From the NCBI GenBank assembly GCA_017410455.1, contig JAFQQT010000059.1, forward strand, positions 1 to 50,897: a stretch of DNA of 50,897 nt, written 5' to 3'. This document shows, piece by piece, positions 1 through 50,897 of this stretch. The notes below the pieces were generated by a model. It saw nothing but the letters and a program-made list of their open reading frames with translations, did not search any database and was not told where the DNA came from. Source of the DNA: Clostridia bacterium (GTDB taxonomy: Bacteria; Bacillota; Clostridia; Christensenellales; Aristaeellaceae). The first letter of the stretch is position 1; the number at the start of each line of letters is the position of its first letter. A program made the translations under genes and the position numbers.

Positions 1-240
1 GGTGGCCCAGTCGCCCTCGGTGTGGCCGGTGGCGGGGATGGCCTCGGTTTCCAGGGTATCGCCGCAGGCGGAGCAGGTCAGGGCCTTCTCGCCGTCCATG
101 GTGCAGGTGGGCTCGGTGGTGGTGGCCCATTCGCCCTCGGTGTGGCCGGTGGCAGGGATGGCCTCGGTTTCCAGGGTATCGCCGCAGACGGAACAGGTCA
201 GGGCCTTCTCGCCGTCCATGGTGCAGGTGGGCTCGGTGGT
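1..240. repeat. 120-bp tandem repeat inside the cohesin-like gene
   Basis: Bases 1-120 and 121-240 differ at only about four positions. A third, more diverged unit continues to about 360. Each unit encodes one 40-residue CxxC repeat, so the array can expand or shrink without a frameshift. The array runs off the left edge. Confidence 0.9.
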
Positions 241-1041
241 GGTGGCCCATTCGCCCTCGGTGTGGTCAACGCCCGCAGCGGGGATGGCTTCGCTGTCCAG
301 GGTCTCGCCGCAGACGGTACACTGCAGCTCCTTCAGGCCGTCCTTCTTGCAGGTGGCAGGCGTGACGGTGACCCACTCGCCGTCGTCGTGGCCGGAGGCG
401 GGGATGGCCTCGGTCTTCGTGCCCTTGCAGACGGAGCAGGTGAAGGTCTTCACGCCCTCCTTGGTGCAGGTGGGCTCGGTGGTGACGGCGCCGTTGTCCC
501 AGGTGTGAGTGGTCAGCTTCGGGATGGACTCGGTCCTGGTCTCTTCGCAGCCGGAGTTGGTGCAGGCGTAGGTGCGCACACCTTCCTTGGCGCAGGTGGG
601 TTTGGTGGTCACGGTGCCTTCGTCCCAGACGTGGTTGGTGCAGGCGGTGGATTCTACGGTGACGGAGCCGGCGGAAGCAGTCACAGTAGCATAATCATCA
701 TCGCCATTCCACGCTTCGGCAATAGTGACCGAAATCTGGTAAGTTCCGGCAGCTGCATTGTCTTTGATCTTCAGAGTCAAGGTTCCGTACTGTCCGGAAG
801 GAAGCACGTCCGCAGCAGAAACGGTAATCTCGCTCGTTCCCGTTGCATAACCCTCTGAAGCAGTCAGACTGACAGCTTCAAATACTGAAGTATCAAAGCT
901 GATTCTCAGCTGAAAAAAGCATGCGTCTGTGTTGTTGACCATGATCGGAACGGTGACGGTATCTCCGGGCATAGCTGCAAACGCAGCGCTGGTGAAGAAC
1001 AGCATGCACAATGTCAGTATGATCGCAATGGTTTTTTTCAT
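1..1041 (-). CDS. Secreted cohesin-like protein with Cys-rich treble-clef-type repeats (3' end cut by window edge)
   Basis: The start is the ATG at 1041, behind an AGAGAGG ribosome binding site and 22 bases after the stop of the upstream gene, so the two are probably one operon. The product opens with a signal peptide (MKKTIAIILT..., cleavage near AAFA-AMPG). Next comes about 110 residues resembling a cohesin fold (PGDTVTVPIMVNN, later GTLTLKIKDNAAAGTYQISV). The rest is a chain of about 40-residue units with a CxxC pair, of the type TCTMDGEKALTCSVCG followed by TEAIPATGH, which are common in clostridial surface proteins and look like small zinc-binding or disulfide knuckles. The reading frame is open to base 1, so the C-terminus and any anchor are missing. 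A scaffold or adaptor on the cell surface is inferred; the ligand is unknown. Confidence 0.8.
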   Translation of the reverse strand, partial: MKKTIAIILTLCMLFFTSAAFAAMPGDTVTVPIMVNNTDACFFQLRISFDTSVFEAVSLTASEGYATGTSEITVSAADVLPSGQYGTLTLKIKDNAAAGTYQISVTIAEAWNGDDDYATVTASAGSVTVESTACTNHVWDEGTVTTKPTCAKEGVRTYACTNSGCEETRTESIPKLTTHTWDNGAVTTEPTCTKEGVKTFTCSVCKGTKTEAIPASGHDDGEWVTVTPATCKKDGLKELQCTVCGETLDSEAIPAAGVDHTEGEWATTTEPTCTMDGEKALTCSVCGDTLETEAIPATGHTEGEWATTTEPTCTMDGEKALTCSACGDTLETEAIPATGHTEGDWAT

Positions 1042-1063
1042 GTCGGTATCCCTCTCTTGTTCA

Positions 1064-3532
1064 TTATTTCAGGACAACGTCCCAATGGGCAAGATACTTC
1101 AGCAGACGCACGGAGTCGCGGCCATCCACAAGACCGTCTCCGGTGACATCGGAGTTTGACTCATGGATCGTTACATCCCAGTGGGCAAGGTACTTCAGCA
1201 GGCGTACGGAGTCACGACCGTCCACAACGCCATCGTCCGTCACATCACCCGGTATGCGCGTGGGGGCTTCTTGCACAGAGATGGTGAAGGCAGAGAGATT
1301 TGCCAAATCCTCATCGAAACTGATAATTTGCGGCCTGACAGTAATCGTGGCGGGGAATGCTGCTCCGTCACCAAATGCGAGCGGGATGCTCAGAATGTGT
1401 CCGTTCAATACACTGCCATTTCCTGAGCTCATGATGATGGTCGCAGAATTCTTTGTCAGGGAGAAGTTGCTTGCCGTACCGCTTGCAGATACACCATCCA
1501 CATTCATGGTCACATCTGAAGGGAACTCCAGCTCCAGTGTGATCTGTGCGATGGACACCCCATCCGGATTGCTGATGCTGACAGGCACTGTCACCGTGCT
1601 GCCGGGCAGCGCCGTCAGGTTCGAACCAGCGCTCATGGTGATGTTGGACAGCGGCGTGTCGCTCGTCGCCGGAATGGCTTCCTCCGCCAGCGTTTCGCCG
1701 CACACCGTGCAGGACTGGCGCTTCAGACCGTCGGCGGTGGCGGTGGGTTCGGTGATCACGACCCAGTCGCCTTCGGTGTGGCCCTTGGCGGGAGTGGTTT
1801 CTGTTTCCAGAACGAGACCACAGGCGGTGCAGTACACTTCGCCCTCGCCCTTTTCAGTACAGGTAGGCTCCTTGGTGTACCGCCAGTCGCAGGGGTGGCC
1901 ATCGGGCAGGAGGGGATCGGTTCGAAGTACTTCGCCGCAATCGGAGCAGATCAGGCTTTCCACACCCGGTTCGGTGCAGGTGGCGGGTTCAACGGTGACC
2001 CACTCAGTGTTGGCATGCTCGCAGTCATCCTCCACCGGAACGGCGTAGGAGGTGTTGGCATACTGCACCCAGCCATACTTGCCGTCCGCCGTGCGGCAGT
2101 AGCCGTACAGATTGCCGTTCTTGGTGATGGTGTGATTGAGATCCACATAGAAGTAGTCGCCCTCCTGCATGGTGCAGGACTTGTCCACGCTGGTGGAAGC
2201 CCACTTGCGCACGTTCAGGGAGTTGGCCACTACCTGGTACTTGGTCCAGTTGGTAATGTCGCTGCCATACACGACCGGCGTGGGAGAGGCCACATAGCCT
2301 GTTCCGTTTCCCTTCATTCGGGCGTGCACCCAGTCCTTGGTGTAGGTGTAGTCCCACTCAATGTTGCAGGTGCCGTTCCTGTTACAGTGCACGACGGTGA
2401 AGCTGTCGCCGTTGACGGCGGTTACAAGGAACATGTGGCCGCCCGTCCAGATCATATCGCCGGGCTTGACGTAATCCAGCAGGTCGGCGTTGTCCGTGTC
2501 CGGATGGTAGTACATGCCGTAGGACTCGGTTTCCGTATCCATGTCCCAGACAAGCTCAAACATCATGCGGGCAAAGCCGGTGCACTGCACGCCCTTCCAG
2601 CTGCCCCAGTAATGGTTGCAGGTGCTGTTGGACACATTTGCATGAAGCGAAGAACCCTTGACGCAGGGCTTGTTGGTGATCGTCGTGGCGTGGCCGTTGA
2701 TGGTGAAGCTCTTCTGGGTGTATGTGCTGTCCAGATCGTCGGCCGACCAGTGATTCCAGTACCAGCCGTTCGGGAATACATTCCTCAGGTAGGACAGCTT
2801 CGTGTTCAGGGAACCGCTGGGCACGGTGTAGGAGGTGGGCTTCTCCACAATGGTGAAGGTCTTCTGGACGGGGACGTACTTATCGCCGAAAGCGAACTGG
2901 TGCCCCTCGTAGGTGAAGCCTATCCACACGCGGATCGTATAGTTATACTCGCCCGGCGGCAGGGTGGAGATATCGTACAGTTCGTTGATGTTGTAGTCGG
3001 TGATATCGATCTTCGTCGTCACACCGCTGGGCCAGCTCGAAATGTGCTCATCAAACGCATGGCCGCCGCCCACCCCGCACCAGATGTCAAACAGGAAGAT
3101 AGGGCAGACGCTCGAGCTGTCCAGGATGCCCGAGAAGGTGAAGGACGTGCCCTGGACGATCTCGCCCTCCGGCGCGCTGATCTTCGAGGTCGTTACCGGC
3201 GCGGCTCCGTTGCTGATGCGGACAAAGGAAGCGCATTCCTTGTCGCTTGCCTTGTCGTAAAAGCAGAGATAGCCGCCGGTAAACAGCTCTGCCCAGAGAT
3301 TGCCGTATTCATTCTTGACCAGGCGCTCGATGAACACGACATCGCCAGCAGCGACAGTCTTGCCCGTTGTAGGGCTGCTGGCGTACGGTTCTGTGTGGAC
3401 GCTGACGCTTTCCAGCCAGGTGAATTGCGCGTCAAGCGTACAGAACTCCGTGTAGCTTTCGGCCTGTGCTGTTGCAGTTGTACCAAGAAGCAGCATCAGG
3501 GCCAGCACGAGCAGCAGATGCCTTCGTTTCAT
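1064..3532 (-). CDS. Secreted CHAP-like peptidase/amidase with SH3-like, Cys-rich, cohesin-like and dockerin domains
   Basis: 822 residues with a signal peptide (1-24). In order: an SH3-like segment (about 30-105), a beta-rich segment (115-230), a CHAP/NlpC-like domain (about 240-410) with probable catalytic Cys317 in GVQCTGFARM and His366 in TGGHMFLVTAV, a second SH3-like segment (425-500), three CxxC treble-clef-type repeats (505-640), a cohesin-like domain (645-760), and two dockerin repeats at the C-terminus (DVTDDGVVDGRDSVRLLKYL and DVTGDGLVDGRDSVRLLKYL) with the usual Ca-binding Asp pattern. Cutting of peptidoglycan or a peptide bond is expected from the CHAP-like fold, but the substrate is not known. 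A cohesin and a dockerin in one polypeptide, next to a second cohesin-like protein, suggests self-assembly on the surface. The gene is first of two and diverges from the LytTR regulator. Confidence 0.85.
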   Translation of the reverse strand: MKRRHLLLVLALMLLLGTTATAQAESYTEFCTLDAQFTWLESVSVHTEPYASSPTTGKTVAAGDVVFIERLVKNEYGNLWAELFTGGYLCFYDKASDKECASFVRISNGAAPVTTSKISAPEGEIVQGTSFTFSGILDSSSVCPIFLFDIWCGVGGGHAFDEHISSWPSGVTTKIDITDYNINELYDISTLPPGEYNYTIRVWIGFTYEGHQFAFGDKYVPVQKTFTIVEKPTSYTVPSGSLNTKLSYLRNVFPNGWYWNHWSADDLDSTYTQKSFTINGHATTITNKPCVKGSSLHANVSNSTCNHYWGSWKGVQCTGFARMMFELVWDMDTETESYGMYYHPDTDNADLLDYVKPGDMIWTGGHMFLVTAVNGDSFTVVHCNRNGTCNIEWDYTYTKDWVHARMKGNGTGYVASPTPVVYGSDITNWTKYQVVANSLNVRKWASTSVDKSCTMQEGDYFYVDLNHTITKNGNLYGYCRTADGKYGWVQYANTSYAVPVEDDCEHANTEWVTVEPATCTEPGVESLICSDCGEVLRTDPLLPDGHPCDWRYTKEPTCTEKGEGEVYCTACGLVLETETTPAKGHTEGDWVVITEPTATADGLKRQSCTVCGETLAEEAIPATSDTPLSNITMSAGSNLTALPGSTVTVPVSISNPDGVSIAQITLELEFPSDVTMNVDGVSASGTASNFSLTKNSATIIMSSGNGSVLNGHILSIPLAFGDGAAFPATITVRPQIISFDEDLANLSAFTISVQEAPTRIPGDVTDDGVVDGRDSVRLLKYLAHWDVTIHESNSDVTGDGLVDGRDSVRLLKYLAHWDVVLK

Positions 3533-3585
3533 GAATGAAAACCTCCATTCTGTTCCAGTATGCAGTGCATACCTTGTCTGTCTCT

Positions 3586-3614
3586 ATGTTACAACACACT
3601 TCCGTGTGTAACAA
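3586..3614 (-). promoter_or_regulatory. SigA-type promoter for the surface-protein operon, overlapping a dyad
   Basis: Read on the minus strand, the -35 is TTGTTA (3609-3614) and the -10 is TAACAT (3586-3591) with a 17-base spacer. A 25-base imperfect palindrome (3588-3612, arms GTTACA...ACAC and GTGTGTAAC) covers the whole spacer, so a protein bound there would sit exactly on the promoter. Confidence 0.6.
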
Positions 3615-3635
3615 ACCGGACGAACCCGCGGAAGA

Positions 3636-3665
3636 ACCGTTCGTACCGCCGGGAAGAAATTTGTT
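3636..3665 (+). promoter_or_regulatory. Putative LytTR-family operator (two 9-bp direct repeats)
   Basis: The site ACCGTTCGT (3636-3644) matches the published LytTR consensus [TA][AC][CA]GTTN[AG][TG] at all nine positions. After 12 bases comes AAATTTGTT (3657-3665), which matches at seven. Two repeats about 21 bases centre to centre is the expected arrangement. The pair ends 20 bases before the -35 of the regulator gene and lies just upstream of the divergent promoter. Confidence 0.55.
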
Positions 3666-3685
3666 CCGGAAAATGATGATTTTGC

Positions 3686-3714
3686 TTGCAATTCCGTGCT
3701 GATATGGTTACAAT
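3686..3714 (+). promoter_or_regulatory. SigA-type promoter for the LytTR/GHKL operon
   Basis: TTGCAA (3686-3691), a 17-base spacer and TACAAT (3709-3714). The start codon is 35 bases further on, with AGGAGG at 3734-3739. Confidence 0.8.
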
Positions 3715-3749
3715 ACAAACCATAGCACACAAAAGGAGGCGATTTTCGC

Positions 3750-4481
3750 ATGCATTTTGTCGTCATTGATGACACCGCGATCCACCGGGAGCTGCTGACG
3801 CAAAGGCTGCAGGAGGTTTGCACGGAGCTGGCCATGGAGTATGACATTCCCCTGTCCACGCAGAGCGGTGAGGAAGTCCTTGCCTATGCGGCCCACGCGC
3901 AGGAGGGGACGGTTTACCTGCTGGACATTGAGCTGGCAGAGGAGAACAACGGAATTGCCCTGTGCCGCAGGCTGCATGAGGTGGATCCCGACGGCTACAT
4001 CGTCTACGTCAGCGCCTATGAACGGTATGCGCTGGAATGCTGCCAGTCCCATGCGTTCGATTTCCTGCTCAAGCCGTGGACGGTGGTGCAGCTGCGGGAG
4101 TGCATCCGCGCCATCAGGAAGGCGATGGACATTGCCAGGGGCGGGCATGACTGGCTGACGGTCAACATCGGCTCCCGCACCCTGCGGCTGAAGCAGAGCG
4201 ATATCGTCTACCTGAGCAAGGAACACAACAATGTCACCATCCACCTGCGCTCCGGCGACACCATCCAGCAGCGCACCTCTTTTGAGGCGCTGCTCCGGCA
4301 GCTGAAGGCGGAGGACTTCCTTCGCTGCCACAAATGCTATGTGGTGCGGCGCAATGCCGTCAGCGAGTACAGCTGGGCGGAGGATGAGCTGATCGTCTGC
4401 ACGGGTGAGACGCTGCCCATTTCCCGCCGCCGCGCCGCCGCCATCCGGGCGGAAATGACCGAAAAGGGGGTGCGCACATGA
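3750..4481 (+). CDS. LytTR-family response regulator
   Basis: 243 residues. The receiver domain (1-about 120) shows the acidic pair Asp7-Asp8, the phosphoacceptor Asp59 in VYLLDIEL and the conserved Lys108 in FLLKPW. A LytTR DNA-binding domain follows (about 136-238, with LKQSDIVYLSKEHNNVTIHL and FLRCHKCYVV). It would bind direct-repeat sites and control transcription; a matching site lies in its own upstream region. The last four bases overlap the start of the kinase gene, so translation is coupled. Unlike classic agr loci there is no agrB or peptide pheromone gene nearby. The divergently transcribed surface proteins are the most obvious target, which is an inference. Confidence 0.93.
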   Translation: MHFVVIDDTAIHRELLTQRLQEVCTELAMEYDIPLSTQSGEEVLAYAAHAQEGTVYLLDIELAEENNGIALCRRLHEVDPDGYIVYVSAYERYALECCQSHAFDFLLKPWTVVQLRECIRAIRKAMDIARGGHDWLTVNIGSRTLRLKQSDIVYLSKEHNNVTIHLRSGDTIQQRTSFEALLRQLKAEDFLRCHKCYVVRRNAVSEYSWAEDELIVCTGETLPISRRRAAAIRAEMTEKGVRT

Positions 4482-5776
4482 CCTTCACCCTCTACAATGC
4501 AGCCCTGTGCGTTGTCTGCTGCCTCATCAGCGCCGTTACGCAGCTGCTCACTGCCTGCGTGGTGACGGACAACAAGCCCTCCTGGCGGGGCTACGGCTGG
4601 TTTGCCCTGCTGCTGACGTCCCATGCCCTGCTCTCCACAGGAACCGCTCTCAAGGAAACCCTGCTCATCATGCCCCTGTCCATTGCCTTTTCCATTCTCC
4701 CGTTCATCATCCATTTCCGGCTCAGGGGCTGGCAGCTGATCTCCAAATTCCTGATCTACTATGCGCTGCTGCTGGGCGGCGAAACCGTGATTGCTATTAT
4801 CTGGAATGCCTTTCGGGTGGATGAGTTCATGGAGGCCATGGCTTATTACACCCATCCCATCTGCATTGTGGGACAGTTTGCCCTGGCCGCAGGTGTTCTG
4901 TCCATCACCTGGCTGTACGCATTTTTGCGTCGTGCCCGGCAGAACCGCGAAAGCCTCATGATGGCTGGCCGCGTCATGCGTATTGTGCTCCTGCTGTTTG
5001 TCGTCATTGGTCTGGGTTGTGCCTATCCGGCGCTGTACCAATATCAGCTTTTCTTCGGCAACGATGCCGAGCTGACCATGCTGTATTTTATCCTCCCTGC
5101 CCTCGTTGCGCTGGGCGCCACCTACCTGATGCAGGACATCAGGTACATCATTCTGTATCATCAGAACCGAGAACTCCGGCAGCAACAGGACATACAGAAC
5201 GCGCTGCTGCACCGCTCCCGCATGTTCCACCACAACCTGGCCAACATCCTCTGCGGCCTGCAGGGCACCATCCACCGCCGCGATTTTGACGCCATTGACG
5301 ATTACTGCCAGGACATCGTCAAGCGCTGCCAGATGATCAACAACGAGAACGTGCAGGCGCTGCGGCAGATCCCCCGGCCGGCAGTCACGCTGCTCATTCA
5401 GCAGAAGATCCTGGACGCCAACGAGGCGGGCGTGCCCTTCTACGTCCACATTGACGACAATCTGTCCTGGCGGGGCTGGCGCGATGCGGATATGTGCCAG
5501 CTGCTGGGCGTGCTGCTGGACAATGCCCGCGAGGCGGCCATGGCCTCCGATGCGCCCTACATCTCCCTGGAGATGCACAACCTGCGCAGCGGGATGGAGC
5601 TGGTGGTGCGCAACACCTGGGGCGAGGCGCAGGAGAAGCCGCAGCCCGCGGTGGATACGGCGCCCTCGCGCGGGCTGGGTCTGCCCAGCGTGCAGGCGCT
5701 GCTCAGGCGCTACCCCCGCACGACCTTCTCCCTTTACCACAGGGATCGTTATGTGGAGGCGCATCTGATCATGTAA
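4478..5776 (+). CDS. GHKL sensor histidine kinase (AgrC-like)
   Basis: 432 residues, starting at the ATG that overlaps the regulator's stop (ATGA). The N-terminal half (about 1-220) is hydrophobic with roughly six membrane segments and no large outside domain. It is followed by a short linker and the kinase core. The phosphorylated His is probably His252 in MFHHNLANIL, matching the HDYxN box of AgrC-type kinases. The ATP-binding domain has LLDNAREAA (Asn349) and a GLGLPSV glycine box near 399-405. It should sense a signal at the membrane and phosphorylate the regulator encoded just upstream; the signal is unknown. Confidence 0.92.
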   Translation: MTFTLYNAALCVVCCLISAVTQLLTACVVTDNKPSWRGYGWFALLLTSHALLSTGTALKETLLIMPLSIAFSILPFIIHFRLRGWQLISKFLIYYALLLGGETVIAIIWNAFRVDEFMEAMAYYTHPICIVGQFALAAGVLSITWLYAFLRRARQNRESLMMAGRVMRIVLLLFVVIGLGCAYPALYQYQLFFGNDAELTMLYFILPALVALGATYLMQDIRYIILYHQNRELRQQQDIQNALLHRSRMFHHNLANILCGLQGTIHRRDFDAIDDYCQDIVKRCQMINNENVQALRQIPRPAVTLLIQQKILDANEAGVPFYVHIDDNLSWRGWRDADMCQLLGVLLDNAREAAMASDAPYISLEMHNLRSGMELVVRNTWGEAQEKPQPAVDTAPSRGLGLPSVQALLRRYPRTTFSLYHRDRYVEAHLIM

Positions 5777-5862
5777 GCATGCTTTCATTGCACAACGCAG
5801 CGTTATGGGGGCCGCGGAGTCATCCTCTGAAGCGGGCCCGGAACGGCCCATCTGGCTGCCAT

Positions 5863-5904
5863 AAAGGCGGACAGCGCATCATTCGTGTGCTGTCCGCCTT
5901 TTGT
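5863..5904 (+). terminator. Rho-independent terminator after the two-component operon
   Basis: A 13-base perfect stem (AAAGGCGGACAGC 5863-5875 with GCTGTCCGCCTTT 5889-5901), followed by a short T run. It lies 86 bases after the kinase stop. Confidence 0.85.
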
Positions 5905-5952
5905 TATGCCGTCGGAACGCTGCCTGTGCGGCGGTGGCCGCCATTCTGGCAT

Positions 5953-5982
5953 GCAAAAAGCCCCTCCGCAGCGGGAGGGGCC
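5953..5982 (-). terminator. Terminator after the GH30 gene
   Basis: On the minus strand the stem GCCCCTCCCGC/GCGGAGGGGC is followed by CTTTTTGC. It lies directly downstream of the GH30 stop and would end the long minus-strand array. Confidence 0.85.
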
Positions 5983-5987
5983 GGAGA

Positions 5988-7433
5988 TCATTTGGTCAGC
6001 ACGATGGTCACGACGGACTGCATCGGCACGGTGAACTCCGTCTTGACTGCGCCGTTGTAGGTGCGGGCGAGGTCACGGGCGTTGCTCGTTTCGTGGATCT
6101 CCATGGTGCGGTAGGCGCTGAAGTCGCCCTCCAGGGCGGCCACCTGATTGGTATAGGATTCGTTGATCAGCACGATGACCAGCTGCTCCTTGCCGTTGTT
6201 TTCGCCCTTGAAGGCCACGGGCAGCAGGTCGTCATTGCCGGAAACCTCCACGCGGGTGAAGCCCGGTCGGATGAAGCGGGTGTAGTTGCCGTAGGACCAC
6301 AGGCGCTTGAGAGGCACGATGGAGATGCTGCCATCGCCCGCCTCTGAGGCGTAGATCAGGCCGTCACGATAGCCGCCGGGGGCCACGCCCACCCAGTTGG
6401 ACCAGGACACCACGTCCAGGATGGTCAGATCCTCCTGCACGACCTTGGCCAGGTTGATGGCGCTGTCCATGCCGAAGTCGGAGCCGTTGACCATCTCGCA
6501 CCACTCGCTCATGCGGATCTTCACGTCCGGGTACTGCACCTTCATCCAGTTCCTGAAGGAGATCTTGGACTGGGTGTTGGACCAGTAGGAGTGGCAGTCG
6601 ATGGCGGTGAAGTGCCCGTTGAGGCGGGAATTGCCCAGGATGGCGGAGACGTAGGAGATGGTCTGGCCGCCCCACTCGCCGCTCTCGGGGCCGGAGAGCT
6701 CAACGCCCGCAGCCACCAGGGCAGGGCGCTTCTCCAGCTCCTCCAGGAAGGCGATGTACACGCCCGCGATCTCGTTGGGCTCGTAGTGGCAGCCCTCCTG
6801 ATCGCCAGCCCACTCCCACTGGGGCTCGTTGATGGGGGAGATGAACTTGACGGGGATGCCCAGCTCAAGGAAGTGCTCAGCCACGTCGCAGCAGTAAACG
6901 GCCCATTCGGCGTAGTTCTCCGGGTCGATGTTGCTGGTGGTGCCGGGGGTCAGGTGGGCCCAGCCGTTCTTGGTCAGGCGCTCGAGGGGGCTGTTGCAGA
7001 ACAGCACGACCTCGGTCACGCCCAGGCGGGTGGCCTCCTGCACGAACCACATTGCGCCCTCGTCCTTGGACCAGTCGTATTCACCAGGGGCAACCTCGAA
7101 GGACTGCGCGCGGCGGTTGGGATCCCAGTAGGAGCCGTTGCCGCTGTCAGCGGAGCCCGCGCCCAGGTTGTAGCGGACGTTGGTCAGGCCGATGCCGTAG
7201 GTGGGGTCGAAGAGGAGCGTCGCGATGCGCTGGCGGTTGGTGCGCATCGTGTTCATGTACTTGCTGTCCCATGTGCCCATGTACTGGGCCCACCAGCACA
7301 GGCTCGTACCGAAGGATTCGATGGTCTGGTAGGTGACGGTTTCGTCAATCTTCATGGTGACCTCCGCGAGGGCGGGCAGGCAGCAGGCGCACAGCATCAC
7401 TGCCGCTGCCAGCAGGGAAAGGAATTTCTTCAT
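5988..7433 (-). CDS. Secreted glycoside hydrolase family 30 (endo-beta-1,6-galactanase-like)
   Basis: 481 residues from the ATG at 7433 (AAGGAGG six bases upstream; the open frame extends further up but has no ribosome binding site there). A signal peptide (MKKFLSLLAAAVML..., cleavage near ALAE) is followed by a TIM barrel and a short C-terminal beta domain. The retaining-enzyme acid/base is probably Glu203 in SPINEPQWEW and the nucleophile Glu310 in RMSEWCEM. The opening SFGTSLCWWAQY resembles the GH30 group that cuts beta-1,6-galactan, rather than the glucosylceramidase or xylanase groups; this subfamily call is from memory of motifs. It lies at the end of the ABC/DUF5696 array, behind a weak hairpin, and could feed sugars to that importer. 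Confidence 0.85.
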   Translation of the reverse strand: MKKFLSLLAAAVMLCACCLPALAEVTMKIDETVTYQTIESFGTSLCWWAQYMGTWDSKYMNTMRTNRQRIATLLFDPTYGIGLTNVRYNLGAGSADSGNGSYWDPNRRAQSFEVAPGEYDWSKDEGAMWFVQEATRLGVTEVVLFCNSPLERLTKNGWAHLTPGTTSNIDPENYAEWAVYCCDVAEHFLELGIPVKFISPINEPQWEWAGDQEGCHYEPNEIAGVYIAFLEELEKRPALVAAGVELSGPESGEWGGQTISYVSAILGNSRLNGHFTAIDCHSYWSNTQSKISFRNWMKVQYPDVKIRMSEWCEMVNGSDFGMDSAINLAKVVQEDLTILDVVSWSNWVGVAPGGYRDGLIYASEAGDGSISIVPLKRLWSYGNYTRFIRPGFTRVEVSGNDDLLPVAFKGENNGKEQLVIVLINESYTNQVAALEGDFSAYRTMEIHETSNARDLARTYNGAVKTEFTVPMQSVVTIVLTK

Positions 7434-7460
7434 GTTGCCTCCTTGGGGAGATTCGGTAAA

Positions 7461-7496
7461 GCCCCCGCGCCGGTTGGGGTCAACAGACGCGGGGGC
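7461..7496 (-). terminator. Weak hairpin between the permease and GH30 genes
   Basis: A nine-base stem (GCCCCCGCG 7461-7469 with CGCGGGGGC 7488-7496), followed on the minus strand by only TTTACC. It may lower, rather than stop, transcription into GH30. No convincing separate GH30 promoter was found in the 229-base gap. Confidence 0.45.
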
Positions 7497-7508
7497 AGGG
7501 GGACGAAG

Positions 7509-7534
7509 TGAATTCGGAATTCGGAATTCAGGAT
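7509..7534. repeat. Short GGAATTC tandem motif
   Basis: GAATTCG-type heptamers are repeated head to tail in the gap before GH30. A looser version occurs at 34680-34714 in another gap. The same gap also holds two copies of GCCAATGGCGGAG (near 7552 and 7629). No function is known. Confidence 0.6.
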
Positions 7535-7662
7535 TGCTGGAGTCACTCGGCGCCAATGGCGGAGGGATGGGTCGCAGCCCCCTGGCGTCCGAAGCTGTCA
7601 GGCGCGTGGGACTGCGATGCCGCCCAGTGCCAATGGCGGAGAATGGTCCAGCGGAACGCTGG

Positions 7663-8829
7663 TTAGCCGACCAGACCGGAGTTCTCCAGGTTCTCGACCA
7701 GCCAGCGCTGCGCGAAGAGGTACACGGCCAGCAGCGGCACCAGGAAGATGAGCACGCCGGCCTGCTTGACCGCATCGAAGGTCAGGTCGCTGGCCTTGGA
7801 CAGGCCGAAGAGGCGGGTGGCGGTGTCCTGCACGAAGCGCTTCTGCGTGTCGTTGTTGGCGAACACGGTGGCCAGCTTCGCGCCCAGGTACTGCCCGTCG
7901 GGGTCGAAGTAGCGGGTGAAGTAGGTGTCGCCGTAGTTCCACACGAAGGACAGGATCGCCACGATCACGATGGCCGGGATGGCGTTGGGGATCATGACCT
8001 TGAAGTAGGTCCTGTAGAAGCCGCAGCCGTCGATCAGCGCCGCTTCCTCCAGCTCCTTGGGGATGTTCTTGAAGAACTGGCTGAAGATGAGGATCATCAG
8101 GCTCTGGTTCACGCCGAAGCCCAGCGCGGCCATGAGGTAGAGCGAGGCGGGATTGCCGATCAGGTTGGTCTCCGCACCCCACAGGCGCATGATGTAGAAT
8201 GCGTCGAAGTGCTGGAAGTACACATACTGCGCGACCAGCAGCGACTGACGGGGCACCAGGAAGGCCAGCACCACCATCAGGAAGAGGATGGGCGTGCCGT
8301 ACTTGTAGTTCACGCGGGCCATGGTGTAGCCGGTCATGGCGGAGATGAACACCTGGATGGCCATGATGGCCAGGGCGTAGAAGATGGAGTACGCCAGCGT
8401 CATGACGCCCTGCTTGAGGATGAAGTAGGAGGCCATCTCGAAGGACTGGGTGGAGAACTCCTCAGGGATCCAGATGACGTTGGGGTTGCCCAGATCCTCC
8501 AGATTGGCCAGCACCGTGGGCACCAGCTTCAGGAAGGGGTGCAGGATGACGAAGCACAGGCCCAGGATGAGGATCAGGGTGATGACGCCCATGGAGAAGT
8601 TGCCGACCTTCTGCTTGGCCATGTAGAGGTTCTGCTCGTTGGTCAGCTTGATCTTCTTCTTGGGCTGATTGAGCGGGGGTGGGGTGGCCACGGCGCCGCG
8701 GTTGGGCACGAAGATGGACTTGCCCTCGCTGTTGGGCATGGTCATGGAGCCCTGGGTGGTGACGGGAGGCGTGGAGGCGGACTGCTTGGTGGCGGCGATG
8801 ATGTTCGCCTTCTGCCGCTTGTTAGCCAT
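7663..8829 (-). CDS. Carbohydrate ABC transporter permease, MalG/AraQ type
   Basis: 388 residues with six predicted membrane spans and the EAA loop EAALIDGCGFYRTYFKVMIP, which docks to the ATPase. It carries an unusually long hydrophilic N-terminus of about 75 residues rich in Lys, Gln and Pro before the first span; family members usually start close to that span. It overlaps the previous permease gene by eight bases, and the pair would form one transmembrane channel. No ATPase gene is present in the window, so a shared MsmX-type ATPase is expected. Confidence 0.93.
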   Translation of the reverse strand: MANKRQKANIIAATKQSASTPPVTTQGSMTMPNSEGKSIFVPNRGAVATPPPLNQPKKKIKLTNEQNLYMAKQKVGNFSMGVITLILILGLCFVILHPFLKLVPTVLANLEDLGNPNVIWIPEEFSTQSFEMASYFILKQGVMTLAYSIFYALAIMAIQVFISAMTGYTMARVNYKYGTPILFLMVVLAFLVPRQSLLVAQYVYFQHFDAFYIMRLWGAETNLIGNPASLYLMAALGFGVNQSLMILIFSQFFKNIPKELEEAALIDGCGFYRTYFKVMIPNAIPAIVIVAILSFVWNYGDTYFTRYFDPDGQYLGAKLATVFANNDTQKRFVQDTATRLFGLSKASDLTFDAVKQAGVLIFLVPLLAVYLFAQRWLVENLENSGLVG

Positions 8830-9721
8830 TGTTCGACACCACCTTTCTGAAGGCCAGCAGGGCCAGACCCAGGATGATCAGGACGTTGAAGATGTACACC
8901 ACCGAGAGCGCGGAAGCCACGCCGATCTTGCTGCCGTGCACCACGAAGCCGAAGTTGTACACTTCCTCGGCGATCTGGCTGGTGAGGAACAGGTCGATGA
9001 TGGTGTAGATGACAACGAACATGACGATGTGCATGATGGAGGGGATGGTGACCTTCCAGAAGGTCTCGTAGGCGGTGGCGCCTTCGATCTTGGCAACCTC
9101 ATACATGCTGGGGCTGATGGACTGGAGCGCGGCGAGGAACACCAGCGTCTGCACGCCGGAGCGGGCGATGACGGAGAAGATGTCCTCCACGAACTGGATG
9201 ATGGGGTTGAGGTACGTCGTGGGGATGGCCGTGTACTGCACCAGGAGCCTGGTCACCAGGCCCTCGGCGAACAGGCCGTTGGACTGCACCATCTCGCTGC
9301 CGGTGGATACCGTCAGCATCTCCGTCACCACGTCCAGGCCCAGAATGATGGGCAGGAAGAAGATCATACGCACGATGGCGCGGCCCTTGAACTGCCGGTT
9401 GGCCAGCAGCGCCAGGAACAGCGACAGGAGCGTGATCAGGGGCATGTTGATGAGCATGTAGCTGTTCTCATCCAGCAGCACGCGCAGGATCTGCACGTTG
9501 CTGTCCACCGTGGAAACCTCGGTGGCGAACAGGTCCACATAGTTCTGGATGCCCAGGAAGGTGAAGCTCATGCCGCCGGTTTCCGGCACTTCGATCTTCT
9601 GGAAGGAGTAGTAGATGGTTTGCCCCAGCGGCACGGCGAAGAACATCAGGAAGCCCAGAATGAAGGGGATCAGGAATGTGAAACCCAGCAGCTTGCGCTT
9701 CGTTTCATACGTCAGGTTCAC
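8822..9721 (-). CDS. Sugar ABC transporter permease, MalF/UgpA type
   Basis: 299 residues, GTG start overlapping the DUF5696 stop (GTGA) with AAGGAGG upstream. Six or so membrane spans and the EAA loop EVAKIEGATAYETFWKVTIP are visible. It pairs with the MalG-type permease that follows. This second permease pair lies after the DUF5696 gene and has no binding protein directly beside it, so it probably works with one of the two encoded at the start of the array. Confidence 0.93.
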   Translation of the reverse strand: MNLTYETKRKLLGFTFLIPFILGFLMFFAVPLGQTIYYSFQKIEVPETGGMSFTFLGIQNYVDLFATEVSTVDSNVQILRVLLDENSYMLINMPLITLLSLFLALLANRQFKGRAIVRMIFFLPIILGLDVVTEMLTVSTGSEMVQSNGLFAEGLVTRLLVQYTAIPTTYLNPIIQFVEDIFSVIARSGVQTLVFLAALQSISPSMYEVAKIEGATAYETFWKVTIPSIMHIVMFVVIYTIIDLFLTSQIAEEVYNFGFVVHGSKIGVASALSVVYIFNVLIILGLALLAFRKVVSNNG

Positions 9722-12423
9722 AGGGCGCCTCCTTCCTGCGCGGGGGCAACCAGCAGGTAAGTGCCGGGCGCCACCGTGCCTTCGGTGGATTCATAGGGCA
9801 GGGCGGAGTAGTTGGTGATGACCACCACATCGCCCTCGTAGGTGGTGCGGAAGACCTGGGGCTGCAGCAACTCGTGGTTCACGATATCGCGGCCGCCGAT
9901 CTTTTCGCGCAGCTCGTCGCACCTGGCGGCGGTTTCGGTGATCTCCTTCTGCCAGGCATCCCAGTGCACGGCGTACATGGCCTCAAAATGGCTGCTCTTG
10001 AGCACATCGGGGTTCTGCACGCAGATGGTGTACTTGATGGAGGTGCCCAGCTCAGCCGCCTGCATGAGGAAGTAATCCGCATCGCGGGAGGAGAGGTTGA
10101 CGTCGGTGGAGACCACCTGGGTCAGGCCGGAGAGGGCCAGCTGACGGAAGGGCACTGTGGCGTAGTAGGAGGCGTAGCCGCTGCTCTGACGGGACACGTC
10201 GGTGGCGTAGGTACCCATGGCGGCCACATCCGCGAAGGGGTTGCTCAGCGCCAGGTTCGTGTTGTCAGAGCCGAGGATCTCCAGGGCCTGCTTCACATAC
10301 GCGCGGGACTGCACGGGGTTGACCACATCGTTGTAGCGGTAGTCCGCATAGACGGTGTTGGCCAGGTCGCCGATGGCGAGGTTCGCGCCGGCCAGGGTAT
10401 CGCTGCCGATCTTGTCCTCGCGGATGCTCTCAGCCAGGGAGGCGAAGAAGCGCGGGGAAACGTAGGTGTACTCGCGGATGGGATCCCAGCGGCCATTCAT
10501 GCGCGCGGTGTCAGCACGGTAGAGGTAGACGGTCATGGCGCTGTTGGAGTAGTCGCGCATCGCGTGCAGGTAGGGGATGTAGTTGCGGCCATTGTCGTAG
10601 ACCTTGCTCAGGTTCACCTGCAGGAAGAAGTCGCTGCCGTTGTCCGCCGCGGCGTCCAGGAGCTGGGCCAGCTCGGCTTCCTTGCCGTTCTGGCTGACGA
10701 GCTTCAGGCCATCGTTGAGGCTGGAGAGGATGCCGCCGTTGAAGGCGCCATCATACTGGTAGGCAACGCCGTGACCCTTCAGGGCATTGACGACTTCCAG
10801 CGCGTCCGCGTAGGTGGTCATGGACTTGGTGGCATCGTAGGGCACGCCCACGAAACGCTCCGTGAGGGTCACCGCGCCCATCAGCTCCAGGTAGATGCCG
10901 GGGCCCTTGGGGGTCTCGACCGTCTTGCCGGAGATCTCGGCCAGGTAATCACGGTAGGTCATGGCCATGTCGTAGTAGGTCACCTTGTCGGCGTAGGGGA
11001 TGTAGCGGACGGTGAAGTCCGTATCGATGTGGCCGGAGGTGGCCAGGTAAGAGGCGGTGTTGTCCGCATACGCGCCGTAGATGCGCACCCAGGAGTGCTC
11101 CAGGGTATCCACGGAAACGTAGGCCTTGTTCTTACCCGAGGTGGGGGAGGCGAGGGAAACGTGCAGGTTGGCGGTTTCCGAGCCTTCCTCGATGATGGCC
11201 AGCATGCCGTGAGTGCTCTCGGCGCCGCCGTACATCACGCCGAAGACGGGCATCATCAGCTCCTCGGCATACTCGCTCTGCCAGTAGTAATCGTTGATGT
11301 AGTCGTTGTCCATGTAGGGGCGGAGCACATCAGGGATGGTACCGTCAGAGGTGTTGAACTCCATCAGCGCGCCTGCGCCGTCGGGCACGAGGTAGTAGCC
11401 CTTTTCTTCCTTGCTGGCGGCAGTGGCGCACAGGTTGGGCAGCACATGGATGCGCTGGAGCTGGAAGTACTCGTTGTAGTTGACGATCTCGTCCGTGGGG
11501 ATGTTAACGACGATTTCGCCCTTCTCATTCAGGGTGACCTCGATCACGAGGCTGAAGTTGGCCAGCTGGGGGTTCTCAGCGGTGTGGCCGTAGGTCGCGC
11601 AGTCTGCCAGGAGCATTTCGCGCGTGTAGCCGACCTGCTCCGCCAGCGCGATGATCTGGCGATCCGCGTCGGGGTTGGCGCTGTTGCCCGAGGTCTGGAA
11701 GGGGTACTTGGTGGGGTCGGAGGGATCGACGCGCCAGTAGCGCTCGAACACCGCGCGGTAGAGCACCTCAGTGCCTTCCGCCTCCAGCTCCTCGATGCGG
11801 GAGATGAAGAAGTCGTAGCTCTCCTTGGAAAGGGTGCGGGGCATGTACGCGAACAGCTTCTTGGTGTTGTCCAGGATGCGCATCTCGATGCGCACGCCGT
11901 TCTCGATCCGGTAGACCTGGTCGTAGTACGCCTGGGTTGTCACGCCGGTTTCCGCGCCGGTTTCGGGGTCGACTTCGTTGACCGATGCGTAGAGCATGGT
12001 GCCGTTATCATAGGAGTTGAAGGTGGTGAACACGTTGTTCGCGCCCACGAATTCGACCAGCAGCAGGGCCTTGTCTTCGCCGGTTTCCGCATTGGGCATG
12101 GCGGAGGACCAGACGGTGCCGTTGCTGTCGGTGAGGGTGAAGATCATCTCGACCGGGTCGTAGGACAGGACGCGGCCTGCCTGCTCGGCGACCACGACCG
12201 TCTCGCCCTTGCGGTAGAGCTTGCCGTTGGACACGCCCGGCTCGAAGTAGATCTGCTCACCCAGCGTGGCGGGGGCGCTCTGCTCCACAGGGACGTCCGT
12301 CGCCTTCAGGGAGAAGGCGGGGGCGTACCAGATCAGCAGGCCGATGCCGATGATGACAACCAGCGTCAGCAGCGTCCAGCGGATGGGGTGGGAACCGTAG
12401 AAATTCTTGATCTTTTCCAGCAT
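9718..12423 (-). CDS. DUF5696 protein, membrane-anchored, putative TIM-barrel enzyme
   Basis: 901 residues from the ATG at 12423 (AAAGGAGG upstream). One N-terminal membrane span (about 15-32) leaves nearly everything outside. The first half is beta-rich. The second half (about 500-800) looks like a TIM barrel, with segments such as GHGVAYQYDGAFNGG, SDFFLQVNLSKVYDNG and SNSAMTVYLYRADTARM. The layout matches the family I know as DUF5696, which accompanies sugar ABC transporters in Firmicutes and whose activity is not described. A surface glycosidase or glycan-binding role is likely by context only; I cannot assign catalytic residues. Confidence 0.8.
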   Translation of the reverse strand: MLEKIKNFYGSHPIRWTLLTLVVIIGIGLLIWYAPAFSLKATDVPVEQSAPATLGEQIYFEPGVSNGKLYRKGETVVVAEQAGRVLSYDPVEMIFTLTDSNGTVWSSAMPNAETGEDKALLLVEFVGANNVFTTFNSYDNGTMLYASVNEVDPETGAETGVTTQAYYDQVYRIENGVRIEMRILDNTKKLFAYMPRTLSKESYDFFISRIEELEAEGTEVLYRAVFERYWRVDPSDPTKYPFQTSGNSANPDADRQIIALAEQVGYTREMLLADCATYGHTAENPQLANFSLVIEVTLNEKGEIVVNIPTDEIVNYNEYFQLQRIHVLPNLCATAASKEEKGYYLVPDGAGALMEFNTSDGTIPDVLRPYMDNDYINDYYWQSEYAEELMMPVFGVMYGGAESTHGMLAIIEEGSETANLHVSLASPTSGKNKAYVSVDTLEHSWVRIYGAYADNTASYLATSGHIDTDFTVRYIPYADKVTYYDMAMTYRDYLAEISGKTVETPKGPGIYLELMGAVTLTERFVGVPYDATKSMTTYADALEVVNALKGHGVAYQYDGAFNGGILSSLNDGLKLVSQNGKEAELAQLLDAAADNGSDFFLQVNLSKVYDNGRNYIPYLHAMRDYSNSAMTVYLYRADTARMNGRWDPIREYTYVSPRFFASLAESIREDKIGSDTLAGANLAIGDLANTVYADYRYNDVVNPVQSRAYVKQALEILGSDNTNLALSNPFADVAAMGTYATDVSRQSSGYASYYATVPFRQLALSGLTQVVSTDVNLSSRDADYFLMQAAELGTSIKYTICVQNPDVLKSSHFEAMYAVHWDAWQKEITETAARCDELREKIGGRDIVNHELLQPQVFRTTYEGDVVVITNYSALPYESTEGTVAPGTYLLVAPAQEGGAL

Positions 12424-12438
12424 GTTCGAACCCCTCCT

Positions 12439-13071
12439 TTACTGCAGGCGGCGCATCAGCTCTTCCGTCACCGAGGCGACGAAGGAGTACATGCGCTCCA
12501 GCATGGTGAAAATCAGCACGCCGATGAACAGGATGACGGCCGCAGCCACCACGGTCATCACCATGGAGGCAAGGTTGCCGGCAAAGCTGTATTCATGGAC
12601 GGTGCCCAGGCCTGCGATGAGCAGGAAGACGAAGTACGCATAGCAGACCATCTGGATGGAGGTGAGGATCATGACCTCCTCGGTGGTGACAAAGTTGCTG
12701 GCAAAGGTCACGATGGCGTCGCCGACGATCAGCACCGTCAGGCTGTAGCAGATGACGATGTAGATGTCCTTGAGCTTGCCCTTGCCGTTGAACAGCGTGG
12801 TGATGGTCCAGTTGGACACCGACGCCAGCACCACCACGGAGATGGTGGAGATGAAGATGGACAGCGCGTCCATCTCGTCGATGTTGTTCATGTTCATCAC
12901 GAAGCCCGTGTACTGATAGCTCAGGCACCGCAGGATCGCGTAGATGACGAGCAGCGCGGTGGCGATCAGGAGGCTACCGTGATTGCGGAAGCGGATCTCG
13001 AAGAAGCCGTCAAAGGGGTGCAGAAGCGAGTGCCCCCAGTACTGCAGCTTGTCTTTGGTCAGCAGCTTCAC
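12439..13071 (-). CDS. YIP1-type polytopic membrane protein
   Basis: 210 residues with a GTG start that overlaps the previous stop (GTGA). After a short cytosolic head (KDKLQYWGHSLLHPFDGFFEI, typical of the YIP1 group) come about five membrane spans. YIP1-like proteins in bacteria have no fixed function. Its constant place between the NHL protein and DUF5696 genes suggests a membrane partner of those proteins; this is an inference. Confidence 0.8.
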   Translation of the reverse strand: MKLLTKDKLQYWGHSLLHPFDGFFEIRFRNHGSLLIATALLVIYAILRCLSYQYTGFVMNMNNIDEMDALSIFISTISVVVLASVSNWTITTLFNGKGKLKDIYIVICYSLTVLIVGDAIVTFASNFVTTEEVMILTSIQMVCYAYFVFLLIAGLGTVHEYSFAGNLASMVMTVVAAAVILFIGVLIFTMLERMYSFVASVTEELMRRLQ

Positions 13072-14645
13072 TTGCTCAACCTCCTTTGCTTGCGGTGATA
13101 GGCAACCTCAGACCAGAGCACTGCGCCGATGGCCACGACAGCCACGACGGCAATGATGCCGAAGTTCTCCTTCATGACGATGGTGCGGTATCCCTTGTAG
13201 GCCTTGGAGTAGAACTCGTGGTTGTTGCCAAGCTTGAAGTAGCGCATGGCCTCCTCGTATTCCTCCTGCATCAGCTTGTTCTTGCCGATGCCCACATAGG
13301 CCGTTTCCAGGTTCGCGCACAGGCGCAGCACTTCCTCGAACCAGCTGGTCGCTTCGTCCCAGTCGCCGTTGTAGTATGCCTCGGAGGCGTTCAGCAGCGC
13401 CATGCCGAAGTCGGTGGGCTCGAAGATGTACATGCACTTCAGGCCGCTGTCGGTCACAACCAGCTTATCGCCCAGCCAGGCGATGCCCGTGGGATTGCGG
13501 AACTGGCCGGAGAGGTTGCCCATGGAGCCGAAGACCGTCAGCAGCTCGCCATCGAAGTTGTACATGAAGATGCGGCCACGGGTCTTGTCCAGCACGGCGT
13601 AGACGCCGTAGGGCTTGACGGCGATGTCGGTGAAGGCGCTGGCGGCGTCGGGCCCCAGGTCACCCACCACGGGCGTGTTGCCCATCTCGCGCAGGACGTT
13701 GGCGCCGGCGAAGTTCAGGCGGAAGACGCTCTTGGTGGCGGCCGAGTCGCTGGTGACGGCCATGATGAAGCCTTCGCCATCCAGGGTGACGTTGTTGAAG
13801 GCGGGCGCGTAGGTCTTGCCCATCTTCTCCTTCTGCTCATCGGTGGCGATGGACTTCCAGAAGAAATCCAGCAGGTTGATGGTGGGCTCGTTCACGCCGA
13901 AGTAGCGGGAGAAGGAGCCATCCTCGTTCAGCTCGATGATGCCCTCGTAGCTGGACTTGACGACCACGTAGATGCGGTCGGCGTTGTCCACGGCGAGCTT
14001 CGCGGGCTTGAACTCGGTCGCGCCGGTCATATCGGCGGGACGGTAGATGAAGCGCTTGAAGAGGAAGGTAGTGCCGTCCAGCACGACGATGCGCTGGTTG
14101 CCGGAATCGGCGATGTACAGCTCATTGGTCTTCTCGTGGAAGAACACGCCCTCGCAGCCCTTCAGGCTCGTGGTGGTCTTGGTGGAGGAATCGGGCATGC
14201 CATTGGCGTCCACGGTGAGGTTGGAGGCGCGGCCCTTGTCGTTGAGGGTCTTGATGGTGTTGATGGGGTTGATGCCCGTCAGCTCATTGCCGTTCTCATC
14301 GTAGATGGTGGCCATGGTGCCATCGGCGTTGAAGATGTAGACGCGGCCGGTCTCCGGGTTGCCGTCCGCCACGATGATGCGGCCGTCGGAGGTGGTGCAC
14401 ACGTCAGACACCGTATTGAAGGGGAAGGATGTGGCAGAGGTCTGCCCCTTGGAGTTGGTGCGGTACACCGTGCCTTCGGTAATCACCATGGAAAGGTTGA
14501 AGGCCGCAGGGGTGGACTTGATGTTGCCGTAGAAGTCGAAGGTGTAACCCTGGTAAACATTGCTGGAGCCGGTCGCGGCGAAGCTGACGCTTCCCGCCAG
14601 GATCAGGAGGGCGGCCAGCATGATTGCAATGATTCTCTTCATCAT
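13068..14645 (-). CDS. NHL-type beta-propeller/TPR protein, C-terminally anchored
   Basis: 525 residues from the ATG at 14645 (AAGGAGG upstream), with a signal peptide (1-22). Six-bladed-propeller-like repeats (about 45-420) show NHL motifs such as LYIADSGNQRIVVLD and FRNPTGIAWLGDKLVVTDSG. A short TPR-like helical region follows (about 420-480: AYYNGDWDEATSWFEEVLRL, EEYEEAMRYFKLG). One membrane span near the end (IIAVVAVVAIGAVLW) leaves a basic tail inside. The propeller therefore faces outward from the membrane. A glycan- or protein-binding scaffold for the importer is a reasonable guess; no enzyme motif was seen. Confidence 0.82.
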   Translation of the reverse strand: MMKRIIAIMLAALLILAGSVSFAATGSSNVYQGYTFDFYGNIKSTPAAFNLSMVITEGTVYRTNSKGQTSATSFPFNTVSDVCTTSDGRIIVADGNPETGRVYIFNADGTMATIYDENGNELTGINPINTIKTLNDKGRASNLTVDANGMPDSSTKTTTSLKGCEGVFFHEKTNELYIADSGNQRIVVLDGTTFLFKRFIYRPADMTGATEFKPAKLAVDNADRIYVVVKSSYEGIIELNEDGSFSRYFGVNEPTINLLDFFWKSIATDEQKEKMGKTYAPAFNNVTLDGEGFIMAVTSDSAATKSVFRLNFAGANVLREMGNTPVVGDLGPDAASAFTDIAVKPYGVYAVLDKTRGRIFMYNFDGELLTVFGSMGNLSGQFRNPTGIAWLGDKLVVTDSGLKCMYIFEPTDFGMALLNASEAYYNGDWDEATSWFEEVLRLCANLETAYVGIGKNKLMQEEYEEAMRYFKLGNNHEFYSKAYKGYRTIVMKENFGIIAVVAVVAIGAVLWSEVAYHRKQRRLSK

Positions 14646-14657
14646 CTGTGCGCCTCC

Positions 14658-15752
14658 TTAATCCTTCATGCCCGAGGTGGACATGGTTTCGATGACGTTG
14701 GACTGGGAAATGACGAACACCGCCACGGGCACGGTCATCATGATCAGAGAAACCGCAGAGGACACGCCCGTACGCGCGATGCCGCCGGAGACCAGCTGGC
14801 TGAGCACGTAGGACAGGGGCTTGAGTTCCTCGGAGTAGATGAACACGCCGCCGGTGGTGCCCCACATCTGCTGGAAGGACAGGATGATCAGGGTGATCCA
14901 TGCCGGCTTACACAGGGGCATGATGATCTTCCAGTAGATGGTGAACTCCTGCGCGCCGTCGATGGTGGCGGCCTCCAGCAGGGAGTCGGGGATCTGGCCG
15001 ATGAAGTTCTTCATCAGGTACAGGCCCAGCGTGCCGCCAACGGCCGTCAGGATCACCGCCCAGTAGGTATCCACCAGGCCCAGGTAGGTCATGATCAGGT
15101 AGTTGGGGATGGCCGTCACGGCGCTGGAGAACATCAGCGCGTACACGATCAGCTGGCTCATCACGCGGCTGCCCGGGAACTCATACTTCGCCAGCGCGAA
15201 GGCGGCCAGGCTGCCCAGCATCACCGTGCCGAAGGTGCCCAGGCCGGTGATGATCAGCGTGTTGAACAGGTAGCGGGACAGCGGGATGTCGAAGCCCTCC
15301 AGGATGAAGGAGAGGTCGAGGAAGTTGTCCAGCGTGGGGTTGTCAACGGTCAGCTTGGGCGGGAAGATGAAGATCTCGCTCATGGGCTTGAAGGCGTTGA
15401 CTACCGTGTACACCAGCGGGAACAGGGAGAAGATGCCGAAGATGCCCAGGAAGATCATCAGCGCGATATCCACCGCCAGGGAGCGGCGGGTGCGCAGGCG
15501 GCGCTTGCGCAGGAAGGTCTGAACATTGGGCAGCATGATGAAGGCCACAAACAGCGTCACGAAGGGAATCAGGATCAGGATCGACTTCAGGATCCTGGGG
15601 AGCTCGCCCTGCAGGAGGAAGATCAGCCCGTAGGACAGCGCGTAGAAGGCGATCCAGCCCGCCGCAAAGGCGATGACCAGGCGCAGCGCACAGGCGAGGA
15701 AGCTGATCTTGTCCGGTTTGGTCTGGTAAAGATTCTTCTTTTTCTTAGCCAT
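14658..15752 (-). CDS. Carbohydrate ABC transporter permease, MalG type
   Basis: 364 residues with a Lys-rich start (MAKKKKNLYQ). Two extra hydrophobic segments (about 20-75) precede the usual six-span permease core. The EAA loop is EAATIDGAQEFTIYWKIIMP. It lies 14 bases after its partner permease, and the two would form the first of two channels in the array. Confidence 0.93.
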   Translation of the reverse strand: MAKKKKNLYQTKPDKISFLACALRLVIAFAAGWIAFYALSYGLIFLLQGELPRILKSILILIPFVTLFVAFIMLPNVQTFLRKRRLRTRRSLAVDIALMIFLGIFGIFSLFPLVYTVVNAFKPMSEIFIFPPKLTVDNPTLDNFLDLSFILEGFDIPLSRYLFNTLIITGLGTFGTVMLGSLAAFALAKYEFPGSRVMSQLIVYALMFSSAVTAIPNYLIMTYLGLVDTYWAVILTAVGGTLGLYLMKNFIGQIPDSLLEAATIDGAQEFTIYWKIIMPLCKPAWITLIILSFQQMWGTTGGVFIYSEELKPLSYVLSQLVSGGIARTGVSSAVSLIMMTVPVAVFVISQSNVIETMSTSGMKD

Positions 15753-15766
15753 TTCTCTTTACCCCC

Positions 15767-16672
15767 TTAACCGATTTTGCGCAGGACCTTCTGCACCAGG
15801 ATGTTGCAGAAGAGCATCAGCAGGAACAGGAACACCGCGATGGTACAGGCGTAGCCCATCTCATAGCGGAGGTTGCCGTAGTCATGCAGGTGGGTCATGA
15901 TGGTATGGCCCGCATAGTTGACCGACGGGAAGCCCACCAGGTCCAGGGAGATCTGGCTGACGGAGAAGGAGTTGGTGATCTGCATCACCGCGCCGAACAT
16001 CAGCTGGGGCTTCATGGCGGGCAGGGTGATGTACCACAGCTCCTGCCAGCGGTTCTTGATGCCTTCCACAGCGCCCGCCTCGTACATCGCGCGGTCAACG
16101 GTCTGAAGGCCTGCGATGAAGGACAGGAAGGACACACCCAGGCTCATCCAGATCTGCACGACGATCAGGATGGGCATGATGTAGGCCTCGGTGGTCAGCC
16201 AGTAGATCGGCTCCTGCAGGAAGCCCAGCTTCATCAGCCACGCATTGGCATAGCCGTAGGTGTCCGAGGAGAAGATCAGCTTCCACACCAGGTACACATT
16301 GCCGGAGATGGAGGGCGCGTAGAACACCAGCGTCATGATGGCGCGGGGGATCGGCGGCAGCTCGTTGATCAGCCAGGCAAAGATGAAGCACATGATGTAG
16401 GACAGCGGGCCGGTCAGGATGGCGAAGACCAGCGTGTTCTTGATGGCGGTGAGGAACACGTCGTCTTCAACGATCAGGGTGACGTAGTTGCGCAGGCCGG
16501 TGAAGTCCGGCAGGCTGGTCATGTTGAAGGACGTGAAGCTCAGGAAGATGGAGGCCGCAACCGGCAGCACCGTGAACAGGATGAACACGATGGCGAAAGG
16601 GGCCACCATGAGATACTGATTGCGATATTTCTTCATCGCCGCGCCCAGAGGCAGCTTGTTTGCAGTTGTCAT
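15767..16672 (-). CDS. Sugar ABC transporter permease, MalF type
   Basis: 301 residues, ATG at 16672 with AGGAGG upstream. Six predicted spans and the EAA loop EAGAVEGIKNRWQELWYITL are visible. It is encoded between the anchored binding protein and the MalG-type partner, the standard order for sugar importers. Confidence 0.93.
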   Translation of the reverse strand: MTTANKLPLGAAMKKYRNQYLMVAPFAIVFILFTVLPVAASIFLSFTSFNMTSLPDFTGLRNYVTLIVEDDVFLTAIKNTLVFAILTGPLSYIMCFIFAWLINELPPIPRAIMTLVFYAPSISGNVYLVWKLIFSSDTYGYANAWLMKLGFLQEPIYWLTTEAYIMPILIVVQIWMSLGVSFLSFIAGLQTVDRAMYEAGAVEGIKNRWQELWYITLPAMKPQLMFGAVMQITNSFSVSQISLDLVGFPSVNYAGHTIMTHLHDYGNLRYEMGYACTIAVFLFLLMLFCNILVQKVLRKIG

Positions 16673-16687
16673 GCGTGTCTCCCTCCT

Positions 16688-19600
16688 TTACTCTGCGGTC
16701 GTGTCGGCAGTGGCGGAGGCTTCGGGCAGCGTGGTGGGCAGCCCGAACTCCTCGCGCTTCTTGAGCAGTTCCTTGTCGATATCGCGGATGTTGAGGTACA
16801 GCGTCTCGCGCGGGTTGGCGAGGTCAGCCACAACGTCCTCGAAGGCGTAGGAAATCATGCGGGTGTTCATGTAGTAGCCGGGAACGGCGGGCATGCTGAC
16901 CAGGTTCTCGTACTGGGCCAGCAGCTGCTCCTGCTCGTAGTTGGACCAGGGCAGCTGGCGGATCACATTGGGGTCAGCCGCGGGGTAACGGGCGGCGGCG
17001 CCCATGATGGATTCCAGCGTGGTGGCGTAGGAGACCTGCTGCTCGGTGGCGTTCCACCACTGGATGAACTCCCAGGCGGCGTCGCCCTTGCTGCGGGTCA
17101 GGGCAGCATTCATCATCACGGTCTGCACGGTATCGCAGACGTAGGTGTTGTCGATGGTGCCGTCTTCCTTCATGGTGCCGGGCAGGGGAGAGAAGCTCCA
17201 CAGGCCCTTGATTTCCGGCGCGAAGATCTCCAGCGTGCAGTAGGTGGTGTAGTCCGTCACGCCCATGGGCATCTCGCCCGTGCGGAAGCGGTTGTTGAAG
17301 TCCGCCTGCACCTCCAGGCCGTGGACGGTGAACAGGTCGGTGTACCACTTGAAGGCTTCCATCGCCTCATCGGAGTAGAGCGCGGAGGCCATGCCGTAGG
17401 TGCCGTTCTCGCCCTCTTCGCCCAGGTAGATCTCGCCCTCGTTCTGGTACACCATGGCCATGAAGACGTTCAGGCCGGTGCCCACGCGGGTGGAGGGCAT
17501 GTAGAACTCGTAGTTCTCGCGGTTGAGGATGGGGATGAGCTCCATCACATCGTCCCAGGTCTGGGGGACGCTTTCGATGTTCAGCTCCTCCATGACGTCC
17601 TCGCGGTAGAAGAACATCTGGAAGGTGACCTGCTCGGGGATGCCATAGGAGCCGCCGTTGTAGGTGGTGGCGCGCATGACGCCCTCGGAGTAGCGGGAAA
17701 CGAAGGCGTCGAAGCCTTCCATCTGGCTCAGATCCACCGTGGCGCCACGCATGGCGAAGTCCTGCGCGGTGGTCTGGCCCAGGCCGATGACCACGTCCGG
17801 GCCGTTGCCGGCCAGGGCGGCACGCAGCACCACGTCCATGGGGATCAGCTGGAGCTTGACGCGGATGCCGGTCTCGGGGGAGAAGGTTTCGTCGATCATG
17901 TTCTGGATGATCTGGGCCTGCTCGCGGCCGGCAGAGGCCATCCACACGGTGATCTCCGTATCGCCGGCCTCAGCGGTGTCGTCAGAAACGACGGAGCTGG
18001 TGGAGGTGAAGAAGGTGGCGAAGAAACGCTGCGTTTCCGCCACGATGCCCTCGAAGAAGCTCTCGCGCGGGGTGGGCAGGGAAGCCGTGTCGGCGGAGAG
18101 GATGATGGCGTCCAGCTCCAGGGGCATGCTGGAGATATCGTTGATCCAGGTGCCCAGGGCAGCGATGTTGTTCTTGAGCTGGCTCAGCTCCTCAACGATG
18201 CGCTCCGGATCCTTCGACAGACCTTCGGCCTGGATGGCCATCTTCTCCAGCATGGCGGTGTTCTCGCCCTTTTCGCCGGTGATGGCGACCATCTGGTCCA
18301 CCAGGCGGAACAGGCGCTCGCTCTCGGCGACCAGCGTATCCACAAAGCCGGGAACCTTGTCGGCGATCTCGTAGTCAATGTAGAGGCTGGGCACCTGGCC
18401 GGTGATCTGGATGGTGGACAGGTACAGGGCGTTCAGCGTGCGCAGGGAGGCTTCCACCTCGGACACCACGCCGCCGATGGAACCCAGCACACACTCCAGG
18501 GTGATGGCGTTCCTGCCGGCCTTGAGGGGGATGAGGTAGGGCGTGCCATCCTCGGTGGCGAAGGTGTAGTTCTGCATCACGCCGGAGTAATCAAAGCCCA
18601 CGACCTCGGCCTCGGCGAAGGGAACCTCGCCGTTGACCATCAGGCGGCGGTAGGCAGTGACGCCGCGGGAGGTCTGACGGCCCTTGAAGGAGAGCACGTA
18701 GAGGCCGTCCTCGGGAACCTCGATCTCCCAGGTGATGGCGTCGCCGGGCAGGGCCCAGCTGCTGGCGCCGATGGTGGGGTAGAGGATGTGCCAGGCGTGG
18801 AAGGGTACCAGCGCCGCGTCGGAGTAGTTCTTCTGCACCGTCACGGCGGGGGAGGTCTTCAGCACGTCGGTGGTGGCGTTTTCCACCTCGAGCACGGTGT
18901 GCTTCGGGTTGCCGTTCTCATCCGTATCAGCGGGATAGTCGCGGCGCTCGGCCTGGCCGACGATGGGCTCCCCGGCATAGGCGGGGATGCCCTCCCACTC
19001 CGCGCTGGCGGCCTCGTAGGCGGGCAGTTCCGGCGCCGCCATGAAGGTCAGGGAGGAGATGGCCAGGGGCTCCTTCACCGCCACGAAGGTGAGGGTGTGC
19101 TCACCGGCGGTGAGGTGGAGGATCAGCGGGGCGCCGGAGCGGCGATCGTAATCCTCCAGGAACACGACCTGCTCGCGGAGCACCTCGCGGGCGTTGGGGC
19201 GGATCTCGTTGCCGCTCTTGAGGCGGATGTCCTCATCGCGCCACAGGCGCTTGAAAACGATCTGCTCCAGCGCGTCATAGGGCGCCTCGCCATCGATCAG
19301 GACCTGGCGCTGCACGTCGGAGGTGGTGCCGGGCAGCGCCACATAGCCAACCTGCAGGTTGTAGAAGCCTTCCTCCTCAACGGTGAAGGTCCAGGTGACA
19401 GAACCGGTATCGGAGGTGTTCAGGGCGGTCACGTCAACGGTTTCCACGTCAACGTCCGCAAAGTTGATGCCCTCGGGGAAGGCACTGGTGGCCGCGTCAT
19501 CACCGGCCACGCCGGAGAAAACGTCCACTTCCACGACCGCGCCGGCATTGACGCCGGTATAGCCGTGTTCGTCCAGATAGGCCTGGTAGACGGCCTCGCG

Positions 19601-19732
19601 GGCGTTGCCCTCGCTTGTCCCGGGCACTGCGTACATAGGCTTTTCGCCGCCTGAGAGCAGCAGGACAAGCAAAATGACAACCGCGACGACCCCGATCGCC
19701 AGACCGATCAGGAGCTTTTTGTTCCTGGTCAC
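16688..19732 (-). CDS. Membrane-anchored substrate-binding protein with CBM35-like modules
   Basis: About 1014 residues. I prefer the GTG at 19732, about 11 bases from AAAAGGGG; the frame also has a GTG at 19744, but that overlaps the ribosome binding site. An uncleaved N-terminal span (KKLLIGLAIGVVAVVILLVL) replaces the usual lipobox. Two beta-sandwich modules resembling CBM35 follow (about 60-215 and 235-405; EEEGFYNLQVGYVALPGT, PEDGLYVLSFKGRQTSRG). Next is a helical stretch (about 420-585), then a family-1 extracellular solute-binding domain (about 595-1010; TEITVWMASAGREQAQIIQN, GNGPDVVIGLG). It should catch an oligosaccharide for the permeases downstream. The long fusion is unusual for this family. 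Confidence 0.85.
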   Translation of the reverse strand: MTRNKKLLIGLAIGVVAVVILLVLLLSGGEKPMYAVPGTSEGNAREAVYQAYLDEHGYTGVNAGAVVEVDVFSGVAGDDAATSAFPEGINFADVDVETVDVTALNTSDTGSVTWTFTVEEEGFYNLQVGYVALPGTTSDVQRQVLIDGEAPYDALEQIVFKRLWRDEDIRLKSGNEIRPNAREVLREQVVFLEDYDRRSGAPLILHLTAGEHTLTFVAVKEPLAISSLTFMAAPELPAYEAASAEWEGIPAYAGEPIVGQAERRDYPADTDENGNPKHTVLEVENATTDVLKTSPAVTVQKNYSDAALVPFHAWHILYPTIGASSWALPGDAITWEIEVPEDGLYVLSFKGRQTSRGVTAYRRLMVNGEVPFAEAEVVGFDYSGVMQNYTFATEDGTPYLIPLKAGRNAITLECVLGSIGGVVSEVEASLRTLNALYLSTIQITGQVPSLYIDYEIADKVPGFVDTLVAESERLFRLVDQMVAITGEKGENTAMLEKMAIQAEGLSKDPERIVEELSQLKNNIAALGTWINDISSMPLELDAIILSADTASLPTPRESFFEGIVAETQRFFATFFTSTSSVVSDDTAEAGDTEITVWMASAGREQAQIIQNMIDETFSPETGIRVKLQLIPMDVVLRAALAGNGPDVVIGLGQTTAQDFAMRGATVDLSQMEGFDAFVSRYSEGVMRATTYNGGSYGIPEQVTFQMFFYREDVMEELNIESVPQTWDDVMELIPILNRENYEFYMPSTRVGTGLNVFMAMVYQNEGEIYLGEEGENGTYGMASALYSDEAMEAFKWYTDLFTVHGLEVQADFNNRFRTGEMPMGVTDYTTYCTLEIFAPEIKGLWSFSPLPGTMKEDGTIDNTYVCDTVQTVMMNAALTRSKGDAAWEFIQWWNATEQQVSYATTLESIMGAAARYPAADPNVIRQLPWSNYEQEQLLAQYENLVSMPAVPGYYMNTRMISYAFEDVVADLANPRETLYLNIRDIDKELLKKREEFGLPTTLPEASATADTTAE

Positions 19733-19830
19733 GGGTCGATTCACCCCTTTTGCGTATTTGGTGCCCGGAGCCCCGGGCGGAATGGCTTCGGAGCCGTGGC
19801 TCCGGGCTTGTCAGGCATGTGAATGAGAAA

Positions 19831-19870
19831 AGCGGGCGCTGATTGGGCATCTGCCCTCTCAACGCCCGCA
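19831..19870 (-). terminator. Hairpin-T terminator between the two binding-protein genes
   Basis: On the minus strand a stem GCGGGCGTTGA.../...TCAGCGCCCGC encloses a smaller GGGCA/TGCCC hairpin and is followed by TTTTCTC. It lies 30 bases after the stop of the first binding-protein gene. It probably makes that gene the most abundant message, with limited readthrough into the rest of the array. Confidence 0.75.
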
Positions 19871-19899
19871 GGGTTACTTAACTTGATCGCGCAGAGAGA

Positions 19900-21906
19900 T
19901 TACTCGGCGACAACCTCAACCTCGATCTCGACCTCGGCGGTGTTGCCGGCGTAGTCGGTCACGGTCAGGGTGACGAAGTAGAAGTCCGGGAAGGAGGTGT
20001 CCAGCTCGGTGGTGTCAGCCACGATGTTGGCCTTGATGTCCAGGCCATCGGCGTCCACAGCGGTCTCGACGTAAGCGCCGGCCCAGTCGATGGCTTCCAT
20101 GTCGGAGTCCATGGCGATGGTGGGCAGCTCAGCCTTCACGGTCAGGGTGGGAGCGGTGGTGTTCTCAGCGTTGTAGACGATGACGTCGACCTTCGCGGAG
20201 CCCTCGTTGCCAGCCTTGTCGGTGAAGATGGCCTTGGCCTGGTAGGTGCCAACGGTGGTCACGTCAACGCGGTTCTCGACCTCGTAGATGGCCATGTAGG
20301 GATCCATCACGCCGTCGAAGCCGTCCTCAGCGGTGAAGAACTGGGCCCAGTCGATGGCAGTCAGGTCGGAATCCTTGGCAACGATAGCCTTGCCGGAGAC
20401 GGACACGGAGGGAGCCTGGTTGTCGTTGAGCTCGGTGGAGCCCAGGATGGCGGTCATCTCATCAACGACCTCGGTGAACTTGTTCAGGTTGGCCTTGATG
20501 GCGATGTCGTAGGCGGGCATGCCGTCAACGCCGGCCAGGCCCTTGCCCATGATCTGATCCCAGGGATCGCGCATGCCCAGGTTGCCGGACACGTCGTTGG
20601 GGATGCACAGCTCGGAGTTGAAGATGAAGGCGTCCAGAACCTTCTGGCCGTAAACTTCGTTGTCGATGTTCAGGCCGTACTTCATGGCCTCGTCCTCAGC
20701 GACGGCAGCCTTGTACAGGTCCATATCGGTGACGCCGGCCTTCAGGGAGTAGTAGGTCTCCCAGTAGGTGCGGTAGGAAGCCAGGGTCAGCTCGGTCATC
20801 TCGGGAGAGACGCCCTTGAGGATGCCGTCGATATCGCCGACGGAGATGACCTGACGGTAGGCGGGATCATAGGTGACGGTGCCGTCCTCGGCAACGGTGA
20901 CCAGATCGTCAGCAGCAGGCCAAGGCATGATGGCGATGGACTCACCACGGGCGGAACAGGAATCAGCAAAGCCCTTGATCATCCAGATGGGGCAGTCGGC
21001 GAAGACAGCAGCGCCGCGGCCCAGGTCGTTACCGGCCTCGCACCACTGGGGGGTCCAGCCGTCGTCGTACACGCCACAGACCTTGGCGTAGCCCAGATCC
21101 AGCAGCTCCTTGATGTAAGCGATGGCCTCGATGGACTCCGCGGAGTCAGCGATCACGCCAGCATCACCGTAGATGCCGCCGCCGTTGGCGTACATGGCAG
21201 CCAGGCCGGCGAAGCGGTAGTCGGTCTCGTAAGCGGCAATGGTCTCTACCTTCGCGCCGTCGGGAGCGGGGGTGTTGCCATAGTAGGCGTCGATCTTGGC
21301 CAGGTAATCCTTGAAGTTGGACCAGGTCCACTTACCCTGGGCCAGCAGGTCCATGGGGTAGATGGTGTTACCGTTCTCGTCCTTCAGGGCGTCGACCTTC
21401 TCGATCATGGTCAGGTTGACGCACAGGGTGAAGTACTCGGTGAAGGACACGTTGGTGTTGATGAAGTAGTTGTGGCCGAACACGGCAGTGGGCCACATCC
21501 ACTCAGCGCCTTCGAAGATGTAGGCGTAATCGTCCAGGGGCTGCAGGATGTTCTGCGCCAGAACGGTGCTCTCGGAGCCGGACCACATGCGGGCGATTTC
21601 GCAGCAGGGGTTGCCGGCCAGCACGGACAGAACCAGCTCGGAGCGGGTGTCCTGAGCGTACTGCACGTGGACGATCTTGACGTTGTGCTTCTCCAGCACG
21701 GCGGCCTCGGCGGCCAGACGCAGCTGACGGTCAGCCTCGTCGGTCATGGAGTAGGTGCCGGTGGTCTCGTCGATCTGGTTGGGGTCCTGACCAGCGGTCC
21801 AGTGGGTGCCCCAACGCACGATGATGGGCTCCTCGGCAACAGCGATGGCGGGCAGCATGGCCACAACCATCAGCATGGCGAGCAGCAGGGCGACAAACTT
21901 CTTCAT
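19900..21906 (-). CDS. Extracellular solute-binding protein with C-terminal Ig-like domains
   Basis: 668 residues, ATG at 21906 behind GAGGAGG. A signal peptide (MKKFVALLLAMLMVVAMLPA, cut near AVA-EE) has no lipobox Cys. Residues about 25-500 look like a sugar-type solute-binding domain (EPIIVRWGTHWTAGQDPNQI, SVLAGNPCCEIARMWSG, QGKWTWSNFKDYLAKIDAYY). The end carries two Ig-like domains of the DUF5011 sort (about 500-585 and 590-668: AKAIFTDKAGNEGS, FVTLTVTDYAGNTAEVEI). The first gene of the array, with its own strong promoter and a terminator behind it, so probably highly expressed. With no lipid anchor it may be held at the surface through the Ig-like tail. Confidence 0.87.
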   Translation of the reverse strand: MKKFVALLLAMLMVVAMLPAIAVAEEPIIVRWGTHWTAGQDPNQIDETTGTYSMTDEADRQLRLAAEAAVLEKHNVKIVHVQYAQDTRSELVLSVLAGNPCCEIARMWSGSESTVLAQNILQPLDDYAYIFEGAEWMWPTAVFGHNYFINTNVSFTEYFTLCVNLTMIEKVDALKDENGNTIYPMDLLAQGKWTWSNFKDYLAKIDAYYGNTPAPDGAKVETIAAYETDYRFAGLAAMYANGGGIYGDAGVIADSAESIEAIAYIKELLDLGYAKVCGVYDDGWTPQWCEAGNDLGRGAAVFADCPIWMIKGFADSCSARGESIAIMPWPAADDLVTVAEDGTVTYDPAYRQVISVGDIDGILKGVSPEMTELTLASYRTYWETYYSLKAGVTDMDLYKAAVAEDEAMKYGLNIDNEVYGQKVLDAFIFNSELCIPNDVSGNLGMRDPWDQIMGKGLAGVDGMPAYDIAIKANLNKFTEVVDEMTAILGSTELNDNQAPSVSVSGKAIVAKDSDLTAIDWAQFFTAEDGFDGVMDPYMAIYEVENRVDVTTVGTYQAKAIFTDKAGNEGSAKVDVIVYNAENTTAPTLTVKAELPTIAMDSDMEAIDWAGAYVETAVDADGLDIKANIVADTTELDTSFPDFYFVTLTVTDYAGNTAEVEIEVEVVAE

Positions 21907-21961
21907 GGGGGTTGCCTCCTCTTTGTTGTTACGGATGGTTACATCCGCTTGGGGAACTTAT

Positions 21962-21982
21962 CCATCCGGTGAAACCGGATGG
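21962..21982 (-). other. Stem-loop in the binding-protein leader
   Basis: A nine-base perfect stem (CCATCCGGT/ACCGGATGG) with a three-base loop lies in the roughly 150-base 5' leader, about 55 bases before the start codon. A second short hairpin (GCGGATG/CATCCG) follows it. This could stabilise the message or be a regulatory structure; no known riboswitch was recognised. Confidence 0.5.
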
Positions 21983-22063
21983 AACACAGAGGCGCAGGAA
22001 ACCGGGCCGCTGAAAGCTGGTTGCGGCGGTCAGCGGTCGATCCATGCGCCAGATGTTGACTCT

Positions 22064-22092
22064 ATTGTACATGAGATTGTCGGGGTTGTCAA
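22064..22092 (-). promoter_or_regulatory. Strong SigA promoter of the ABC/DUF5696 array
   Basis: On the minus strand the consensus -35 TTGACA (22087-22092) is followed by a 17-base spacer and the -10 TACAAT (22064-22069). It is the closest match to consensus in the window. Confidence 0.88.
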
Positions 22093-22131
22093 GAGATTGG
22101 CAGCGTATTTTGTGGGAATTCACATAAACAT

Positions 22132-22156
22132 AAAACGTTTTCGGATGAAATTTCAT
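22132..22156. promoter_or_regulatory. Two AT-rich palindromes upstream of the array promoter
   Basis: AAAACGTTTT (22132-22141) and ATGAAATTTCAT (22145-22156) are perfect palindromes 40-65 bases upstream of the -35. The first has the central CG seen in LacI/CcpA-type operators. They are candidates for activator or repressor binding. Confidence 0.4.
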
Positions 22157-22183
22157 GAAAAGCACACGTTGTCCATGTTACAA

Positions 22184-22214
22184 GAAAAGGACAGGCAATG
22201 TGACATGCCTGTCC
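22184..22214 (-). terminator. Terminator after the GH35 gene
   Basis: On the minus strand a nine-base stem (GGACAGGCA 5' arm, TGCCTGTCC 3' arm) is followed by TTTTCTTG. It separates the GH43/flavodoxin/GH35 operon from the array promoter. Confidence 0.88.
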
Positions 22215-22254
22215 CTGTGAGCAGGTTCGTGTAATCCCTGGGTAAGTTGGGGGA

Positions 22255-23997
22255 TCAGCCCAGGTCCGGTTCGTCCCGGAGGAAGGCCTGGCCGGCCTTG
22301 CCCTCGGTTTCCAGGATCAGCAGCTCGTTCTCCCCCTCGCGCAGCAGGGGCGCGGGGATGTACAGGCGCTTCTGCGGGCCGATCTCCCAGAAGCGGCCGA
22401 GGCAGAAGTCGTTCAGCATCACCGTGCCCTTGCCCCACCCGGGCAGCTCCAGCCAGGTATCGGCCTTCTCATCCACGGAGAAGGTCAGGTGATGCACGGC
22501 GGGCACGCCGGCGGGCGCGGCGCCTTCGGGTCGGAAGGAGGCCATGGCCTGCTCGTCGCAGGTGACCATCTCCCAGCCGAACTTCTGGTGATCGTTGATG
22601 ACCACGCCGGAGTCGATGCCCTTGCGCTGGTGCTCGAGCTTGAAGGAGTAGTTCACGCGCCCCATGTTCTCCACGAGGATCTCCAGCACCGCGCCCTTGC
22701 GCACAGGCACGGGGGTCTCGAAGTGGTGGGCCTTTTGCAGGTCGTGGTCGTACAGGGTGGCGATGATTTCCCCGTCCAGCAGGATGACCGCACGGTCGTT
22801 GGCGGAAACGAGCTGGATCTTGCGCAGCTCCGTTTCGTTCACAAGGGTGGTGCGGTAGAGGGTGTAGCCGTAATTCTGGCCCAGGCGCTCCATGCTCATG
22901 GGGCAGACGCTGCGCACGGCGTCGCGCTTTGCCAGCAGGTGCGTCAGCGGCTCGGAGGCCATGCGGGTCGCCTCGCCATAAGCGCGGCGGGGGATCTCCG
23001 GGATGTCGATGACGGGGGCGGGGCCGTTGCGCTTCTCGATCTCGGCCTTGAAGAGGCGGTACTTCTCCGTGATGCGGCCGTCCTCGGTCAGCAGCGCGTC
23101 GTAGTCGTAGCTGGTCACGTCGGGGGTGAGCCTATCGTAGTAGTTGGAGCCGTTCATCAGGCCGAAGGAGGTGCCGCCGTGGAACATGTAGATGTTGATG
23201 TGCCCCAGATCCAGCGCGTCGCCGAAATCGCGGGCGGAGGGCGCGGCGTCGGTGTGGGCGTGCTTGCCGCAGCCCCAGTGGTCGAACCAGCCGCACCAGT
23301 ACTCCATGCACATCAGGGGCTGGATGCCCATCTCCTTCATGTAAGCGAAGCGTTCCTTCGTGTGGGAGCCGAAGTTGCCGGTCTGGAACACGCCGTCCAC
23401 CTTGCCGCAGACGAGCATATCATGCTCCGGGCCGTCGGAGGTGACAAGGGGCACGTTGATGCCGCGCTCGATCATGCCGTCGCGCAGGGCGGTGAGGTAT
23501 TCCTTGTCGTCGCCGTAGGAGCCGTACTCGTTCTCCACCTGCATCATGATGATGGGGCCGCCGTTTGTGATCTGCAGCGGAGCCAGGCGGGGGAGCAGCT
23601 CGTCAAAGTAGGCGAGGAATTCCTTCATGTAGGGCCCGTAATTGCAGCGGAAGCGCATGCCGTCCTCCGCCAGCAGCCAGGCCGGGAAGCCGCCGAACTC
23701 CCACTCGGCGCAGATGTAGGGGCTGGGGCGGATGATGACCCACAGGCCCAGCTCCTGGGCGATGCGGATGAAGGCGCACACGTCGTGGTCGCCCCCGAAG
23801 TTGAATTCGCCGCGGTTCGGCTCGTGGAAATTCCAGGGGATGTAGGTCTCCACGGTGTTGCAGCCCATGGCCTTCAGTTTCAGCAGACGGTCGCGCCAGT
23901 ACTCGGGCACGACGCGGAAATAGTGGATGGAGCCGGAAATGACCTGATACTTTTCGCCGTTGAGGTAGAAGTCGTCCTTGATTTCAAAGATGCCCAT
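22255..23997 (-). CDS. Beta-galactosidase, glycoside hydrolase family 35
   Basis: 580 residues with no signal peptide, so cytoplasmic. The GH35 TIM barrel fills residues 1-about 320; beta-sandwich domains follow and end with a jelly-roll. Catalytic residues are the acid/base Glu157 in MMQVENEYGSYG and the nucleophile Glu232 in MEYWCGWFDHWG. It would remove terminal beta-galactose from imported oligosaccharides. It is the last of three minus-strand genes, 30 bases after the flavodoxin-like gene, with GGAGG nine bases before the ATG. The length is normal for the short bacterial members. Confidence 0.95.
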   Translation of the reverse strand: MGIFEIKDDFYLNGEKYQVISGSIHYFRVVPEYWRDRLLKLKAMGCNTVETYIPWNFHEPNRGEFNFGGDHDVCAFIRIAQELGLWVIIRPSPYICAEWEFGGFPAWLLAEDGMRFRCNYGPYMKEFLAYFDELLPRLAPLQITNGGPIIMMQVENEYGSYGDDKEYLTALRDGMIERGINVPLVTSDGPEHDMLVCGKVDGVFQTGNFGSHTKERFAYMKEMGIQPLMCMEYWCGWFDHWGCGKHAHTDAAPSARDFGDALDLGHINIYMFHGGTSFGLMNGSNYYDRLTPDVTSYDYDALLTEDGRITEKYRLFKAEIEKRNGPAPVIDIPEIPRRAYGEATRMASEPLTHLLAKRDAVRSVCPMSMERLGQNYGYTLYRTTLVNETELRKIQLVSANDRAVILLDGEIIATLYDHDLQKAHHFETPVPVRKGAVLEILVENMGRVNYSFKLEHQRKGIDSGVVINDHQKFGWEMVTCDEQAMASFRPEGAAPAGVPAVHHLTFSVDEKADTWLELPGWGKGTVMLNDFCLGRFWEIGPQKRLYIPAPLLREGENELLILETEGKAGQAFLRDEPDLG

Positions 23998-24027
23998 GCG
24001 GGTGATCCTCCGTATATTAGGTAGTAG

Positions 24028-24525
24028 TTATTCCTTGCCGGCCCATGCCAGCACAGCCGTCAGTTCCTTCTCACTGACGAAATCGCCGCCGGACAGCAGC
24101 AGCTCCGCCATGCGGGCCTCGCCGGGGGTGGCGTCCTTTTTGGCGGCCATGGCTTTGGTCAGCATTCTGATGGCCAGCTTGTAGGGCCCCCTGAGCTTCG
24201 TGACGTCCATGCCGCCCTGTACGGTGAAGACGGGCACGTCTGCCGGGAGGCGGCAGGCCTTGCGGGCGGCTTCGTCCTGCGCACCGGTGTCGCCCAGGCT
24301 CACGCCGATGACAGCCTCAACGGCGAAGCGCTTTGCGGCCTTCTTGTAATCCTTGACTGAGCCGGCCATCAGCCAGCCCATGTAGATGATGGGCGTGCCG
24401 GCGGGCAGGGTCTTCTGCGCGTCAGGGAGCGTGTGCGCCGGGATTCCTAGCTTCTGGAAGAGGATCGTGGCGTACCGGGCGGTGTAGCCGGTGTTGGAGA
24501 CGTAAACGATCGCCTTTGCGTTCAT
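24028..24525 (-). CDS. Flavodoxin-like protein
   Basis: 165 residues. The start (AIVYVSNTGYTARYATIL) has the Ser/Thr-rich phosphate loop of flavodoxins, and PIIYMGWLMAG and VFTVQGGMDVTKLRG fit the next strands of that fold. The C-terminal third is helical and unlike classic flavodoxin. It resembles the flavodoxin-domain group that includes protoporphyrinogen oxidase-like proteins, but no heme gene is near. It lies between two glycosidase genes in a tight operon, which is odd; a role in sugar use is not evident. Confidence 0.78.
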   Translation of the reverse strand: MNAKAIVYVSNTGYTARYATILFQKLGIPAHTLPDAQKTLPAGTPIIYMGWLMAGSVKDYKKAAKRFAVEAVIGVSLGDTGAQDEAARKACRLPADVPVFTVQGGMDVTKLRGPYKLAIRMLTKAMAAKKDATPGEARMAELLLSGGDFVSEKELTAVLAWAGKE

Positions 24526-24537
24526 GCGGAGCCTCCG

Positions 24538-25401
24538 TTATTTGCGGCGCAGCAGCCCGTTCTCCTCCACAACCTCGAAGAAGTAGGGGCGTTCCTGCAG
24601 GCGGGTGTTGGGGCTGTGCAGGGTCATCATCAGCCGGCCTTCCTTCGTGCGGAAGATCATGCCGTGGCCGCCGTCCTTCATGAACAGGGGCTGCACCTGG
24701 CGGAATTCGCCGGTGATCTCGCCGTTTTTGCTCACGGCCAGGCCCTGGGTGTAGCCCTCGTGGGAGAAGGCGGCCCAGAGCATCAGCAGATTACCGTCCT
24801 CCGTGCGCCACATGAAGGGGCCGTCGGTGACGAAGGAGGGCATGCCCTTGACGGGGCGGCCGGGGACGATCCACTTGGCCTCCGAGGCGGTGAAGAGCAG
24901 GCGGGGCGGCCCGACGGGGGACTTCAGGTCATCGCTGAGCTGCATCGCCCAGATCTCGCCGTCGATGGCCTGCACCCACTCGTGGCAGAACACCATCCAG
25001 GGCGTGCCGTAGCGGTCGACGTAGAAGGTGCCGTCCAGGCACTCCCAGTGATGGGGGGTGACGGGGCCTTCGCTGTGGGGCCGGAAGGGGCCCAGGGGGT
25101 TGTCGGCCTTGAGGATGGCGGTGCCGCGGCACATGTCCTCCTTTTTAAAGGAAGCGAACATGTAGAATGCGCCCTTCCACGGGTGCACCTCCGGCGCCCA
25201 GTAGTTGTGGGTGGCCCAGAAGGAGCCGTCGTTGTGGAAGACCTCGATGGCCTCCGACCAGTTTTCCAGGTCGTCGGAGACATAGGCGTCAAAGCCGTCG
25301 CCCTCGCCCCAGCAGGTCGCGCCGCGGGTGCCATAAAGATAGTACTTGCCCTCGTGCAGCAGCACGAACGGGTCGCGGATGTTGATGTCGGTCAGTTTCA
25401 T
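24538..25401 (-). CDS. Glycoside hydrolase family 43-like enzyme
   Basis: 287 residues from the ATG at 25401 (AGGAGG nine bases upstream). The promoter lies inside the longer open frame, so the upstream starts are excluded. No signal peptide. The five-bladed propeller starts with the probable base Asp10 in NIRDPFVLLHEGKYYLYG. YWAPEVHPWKGAFYMFASF and CLDGTFYVDRYGTPWMVF (Asp123, probable pKa modulator) follow, then CHEWVQ with Glu141 as an acid candidate. The usual EGP motif is TDGPFMWR here, so the acid residue is uncertain. Likely an exo-acting galactosidase or arabinofuranosidase working with GH35 inside the cell; the substrate is inferred from neighbours only. Confidence 0.85.
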   Translation of the reverse strand: MKLTDINIRDPFVLLHEGKYYLYGTRGATCWGEGDGFDAYVSDDLENWSEAIEVFHNDGSFWATHNYWAPEVHPWKGAFYMFASFKKEDMCRGTAILKADNPLGPFRPHSEGPVTPHHWECLDGTFYVDRYGTPWMVFCHEWVQAIDGEIWAMQLSDDLKSPVGPPRLLFTASEAKWIVPGRPVKGMPSFVTDGPFMWRTEDGNLLMLWAAFSHEGYTQGLAVSKNGEITGEFRQVQPLFMKDGGHGMIFRTKEGRLMMTLHSPNTRLQERPYFFEVVEENGLLRRK

Positions 25402-25442
25402 GGGGGTTGCCCTCCTTTGGTGTCGGGGTTGATTGCGCTGAC

Positions 25443-25471
25443 AGTATAACAGACTTGCCGGGGAAATGCAA
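25443..25471 (-). promoter_or_regulatory. SigA promoter for the GH43/flavodoxin/GH35 operon
   Basis: On the minus strand TTGCAT (25466-25471), a 17-base spacer and TATACT (25443-25448), giving a leader of about 35 bases before the GH43 start. Confidence 0.8.
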
Positions 25472-25508
25472 TTGGGGAAAAGGCTTTGCGCTGTATACAA
25501 TGGCGCAT

Positions 25509-25540
25509 GCAAAAACCCCGCCTGCGGATTGCGGGCGGGG
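25509..25540 (-). terminator. Terminator after the TIR gene
   Basis: On the minus strand CCCCGCCCGC pairs with GCAGGCGGGG across a short loop and is followed by TTTTTGC. It lies eight bases after the TIR-gene stop. Confidence 0.88.
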
Positions 25541-25547
25541 TGGGGGA

Positions 25548-27752
25548 TCATTCCTCCTTCGCCAGGAATTTTTCTTTCATCTTATTCCTGGGCCAGGACA
25601 GACGGTAGCGCTTGCGGGCGCCGACGATGAGCTTGCCATAATACCGGCGGGGCGTCCCGTATTTGTACAGCAGAGCGAAGACGACGGCGCAAAGGCCTGT
25701 AAAGATGGTGACTCCGATTCCGGGGAAGCTGCAATAAGGTTCACCATAAAAGGAAGGTTGGATGGAGTTGGGCCACCAATAATCGAGGTACATGAAACAA
25801 GAGAAAAACAGCAACAGCAAAGAAAGTGCTGTCAGAAGGAGGAATACGGGCCTGTATCTGCGGCCTTTGCCAGCAAACCAGATCAGCGTGTGTTCTGCCA
25901 GCAAGGACACAGCAATGGAGGTGTTCCAGCTGCCTTCTGCCAGCCTGGTCTTTTTGTCCTCTGCCAGAATCACCAGATCCGGCACATCCTTCCAGTGCTT
26001 CCGCAAAGGCGGGAATGTCAGATGAATGGGGTGCTGCATGTCGGCAGGGAAATCCGCCGGCTGTGTTTCCTGCTCCGGGGCCGGAGGCAGCCCGACCCAG
26101 TCCACGGCTTTCTCTTGCGCCCTGAAGCGCTTGTTCCACTTCCCCCGGTGCCAGGACAAATGATAGTGCTTATGCGTGAAGATGACAAGGCTGCCGTAAA
26201 TCCGATAAGGGGCGCTTTTCAAAAGGAATGCCAACAGGTAGCCGACAGCCAGCAAACTGTTCACAAGAGCAGCACATCCATTGACATTTGCCGCCACGAC
26301 AGCCGCGTCATTGATGCCAAGCAATTCTCTGTCTTCGGACGCACGAGTCCAGAATACGAATGCCACAAACAGAAAGGCGAGCATCAGGAGCAGATACCAG
26401 AAATTCCTCTTGCGCTTCTTCTCGGCAAACCAGACCTTGGTATGGTTTGTTTCCAGCGGAATCGTGGCGGAGGTATTCCACTTGACCCCGGTCAGCTCGG
26501 TCTTCCGGTCTGCGGCCAGCACGACCCAGTTCGGCACCTTCTTCCAGTGCTCGCGCAGGCCCGGGAAGGTGAAGCCGACGGCGTATCTGGCGTCTGCGGG
26601 GGCGGTATCCACGAGGGGCACGAGCTCCGGCTCGCTCTGTCCGCGGCTGCTTTGCCGTGCGGTTGCCTTCTGCTTCGGCTTCTTTCTCACCGGCGCTTTG
26701 GCTTTCCGTGGCTTGCCCTTGAGCATCTGCAGGCCCTTTCCGGCCTTGTCCGCCAGGCCCTTGGTAACCTTCTTCACGTCGTCCATGCTGAAGGCGGGCT
26801 TGTCCGTGCTGCCCGGCGCGGGCTCCGGCTGATCCGGATCGGTCTGGGGCTGGGACGGGGTCAGCAGCTTCAGCAGGTTCTGGGACGCAGAGATGTCCGT
26901 CATGTCCATGCTCTGCAGCTTGCGGATGCGGAAGTGCTGCGGCAGCTGAGAGAAGTGGAAATGGTTGTACAGCAGGGGCACCAGGCGGCGATCCTCATCC
27001 TCGTCCATCATCTCCATGAAGCGGGACCACTCGCTGCGCACCCATGCGCTGGTCAGATGCTCCTCATTCGCACAGACCACCAGCATCACCCTGGAGGTCT
27101 CCAGCGCATGATAGATCCCGGCCTCGTAGTTGGCGCCGGCAACGCTGTGCAGGCACTCCGGCGCAAAGAACACCCGCACGCCGTGATCCTTCAGATAATG
27201 ATAGAGCTGCGTGGCGTAGTAGAAGTCCTCCGTCTTCTCATCCGTGCCCGGCTTGGTGGTCTTGTGGCAGAGGAACACGTCGTAAGGCTCGCAGCTTTCC
27301 GCCAGGCGGCGGATGTCGGCCTGAACGTCATCAATATAGGCTGCCTCCCGCTGGTACTGGGCCCGGACGGACGGCGGCGCGTATTCGCAGGCTGCGATGA
27401 AATCTGCCTGCACCTGCAGGGGCTTCCTCTGCACGCAATGCACCGTGGGCAGACGCCTGCCGCTGGCGGGATCCTCCACATATTCCACGCCGTAGTGGCA
27501 CATCAGGCGGCCCCAGAGGGCTTCATGCTCGTCCGGGTTGACCAGCAGCACCTGCTGATAGCTGGCTTCTGCGGCGGCGAAGTCGCAGGCCAGGCGCTGA
27601 CGGGTGGCGCGCTCCAGGGTGGTCAGCGTGTCGCCGGTGGAGCGGGGGCGGGCGTTCAGCGTTCCGCAGGCGGGGCAGGGAAAGGCGGGGGCGTCCTCCG
27701 GAATGGTCAGCAGATACCCGCAGCAGCTGCAGGGCAGGGCTTTGGTGCTCAT
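25548..27752 (-). CDS. Zinc-ribbon/TIR-domain protein with duplicated membrane module
   Basis: 734 residues from the ATG at 27752 (GGAGGA upstream; the promoter excludes longer starts). Residues 8-29 form a zinc ribbon (Cys8, Cys11, Cys26, Cys29). A helical TPR-like stretch (45-85) and linker precede a TIR domain (about 157-295: YDVFLCHKTT, VRVFFAPECL). Glu241 in AWVRSEWSRF lines up with the catalytic Glu of NAD-cleaving TIR proteins such as SARM1 (WVxKE). A basic Lys-rich linker (325-370) follows, then two copies of a module (about 394-545 and 577-732), each a small beta domain (TFPGLREHWKKVPNWVVLA; TFPPLRKHWKDVPDLVILA), two membrane spans and a YxLSW motif. NAD cleavage at the membrane in response to a signal is possible but unproven. 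It is transcribed alone. Confidence 0.85.
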   Translation of the reverse strand: MSTKALPCSCCGYLLTIPEDAPAFPCPACGTLNARPRSTGDTLTTLERATRQRLACDFAAAEASYQQVLLVNPDEHEALWGRLMCHYGVEYVEDPASGRRLPTVHCVQRKPLQVQADFIAACEYAPPSVRAQYQREAAYIDDVQADIRRLAESCEPYDVFLCHKTTKPGTDEKTEDFYYATQLYHYLKDHGVRVFFAPECLHSVAGANYEAGIYHALETSRVMLVVCANEEHLTSAWVRSEWSRFMEMMDEDEDRRLVPLLYNHFHFSQLPQHFRIRKLQSMDMTDISASQNLLKLLTPSQPQTDPDQPEPAPGSTDKPAFSMDDVKKVTKGLADKAGKGLQMLKGKPRKAKAPVRKKPKQKATARQSSRGQSEPELVPLVDTAPADARYAVGFTFPGLREHWKKVPNWVVLAADRKTELTGVKWNTSATIPLETNHTKVWFAEKKRKRNFWYLLLMLAFLFVAFVFWTRASEDRELLGINDAAVVAANVNGCAALVNSLLAVGYLLAFLLKSAPYRIYGSLVIFTHKHYHLSWHRGKWNKRFRAQEKAVDWVGLPPAPEQETQPADFPADMQHPIHLTFPPLRKHWKDVPDLVILAEDKKTRLAEGSWNTSIAVSLLAEHTLIWFAGKGRRYRPVFLLLTALSLLLLFFSCFMYLDYWWPNSIQPSFYGEPYCSFPGIGVTIFTGLCAVVFALLYKYGTPRRYYGKLIVGARKRYRLSWPRNKMKEKFLAKEE

Positions 27753-27792
27753 GGCGACGTCCTCCTGTGTGATGATGAGTTGTGTTGCGCTC

Positions 27793-27821
27793 ATTATAGC
27801 ACAGGGAGTGGCAGAAATCAA
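27793..27821 (-). promoter_or_regulatory. SigA promoter of the TIR gene
   Basis: On the minus strand TTGATT (27816-27821), a 17-base spacer and the perfect -10 TATAAT (27793-27798). It fixes the start codon at 27752. Confidence 0.85.
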
Positions 27822-27955
27822 TGATAAAGACTGAGAGGCGGGAACGTCATGCCCGGGCGGAACAAAATGCCCCCCTGATACGTCTGTATAGGTGGAGAAA
27901 GTGTCTGCCGGGCCCGCATCCGACATCATCGGGCAGCATCCCGGAAAAATATCGC

Positions 27956-27984
27956 TTGCCTAACAGGCGTTTCCCGTGTACAAT
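27956..27984 (+). promoter_or_regulatory. SigA promoter of the peptidoglycan-binding lipoprotein gene
   Basis: TTGCCT (27956-27961), a 17-base spacer and TACAAT (27979-27984). The leader is about 70 bases. The 27822-27955 stretch between the divergent promoters shows nothing else recognisable. Confidence 0.8.
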
Positions 27985-28061
27985 ATGAGGGTACACATGC
28001 ATTGGATGAATACCGGGGGATATCCCCCGCTGATGCTGAGAACAAGGAGGTTTGAAACGGC

Positions 28062-29942
28062 ATGAAGAAGCTGTTGAAGGGCGCAGCGCTGGCCGCGTGC
28101 CTGCTGGCGTGCCTGTTGCTGACGGCCTGCGTCGTTCCGCCGGACGACGACCTGACCGGCGGCGTGATTGATTCGGAGTATCAGGATGTGGCGCCGCGCA
28201 TCAGCCCCACGCCCACCCCGTCCCCCACGCCCTACCGGAGCGAAACCAAGACCCCTGAACCCACCGTGGACTGGAACTCCATGTGGGATAACACCCCCAC
28301 GCCCACCATTCAACCCGGGCAGTATCCCCAGGCGACGGATGGCTCGATTTCCATCGGGCGCGTGACCCCGGGCGCTGTCACCACCACCCGGGCTGCCACC
28401 ACCACCCGGGCAGCCACCACCACGAAGGCTGCCGCCACCACGCCGGCCGCCACATCCCTGAAGCTGGGCTCCACCGGCAGCGAGGTGCGCCGCCTGCAGA
28501 CCCGGCTGAAGGAGCTGGGCTACTACAAGGGCAGCGTGGACGGCGACTTCGGCGAAGGCACGGAGACGGCCGTGAAGGCCTTCCAGGAGCGCAATGGCCT
28601 GACGGTGGACGGCAAGGCCGGCGCTTACACCCTGGAGAAGCTCTACTCCAGCGACGCCCGCCGCGCGTCCTCCAGCCCCACGGCCACGCCCCGCCGCACC
28701 GCCACCCCCACCCCCCGCGCCACGGCTGTGCCGGATACGGACGTCTACCTTGAGGTCGGCTCCACGGGTTCCAAGGTGCGGGTGCTGCAGAATCGCCTGA
28801 TCGAGCTGGGGTGGCTGGATGGCGAGGCGGACGGCTCCTATGGCGAAGCCACGGCCTGGGCTGTGATGGCCTTCCAGAAGAAGCACGGCCTGTGGGAGGA
28901 TGGCAAGGCCGGCCCCGACACCCTCACCCTGCTCTACTCCACCCGCGCGGCGAGCAGCTCCTCGCCCGTGGCTTCCGTGGGCGTGACGCTGCGCGAGGGC
29001 GACTCCTCCGACGCGGTCCGCGCGATGCAGAAGCGTCTCAAGACCCTGGGCTACCTCTCCGGCTCGGCGGATGGCGCCTATGGCACGGCCACCAAGGCTG
29101 CGGTCATCGCCTTCCAGACCGCCAACGGCCTGACCGCTGACGGCAAGGCCGGCATGACCACCCTGAACGTGCTCTACTCCGATGACGCCAAGAGCGCCGA
29201 CAGCCTCTCGGGCAGTGGCAATGGCGCCGACAGCAGCACCGGCGTGGTCGTCAACGGCTACACCACCCTGCGCGAGGGTGATGAGGGCGATGCGGTGAAG
29301 AAGCTGCAGCGCGCGCTGAAGAACCGGGGCTACTACTCCGGCAGCATCGACGGCGTGTACGGCACCTCCACCGTGGCGGCCGTGACGGCCTTCCAGCAGC
29401 GCAACGGCCTGACTGCCGACGGCAAGGCCGGCCCCAGCACCCAGACGGTCCTCTACGGCGGCGACGCCCTGGATGCGGACACGGAGACCCTCCGTCCCGG
29501 CGACAGCGGCATCGACGTGCGCAACATGCAGTACACCCTCTACGAGCTGGGCTACTATGATGGCACGGTGGACGGCGTGTATGGCGACACCACGCAGGAC
29601 GCGGTGCGGGCCTTCCAGATCCGCAACGGCGTGACCCCCGTGGACGGCATCGCCGGCAAGAAGACCCTGAGCGTGCTCTACTCCTCCAAGGCCATCGCCG
29701 CCCAGGCGGCTGTGACCGAGTACCAGACGCTGCGCAAGGGCGACCGCGGCAACTCCGTTGTGGAGATGCAGGACAGCCTGCAGCAGCTGGGCTACCTCTA
29801 CGATGTGACCGGCTACTACGACGATGCGACGGTGGAGGCCGTGAAGAACTTCCAGCGCCGCAACGGCCTGGAAGTGGATGGCGCTGCCGGGCAGGAGACC
29901 CTGCGCGTGCTCTACTCCAGCAGCCCCGTGCCCGCCTACTGA
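28062..29942 (+). CDS. Lipoprotein with six peptidoglycan-binding (PG_binding_1) repeats
   Basis: 626 residues. The N-terminus has a lipobox (LLLTACVVPP), so it is anchored to the outer face of the membrane. A Pro/Thr-rich low-complexity linker (about 45-140) is followed by six repeats of about 65 residues, each with the pattern LxxGxxGxxVxxLQxxLxxL, GYY...DGxYG, TxxAVxxFQxxNGL and DGxAGxxT, typical of PF01471. Spacers between repeats 1 and 2 are again Thr/Pro-rich. No enzymatic domain is present, so it probably binds cell wall as a structural or tethering protein. The next gene encodes a secreted transglutaminase-like protein in the same direction, behind a terminator. Confidence 0.93.
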   Translation: MKKLLKGAALAACLLACLLLTACVVPPDDDLTGGVIDSEYQDVAPRISPTPTPSPTPYRSETKTPEPTVDWNSMWDNTPTPTIQPGQYPQATDGSISIGRVTPGAVTTTRAATTTRAATTTKAAATTPAATSLKLGSTGSEVRRLQTRLKELGYYKGSVDGDFGEGTETAVKAFQERNGLTVDGKAGAYTLEKLYSSDARRASSSPTATPRRTATPTPRATAVPDTDVYLEVGSTGSKVRVLQNRLIELGWLDGEADGSYGEATAWAVMAFQKKHGLWEDGKAGPDTLTLLYSTRAASSSSPVASVGVTLREGDSSDAVRAMQKRLKTLGYLSGSADGAYGTATKAAVIAFQTANGLTADGKAGMTTLNVLYSDDAKSADSLSGSGNGADSSTGVVVNGYTTLREGDEGDAVKKLQRALKNRGYYSGSIDGVYGTSTVAAVTAFQQRNGLTADGKAGPSTQTVLYGGDALDADTETLRPGDSGIDVRNMQYTLYELGYYDGTVDGVYGDTTQDAVRAFQIRNGVTPVDGIAGKKTLSVLYSSKAIAAQAAVTEYQTLRKGDRGNSVVEMQDSLQQLGYLYDVTGYYDDATVEAVKNFQRRNGLEVDGAAGQETLRVLYSSSPVPAY

Positions 29943-29954
29943 TCCGATATCCCG

Positions 29955-29998
29955 CCGGGGAGCGCCTGCCTTTGCGGCGGGAGGCTCCCCGGTTTTTT
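29955..29998 (+). terminator. Terminator after the lipoprotein gene
   Basis: A nine-base stem (CCGGGGAGC 29955-29963 with GCTCCCCGG 29984-29992) enclosing a smaller CGCC/GGCG pairing, then TTTTTT. Confidence 0.9.
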
Positions 29999-30027
29999 GT
30001 GCGACAACGCCCCGAAGGAGGATGAAG

Positions 30028-31083
30028 ATGAGGAAGATCCTGTCCCTGCTGCTGGGGCTGATGATGCTGCTTCCCGCTGCCGCAGCGGCGGAGCTGCCAC
30101 TGGTCTATCCGGAGGCGACGGTCATCTCCGTCATCGACCTGACGCAGGCGCAGCGCACCCTGGCAGCACAGCTGTACATGCCGGTGCTGCGCGGGGAAAC
30201 GCGGATCGAACTGCCGGAGGGCACCCGCTACGACGATGTGGGCCCGGCGATGCAGTGCCTGATGCTGGACTATCCGGAGCTGTTCCACCTGGGGCGCACC
30301 TACACCATCACCTACTGGCAGAACGAGCCGGACGTAGCCGTGGCCGTTTCGCCGGACTACCGCATGGATGCGCAGACTGCTGACAGCCTCCGCCAGCAGC
30401 TTTATGAGCGGGCGCTGGCCATGATCCGCGTGAACGGCACCGCCGTGGGGCTGCACGACATGCTGCTGGACAGCGTCGCCTATGGCGGCACGGACGACAT
30501 GCGCCACACCGCCGTGGGCGCGCTCCTGCAGGGCACAGCCACCTGCGAGGGCTATGCCCAGGCGCTCACGCTCCTGTACCGCATGGCCGGCATCCCCTGC
30601 GGCATGATCACCGGGCAGGCGGTGGAGCACAGCACGGGGCAGCTCTCCGGCCACTCGTGGAACATCATCAACCTGGGCGGATACAGCCTCATCGACGCCA
30701 CCTGGAACGACCAGGAGGCTTCCGGGCTCAACACCCACTGGTACTTCGGGCTCTCCACGCAGCAGATGGCCGCCGACCACGCGCCGGACGCGGACATGAA
30801 CGTCCCCCTGTGCACCGATCACGCCGGCTGGCACCAACGCTACGGCCGCTACGCCGCCACGCAGGAGGATATCTACCGCGCCCTGCAGCAGCTGGTGACA
30901 AGCGGCGAACCCGTCAACCTGCGCATCACCGATGATGCGCTCTATACCAGCGTCGCCCGGGACGTGGGTGCGCTCCTGGACGCCTACAACGCCTGGGCCC
31001 CCATGGAGGCGGGCTTCTATGGCCGCTACAGCTACCTCCTGTGCGACGCCCAGCGGTGCATCATCATCCTGCGAACGGAGTGA
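30028..31083 (+). CDS. Secreted transglutaminase-like protein
   Basis: 351 residues from the ATG at 30028, six bases after AAGGAGG; the ATG at 30022 is too close to it. Signal peptide MRKILSLLLGLMMLLPAAAA. The core fold has the Cys-His-Asp triad of the transglutaminase superfamily: Cys173 in GTATCEGYAQAL, His209 in SGHSWNIINLGG and Asp223 in SLIDATWND. This kind of extracellular protein is usually a protease or amidase rather than a cross-linking enzyme. A role in cell-wall or surface-protein processing would match the preceding gene, but the substrate is unknown. No own promoter is obvious, so it may depend on readthrough. Confidence 0.88.
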   Translation: MRKILSLLLGLMMLLPAAAAAELPLVYPEATVISVIDLTQAQRTLAAQLYMPVLRGETRIELPEGTRYDDVGPAMQCLMLDYPELFHLGRTYTITYWQNEPDVAVAVSPDYRMDAQTADSLRQQLYERALAMIRVNGTAVGLHDMLLDSVAYGGTDDMRHTAVGALLQGTATCEGYAQALTLLYRMAGIPCGMITGQAVEHSTGQLSGHSWNIINLGGYSLIDATWNDQEASGLNTHWYFGLSTQQMAADHAPDADMNVPLCTDHAGWHQRYGRYAATQEDIYRALQQLVTSGEPVNLRITDDALYTSVARDVGALLDAYNAWAPMEAGFYGRYSYLLCDAQRCIIILRTE

Positions 31084-31093
31084 GGAGGGTATG

Positions 31094-31134
31094 AAGAATC
31101 CCCGCCTGCAGTGCGATCAGGCGGGGATTCTTTT
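31094..31134. terminator. Bidirectional terminator
   Basis: A 15-base stem (AAGAATCCCCGCCTG with CAGGCGGGGATTCTT) followed by T residues on plus and on minus. It serves the convergent transglutaminase-like gene and small secreted protein gene. Confidence 0.9.
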
Positions 31135-31145
31135 GGATCATGCGT

Positions 31146-31718
31146 TTACTTGCCGGTATAGGAGAGGTTGATCAGGATGTCCTCCATCATTTCGCGCTCA
31201 GCGCTGGTGATGCGGTCATCGACGGAGAAATAGAACAGCTGGAAATGGCAGTCCTCAAACTGGGGCATGTAGGCGGCATAGTAGAGATTCTCCACCTTCA
31301 TGGCCATGTACACATAGCGGTGATTCTTGTCCGGCACCTTGCATACCTCAAAGCTGAGGATATCAGCCTCGCTCGTATCCAGCAGAGTGATGAACGTGGG
31401 CAGGAAGGGGCCGAGCAGGCTCAGCATCCAATCATCAAAGGGCTCGTAGTCCTCTGCCAGCGGCATGATGAACAGAACGCTGCGCTTGTCGGCGGAGGTG
31501 GCGCACAGGGCATTGGAGAGATCCAGGCTATCGGAATGGGCAGAGACCATGTCGGCTACAGAATTGCCACTTGTCACGGAGAACTCCGGCGGCAGGTATA
31601 CCTTCAGGTTGATGGCCTGCCTGGTGTGCGCCTTCCAGCCCGTGGGCGCGGCGGCGGAAGCCATCGTCGTGCAGAAAAGCAGCGTCAGGCAGAGCAACAG
31701 GGCGATCAGTTTCTTCAT
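31146..31718 (-). CDS. Small secreted protein of unknown function
   Basis: 190 residues from the ATG at 31718 (AAGGAG upstream). Signal peptide MKKLIALLLCLTLLFCTTMA. The mature part (about 165 residues) is a mixed alpha/beta domain with INLKVYLPPEFSV near the start and a Tyr-rich stretch (RYVYMAMKVENLYYAAYMP) in the middle. No catalytic motif or anchor was recognised. It somewhat resembles small surface proteins of the PsbP/MOG1 fold in gut Firmicutes, but I would not assign it. Divergent from secA. Confidence 0.75.
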   Translation of the reverse strand: MKKLIALLLCLTLLFCTTMASAAAPTGWKAHTRQAINLKVYLPPEFSVTSGNSVADMVSAHSDSLDLSNALCATSADKRSVLFIMPLAEDYEPFDDWMLSLLGPFLPTFITLLDTSEADILSFEVCKVPDKNHRYVYMAMKVENLYYAAYMPQFEDCHFQLFYFSVDDRITSAEREMMEDILINLSYTGK

Positions 31719-31784
31719 GATGGTGTTTCTCCTTTGCGTGATGACAGGTTCCGTGCGGCATGCATCTGAGCCGAAGGGTTTTGC

Positions 31785-31813
31785 TTGCAACACGGGGGCA
31801 TCTGTGCTATAAT
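31785..31813 (+). promoter_or_regulatory. SigA promoter of secA
   Basis: TTGCAA (31785-31790), a 17-base spacer and TATAAT (31808-31813). The leader of about 130 bases begins with a GCGGAC/GTCCGC hairpin (31832-31853) of unknown role. Confidence 0.88.
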
Positions 31814-31948
31814 AAATTGGTTTACCATATGGCGGACGCTGCGGGCTGTCCGCTATACACCCTTTACAATGCAGATGAAGTCCGTTTTTCCCGGACAATA
31901 CTCAATATTTGCAGAGAATATTTCCCCGAATCGAAAGGAGATCCTATC

Positions 31949-34678
31949 GTGTTTGACTGGCTGAAGAAGCTGCTGGGCGGCAGCAGCGAGGCTGAGGTGA
32001 AGAAGCTCAGCAAGACCATCGACGCCGTGGAGGCGCTGGAGGAGGAATACCGCAGGCTGACGGATGATGAGCTGCGTGCGAAGACGGAGGAGTTCCGCCG
32101 CCGCCTGGCAGCGGGCGAAACGGAGGACGACATCCTCCCGGAGGCCTTCGCCACCGTGCGCGAGGCGGCCGGGCGCGTGCTGGGCATGCGGCATTATCGC
32201 GTGCAGCTCATCGGCGGCCTGGTGCTGCACCAGGGGCGCATCGCCGAAATGAAGACCGGCGAGGGCAAGACCCTGGTGGCCACCCTGCCCGCCTACCTCA
32301 ACGCCCTCTCCGGCAAGGGCGTGCACGTGGTGACCGTCAACGATTACCTCGCCCGCCGCGACAGCGAGTGGATGGGCAAGGTGCACCGGTTCCTGGGCCT
32401 GACGGTGGGCCTGATCGTTTCCAACATGGAGCCTGCCGACCGCCGCGCGGCCTACGCCTGCGACATCACCTACGGCACCAACAACGAGCTGGGCTTTGAT
32501 TATCTGCGCGACAACATGGTCAGCAGCCAGCCCCGCCTGGTGCAGCGCGGGCATCACTTCGCCATCGTGGACGAGGTGGACTCCATCCTCATCGACGAGG
32601 CCCGCACGCCCCTGATCATCTCCGGCCAGGGCGAGAAGTCCACCGACCTGTATGAAAAGGCGGACGCCGTGGTCAAGGGCCTGAAGCGCGACGAGCACTT
32701 CACCGTCGAGGAGAAGAAGAAGGCCATCGTCCTGACCGACGAGGGCGCTCAGCGCGTGGAAAAGGCCTTTGGCATCGACAACATCAACGACGCGGAGAAC
32801 GCCGCGATCAACCACCACGTCCAGAGCGCCCTGCGCGCCAACTTCATGATGAAGCGCGATGTGGACTATGTGGTGCAGAACGGCCAGGTCATCATTGTCG
32901 ATGAGTTCACCGGCCGCCTGATGATCGGCCGCCGCTACTCCGACGGCCTGCACCAGGCCATCGAGGCCAAGGAGCATGTGCAGGTGGAGCGCGAGAGCCA
33001 GACCCTGGCCACCATCACCTTCCAGAACTACTTCCGCATGTACGAGAAGCTCTCGGGCATGACCGGCACCGCCAAGACCGAAGAGGACGAGTTCCGCGGC
33101 ATCTATGCCCTGGACGTTGTGGAGATCCCCACCAACCGCCCCAACATCCGCAAGGACCTGGACGACGTGGTCTACAGGAACAAGAAGGCCAAGTTCGCGG
33201 CGGTGGTGGACGCCATCGTCGCCGCCCACGAGAAGGGCCAGCCCGTGCTGGTGGGCACTGTGACGGTGGAGCTGAGCGAGATGCTCTCGGGGATGCTGCG
33301 CCGCCGCGGCATCGAGCATACGGTGCTCAACGCCAAGAACCACGCCCGCGAGGCGGAGATCGTGGCGCAGGCGGGCCACTGGGGCGCGGTCACCATTGCC
33401 ACCAACATGGCAGGCCGCGGCACGGACATCCTGCTGGGCGGCAACCCGGAGTTCCTGGCCAAGCGCGCCATGCGCCAGGAGGGCTACGAGGAGGAGATGA
33501 TCGAAGCCGCCATCGGCCACGCCGAGGACGTCTCCGAGGAAGTGGTCGCTGCCCGCGCCCGCTACGCTGAGCTGTACAAAGACTTCAAGCAGGAGACCGA
33601 CCGCGAGCACGAGCGCGTGCTGGCCACCGGTGGACTGCACATCATCGGCACCGAGCGCCACGAGAGCCGCCGCATCGACAACCAGCTGCGCGGCCGCGCC
33701 GGCCGTCAGGGCGACCCGGGCTCGACGCAGTTCTTCATCTCCCTGGAGGACGACCTGATGCGCCTCTTCGGCTCCGAGCGCATCGGCGCCATCGTGGACC
33801 GCGTTGGCATGGCCGAGGACGAGCCCCTCACCGCAGGCCTGCTGACCAAGCAGATCGAGAGCGCGCAGAAGCGTATCGAGATGCGCAACTTCGAAACCCG
33901 TAAGCATGTGCTGGAGTATGACAACGTCATGAACCGCCAGCGCGAGGTGATCTACAGCCAGCGCCGCCGGGTGCTGATGGGCGAGAACGTCCGCGGCAAC
34001 ATCATCGGCATGGCGGGCAAGCTCATCGACGCAGCGCTGGACCGCTTCTGCAACGCGGAGGACGCCGCCGAGTGGGAGATGGAGGAGCTGACGAAGTACG
34101 TCGAGAACCTGTGCGTGCGCCCCGGCACGGTGGCGCAGCTCCTGCTGGCAGGCGCCGGGAAGAACCGCGCGGATTTCTCGCAGGCGCTGAAGGCGGAGGC
34201 GGAGAAGCTCTACGCCGAGCGTGAGGCCGCCATTACCGAAACCGGCTACGACATGCGCCAGCTTGAGCGCGTGATGCTGCTGCACGCCGTGGACGTGCGC
34301 TGGATGGATCACATCGACGCCATGGACCAGCTGCGCGACGGCATCGGCTTCCGCGCCTATTCCGGCAAGAACCCCGTCACCGAGTACCAGATCGAGGCGG
34401 GCTACATGTTCGACGAGCTGAACCACCTCATCCGCGAGGACACGGTGCGCAACATCTATCACGCGCGGGTGCAGAAGGCCCCCGAGCACGTGCAGGTGAT
34501 CCGGCGCATGCAGGAGGGCAAGGCCGCCCAGGCCGCCCGCGCGGGCAGCAACGGCGCCCAGCAGCCCCGCCGGGTGAAAGCCTCGGAGAAGATCGGCCGC
34601 AACGATCCCTGCCCCTGCGGTTCCGGCCGCAAGTACAAGCAGTGCTGCGGGAAGAACCAGAACGAGGAACAGCAGTAA
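31949..34678 (+). CDS. secA: Preprotein translocase ATPase SecA
   Basis: 909 residues from the GTG at 31949, with AAAGGAG eight bases upstream; the product then begins as SecA proteins do ([10 protein letters not shown]). The ATPase drives secreted proteins through SecYEG. Walker A is MKTGEGKT (101-108), and the DEAD-like Walker B region is [15 protein letters not shown]. Motor and cross-linking domains are complete ([42 protein letters not shown]). The C-terminal zinc-binding tail is [16 protein letters not shown]. Many genes in this window depend on it for export. It precedes prfB, as in many Firmicutes. Confidence 0.98.
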
Positions 34679-34679
34679 G

Positions 34680-34714
34680 AAATTCGGGATTCGGAATGCG
34701 GGATCCGGAATTCA
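34680..34714. repeat. Degenerate GGAATTC/GGGATTC tandem motif
   Basis: Four GG(A/G)ATNC-type units in a row directly after the secA stop. They resemble the motif at 7509-7534. The rest of the 116-base gap to prfB shows nothing clear. Confidence 0.55.
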
Positions 34715-34794
34715 ACAAGTGGACGGGCGGATGCTGCTGTGTCCATGAACCACATACATGAACCCATCCGACATTGAAACAGAGGTAATGAATC

Positions 34795-35901
34795 ATGTCC
34801 ATGCTTGATCTGCAGCAGTACACCCAGGATCTGGCGGCCATCCGCAAGACCCTTGCCGAGGCGGGCGACGCGCTCCACATCGACTCCCTCCGCGAGACCC
34901 TGGAGGAGCTGACGGAGGAAATGAACCAGCCCGAGTTCTGGAACGACACCGACCGGGCGAACAAGATCAACCAGCGTGTGGGTAACATCCGCAACAAGCT
35001 GGAGCACTACGAGGGCCTGCTGACGCTGGCGGACGACATCGAAGTGGCGATGGAGATGGCCGAAGAGGAGCAGGACGAGGACCTGGTGGCGGAGGCGGGC
35101 GAAATGCTGGCCGACCTGAAGGAAAAGACCGCCGCCCTGGAGCTGGAGACCCTCATGCGCGGCCCCTACGATGACCACAACGCCGTGCTGTCCCTGCACG
35201 CGGGCGCGGGCGGCACCGAGGCCCAGGACTGGACCGGCATGCTCTACCGCATGTACACCCGCTACTGCGAGCAGATGGGCTTCAGCGTGAAGGTGCTGGA
35301 CTATCTGGATGGTGACGAGGCGGGCGTGAAGTCCGTGACCTTCGAGGTCACCGGCGACCATGCCTACGGCTACCTGCGCGGCGAGAAGGGCGTGCACCGC
35401 CTGGTGCGCATCAGCCCCTTCGATTCCCAGGCCCGCCGCCACACCTCCTTCTCCTCCCTGGACGTGTCCCCCGTGCTGGAGGACGTGGACGAGGATATCG
35501 AGATCAACATGAACGAAGTCCGCGTGGACGTGTACCACTCCTCCGGCGCGGGCGGCCAGAACGTCAACAAGACCTCCTCTGCCGTGCGTATGACCCACTA
35601 CCCCACGGGCATCGTCGTGGCCTGCCAGACCGAGCGCGACCAGGTTCAAAATCGCGCGACCTGTATCCGCATGCTGAAGTCGAAGCTGCTGGAGCTGCGC
35701 CTGCGCGCCCGCGAGGAGGAGATGGCCGAGATCAAGGGCGAAATGAAGAAGATCGAATGGGGCAGCCAGATCCGTTCCTACGTCTTCCAGCCCTACACCA
35801 TGGTCAAGGATCACCGCACCTCCTTTGAGTCCGGCAACATCGACGACGTCATGAACGGCAACATCAAGGGCTTCGTCACGTCCTACCTGAAGATGCAGTG
35901 A
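34795..35901 (+). CDS. prfB: Peptide chain release factor 2
   Basis: 368 residues, ATG at 34795 with AGAGG nine bases upstream. It recognises UGA and UAA stop codons and triggers release of the finished protein. The class-2 tripeptide SPF is at 207-209 and the GGQ loop at 253-255 (GAGGQNVNKT). Many bacteria control this gene with an in-frame UGA near codon 25 that needs a +1 frameshift; here the frame is open through that region (GDALHIDSLRETLEEL), so that autoregulation is absent. It is downstream of secA. Confidence 0.98.
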   Translation: MSMLDLQQYTQDLAAIRKTLAEAGDALHIDSLRETLEELTEEMNQPEFWNDTDRANKINQRVGNIRNKLEHYEGLLTLADDIEVAMEMAEEEQDEDLVAEAGEMLADLKEKTAALELETLMRGPYDDHNAVLSLHAGAGGTEAQDWTGMLYRMYTRYCEQMGFSVKVLDYLDGDEAGVKSVTFEVTGDHAYGYLRGEKGVHRLVRISPFDSQARRHTSFSSLDVSPVLEDVDEDIEINMNEVRVDVYHSSGAGGQNVNKTSSAVRMTHYPTGIVVACQTERDQVQNRATCIRMLKSKLLELRLRAREEEMAEIKGEMKKIEWGSQIRSYVFQPYTMVKDHRTSFESGNIDDVMNGNIKGFVTSYLKMQ

Positions 35902-35933
35902 GTTCTCTGCCGGGTCTTGCCTGCGGGGGAAAC

Positions 35934-36046
35934 CCTCTCAGTCATCGGGCAAGCCCGATGCCAGCTCCCCCAAGGGGGAGCCTGTGGATGGTGAACCTGT
36001 GAAAGGTTGCCCTCCGGGAGGGCTCCTGCCGGGGTTCTCCACAGGC
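35934..36046. repeat. Intergenic palindromic repeat, variant form
   Basis: The prfB-DUF1461 gap holds CCCTCTCAGTC followed by stems ATCGGGC/GCCCGAT (35944-35959), GCTCCCCC/GGGGGAGC (35964-35981) and GCCCTCC/GGAGGGC (36009-36023). An outer stem CCTGTGGA/TCCACAGG joins 35981-35988 with 36038-36045. It is related to the 87-bp repeats further downstream. Confidence 0.75.
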
Positions 36047-36075
36047 AGTTGAATGCGCATTGTCAGGAGGCAGGC

Positions 36076-36756
36076 ATGAAGAAACTGATCCCGTCCGTGC
36101 TACTGGCCGTCCTGCTGTCCCTGGGCCTGCTGTCCGCTGCCATCTGGCTTCCTGCCACCAGCAGCCGGCTGATGTGCGCCCTGATGGCGCGCTTCGCCCC
36201 GCCGGAAACCACCGGCCTTCCTGCGGAGGACTATCCGGCGATGACGAAGATGATCACCGGCTACCTCCGGGGCGGGAACGAACCCTTCCAGTATACCTAC
36301 ACCCTGGACGGCACGGACTATCTGGCCTTTCATGATTATGAGCAGCAGCACATGGACGATGTGCAGGGCCTGTTCCGGCTGTGCCGGTTCGTGATGTGGC
36401 TGGGGACGGGCGCGGTGCTGCTGTGGGGTTTTGCGCTGCGCGGGAGGCAGCGGTGGTTCTCCCTGCGGGTGATGCAGGGGACGCTGCTGACCCTTCTGGC
36501 CGCGGTGACGGTGCTGGCCGTCGTGGCCGTGATCGACTTTGACGCACTGTTCATCCTGTTCCACAAGGTTGCCTTCACCAACGACCTGTGGCTGCTTGAT
36601 CCCCGCACCGACATGCTCATCCGCCTGATGCCCACGGACTTCTTCGTCACCTATGCGGCCATCATCGGCTGCCTGTGGCTGCTGGGGATGGTCGGGCTGC
36701 TGGTCATCAGCGCCATTCCCTCCGCAAAGCAAAAAAAGGGGAGTGAAATCCCGTGA
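36076..36756 (+). CDS. DUF1461/TIGR01906-type integral membrane protein
   Basis: 226 residues from the ATG at 36076 with AGGAGG at 36065-36070. One N-terminal span, an outside loop of about 85 residues (HDYEQQHMDDVQGLF near its end), then three spans. FHKVAFTNDLWLLDPRTDML between spans three and four matches the conserved signature of this family. Function is unknown. Its stop overlaps the GTG start of tsaD. Confidence 0.85.
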   Translation: MKKLIPSVLLAVLLSLGLLSAAIWLPATSSRLMCALMARFAPPETTGLPAEDYPAMTKMITGYLRGGNEPFQYTYTLDGTDYLAFHDYEQQHMDDVQGLFRLCRFVMWLGTGAVLLWGFALRGRQRWFSLRVMQGTLLTLLAAVTVLAVVAVIDFDALFILFHKVAFTNDLWLLDPRTDMLIRLMPTDFFVTYAAIIGCLWLLGMVGLLVISAIPSAKQKKGSEIP

Positions 36757-37811
36757 CCTACACCGAATCCGCCCGCGCCCAGGCCGACACCCTGCGCGGG
36801 AAGGAAAACGTCCGCATCCTGGCCCTGGAGACCTCCTGCGATGAGACCGCCGCCTCCATTGTCGAGAACGGCCGCACCATCATCAGCAACGTGGTGTTCA
36901 GCCAGATCGACCTGCACGCCCTCTACGGCGGCGTGGTGCCGGAGATCGCCAGCCGCGCCCATGTGGAGGCCTGCGACCGCGTCATCGACGAGGCGCTGCA
37001 GCAGGCGGGCATGACCCTCGAAACGGTGGATGCCCTCGCCGTCACCCACGGCCCCGGCCTGGTGGGCGCGCTGCTCACCGGCGTTTCCTGCATGAAGGGC
37101 CTCAGCTACGCCGCCGACAAGCCCCTCATCCACGTCAACCACATCGAGGGCCACGTCAGCGCCAACTACATTTCCAACCCGGAATTGAAGCCGCCCTTCG
37201 TGTGCCTGGTGGTGTCCGGCGGACACAGCCACATCGTGCGCGTGAACGATTACGGCGACTACACCCTCCTGGGCCAGACCACCGACGATGCTGCCGGTGA
37301 AGCCTTCGACAAGGCGGCCCGCGTGCTGACCCTGCCGTACCCCGGCGGCCCCCGCATCGATGCGCTGGCGGAGGAGGGCGACCCGCACTTCATGCAGCTG
37401 CCCATCCCCCACACGCCCGGGCGGTACGACTACTCCTTCTCCGGCATGAAGACGGCCTTCCTCAACGCCGCCAACAAGATGGAGATGATGGGTCAGGAGC
37501 TCCCCAAGGCGGACATGGCGGCCTCCTTCCGGCATGCGGTGGTGTCCGCGCTGGTGGAGAAGGCCATCCTCGCCGCGAAGGAGACGAAGGCGCCAGCGCT
37601 CGCCATGGCCGGCGGCGTATCCGCCAACCGGCTGCTGCGCCGCATGATGCAGGAGGCCGCGGACAAGGCCGGCATTCCCCTGTACATGCCGAAGCTCAAC
37701 CTGTGCACCGACAACGCGGCGATGATCGCCTCTGCGGCCTACTACCGCCTCATGAAGGGCGAAACCGCGCCGCTGACCCTTAACGCCATGCCCGCGCTGC
37801 GGCTGGTGTGA
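36753..37811 (+). CDS. tsaD: tRNA N6-threonylcarbamoyladenosine transferase TsaD
   Basis: 352 residues with a GTG start that overlaps the previous gene (GTGA). It transfers the threonylcarbamoyl group to A37 of ANN-decoding tRNAs, with TsaB and TsaE, which are not in this window. Motifs: ALETSCDETAASIV near the start, metal-binding His130 and His134 in HVNHIEGHVSAN, VVSGGHSHIV, and MAGGVSANRLLRR near the end. The length is slightly above the usual 340 because of about 15 extra N-terminal residues. Confidence 0.97.
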   Translation: MTYTESARAQADTLRGKENVRILALETSCDETAASIVENGRTIISNVVFSQIDLHALYGGVVPEIASRAHVEACDRVIDEALQQAGMTLETVDALAVTHGPGLVGALLTGVSCMKGLSYAADKPLIHVNHIEGHVSANYISNPELKPPFVCLVVSGGHSHIVRVNDYGDYTLLGQTTDDAAGEAFDKAARVLTLPYPGGPRIDALAEEGDPHFMQLPIPHTPGRYDYSFSGMKTAFLNAANKMEMMGQELPKADMAASFRHAVVSALVEKAILAAKETKAPALAMAGGVSANRLLRRMMQEAADKAGIPLYMPKLNLCTDNAAMIASAAYYRLMKGETAPLTLNAMPALRLV

Positions 37812-37831
37812 TGACATAAGGAGTGCAAACG

Positions 37832-38233
37832 ATGAACAAGAACGTCTGGCAGGCCATCAAGTTCACCCTCTTCAGCCTGAGTGCGGGCCTCATTCAGATC
37901 GCCAGCTTCGCCCTGTTCCACGATCTGCTGGGCTGGGAGAGCTGGTGGATGAGCTACCTGCCCTCCCTGGCGCTCTCCGTCATCTGGAACTTCACCTTCA
38001 ACCGCAAGTACACCTTCAAGCCCACCGGCCACATCGTGCGGGATATGCTGCTGGTCGCGCTGTATTACGCGGTGTTCACCCCTGCCTCCACCTGGCTGGG
38101 CGACTGGATGGAAGGTCTGGGCGTACACGACTGGCTGGTGCAGCTGATCGTGATGTGCTCCAACCTGGTGACCGAGTTCCTGTTCCAGAAGTTTGTGGTG
38201 TACCGCGACGAGGACAAGGCCTCCGAAGAGTAA
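37832..38233 (+). CDS. GtrA-family membrane protein
   Basis: 133 residues from the ATG at 37832 (AAGGAG eight bases upstream). Four membrane spans with the family signature WNFTFNRKYTF after span two. GtrA-like proteins are thought to help move lipid-linked sugars across the membrane. No glycosyltransferase lies beside it, so the substrate cannot be guessed. It is probably co-transcribed with tsaD. Confidence 0.9.
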   Translation: MNKNVWQAIKFTLFSLSAGLIQIASFALFHDLLGWESWWMSYLPSLALSVIWNFTFNRKYTFKPTGHIVRDMLLVALYYAVFTPASTWLGDWMEGLGVHDWLVQLIVMCSNLVTEFLFQKFVVYRDEDKASEE

Positions 38234-38245
38234 GATCAACGCAAT

Positions 38246-38291
38246 GCGCCCCCTGCAACCGGGAATGTCCGGCGGCAGGGGGCGTTCTGTG
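38246..38291. terminator. Terminator between convergent gtrA-like and YARHG genes
   Basis: A ten-base perfect stem (CGCCCCCTGC 38247-38256 with GCAGGGGGCG 38275-38284) enclosing a CCGG/CCGG stem. The T run is short on both strands. Confidence 0.65.
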
Positions 38292-38299
38292 CGAGGGGA

Positions 38300-39187
38300 T
38301 CAGTACAGCAGGGTCGGGCCGTCGTCCGTCATGTCCAGCAGCCCCGAGGGGATGAAGCCCCGGGCCAGCTGGCCATACACGCGGAACTCCACATAGTCCC
38401 AGGCCTGATCGCCATAGAAGGTGGTCAGGTATGTAACGGAAGTGCCGGCGGGCAGGCAGGTGATGGTGCTGCCATGGGTGATGGGGTCGTCGGTGATGGT
38501 GCAGGCGGTCACCAGCCGTGCGGGGGTGCGGCTGAAGTTCAGCTGCCGGCAGGCGGGCACGCTGCCGCTCAGGCGGCGGGTATCGATGTAGCCCACGCGG
38601 GCGGCGCCCCAGTTGGTTTCGTAGAGGATGAGCATCCAGCCATTCTCCACGCCTGCGACGTAGATGGCGCCGTTGGTGCTCACCTCCGCCAGGCCATTGG
38701 TGGCGCGGTAGCTGCTCGTGCCGGGGGCGGCGTAGACGGGCAGCGCCTGGTTGGGCCTGAACTCCATGTAGGTGAAGCCCGACAGGGGCGTGATGCCGCC
38801 GGTCCAGCTGTCCCAGATGGAGCGGCCGTAGTCGTTGTACTCCTTGCTGGCGCGCACGGACTTGATCAGCTCGATGTTGTCCCATTCCAGGCCGGACAGG
38901 CGGGGATAACAGGCCCGGTCGTTGTTGGAATCGGCGTTGGGGGTGTACCAGGGCTTGCTGTTGAAGTAGGCGTAGTAGCGTCCGGTGGGGTTGAAAACAA
39001 AGCCATGGCGCGCCAGAATCTCGTGGAACGCAAAGCCCAGGGATTCGTAGTCCCACTCATCCACCTCCGCCCAGGTCAGGCGGCGCGTGCTGCTTTCGGG
39101 GAAGATGTAGGAGCGGTCAGCCAGGGCCGTGGTGGTCAGGCTCAGGGTCAGCGCCAGCAGCAGAAGGGCGGCGAGCAGCTTCTTCAT
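38300..39187 (-). CDS. Secreted YARHG-domain protein with SH3-like region
   Basis: 295 residues, ATG at 39187 with AAGGAGG upstream. Signal peptide MKKLLAALLLLALTLSLTTT, then a YARHG domain (about 35-120; AFHEILARHGFVFNP, then PWYTPNADSN). Bacterial SH3-like segments follow (about 140-215: LPVYAAPGTSSYRATNGLAE, GAARVGYIDTRRL; and a second to the end). YARHG is an extracellular domain of unknown role, and SH3 segments often bind cell wall. Likely a wall-associated protein. Confidence 0.85.
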   Translation of the reverse strand: MKKLLAALLLLALTLSLTTTALADRSYIFPESSTRRLTWAEVDEWDYESLGFAFHEILARHGFVFNPTGRYYAYFNSKPWYTPNADSNNDRACYPRLSGLEWDNIELIKSVRASKEYNDYGRSIWDSWTGGITPLSGFTYMEFRPNQALPVYAAPGTSSYRATNGLAEVSTNGAIYVAGVENGWMLILYETNWGAARVGYIDTRRLSGSVPACRQLNFSRTPARLVTACTITDDPITHGSTITCLPAGTSVTYLTTFYGDQAWDYVEFRVYGQLARGFIPSGLLDMTDDGPTLLY

Positions 39188-39282
39188 GATGATTTCCTCC
39201 TTGCGTGGGTCGTCGGTACACCCTATACAACGGAAGAAGCCGGGCGCTTTCTTGCCGGGATTGTTCTGTTCCTGTCTTTTGC

Positions 39283-39311
39283 TTTACATTCCGGCGTTCT
39301 TCCGGTATAAT
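39283..39311 (+). promoter_or_regulatory. SigA promoter for the ECF S-component/coaX unit
   Basis: TTTACA (39283-39288), a 17-base spacer and TATAAT (39306-39311). It creates a 270-base leader that contains two palindromic repeats. Confidence 0.8.
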
Positions 39312-39371
39312 ATACTTTACCCAACCTGCCGCCTGCCGGGAGCTGAAGCACCGGACGTCGCGCGGCAGGGG

Positions 39372-39546
39372 GACTCCCTCAGTCAGCGAGCAAGCGCGGC
39401 GACAGCTCCCTCGGGGAGGGAGCCTTTGCGAGGAAGGCAGCTTGCGCTGCCTTGATTGGGACTCCCTCAGTCAGCGAGCAAGCTCGCTGCCAGCTCCCTC
39501 AGGGAGGGAGCCTTTGCAAGGATGGGAGCTTGCGCTCCCTTGAACG
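39372..39546. repeat. Two tandem copies of the 87-88-bp palindromic repeat
   Basis: Units start with GACTCCCTCAGTC at 39372 and 39460. Each has a variable stem (AGCGAGC/GCTCGCT in copy 2; imperfect in copy 1), the stem GCTCCCT/AGGGAGC, and a third stem (GGCAGC/GCTGCC or GGGAGC/GCTCCC). Confidence 0.9.
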
Positions 39547-39589
39547 GAACGTAGGGTATCCGTAACGGAACCCGAGCGGAGGTATGAAA

Positions 39590-40159
39590 ATGAAGAATTC
39601 AAAGCTGCTGAACATGGTGCTGCTGGCGATGCTGGCGGGTCTGATCTTCCTGATGGGGCAGACGCCGCTGGGGCTGATCCCTCTGGGATTCTGCAACGTG
39701 ACGCTGCTGGTGATCCCGGTGGCGGTGGGCACCATCTATATGGGCTGGCGCAGTGGCCTGGTGCTGGGCGCGGCCTTTGCGGGCACGTCGCTGGTGTCGG
39801 CGCTGATCAAGCCGTCGGCCCTGGTGGGTACGCTCATGGGGGCGTCCCCCCTGCTGGCTGTGGTGATGACGGTGCTGCCCCGGCTGTGCATCCCGCTGGT
39901 GATCGCGGGCGTGAACCACCTGCTGCAGAAGCGGCAGAAGCACATCGCGGCCGCTGTGGCGGCGGCCTGCGGCTCGGTGACCAACACGGTGCTCTATCTG
40001 GGGCTGATGCTGCTGTTCTATGTGTGGTGCGGCATTGATAACACGACCGTGCTGACCACCATCGGCGTTGTTGCTGGCGGCGCAGGCCCGCTGGAGGCGC
40101 TGGCGGCGGCGATCATCACCCCGCCGATCCTCATGGCGCTGTGGCGCATCCGCAGATAA
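39590..40159 (+). CDS. ECF transporter S component, probably for pantothenate
   Basis: 189 residues from the ATG at 39590, seven bases after GGAGG; the ATG at 39584 is too close. Six hydrophobic segments with no other domain fit the small substrate-binding S subunits of vitamin ECF transporters (LGFCNVTLLVIPVAVGTIYM early, ALAAAIITPPILMAL late). The gene is 39 bases upstream of pantothenate kinase, so pantothenate is the likely substrate (PanT-like). The shared EcfA/A'/T module is not in this window. Confidence 0.8.
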   Translation: MKNSKLLNMVLLAMLAGLIFLMGQTPLGLIPLGFCNVTLLVIPVAVGTIYMGWRSGLVLGAAFAGTSLVSALIKPSALVGTLMGASPLLAVVMTVLPRLCIPLVIAGVNHLLQKRQKHIAAAVAAACGSVTNTVLYLGLMLLFYVWCGIDNTTVLTTIGVVAGGAGPLEALAAAIITPPILMALWRIRR

Positions 40160-40198
40160 CCGGCGCGAGCCCCACCCTTGACAATGCAGGAGGCAAGC

Positions 40199-40972
40199 AT
40201 GATCCTCACCCTGGACATCGGCAACACCAACATCAAAACCGCCCTCTTCGACGGTGCGGAGATGGTGAAGTACTGGCGGCTTTCCACCAACATCACCAAC
40301 ACGTCCGACGAGTACGGCATCACCATCATGAACCTCTTCCGGCATGAGGGCGTCGATGCGAAGGAAGTGGAGGGCATCGTGATCTCTTCCGTGGTGCCGA
40401 CCATTAACTTCACCATCGAGCACATGTGCCAGAATTACTTTGGCATCACGCCCACCTTCATCGCCCCCGGCGTGAAGACGGGCATCAACATCCGCTATGA
40501 GAACCCCCGCGAGCTGGGCAGCGACCGCATCGCCAATGCCGTGGCCGCCTACGATAAGTACGGCGGGGAGAAGCCGGTGATCTACATCGACTTTGGCACC
40601 GCCACCACCTTTGGCGTGGTGGATGAGCATGGCGCGTTCCTGGGCGGCGCGATCTTCCCGGGCATCAAGCTGGCCTCGGAGGCCCTGGTCTCCGGCACGG
40701 CGAAGCTCCCCCGCTTCGCCCTGGCTCAGCCCGAGCATGTCATCGGCCGCACGACGCTGACCAACCTGCAATCCGGCATGTTCTTCGGCTATGTGGGCAT
40801 GGTCACGAACCTTGTCCAGCAGATGAAGAAGGAGCTGGGCCGGGATGCAGTGGTCGTGGCTACCGGCGGCATGGCGGTGCTCATCGCCGGGGAGGCGAAG
40901 GTCATCGACAAGCTGGACGGCCTGCTGACCCTCAAGGGCCTCAGGCTGATCTACGAGCGGAACCGGGGGTGA
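40199..40972 (+). CDS. coaX: Type III pantothenate kinase
   Basis: 257 residues from the ATG at 40199 with AGGAGG upstream; the open frame begins 21 bases earlier but without a site. It makes 4'-phosphopantothenate, the first step to coenzyme A. Motifs of the ASKHA fold: LTLDIGNTNIKTALFDG (Asp6), ENPRELGSDRIANAVA, IDFGTATTFGVVDEHG and ATGGMAVLI. The length is typical. It follows the ECF S component, giving an uptake-plus-activation pair. Confidence 0.97.
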   Translation: MILTLDIGNTNIKTALFDGAEMVKYWRLSTNITNTSDEYGITIMNLFRHEGVDAKEVEGIVISSVVPTINFTIEHMCQNYFGITPTFIAPGVKTGINIRYENPRELGSDRIANAVAAYDKYGGEKPVIYIDFGTATTFGVVDEHGAFLGGAIFPGIKLASEALVSGTAKLPRFALAQPEHVIGRTTLTNLQSGMFFGYVGMVTNLVQQMKKELGRDAVVVATGGMAVLIAGEAKVIDKLDGLLTLKGLRLIYERNRG

Positions 40973-41285
40973 CTCCCTCAGTCACCGCGCAGGCGCGGCG
41001 ACAGCTCCCTCGGGGAGGGAGCCTTTGCGAGGAGGGCAGCTTGAGCTGCCTTGAACGGACTCCCTCAGTCATCCCGCAGGCGCGGCGACAGCTCCCTCGG
41101 GGAGGGAGCCTTTGCGAGGAGGGCAGCTTGCGCTGCCTTGAATGGACTCCCTCAGTCATCCCGCAGGCGGGATGCCAGCTCCCTCGGGGAGGGAGCCTTT
41201 GCGAGGAGGGCAGCTTGAGCTGCCTTGAACGGACTCCCTCAGTCACCGCGCAGGCGCGGCGGCAGCTCCCTCGGGGAGGGAGCCT
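40971..41285. repeat. Array of three full and one partial 87-bp palindromic repeats
   Basis: Units start with GACTCCCTCAGTC at 40971, 41058, 41145 and 41232, an exact 87-base period; the fourth stops after 54 bases. The first unit begins inside the coaX stop codon. Each full unit has three hairpins: a variable one, GCTCCCT/AGGGAGC, and GGCAGCTT(G/C)GCTGCC-like. The array would end the coaX message as structured RNA. Confidence 0.93.
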
Positions 41286-41301
41286 GGGGAACGCGCCGTA
41301 G

Positions 41302-41320
41302 GGGCGACCATCGGTCGCCC
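41302..41320. repeat. GGGCGACC/GGTCGCCC hairpin element
   Basis: An eight-base perfect stem with a three-base loop, preceded by ACGCGCCGTAGG. A second ACGCGCCGCAGGGG start occurs near 41451. Such elements are scattered in many clostridial genomes. Confidence 0.6.
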
Positions 41321-41350
41321 GCCATGCTGCGGTCCAGGTGTGCCGCAGGA

Positions 41351-41398
41351 GACCCCTCTCAGTCAGCTTCGCTGACAGCTCTCCCGAAGGGCGAGCCC
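41351..41398. repeat. Shorter palindromic repeat (CCTCTCAGTCAGC type)
   Basis: CTCTCAGTCAGC/GCTGAC stem followed by GCTCTCCC/GGGCGAGC. It has the same plan as the 87-bp family but a different sequence. The rest of the 560-base coaX-hom gap shows no gene. Confidence 0.7.
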
Positions 41399-41532
41399 TT
41401 TGGCCGGAGCGTTGTGGCGATGGCTTGCCAATGGGGAGTGCCTGAGGAACGCGCCGCAGGGGAGGGGCTTGCCCATCCCGCACCCGCGGCCATCGATTGA
41501 ATTTGCCCCCAACAAAAACGGAGGTTAAACGT

Positions 41533-42810
41533 ATGAAGGATGTAGTGATCGGATTCCTGGGCTGCGGCAATGTGGGCGGCGGCGTGTGGAAGCTGCTGGA
41601 GGGATTCCAGAAGGAACTGGCGCACCGCGATAACCTGAGCATCCGCGTCAAGCGCGTGCTCGTGCGCGACGTGAACAAGGCCCGCACCTGCGCCGTGCCC
41701 CGCGAGCTGCTGACCACGGACGTGAACGACGTGATCAACGATCCGGAGATCAGCATCGTTGTGGAATTCATGGGCGGCGAGCAGCCGGCGACGGAATACA
41801 TGATCCGCGCCCTGCGCGCGGGCAAGACGGTGGTGACGGCCAACAAGGTGGCTGTGGCGCTCAACTGGCACCGTCTGCAGGCTGCCGCGCAGGAGCATGG
41901 CGTTGGCCTGTACTATGAGGCCAGCGTCTGCGGCGCCATCCCCATCATCGATACCCTCAACCACTCCCTGCAGGCCAACCGCATCCAGTATCTGATGGGC
42001 ATTATCAACGGCACCACCAACTACATCCTCTCCCGCATGTATGAGAAGGGCGAGGATTACTCCGCCGTGCTGGAGGATGCCAAGCGCCTGGGCCTGGCCG
42101 AACCCAATCCCGCCAGCGATGTGGAGGGCTACGACGCGGCCTACAAGCTGTCCATCATGTCCAGCCTGGCCTTCCATGCCCGCGTGCCCTTCTCCAAGGT
42201 GTATGTGGAGGGCATCACCAGGGTGACGGCCATGGACATCGCCTGCGGCAAGGAGATGGGCTATGTGCTCAAGCTCCTGGCCATTGCCAAGCGCGACGGG
42301 GATAACATCGAGGTGCGCGTGCACCCCACCTTCCTGCCTGGCAGCCATCCGCTGGCGCAGGTCAACGGCAGCTTCAACGCCGTGTATCTGAAGGGACACG
42401 CCTGCCAGGAGATGATGCTGCAGGGCCGCGGTGCGGGCGATATGCCCACGGCCTCTGCGGTGGTGGGGGACATCATCCACGCCTCCGTGGCGGATGTGCA
42501 TGTGCATCCCACCTTCGCCAACACCCCGGACGCCGACGCCATCCTCACCTTTGAGGACAACTGGACCAGCCGCTACTTCGTGCGCATCTCCGCTGTGGAT
42601 AAGCCCGGCGTGCTGGCCAAGGTGGCCGGCTGGTTTGCCAAGGAGAACGTGTCCATCGCCACCATGATGCAGAAGGGCAGCGTGGAGGAAGGCCGCGTGC
42701 CGCTGATCTTCATCACCCACGAGGCGTCGGAGAAGGCCATGCAGGCTGCGCTGGCTGCCTTCGATCCTCAGATCTGCACGGTGGACAGCATGATCCGCGT
42801 GGAGAAGTGA
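41533..42810 (+). CDS. hom: Homoserine dehydrogenase
   Basis: 425 residues from the ATG at 41533, eight bases after GGAGG. It reduces aspartate semialdehyde to homoserine for threonine and methionine synthesis. The NAD(P)-binding loop is GFLGCGNVGGGVWKLL; TVVTANKVAVA, NGTTNYILSRM and PASDVEGYDAAYKLSIMSS follow as in the family. A C-terminal ACT domain (about 348-420: YFVRISAVDKPGVLAKVAGW) suggests feedback control by threonine. No other pathway gene is adjacent. Confidence 0.97.
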   Translation: MKDVVIGFLGCGNVGGGVWKLLEGFQKELAHRDNLSIRVKRVLVRDVNKARTCAVPRELLTTDVNDVINDPEISIVVEFMGGEQPATEYMIRALRAGKTVVTANKVAVALNWHRLQAAAQEHGVGLYYEASVCGAIPIIDTLNHSLQANRIQYLMGIINGTTNYILSRMYEKGEDYSAVLEDAKRLGLAEPNPASDVEGYDAAYKLSIMSSLAFHARVPFSKVYVEGITRVTAMDIACGKEMGYVLKLLAIAKRDGDNIEVRVHPTFLPGSHPLAQVNGSFNAVYLKGHACQEMMLQGRGAGDMPTASAVVGDIIHASVADVHVHPTFANTPDADAILTFEDNWTSRYFVRISAVDKPGVLAKVAGWFAKENVSIATMMQKGSVEEGRVPLIFITHEASEKAMQAALAAFDPQICTVDSMIRVEK

Positions 42811-42828
42811 CGCAAAGGCGTTGAGTAT

Positions 42829-42861
42829 GGCGCAGGGACTGCGGTTTCTGCGCCCTTTCTG
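42829..42861 (+). terminator. Probable terminator after hom
   Basis: A seven-base stem (GGCGCAG 42829-42835 with CTGCGCC 42848-42854) followed by CTTTCTG. Weak T run. Confidence 0.5.
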
Positions 42862-42904
42862 TAGCATGATGGCTGCGCGCTGGTGCGGCTGAGGAGGTGA
42901 CCCC

Positions 42905-43144
42905 ATGCGTGAGGTGAAGGTGCACGGCGTGTACCGGCATTTCAAGGGGCGGTTCTATATTGTGGAGGGCATTGCCAGGCATTCCGAGGATGGCACGGCC
43001 TATGTGGTGTATCGCCAGCTCTACGGCGAAGGCGGCCTGTGGGTGCGTCCGCTGGAGATGTTCCTGGAGCCGGTGGACCGGGCGAAGTACCCGGACTGCC
43101 TGCAGGAGTACCGGTTTGAGCTGGTGGAGGCATCCCCGGACTGA
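42905..43144 (+). CDS. DUF1653 protein
   Basis: 79 residues, ATG at 42905 with GAGGAGG upstream. The sequence GVYRHFKGRFYIVEGIARHS and the later GGLWVRPLEMF are the family signature. A small all-beta cytoplasmic protein of unknown function. 36 bases separate it from the nitroreductase gene. Confidence 0.9.
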   Translation: MREVKVHGVYRHFKGRFYIVEGIARHSEDGTAYVVYRQLYGEGGLWVRPLEMFLEPVDRAKYPDCLQEYRFELVEASPD

Positions 43145-43180
43145 TCGACTTGGCGGATTCTCCGCCGGAAAGGCAAGCAT

Positions 43181-43912
43181 ATGTTCAGGATGCTCAGCGA
43201 TATGATCCTGCGCCGCCGCTCGGTGCGCAGCTACACCACCGATGCGGTTGATGAGGCCGTGCTGGCGGAGATCACTGCTTTCGTGGCGGGCCTGAAGCCC
43301 CTGTTCCCGGAGGCTGCGCCGGAAGCCCGCATCATCTCCACGAAGGAAGCGGTCTTCCTGCAGAAGTGGCATAACCCGCAGTTCTTCGTCTTCTACGCCC
43401 CGGCGACGGAGGAGGGCCTGCTCAACGTGGGCTTCATGTACCAGCAGCTGGACCTGTACCTGCAATCAAAGGGGCTGGGAACCTGCTGGGTGGGCCTGGG
43501 TGCGCCGGCGGATGCGGTCCACAAGCCGCCCCAGGGCATGAAGCTGGCGGTGATGATGGCCTTCGGGCATCCGGACAATGTGCCGGAGCGGTCGGGGGAG
43601 ACGGACTTCCGCCGACATAAGATGGCGGACATCACCGACGTCCCTGACGGCCGTCTCGAACCCGCCCGCCTGGCTCCTTCGGCCACCAACAGCCAGCCCT
43701 GGGCCTTTCTCCACGAGGGAGACACGATCCACGTCTACCGCGAGAAGCTCGCCCTCATCAAGGCCCGCACCCATGGCCGCATGAACCAGATCGACATGGG
43801 CATCATGCTGGCGCACCTGTATGTCTGCCATCCGGAGACCTTCCGCTTTGAGCGCAGGGAGGCGCATCCGGAGAAGGCTGCGTACCTCTATATCGGCAGC
43901 GTGACGCTGTGA
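43181..43912 (+). CDS. Nitroreductase-family protein (TM1586-like)
   Basis: 243 residues. It starts with the FMN-binding signature LRRRSVRSYTTDAV and has QQLDLYLQSKGLGTCWVGLG in the middle and LAPSATNSQPWAFLHEGD in the second half. It is a tandem two-lobed form in which one chain carries both halves of the usual dimer, as in the TM1586-type group. An NAD(P)H- and flavin-dependent reductase is expected; the natural substrate is unknown. Confidence 0.88.
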   Translation: MFRMLSDMILRRRSVRSYTTDAVDEAVLAEITAFVAGLKPLFPEAAPEARIISTKEAVFLQKWHNPQFFVFYAPATEEGLLNVGFMYQQLDLYLQSKGLGTCWVGLGAPADAVHKPPQGMKLAVMMAFGHPDNVPERSGETDFRRHKMADITDVPDGRLEPARLAPSATNSQPWAFLHEGDTIHVYREKLALIKARTHGRMNQIDMGIMLAHLYVCHPETFRFERREAHPEKAAYLYIGSVTL

Positions 43913-43928
43913 TGTGCCCCGAAAAACA

Positions 43929-43972
43929 ACACGCGCCCCGTCCGGCATGATGAACCGGGCGGGGCGCGTTTG
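43929..43972. terminator. Bidirectional terminator
   Basis: A ten-base stem (ACGCGCCCCG with CGGGGCGCGT) enclosing CCGG/CCGG. T-rich on both sides (GTTTG on plus, TGTTGTTTTT on minus). It ends the nitroreductase and second CotH gene transcripts. Confidence 0.85.
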
Positions 43973-43978
43973 CGTGCC

Positions 43979-45940
43979 TTACTCGAACACGGCAGTCAGG
44001 GTGATCCTGCGGGAGAAGGTGAAGGTGGTGGTTTCGGCGGTGGGATCTTCCACCTGGCCGTAGCTGCTGGAGACCTCCCAGCCAACGAAGTGCATGCCCT
44101 CGGCAGGAACGGCGGTCACTGTGATGCCGAACTCGGTGAAGTACTTCAGCGAGGTGGTCCGCGTCAGGGGGATCTCGTCACGGCCGTTGATGATCACCGA
44201 GCCTTCGCCCTTGATCTTCAGGGTGACATTCACCGCGTCGGAAAGCTCGAAGGCGTTCTCGACGATGTCGAGGAAGGAATTGTAGCGGCCATCGAAGTAG
44301 CGGCGGATGTTGCTCAGGTTGTTGGAAAAGTGGTTGTCGGGGTTCCAGGTGACCCACTGGGGGCCGAAGCGGCGCAGGGTATCGGCCTGGTAGGGCTTGT
44401 ACCACTTGGTCATCTCCGTCAGCAGGCTGCCGGTGCGGTTCTTGTTGAAGTAGAGGTTGCGGATGTCGCAGCAGGCGTTGACGAACTCGGCCAGGAACTC
44501 ATCGCTCTGCACCAGGGAGTTGAAGAGCAGCGCAGGGTGGCGCCCCTGGTAGTCCGTGCCGGTGAGAACGGGCAGGAGGTTATCCACATTGAAGGTTTCG
44601 CCGCCATCATAGATGCCGGAGGAATAGTCGGTGTCGTAGAGCATCATGCGCCAGCGGCCGTCGGCGTAGGGGGAGCTGTCGTCGGGCTCGCGGACGCGCC
44701 ACATCTGCCAGTTGTTGTTCTGGAAGGGGCCGTCCTCGTTGCCGATGTAGAACTGCAGGGCGCAGTAATCCGCAAAGGAGCCCATGTCCAGCATTTCGGA
44801 GGCTTCGGCGTACCTGGCGGGATCGGCCATGTCGGAGTAGGCGATGAAGTCGAGCATCTCGTCGAAGAGAGCGATGTCCTCCTCCTCGCCATCGTCCACC
44901 TCGCCCACCTTGACGGTGATGACATTGTTGTTGTCGATGCCGTAGTGGTAGTCGATGTAGTTGTCCGTGTACTCCTCGTTGAGGGTGTACAGGCCCCAGT
45001 ATTCGCCGTTGATGAAGGCGATGACGGGCAGGTTGGCGGCGGTTTCAAAGCGCATGCCCTCGGCCAGGCGCTGGATGTAGGGGTCGCGGATCTTGCCGAA
45101 GTCGCAGTCGTTGCCGCCATTGCGCAGGGTGAAGGACTTGTACTTCTCCAGGAGCTTGCCGTCGGTCTCGCGATAGTTGTCGGGGAAGATGGCGAACTTG
45201 ACGTTCTTCTCGCCGTAATCGGCGCGGGCGATGAGGCGCAGGGACTTCTGGTTGTTGCCGCGGGACGCGCCGCCCTTGATGCGCACGCCCATGTCCTGCG
45301 TGAAGCCCTCGCTGCCATCGCCGGGCAGGAAGGTGACGGTGACGGAGCGCTCCCAGTCGCTGCCGCGCTGGGTGTAGTTGCCCTGACCCTGCCAGGCTTC
45401 GAAGGCCTCGGTCTGCTCCTTGACCCACTCATCGTAGTACTTGCCGGTGACGTAGATGCCCGTTTCGTAATCGAAGAGGTCGAAGGGATCGATGGCCAGG
45501 AGCATGATGGCCGTGTCGCCGTAAAGCTCCTGACGGTCGTAGCCGATGAAGTAGGTGCCGCTGACCACGGCGCTCCTGTCGCCATTGGGGTAAATGGCGA
45601 TGGCGCGGATGATGTGGGCAGAGGGGAAATCCTGCTGGGGCACCCACGTTTCGCCCAGGGTGATGCCGGTGATGTCGCTCAGCGGGTCATCCTTGTTGGT
45701 GGTCCACATCAGGGTGATGGTGCCATCGTAGAGGGCATCGGTCTCATCGGGGATGGAACCGTCGGTGGTGTAGTAGATCTTTGCGCCCTTGATATCGCAG
45801 CTCATCTCCAGAGGCATGGGGGCATCGTAGAAGCCGCTCTCCAGGCTGAGGACGACGTCGCCCCTGTCCGCCATGGCGGGGGTGCAGGCGAGCAGGCAGA
45901 GCACGAGGAGGATGGGCAGGCAGCGGATCAGCTTATTCAT
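43979..45940 (-). CDS. CotH-kinase-family surface protein (copy B)
   Basis: 653 residues. The signal sequence ends LLVLCLLACTPAMA; Cys19 could be a lipidation site or the chain may be cut after AMA. Next a chitobiase-type domain (25-about 110: LESGFYDAPMPLEM, AKIYYTTDGSIP), then the CotH kinase domain (about 150-560: MGVRIKGGASRGNNQKSLRL, YWGLYTLNEEYTDNYIDYHY, MMLYDTDYSSG). At the end is an InlB-type beta-repeat-like domain (about 570-653: TVTAVPAEGMHFVGWEV). CotH proteins phosphorylate protein Ser residues, so a secreted kinase acting on surface proteins is possible. The start codon lies 10 bases after copy A's stop, with its ribosome binding site overlapping that stop. Confidence 0.9.
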   Translation of the reverse strand: MNKLIRCLPILLVLCLLACTPAMADRGDVVLSLESGFYDAPMPLEMSCDIKGAKIYYTTDGSIPDETDALYDGTITLMWTTNKDDPLSDITGITLGETWVPQQDFPSAHIIRAIAIYPNGDRSAVVSGTYFIGYDRQELYGDTAIMLLAIDPFDLFDYETGIYVTGKYYDEWVKEQTEAFEAWQGQGNYTQRGSDWERSVTVTFLPGDGSEGFTQDMGVRIKGGASRGNNQKSLRLIARADYGEKNVKFAIFPDNYRETDGKLLEKYKSFTLRNGGNDCDFGKIRDPYIQRLAEGMRFETAANLPVIAFINGEYWGLYTLNEEYTDNYIDYHYGIDNNNVITVKVGEVDDGEEEDIALFDEMLDFIAYSDMADPARYAEASEMLDMGSFADYCALQFYIGNEDGPFQNNNWQMWRVREPDDSSPYADGRWRMMLYDTDYSSGIYDGGETFNVDNLLPVLTGTDYQGRHPALLFNSLVQSDEFLAEFVNACCDIRNLYFNKNRTGSLLTEMTKWYKPYQADTLRRFGPQWVTWNPDNHFSNNLSNIRRYFDGRYNSFLDIVENAFELSDAVNVTLKIKGEGSVIINGRDEIPLTRTTSLKYFTEFGITVTAVPAEGMHFVGWEVSSSYGQVEDPTAETTTFTFSRRITLTAVFE

Positions 45941-45950
45941 CGGTTGCTCC

Positions 45951-47891
45951 TTATTCGTAGACCGCCTCGAGGGTGAGGGCGGCGTCGAGGTTGATGGTGA
46001 TGCAGGGGGAGGCGGGATCGGCGATGCTTCCGCCGGCAGCGTCCCAGCGGACGAAGGCCTTGCCCTCCGGCGGGACGGCCTGGAGGGTGATCTGGCTGCC
46101 GGGGAAGTAACTCAGCACGTTCTCGCCCGAAAGGGGAACGTCGCCACGGTTGTTGAGGATGACCTGCCCCTGGCCGCAGCGGATGCTGAGGCTCACCGGG
46201 TCGGGCAGATCCAGCGCCTGCTGCATCAGGGGCAGGAAGGCGTTGTAGCGGCTGGTGAAGAAGTCGTTGAGGTAAGCGATCTGTGTGGTGATGTATTCGT
46301 GGATGTCCCACAAGGCCCATTCAGGGCCGAAGCGGCGGAAGGTGTCGGGCAGGGCGGGGCGGTATTGGGCGGAAATCTGCCTGAGCAATGCGGTGGCGCG
46401 GTCGGGGCGGAAGTAGAGGTTCCGCACGTCGCACAGGGCCCGGGCGAACTCCTCCCGGAAGGCCTCGCTCTCCAGCAGGGAGATCAGCACCCGCGCCGGG
46501 TGCCGCCACTGGTAGCCCTCGCCGGTGATGACAGGGGTCAGGTTGTCCACGTCGTAGCTGGCGCCGTCGGTGTACAGGCCGGCGGTGTTGTCCACGTCAT
46601 AGACCATCCAGCGCCAGCGGCCGTCGGCCCAGGGGGATGTTTCGTCCGGCTCGCGCACGCGCCACACCTGCCAGTTGCTGTTCTGCAGGTGGCTGTCCAG
46701 GTTGAGGATGTAGAGCTGGTAGGCGGTGTAGTCCGCAAAGGAGCCCATGTCCATCAGCGTGCAGGCATGGGCGTAGACTTCCGGGTCGCTCATGTCGCCG
46801 TTGATGATGAAGTCGAAGGCGCTGCGGAACAGCTCGATATCCTCCGCCTCGCCATCCTCGATGGCCTGGCACTTCACGGTGATCACATTGTCGTGATCGA
46901 TGCCGTAGTGGTACTCGATGTACTGATCGGTGTACTCCTCCGTGAGGGTGTACAGGCCCCAGTATTCGCCGTTGATGAAGCAGATGACGGGCTGGGCGGC
47001 GGCGGTTTCAAAGCGCAGGCCATCCCCGGAAACCATCTGCTGCAGATAGGGGTCGCGGATGGTGGCAAAGCCGTTGTCGTTGCTGCCGTTGCGCAGGGTG
47101 AAGGACTTGTACTGGCTGACCTGCGCGCCATCGGTGGTGTTGTTGTCAGGGAAGATGGGGTAGTCCACGCTTTTTTCGCCGTAGCTCTTGCGGGCGATGA
47201 GGCGCAGGGACTTCTGGTTGCTGTTGCGCGAGGAGCTGCCCTTGATGCGCACGCCCATGTCCTGCGTGAAGCCCTCGCCTTGGGCGGTCAGGTAGGTGAC
47301 GGTGACCGCGCGCTCCCACTCCTGGCCGCGCTGGGTGTAGTTGCCCTGGCCGCGCCAGACGGGGTAATCCTCCGGCTGGGTGGCGACCCAGTCGTCAAAG
47401 ACCTTGCCGCATACGTAGATGCCCCGCTCGTAGTCGAACAGGTCGCCGGGATCCATGGCCAGCATCACCACGGGCAGATTGCCGTAGAGGGCCTGGCGGT
47501 TGCAGTCCACGAAGTACGTGCCGCTCACCACGGGACCCACCGTGCCATCCTCCGCCACGATGGCTGCGCGGATGATGTGCCCGGAGGGGAAGTCCTCTGT
47601 GGGCACGAAGGCGTCGCCCAGGCGGATGCCGGTGATGTGGCTGAGCTCGTCGTACTCGTTGGCCAGGTAGCCCAGATCGATGGGGCCGGTGACGGGCGTG
47701 CTGTCGGCGGTGGGGGTTGTGCCGTCGGTGGTATAGACGATGCGTGCACCCTCCGGGCCGGTGATGTTCAGGGTGATGGGTGCGTCGTAGAAGCCGCTGG
47801 GCAGGGACAGCTCCGGCGCCGGGGGCTCCTGCGCCAGGGCGGGCAGGAGGAACAGCGTCAGCGTCAGCAGCAGAGGAAGAAGTCTTCTCAT
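45951..47891 (-). CDS. CotH-kinase-family surface protein (copy A)
   Basis: 646 residues from the ATG at 47891 (CAGGAG upstream). Signal peptide MRRLLPLLLTLTLFLLPALA without a lipobox. Same order as copy B: chitobiase-type domain (LSLPSGFYDAPITLNI, ARIVYTTDGTTP), CotH kinase domain (MGVRIKGSSSRNSNQKSLRL, YWGLYTLTEEYTDQYIEYHY, MVYDVDNTAG) and a C-terminal InlB-type domain (ITLQAVPPEGKAFVRWD). The two copies are clearly tandem paralogues at perhaps half identity. First gene of the pair, with its own promoter. Confidence 0.9.
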   Translation of the reverse strand: MRRLLPLLLTLTLFLLPALAQEPPAPELSLPSGFYDAPITLNITGPEGARIVYTTDGTTPTADSTPVTGPIDLGYLANEYDELSHITGIRLGDAFVPTEDFPSGHIIRAAIVAEDGTVGPVVSGTYFVDCNRQALYGNLPVVMLAMDPGDLFDYERGIYVCGKVFDDWVATQPEDYPVWRGQGNYTQRGQEWERAVTVTYLTAQGEGFTQDMGVRIKGSSSRNSNQKSLRLIARKSYGEKSVDYPIFPDNNTTDGAQVSQYKSFTLRNGSNDNGFATIRDPYLQQMVSGDGLRFETAAAQPVICFINGEYWGLYTLTEEYTDQYIEYHYGIDHDNVITVKCQAIEDGEAEDIELFRSAFDFIINGDMSDPEVYAHACTLMDMGSFADYTAYQLYILNLDSHLQNSNWQVWRVREPDETSPWADGRWRWMVYDVDNTAGLYTDGASYDVDNLTPVITGEGYQWRHPARVLISLLESEAFREEFARALCDVRNLYFRPDRATALLRQISAQYRPALPDTFRRFGPEWALWDIHEYITTQIAYLNDFFTSRYNAFLPLMQQALDLPDPVSLSIRCGQGQVILNNRGDVPLSGENVLSYFPGSQITLQAVPPEGKAFVRWDAAGGSIADPASPCITINLDAALTLEAVYE

Positions 47892-47925
47892 GGCGGTCGC
47901 TCCTGTGATGCATATTGTATACATT

Positions 47926-47954
47926 ATTATCCCACGCAAGGGGGTGGGTGTCAA
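47926..47954 (-). promoter_or_regulatory. SigA promoter of the CotH operon
   Basis: On the minus strand TTGACA (47949-47954), a 17-base spacer and GATAAT (47926-47931). It starts just past the AadA-like gene's stop. Confidence 0.8.
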
Positions 47955-47998
47955 TGGTAAGAGCGGCCGGAGAGTGCGCGATTTTTGCCAGATTCCGG

Positions 47999-48760
47999 TC
48001 ATTCCTTGCGCTGGGCGATCAGCTGATGCATCATGGCGGAGAATGCCGCCAGCTGCGCGGGGGCGTCAAGGCTGCCGCCGGAGCGGTAAGCAGCCAGCGC
48101 ATCCTGCAGCAGGGGGTGAAATGCCTGCGGCAGATGCCGCAGCCCCCATTGCCCGCCCTGCGCCTTGGAGAGGATAGCGCCATCGGTCAGGAAGGCCAGC
48201 ACGCGGCAGAGGTTCAGGGTGAAGTAGACGGGGTTCTGGTGGATGTCGGCCTCCGCGCAGGCCACGTCGGCCAGGATGCTGTCCACATAGCAGGCGCGGG
48301 GTACGGGGGCGAAGACCTGCGCCACCGGCGGGCCGTACAGCGGGAAGCCCACATGGTGCAGCACGGTGAAGTGGGCCGCCAGATCGGGGTCAATGCCGTT
48401 CATTTCGCGGCAGTAGGCGGTCAGATCCGCCTCCGCGCGGGCCTTGTGGGCGTTCGAGAAGTGCAGCTCAAAGGGCGTGGGGTGGGTGAAACGGGCGCAG
48501 TGCTCCGCCAGAACGACGCTCATCTCCAAGCCCTTGGGCGGCGCATCCGGCGTGAGCTCAAGCAGGGTGCGGATGAGCGCCTCCTTCTCGGCCTGCGTCA
48601 GGGGCGCATCGGCAACGCACAGGAAGTCGATATCCCCCGTTTCCCACGTGAAGCATCCGAAGGCGATGGAGCCGTGGACGTAGAAGCCGGTCAGCTTGTT
48701 GCCGAGGATGGCGCGGTATGCGTCGCAGACGCGGTGCAGCAGGGTTATTTCACGTTCCAT
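47999..48760 (-). CDS. AadA-like nucleotidyltransferase (DUF4111 type)
   Basis: 253 residues. The nucleotidyltransferase motif is VHGSIAFGCFTWETGDIDFL (GS...DID). A helical C-terminal domain (about 150-250, with NPVYFTLNLCRVLAFLTDG) matches the aminoglycoside adenylyltransferase fold. It overlaps the EamA gene by 11 bases, so translation is coupled. Chromosomal members of this family are common in Clostridia and often do not give resistance; a spectinomycin- or streptomycin-modifying role cannot be excluded. Confidence 0.85.
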   Translation of the reverse strand: MEREITLLHRVCDAYRAILGNKLTGFYVHGSIAFGCFTWETGDIDFLCVADAPLTQAEKEALIRTLLELTPDAPPKGLEMSVVLAEHCARFTHPTPFELHFSNAHKARAEADLTAYCREMNGIDPDLAAHFTVLHHVGFPLYGPPVAQVFAPVPRACYVDSILADVACAEADIHQNPVYFTLNLCRVLAFLTDGAILSKAQGGQWGLRHLPQAFHPLLQDALAAYRSGGSLDAPAQLAAFSAMMHQLIAQRKE

Positions 48761-49649
48761 GGGATGCCTCCTGTTCTGTGGCGGCGCTGTCGAGGGGGGT
48801 CAGGACCGTCGCGAGGATCATTATCGCCAGCGCAGCAAAGAAGAGCGCTCCGGGCCATTGCCGGAAGATGAGCAGCGACAGCAGCACGCCGATGAAGGGC
48901 GCGGCGGCATAGTAGGCGCTGGTGCGGGCTGCACCGAGGTAGCGCTGGGCGTACACATAGAAGAAGATGCTCAGCCCGTAGGCCACAAAGCCCAGCCCCA
49001 GCGCGGGCAGCGCCAGATGGGCGGGCGGCAGCGCCTCCCCGGCAATGAGCGCGACGATGAGCGCCCCCGTGCCGGAACCGAAGCCCTTCACCACAACGAT
49101 CTGCTGGGGGTCGGCGCCGGAAAGCGTGCGGGTGCAGTTGTTCTCCAGCCCCCAGCAGCAACAGGCCAGCAGCACATACACCGAGCCTGTGGAGAGGGAC
49201 AGGTGGGATGCATCCTCGATGGACAGCATCGCGCTGGACAGCACGATCAGCCCGATGGCCAGCCACAGCCGCCGGCTGATCCGCTCCCGGAAAAGGAGGA
49301 GCGCGATGAGCGAGGTGGCGACGATCTCGAAGTTGTTCAGCAGCGATGCATTTTCCGGGCTGGTGCGGCTGATGCCCAGCATCAGCAGGATCGGTGCGGC
49401 AATATCCAGCGCGATCATGCCGGCCACATAGGGCAGGTCGTGCCGGGACAGGGGCTTCTCCCTGCTGGCGTGTCCGGATGCGCGGCGGACGAGCCCCAGG
49501 ATGAGCATCCCCAGCCCTGCGCCCAGGTACAGGCAGGCGGCCATCATCGAGGGCGGCACGTCCTGCAGCAGGAGCTTCGACAGAGGCGCGTTGAGCGCAT
49601 AGAGCGCCGCAGCCAGCAACGCGGAGAGAGGCGCGAATCGTGTTTTCAT
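48750..49649 (-). CDS. EamA-family (DMT) transporter
   Basis: 299 residues from the ATG at 49649. Ten hydrophobic spans in two EamA halves (LNAPLSKLLLQDVPPSMMAA in the first, SVYVLLACCCWGLENNCTRT in the second). Members export or take up metabolites; the substrate is unknown. It has its own promoter and is coupled to the nucleotidyltransferase gene. Confidence 0.9.
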   Translation of the reverse strand: MKTRFAPLSALLAAALYALNAPLSKLLLQDVPPSMMAACLYLGAGLGMLILGLVRRASGHASREKPLSRHDLPYVAGMIALDIAAPILLMLGISRTSPENASLLNNFEIVATSLIALLLFRERISRRLWLAIGLIVLSSAMLSIEDASHLSLSTGSVYVLLACCCWGLENNCTRTLSGADPQQIVVVKGFGSGTGALIVALIAGEALPPAHLALPALGLGFVAYGLSIFFYVYAQRYLGAARTSAYYAAAPFIGVLLSLLIFRQWPGALFFAALAIMILATVLTPLDSAATEQEASHGT

Positions 49650-49682
49650 GACAGACCTCACAACGGGATGGAATCGCTTTCC

Positions 49683-49711
49683 AGTATAGCACAGGGCGAG
49701 CTGTGGCGCAA
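49683..49711 (-). promoter_or_regulatory. SigA promoter of the EamA/AadA-like operon
   Basis: On the minus strand TTGCGC (49706-49711), a 17-base spacer and TATACT (49683-49688). Confidence 0.78.
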
Positions 49712-49721
49712 TAAACGCCGT

Positions 49722-49750
49722 AAATGCCCCCTGCCGCAGCGACAGGGGGC
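49722..49750 (-). terminator. Terminator after the TIM-barrel gene
   Basis: An eight-base stem (GCCCCCTG/CAGGGGGC), followed on the minus strand by ATTTACG. The T run is short. Confidence 0.6.
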
Positions 49751-49756
49751 TGTGAA

Positions 49757-50704
49757 TCAGCTGCCGTACAGCTGAACGAAACGGTCCGTGCCGGTGATGA
49801 TCTCCTCTGCCGACAGGCGGCCGGAAAGCTCCAGCACGCGGATGGGGCAGCGGTTGATGCAGGGGCGGAAGGGCTCCAGCGCGGGGTAGGAACCGGGCGT
49901 ATCACCCTCGATGGTGCATGGCGCATAGTGATCCAGCGCGTCCACCGCGTCGTGGATGTGCATGCCCACGATCATGTCCGCCGCGCGGGAGGACAGGGGC
50001 AGCTGCTGCAGGCCCATTTCCTGCATCATGATGCCGTGGCCCGTGTCCAGCCAGAGGCCCACCGGGCCGCCGTGGAAGCGCTCGGCGATGAGTTCCATCT
50101 CCGGGTAGGTGGGGCACTGGTGGCACATGGCGCGGTTCTCCATGCCCAGCTTCACGGGCAGGTTGTTCTGCGCCACATAGTCCGCCAGCTCGTGGATGGA
50201 CTTCATCATGCGGTCGAGGTAGGGCGCGGCCTGACGGGCGGCCATCATCCGGGCGTGCAGGGCGCGGTATTCCTCCGTGTCGGTGCGGTGCGCCTTGACC
50301 AGGGCCTTGAGGGGCACGTCAAACTCGTCGGGGTCGAGGGGCACCTCCGTGGGGTGGAAGACCACCGCACCCGCGCCCAGCACCAGCGCCCATTCGATGC
50401 TGCCCTTGGCCAGCTCCACGGCCTGTTTGCGGAGGCTTTCGTCCTCGTAGCCCAGCATCACGGAGTCCGTGTCGAAGCGGGGGTCGAGGGTCTTGGGGAA
50501 TACATTGTGGACGCTGCTGACGGCGATGGCGCCCTCGGCGATGCGGCGGCGGATGCCGTGCAGCCATTCGGTGCGCACCTGGTAATTCAGCTCCACCCGG
50601 GAGAAGCCCAGGGCGGTCAGCTGGTCGATGAGCTCCTCGCCGGAATGGGCCTTGCGGAAGTTCCACATGGTCGAAATGGCGAGGTCGGACTTGGTGAAGG
50701 ACAT
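49757..50704 (-). CDS. Sugar phosphate isomerase/epimerase-like TIM-barrel protein
   Basis: 315 residues, ATG at 50704 with GGAGG upstream. Xylose-isomerase-like TIM barrel with metal-ligand candidates Glu in KLGMENRAM, Asp and His in LWLDTGHG and GMHIHDAVD, and His in VVFHPTEV. Substrate unknown: such proteins act on sugars, sugar acids or inositol derivatives. An internal CPTYPEME and the Cys-rich PFRPCINRCPIRVLEL near the end are not shared by all members. Its upstream region is occupied by a MITE-like element. Confidence 0.87.
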   Translation of the reverse strand: MSFTKSDLAISTMWNFRKAHSGEELIDQLTALGFSRVELNYQVRTEWLHGIRRRIAEGAIAVSSVHNVFPKTLDPRFDTDSVMLGYEDESLRKQAVELAKGSIEWALVLGAGAVVFHPTEVPLDPDEFDVPLKALVKAHRTDTEEYRALHARMMAARQAAPYLDRMMKSIHELADYVAQNNLPVKLGMENRAMCHQCPTYPEMELIAERFHGGPVGLWLDTGHGIMMQEMGLQQLPLSSRAADMIVGMHIHDAVDALDHYAPCTIEGDTPGSYPALEPFRPCINRCPIRVLELSGRLSAEEIITGTDRFVQLYGS

Positions 50705-50733
50705 TTTCTCATACCTCCGGGAAAAACGGGAAT

Positions 50734-50897
50734 TAGAGTGTGTTTCTAAAATGAGACAGGTGCAGTTTCGAGCAGATTTTCTTGCAATTCAAGGATGAAA
50801 ACCGAAGGTTTACTGGAGGTAAATCGAGGTTTGAAGACGCTGAAGTGCATGAAAAGATGCCGAAAATGCATCCTGGTGAATTTAGAAACACACTCTA
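50734..50897. mobile_element. MITE-like element with perfect 17-bp terminal inverted repeats
   Basis: TAGAGTGTGTTTCTAAA (50734-50750) is repeated inverted as TTTAGAAACACACTCTA at 50881-50897. The 164-base element holds no gene and is AT-richer than its surroundings. It starts 29 bases before the TIM-barrel gene and ends exactly at the window edge, so a target-site duplication cannot be checked. Confidence 0.85.

Follow-up and report, generated by a model that had tools for sequence, protein, structure and literature searches.

Eight of the ten genes of a minus-strand row in the window, that is, the whole 50,897-nucleotide stretch of Clostridia DNA analysed here, form a conserved core cassette (S2-A1-B1-NHL/TPR-YIP1-DUF5696-A2-B2), whose order recurs in many gut and soil bacteria and which apparently represents a type of sugar importer not described before, with two channels through the membrane. 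This core is probably a glycan-uptake cassette of Bacillota, usually accompanied by an SBP1-type gene nearby, and a non-catalytic glycan receptor—DUF5696—joined to a twin-channel ABC importer would fit the sequences best. The first-pass annotation had suggested an undescribed machine, and no description of it was found in PMC papers (CC0, CC BY, and CC BY-SA), nor any mention of DUF5696. NHL or Yip1 are likewise unmentioned in the excerpts of the C. phytofermentans papers PMC4452783 and PMC4230839.

The ten-gene row

The genes run from 21906 to 5988 in the order SBP1, S2, A1, B1, NHL/TPR, YIP1, DUF5696, A2, B2, and GH30 (Table 1), and their ORF positions confirm the order and the single direction first claimed for them. 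Gaps measure 155 nt (SBP1/S2), 15 nt (S2/A1), 14 nt (A1/B1), and 12 nt (B1/NHL) in the 5' half, and −4 nt (NHL/YIP1), 15 nt (YIP1/DUF5696), −4 nt (DUF5696/A2), and −8 nt (A2/B2) in the 3' half. The ten genes form one operon-like row, in which the NHL, YIP1, DUF5696, permA2, and permB2 genes are adjacent on one strand, and they would likely be read as one transcript. The row is bracketed by a promoter-like site and a terminator-like hairpin on the same strand, in a region where such sites number 4 and 12, with no excess over shuffled sequences (4.3 and 10.0). Pfam backs nine of the ten assigned gene names, with 187.6 bits for Glyco_hydr_30_2, 385.5 for DUF5696, 62.9 for Yip1 (PF04893, gathering cut-off 28.6), 46.9 for NHL, and 79.3 for SBP_bac_1 in S2 (6e-22).

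Table 1. Genes and flanking signals of the row, with positions in the window.
Feature	Position	Strand	Length	Remarks
Promoter-like site 5' of SBP1	22064..22092	-		TTGACA-17-TACAAT; 11/12 consensus positions; consensus match only
SBP1, secreted solute-binding protein	19900..21906	-	668 aa	C-terminal Ig-like region; profile match
S2, long binding protein	16688..19744	-	1018 aa	N-terminal signal anchor, SBP domain; first cassette gene
permA1, ABC importer permease	15767..16672	-		EAA-G loop
permB1, ABC importer permease	14658..15752	-		EAA-G loop
NHL beta-propeller + TPR protein	13068..14645	-	525 aa	Signal peptide, C-terminal TM helix
YIP1-domain membrane protein	12439..13071	-	210 aa	Pfam match
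DUF5696 protein	9718..12423	-		N-terminal TM anchor (helix 13-37), beta domain, TIM barrel, C-terminal beta domain; GH129-like
permA2, ABC importer permease	8822..9721	-		EAA-G loop
permB2, ABC importer permease	7663..8829	-		EAA-G loop
GH30, secreted glycoside hydrolase	5988..7433	-	481 aa	Start corrected from 7775; cargo, outside conserved core
Terminator-like hairpin 3' of GH30	5959..5982	-		Consensus match only

Conservation of the cassette

In the genome of the window, all five DUF5696 genes lie in cassettes (one visible only from NHL on), and a sixth cassette copy is cut by a contig end. The other four DUF5696 proteins share 19–24% identity with that of the window, and their genes keep the same order; some genomes hold at least seven cassette copies. 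Lachnoclostridium phytofermentans is one of the hosts of the cassette. When 149 genomes were sampled evenly from the phylum, strong matches to cassette-type YIP1 and NHL/TPR were confined to the 12 that have DUF5696, and all 12 gave them; up to 7 matches per genome were scored for DUF5696 and up to 10 for NHL. Cassette members served to build the models of YIP1, NHL, and S2, and because those for YIP1 and NHL include seven of the twelve positive genomes, the value of 6e-18 is no fair probability and is not relied on. Outside these twelve genomes, the YIP1 model gave weak matches in three genomes of the sample only (E about 1e-7). Two more genomes hold S2 with no DUF5696 detected: G104 has the complete gene and G080 a part of it, on contigs of 3.8 and 3.1 kb, respectively, that end there.

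NHL/TPR and YIP1 accompany DUF5696 in 157 full-length loci wherever the sequence reaches, with present, cut, and absent calls made by author-set distance limits; one locus is counted twice (L011 and L116), and many loci share a genome. The 80 named loci are the best 80 of 554 confirmed matches and are skewed to relatives of one query, and 40 of 70 match rows were used for the class sample. Displacement is rare; as exceptions, NHL=YIP1 is located downstream in L037, DUF5696 is split over two ORFs about 3 kb apart in L138, the sequence begins inside YIP1 in L030, and B1 is displaced in L148. Among the 157 loci, B2 was not found in L090, and B1 is missing in L016, L019, L025, L028, and L044, where S2 and mostly A1 lie beyond the reach of the sequence. 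Six short DUF5696 homologues (L169–L174, six of eleven such rows) have no adjoining cassette gene, one side being cut in L169 and L173.

The grouping of the cassette genes is far beyond chance. The earlier view that the parts belong together is borne out, the extra genes being regular neighbours elsewhere, both in the 157 loci and in the sample, where their 12 genomes coincide. Thirteen of the 157 loci, from four genomes (G040, G062, G082, and G135), keep NHL/YIP1-DUF5696-A2-B2 without S2-A1-B1, and the three extra genes therefore belong with A2-B2. The original description as two importers joined is refined in that the extra genes go with the second permease pair.

Binding proteins, permeases, and ATPase

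SBP1 has no match to any SBP family in Pfam, and it matches a profile of cassette-associated binding proteins from which it was left out (2e-20). SBP1-type genes lie upstream or downstream of the cassette in other loci and were found in only 110 of the 157, some of which are cut. The N-terminal region of S2 is weakly CBM35-like, under the Pfam cut-off. BPD_transp_1 was found in all four permeases, with A1 and A2 scoring under the gathering cut-off, and the A2 group has low support (0.22) in the permease tree. The EAA-G loop (EAA-x(n)-G), where the ATPase docks, is present in all four and in 23 loci per permease class, as read from aligned columns; a simple EAA expression misses most permeases. 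The two permease pairs could also be two separate importers.

ATPase families matched none of the ten genes, either in Pfam or in a further scan at E 0.001, in agreement with the first-pass statement that none is encoded. Elsewhere in the genome of the window there are six OB_MalK matches, five of them over the cut-off, and ugpC adjoins the cassette in one relative.

The NHL/TPR, YIP1, and DUF5696 proteins

The TPR matches in the NHL/TPR protein fall under the Pfam cut-offs. The C-terminal E-x3-R of YIP1 is invariant (18 of 18 aligned), and the protein has no PDB match at E 10. In 42 of the 157 loci NHL and YIP1 are fused in one ORF.

DUF5696 shares fold and sequence ancestry with GH129-type glycosidases (NagBb and DagB), as seen from sequence comparison and a structure model. 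The TIM barrel predicted from the sequence was recovered in the model and by fold comparison, and the proposed structural check against glycoside hydrolases returned the GH129-type likeness. The PF11308 (GH129) profile matched none of the 149 genomes and none of the controls, which makes this negative uninformative. In some members (e.g., L009), the N terminus looks more like a signal that is cleaved off than like an anchor.

Catalytic positions were mapped to NagBb, and residues were counted on the alignment. Of the 157 cassette copies, 15 have Glu, 14 have Asp, and 79 have Asn or Ser (S727 in the window) at the column of NagBb E478, which we take to be the acid/base glutamate. Because this glutamate is mostly lost in cassette copies, whereas all six stand-alone relatives keep it, cutting by cassette DUF5696 appears unlikely. 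The nucleophile column (NagBb D435, kept as D686 in the window) holds Asp in 113 copies and in all six stand-alone relatives, and S, T, Y, Q, A, H, F, G, and others in the remaining copies. The column of window residue 754, a Tyr in the window, holds Asp in 140 copies, and that of residue 791, which falls in a helix of the model, Glu in 150 (112, 15 + 14, 139, and 149 of 156 without the duplicate locus, for nucleophile, E478, 754, and 791, respectively). The aspartates of the nucleophile and 754 columns speak against certainty, and a loss of catalysis is not proven.

Neighbouring CAZymes and regulators

GH30 probably starts with the ATG at 7433, which is preceded by AAGGAGG and followed by a signal peptide; the ORF 5988–7775 was over-called, and the overlap with permB2 is rejected, as this start puts GH30 229 nt after permB2. 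GH30 is cargo rather than core because the neighbouring CAZymes vary, and its candidacy as a core part was rejected, other CAZymes lying beside cassette paralogs. The initial suggestion that glycan cutting is a task of this machine is not supported, with GH30 outside the core beyond this gap and DUF5696 mostly without the E478 glutamate.

The other cassette copies in the genome of the window are flanked by CBM65, GH10-GH43, and GH51. Flanking clusters from 123 loci (single-linkage, one representative each scanned) comprise GH26 with CBM35 (51 genes in 47 loci), CBM65 (35 in 32), GH5 (15), and GH130 (11 in 9). Among 98 of 189 flanking proteins scanned, GH2, GH5, GH9, GH10, GH26, GH28, GH42, GH43, and GH130 occur two to five times each, these families being drawn from the top 25 of 118 listed. 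A galactan-only role is rejected by this diversity.

Polysaccharide utilisation loci of Gram-positive bacteria combine CAZymes, transporters, and a regulator. The window holds GH30, GH35, and GH43 together with transporters, and a scan of 30 ORFs of the window showed no regulator. Regulators near other loci differ, being of LacI or AraC type or a histidine kinase with a response regulator.

Proposed mechanism and alternative explanations

The best explanation, to which we give somewhat better than even credence, is a twin-channel importer with an NHL/TPR-YIP1 scaffold and a mostly acid-less DUF5696 surface receptor. Gene order, co-occurrence, NHL-YIP1 fusions, the DUF5696 fold, and the docking loops are observed here, and complex formation, transport, and substrate are inferred from there on. 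There would be two CUT1-type ABC channels, with anchored S2 delivering to A1-B1 and SBP1 to A2-B2, and their energy would come from an ATPase of MalK/MsmX type whose gene lies elsewhere. The NHL/TPR protein, its TM helix, and YIP1 would make up one membrane scaffold, while anchored DUF5696, of GH129 fold and with its catalytic acid mostly lost, would bind oligosaccharides at the surface and pass them to the A2-B2 channel. Glycan cutting would be left to the CAZymes of neighbouring genes, which vary between loci and in the window are GH30, GH35, and GH43.

Two ordinary importers and three surface proteins might instead be merely co-regulated for the same glycan, with no shared complex. The 13 reduced loci, which hold a single permease pair, and the EAA-G loop in all four permease classes, by which either pair could work alone, are consistent with this; however, the gene order is kept despite the divergence of the paralogous DUF5696 proteins, NHL and YIP1 can share an ORF, and genes of the window overlap by 4 nt, which makes co-regulation alone unlikely.

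DUF5696 might also have kept glycosidase activity by using another acid, in which case the cassette would trim the glycan at the channel mouth. This is suggested by the GH129-like fold, by the prevalent acidic residues at the nucleophile, 754, and 791 columns, and by DagB, which also uses residues absent from NagBb according to the excerpt of PMC5698469. The variety of other residues in the nucleophile column, the Asn or Ser at that of E478, and the helical position of residue 791 argue against it, and we consider it quite improbable. Interaction and sensing are typical tasks of propeller, TPR, and pseudo-enzyme domains, and NHL/TPR-YIP1-DUF5696 could accordingly be a ligand sensor or a permease assembly factor outside the transport path. 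The core genes, however, lack kinase and DNA-binding domains in Pfam, and the neighbouring regulators vary between loci, leaving this reading very doubtful.

Comparison with known systems

The cassette accounts for a recurrent row of 'NHL', 'YIP1', and 'DUF5696' annotations, places DUF5696 in a line of descent and assigns it a role that can be tested, and in its reduced form points to the parts that must work together. In the usual description of ABC sugar import, a single binding protein works with a single permease pair and a single ATPase. Like CUT1 importers of the MalFGK and MsmEFGK type, the cassette has solute-binding proteins, paired EAA-G permeases, and no ATPase in the operon; it differs in its two distinct permease pairs, its two kinds of binding protein, and the three conserved non-transporter genes between the pairs. 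According to the excerpt of PMC4452783, operons of Clostridium phytofermentans typically hold two permeases with a single binding component, and most of them have no ATPase.

Unlike GH129 NagBb (alpha-N-acetylgalactosaminidase) and GH129-like DagB (3,6-anhydro-D-galactosidase), cassette DUF5696 sits in an importer operon, the copies inspected have a TM helix or signal at the N terminus, and most lack the glutamate of NagBb E478. The cassette YIP1 scores over the cut-off of the YIP1 family (PF04893), from which it is set apart by being bacterial and, in the fused loci, the C-terminal part of the NHL/TPR protein.

Two permease pairs and three constant extra proteins, beside CAZymes for different plant glycans, suggest that Bacillota of gut, rumen, and soil have a larger surface machine. 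In SusCD-type uptake of Bacteroidota, several surface capture proteins are coupled to import, and the CAZymes nearby differ from glycan to glycan. Pfam gave no match to a SusC or SusD family in the ten genes, and the energy source of the cassette would be an ABC ATPase; in outline, however, the proposed cassette would work alike, with capture proteins, import, and variable CAZymes. A further-reaching idea, which we put forward tentatively, is a single twin-channel ABC complex, with a propeller/TPR-YIP1 scaffold and a dead GH129-fold receptor on one permease pair, and the second pair with an anchored carbohydrate-binding SBP, capturing long glycan fragments at the surface and threading them in. 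Such a complex would be to Gram-positive bacteria what Sus-type uptake is to Bacteroidota, and Bacillota would have reused it for many glycans.

Organization and Distribution of the Cassette

The ten genes of the row lie in the order proposed by the first-pass annotation, and the finding can be widened, as eight of them form a conserved cassette, S2-A1-B1-NHL/TPR-YIP1-DUF5696-A2-B2, where S2 is a long binding protein and A1-B1 and A2-B2 are ABC permease pairs. The other two genes are the first, encoding the solute-binding protein SBP1, and the last, encoding a secreted GH30 glycoside hydrolase. Eight genes of the row are spaced by 12–15 nt or overlap by 4–8 nt; the SBP1/S2 gap is 155 nt and the permB2/GH30 gap 229 nt. 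The listed start of the GH30 ORF is too early, as the ATG at 7433, preceded by AAGGAGG, begins the signal peptide. Promoter-like and terminator-like sites flank the row, their count in the region being no higher than in shuffled sequence.

Coordinates of features in the window
Feature	Position	Strand	Description
Ten-gene row	21906-5988	minus	SBP1 to GH30
Promoter-like site	22092-22064	minus	one end of the ten genes
Terminator-like hairpin	5982-5959	minus	other end of the ten genes
Dockerin protein	1064-3532	minus	downstream of the operon; 822 aa, C-terminal dockerin type I domain
TIR_2 protein	25548-27929	minus	793 aa; TIR_2 domain (2e-13); repeated membrane-containing C-terminal parts; weak zinc-ribbon-like match below cut-off; gene end overlaps GH43 gene start by 4 nt
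ECF transporter substrate-specific component	39584-40159	plus	PF12822
Two adjacent CotH-kinase-domain proteins	43979-48002	minus	chitobiase-like C-terminal domain; InlB-type repeat matches

The genome (3.3 Mb, 93 contigs) holds five DUF5696 genes, all in this order, with one copy (L008), cut at a contig start, visible only from NHL on. Contig C7 ends inside a sixth copy, of which S2-A1-B1-NHL is left. The DUF5696 protein of the window shares only 19–24% identity with the other four, and NHL and YIP1 form one ORF in the L010 copy.

Gene order was compared in 157 loci, one of them counted twice (L011 = L116). These comprise 123 loci (38 from a phylum sample, 80 named loci representing the best 80 of 554 matches, the window, and the four other copies of its genome) and 34 further full-length loci from a class sample, drawn from 40 of 70 match rows. 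In that class sample, DUF5696 was matched in 44 of 148 genomes, some holding short or partial forms only.

Cassette genes in the 157 loci
Gene	Present	Cut off	Absent
S2	119	25	13
A1	122	21	14
B1	123	15	19
NHL	145	10	2
YIP1	151	3	3
A2	153	4	0
B2	150	6	1

All eight genes are found in 113 loci. The absences of NHL and YIP1 are displacements or ends: a fused NHL-YIP1 gene is located downstream in L037, the sequence of L030 begins inside YIP1, and DUF5696 is split in L138, possibly by an insertion, into two ORFs (150 aa and 727 aa) separated by about 3 kb, the rest of the cassette being complete. NHL and YIP1 share one ORF in 42 loci, and an SBP1-like gene accompanies 110. Thirteen loci from four genomes lack S2-A1-B1 though sequence is available there; all 13 hold the fused NHL-YIP1 gene and 12 an SBP1-like gene on the stretch. 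Because these loci keep the rest of the cassette, NHL-YIP1-DUF5696 is associated with A2-B2, and S2-A1-B1 is a separable half.

An evenly spread phylum sample of 149 genomes contained 12 with DUF5696, and strong matches to the YIP1 model (E < 1e-30) and the NHL/TPR model (E < 1e-40) occur in exactly the same 12. Weak matches extend to three further genomes for YIP1 (E about 1e-7) and nine for NHL/TPR (5e-20 to 5e-16). The YIP1 model was built from cassette members, and seven of the 12 positive genomes supplied sequences to both models (all but G062, G082, G101, G103, and G135), so that the informative part is the lack of any strong match in the other 137. For 40 of the 43 DUF5696 matches listed, YIP1 is matched on the same strand at a distance of up to 6 kb; the remaining three are located at contig starts. 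Full-length S2 is present in the same 12 genomes, cut by a contig start in G103, as well as in G104, and a partial S2 in G080, the S2 contigs of both G104 and G080 ending there; in five further genomes the S2 model matches the common SBP domain only.

The same row of names appears in the public annotation of two plasmids. One is the 243-kb pNP243 of Butyrivibrio fibrisolvens, which also holds a GH43 gene and a histidine kinase/response regulator pair. The other belongs to Paenibacillus cellulosilyticus, where the row is located behind a ugpC ATPase gene and the length of the "YIP1 family protein" gene (2.2 kb) suggests an NHL-YIP1 fusion. This cassette adjoins four LLM-class flavin oxidoreductase genes, and its cargo is perhaps other than ordinary plant glycans.

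DUF5696: Enzyme or Receptor

Short stand-alone homologues of DUF5696 (L169–L174; 560–600 aa) match NagBb, a GH129 alpha-N-acetylgalactosaminidase, at 1.3e-26. No cassette gene lies beside them in the six loci fetched (6 of 11 such rows), one side being cut in L169 and L173. According to PMC5698469, D435 of NagBb is catalytic and equivalent to D486 of DagB, a GH129-like 3,6-anhydro-D-galactosidase; a PDB entry is titled as the DagB D486N Michaelis complex. On the NagBb alignment, counted by hand, the stand-alone homologues place an invariant Asp at D435 and an invariant Glu at E478, presumably the acid/base. Judged by sequence, they look like active, uncharacterised glycosidases of a separate subfamily.

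Cassette copies keep Asp in the D435 column in 113 of 157 cases (D686 in the window), and the E478 column holds Glu in 15, Asp in 14, and Asn or Ser in 79 (S727 in the window). In the structure model of the window protein, D686 comes just after strand 681–684 and S727 at the end of strand 724–727, which may be barrel strands 4 and 5. On the simplest interpretation, a glycosidase fold has become a receptor without catalytic activity. Alternatively, these proteins may be unusual enzymes, as two other acids are common among the 157 copies (Asp in 140 at the column of window residue 754, Glu in 150 at that of 791), although the window protein itself has Tyr at 754. Since most cassette copies lack the Glu of NagBb E478, the proposal that the machine cuts the glycan is not supported, and the receptor reading is followed below.

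Membrane Components

The NHL/TPR protein holds NHL and TPR-like repeats between a signal peptide and a single C-terminal transmembrane helix with a basic tail, both read by eye, and its repeats should therefore face outward. In fused forms, YIP1 follows this helix. YIP1, without a match among PDB sequences, ends in an E-x3-R motif invariant in 18 of 18 aligned proteins.

The EAA-G loop, the expected ATPase docking site, is kept in all four permease classes (23 loci each). In a midpoint-rooted tree of these loci, each class clusters together (support: A1 1.0, A2 0.22, B1 0.96, B2 0.99), thus A1-B1 and A2-B2 did not arise from one another by recent duplication. Elsewhere in the genome, MalK-type ATPases gave six matches, five over the cut-off, and none on contigs C7, C47, C54, C60, C75, and C80.

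Cargo Enzymes and Substrate

GH30, GH35, and GH43 enzymes surround the window cassette, which makes arabinogalactan a plausible target. The GH30 protein ranks closest in the PDB to 3clw ("conserved exported protein"), followed by AcXbh30A, with GH30 xylanases and a secreted endo-beta-1,6-galactanase among further matches. CBM65, GH10-GH43, and GH51 lie beside the paralogs in the same genome. GH26, CBM65, GH5, and GH130 members top the flanking gene clusters of the 123 loci, a set biased towards relatives of a single query, which suggests beta-mannan in many of these loci. A scan of 98 of the 189 other flanking proteins recovered GH2, GH5, GH9, GH10, GH26, GH28, GH42, GH43, and GH130, together with LacI or AraC regulators.

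Proposed Mechanism and Comparison with Known Systems

Conserved linkage, fusions, fold, residue loss, and permease loops are the observed part; the following model is a proposal. S2 and SBP1 would capture oligosaccharides; DUF5696, held on an NHL/TPR-YIP1 scaffold, would bind them at the mouth of A2-B2; and one shared ATPase would energise both permease pairs. PMC papers (CC0, CC BY, and CC BY-SA literature) yielded no mention of DUF5696, and PMC listings for YIP1, NHL, ABC transporter, and solute-binding terms no description of such a system. As far as the literature searched reaches, the system is thus undescribed though its parts are annotated, because public annotation names the cassette genes one by one.
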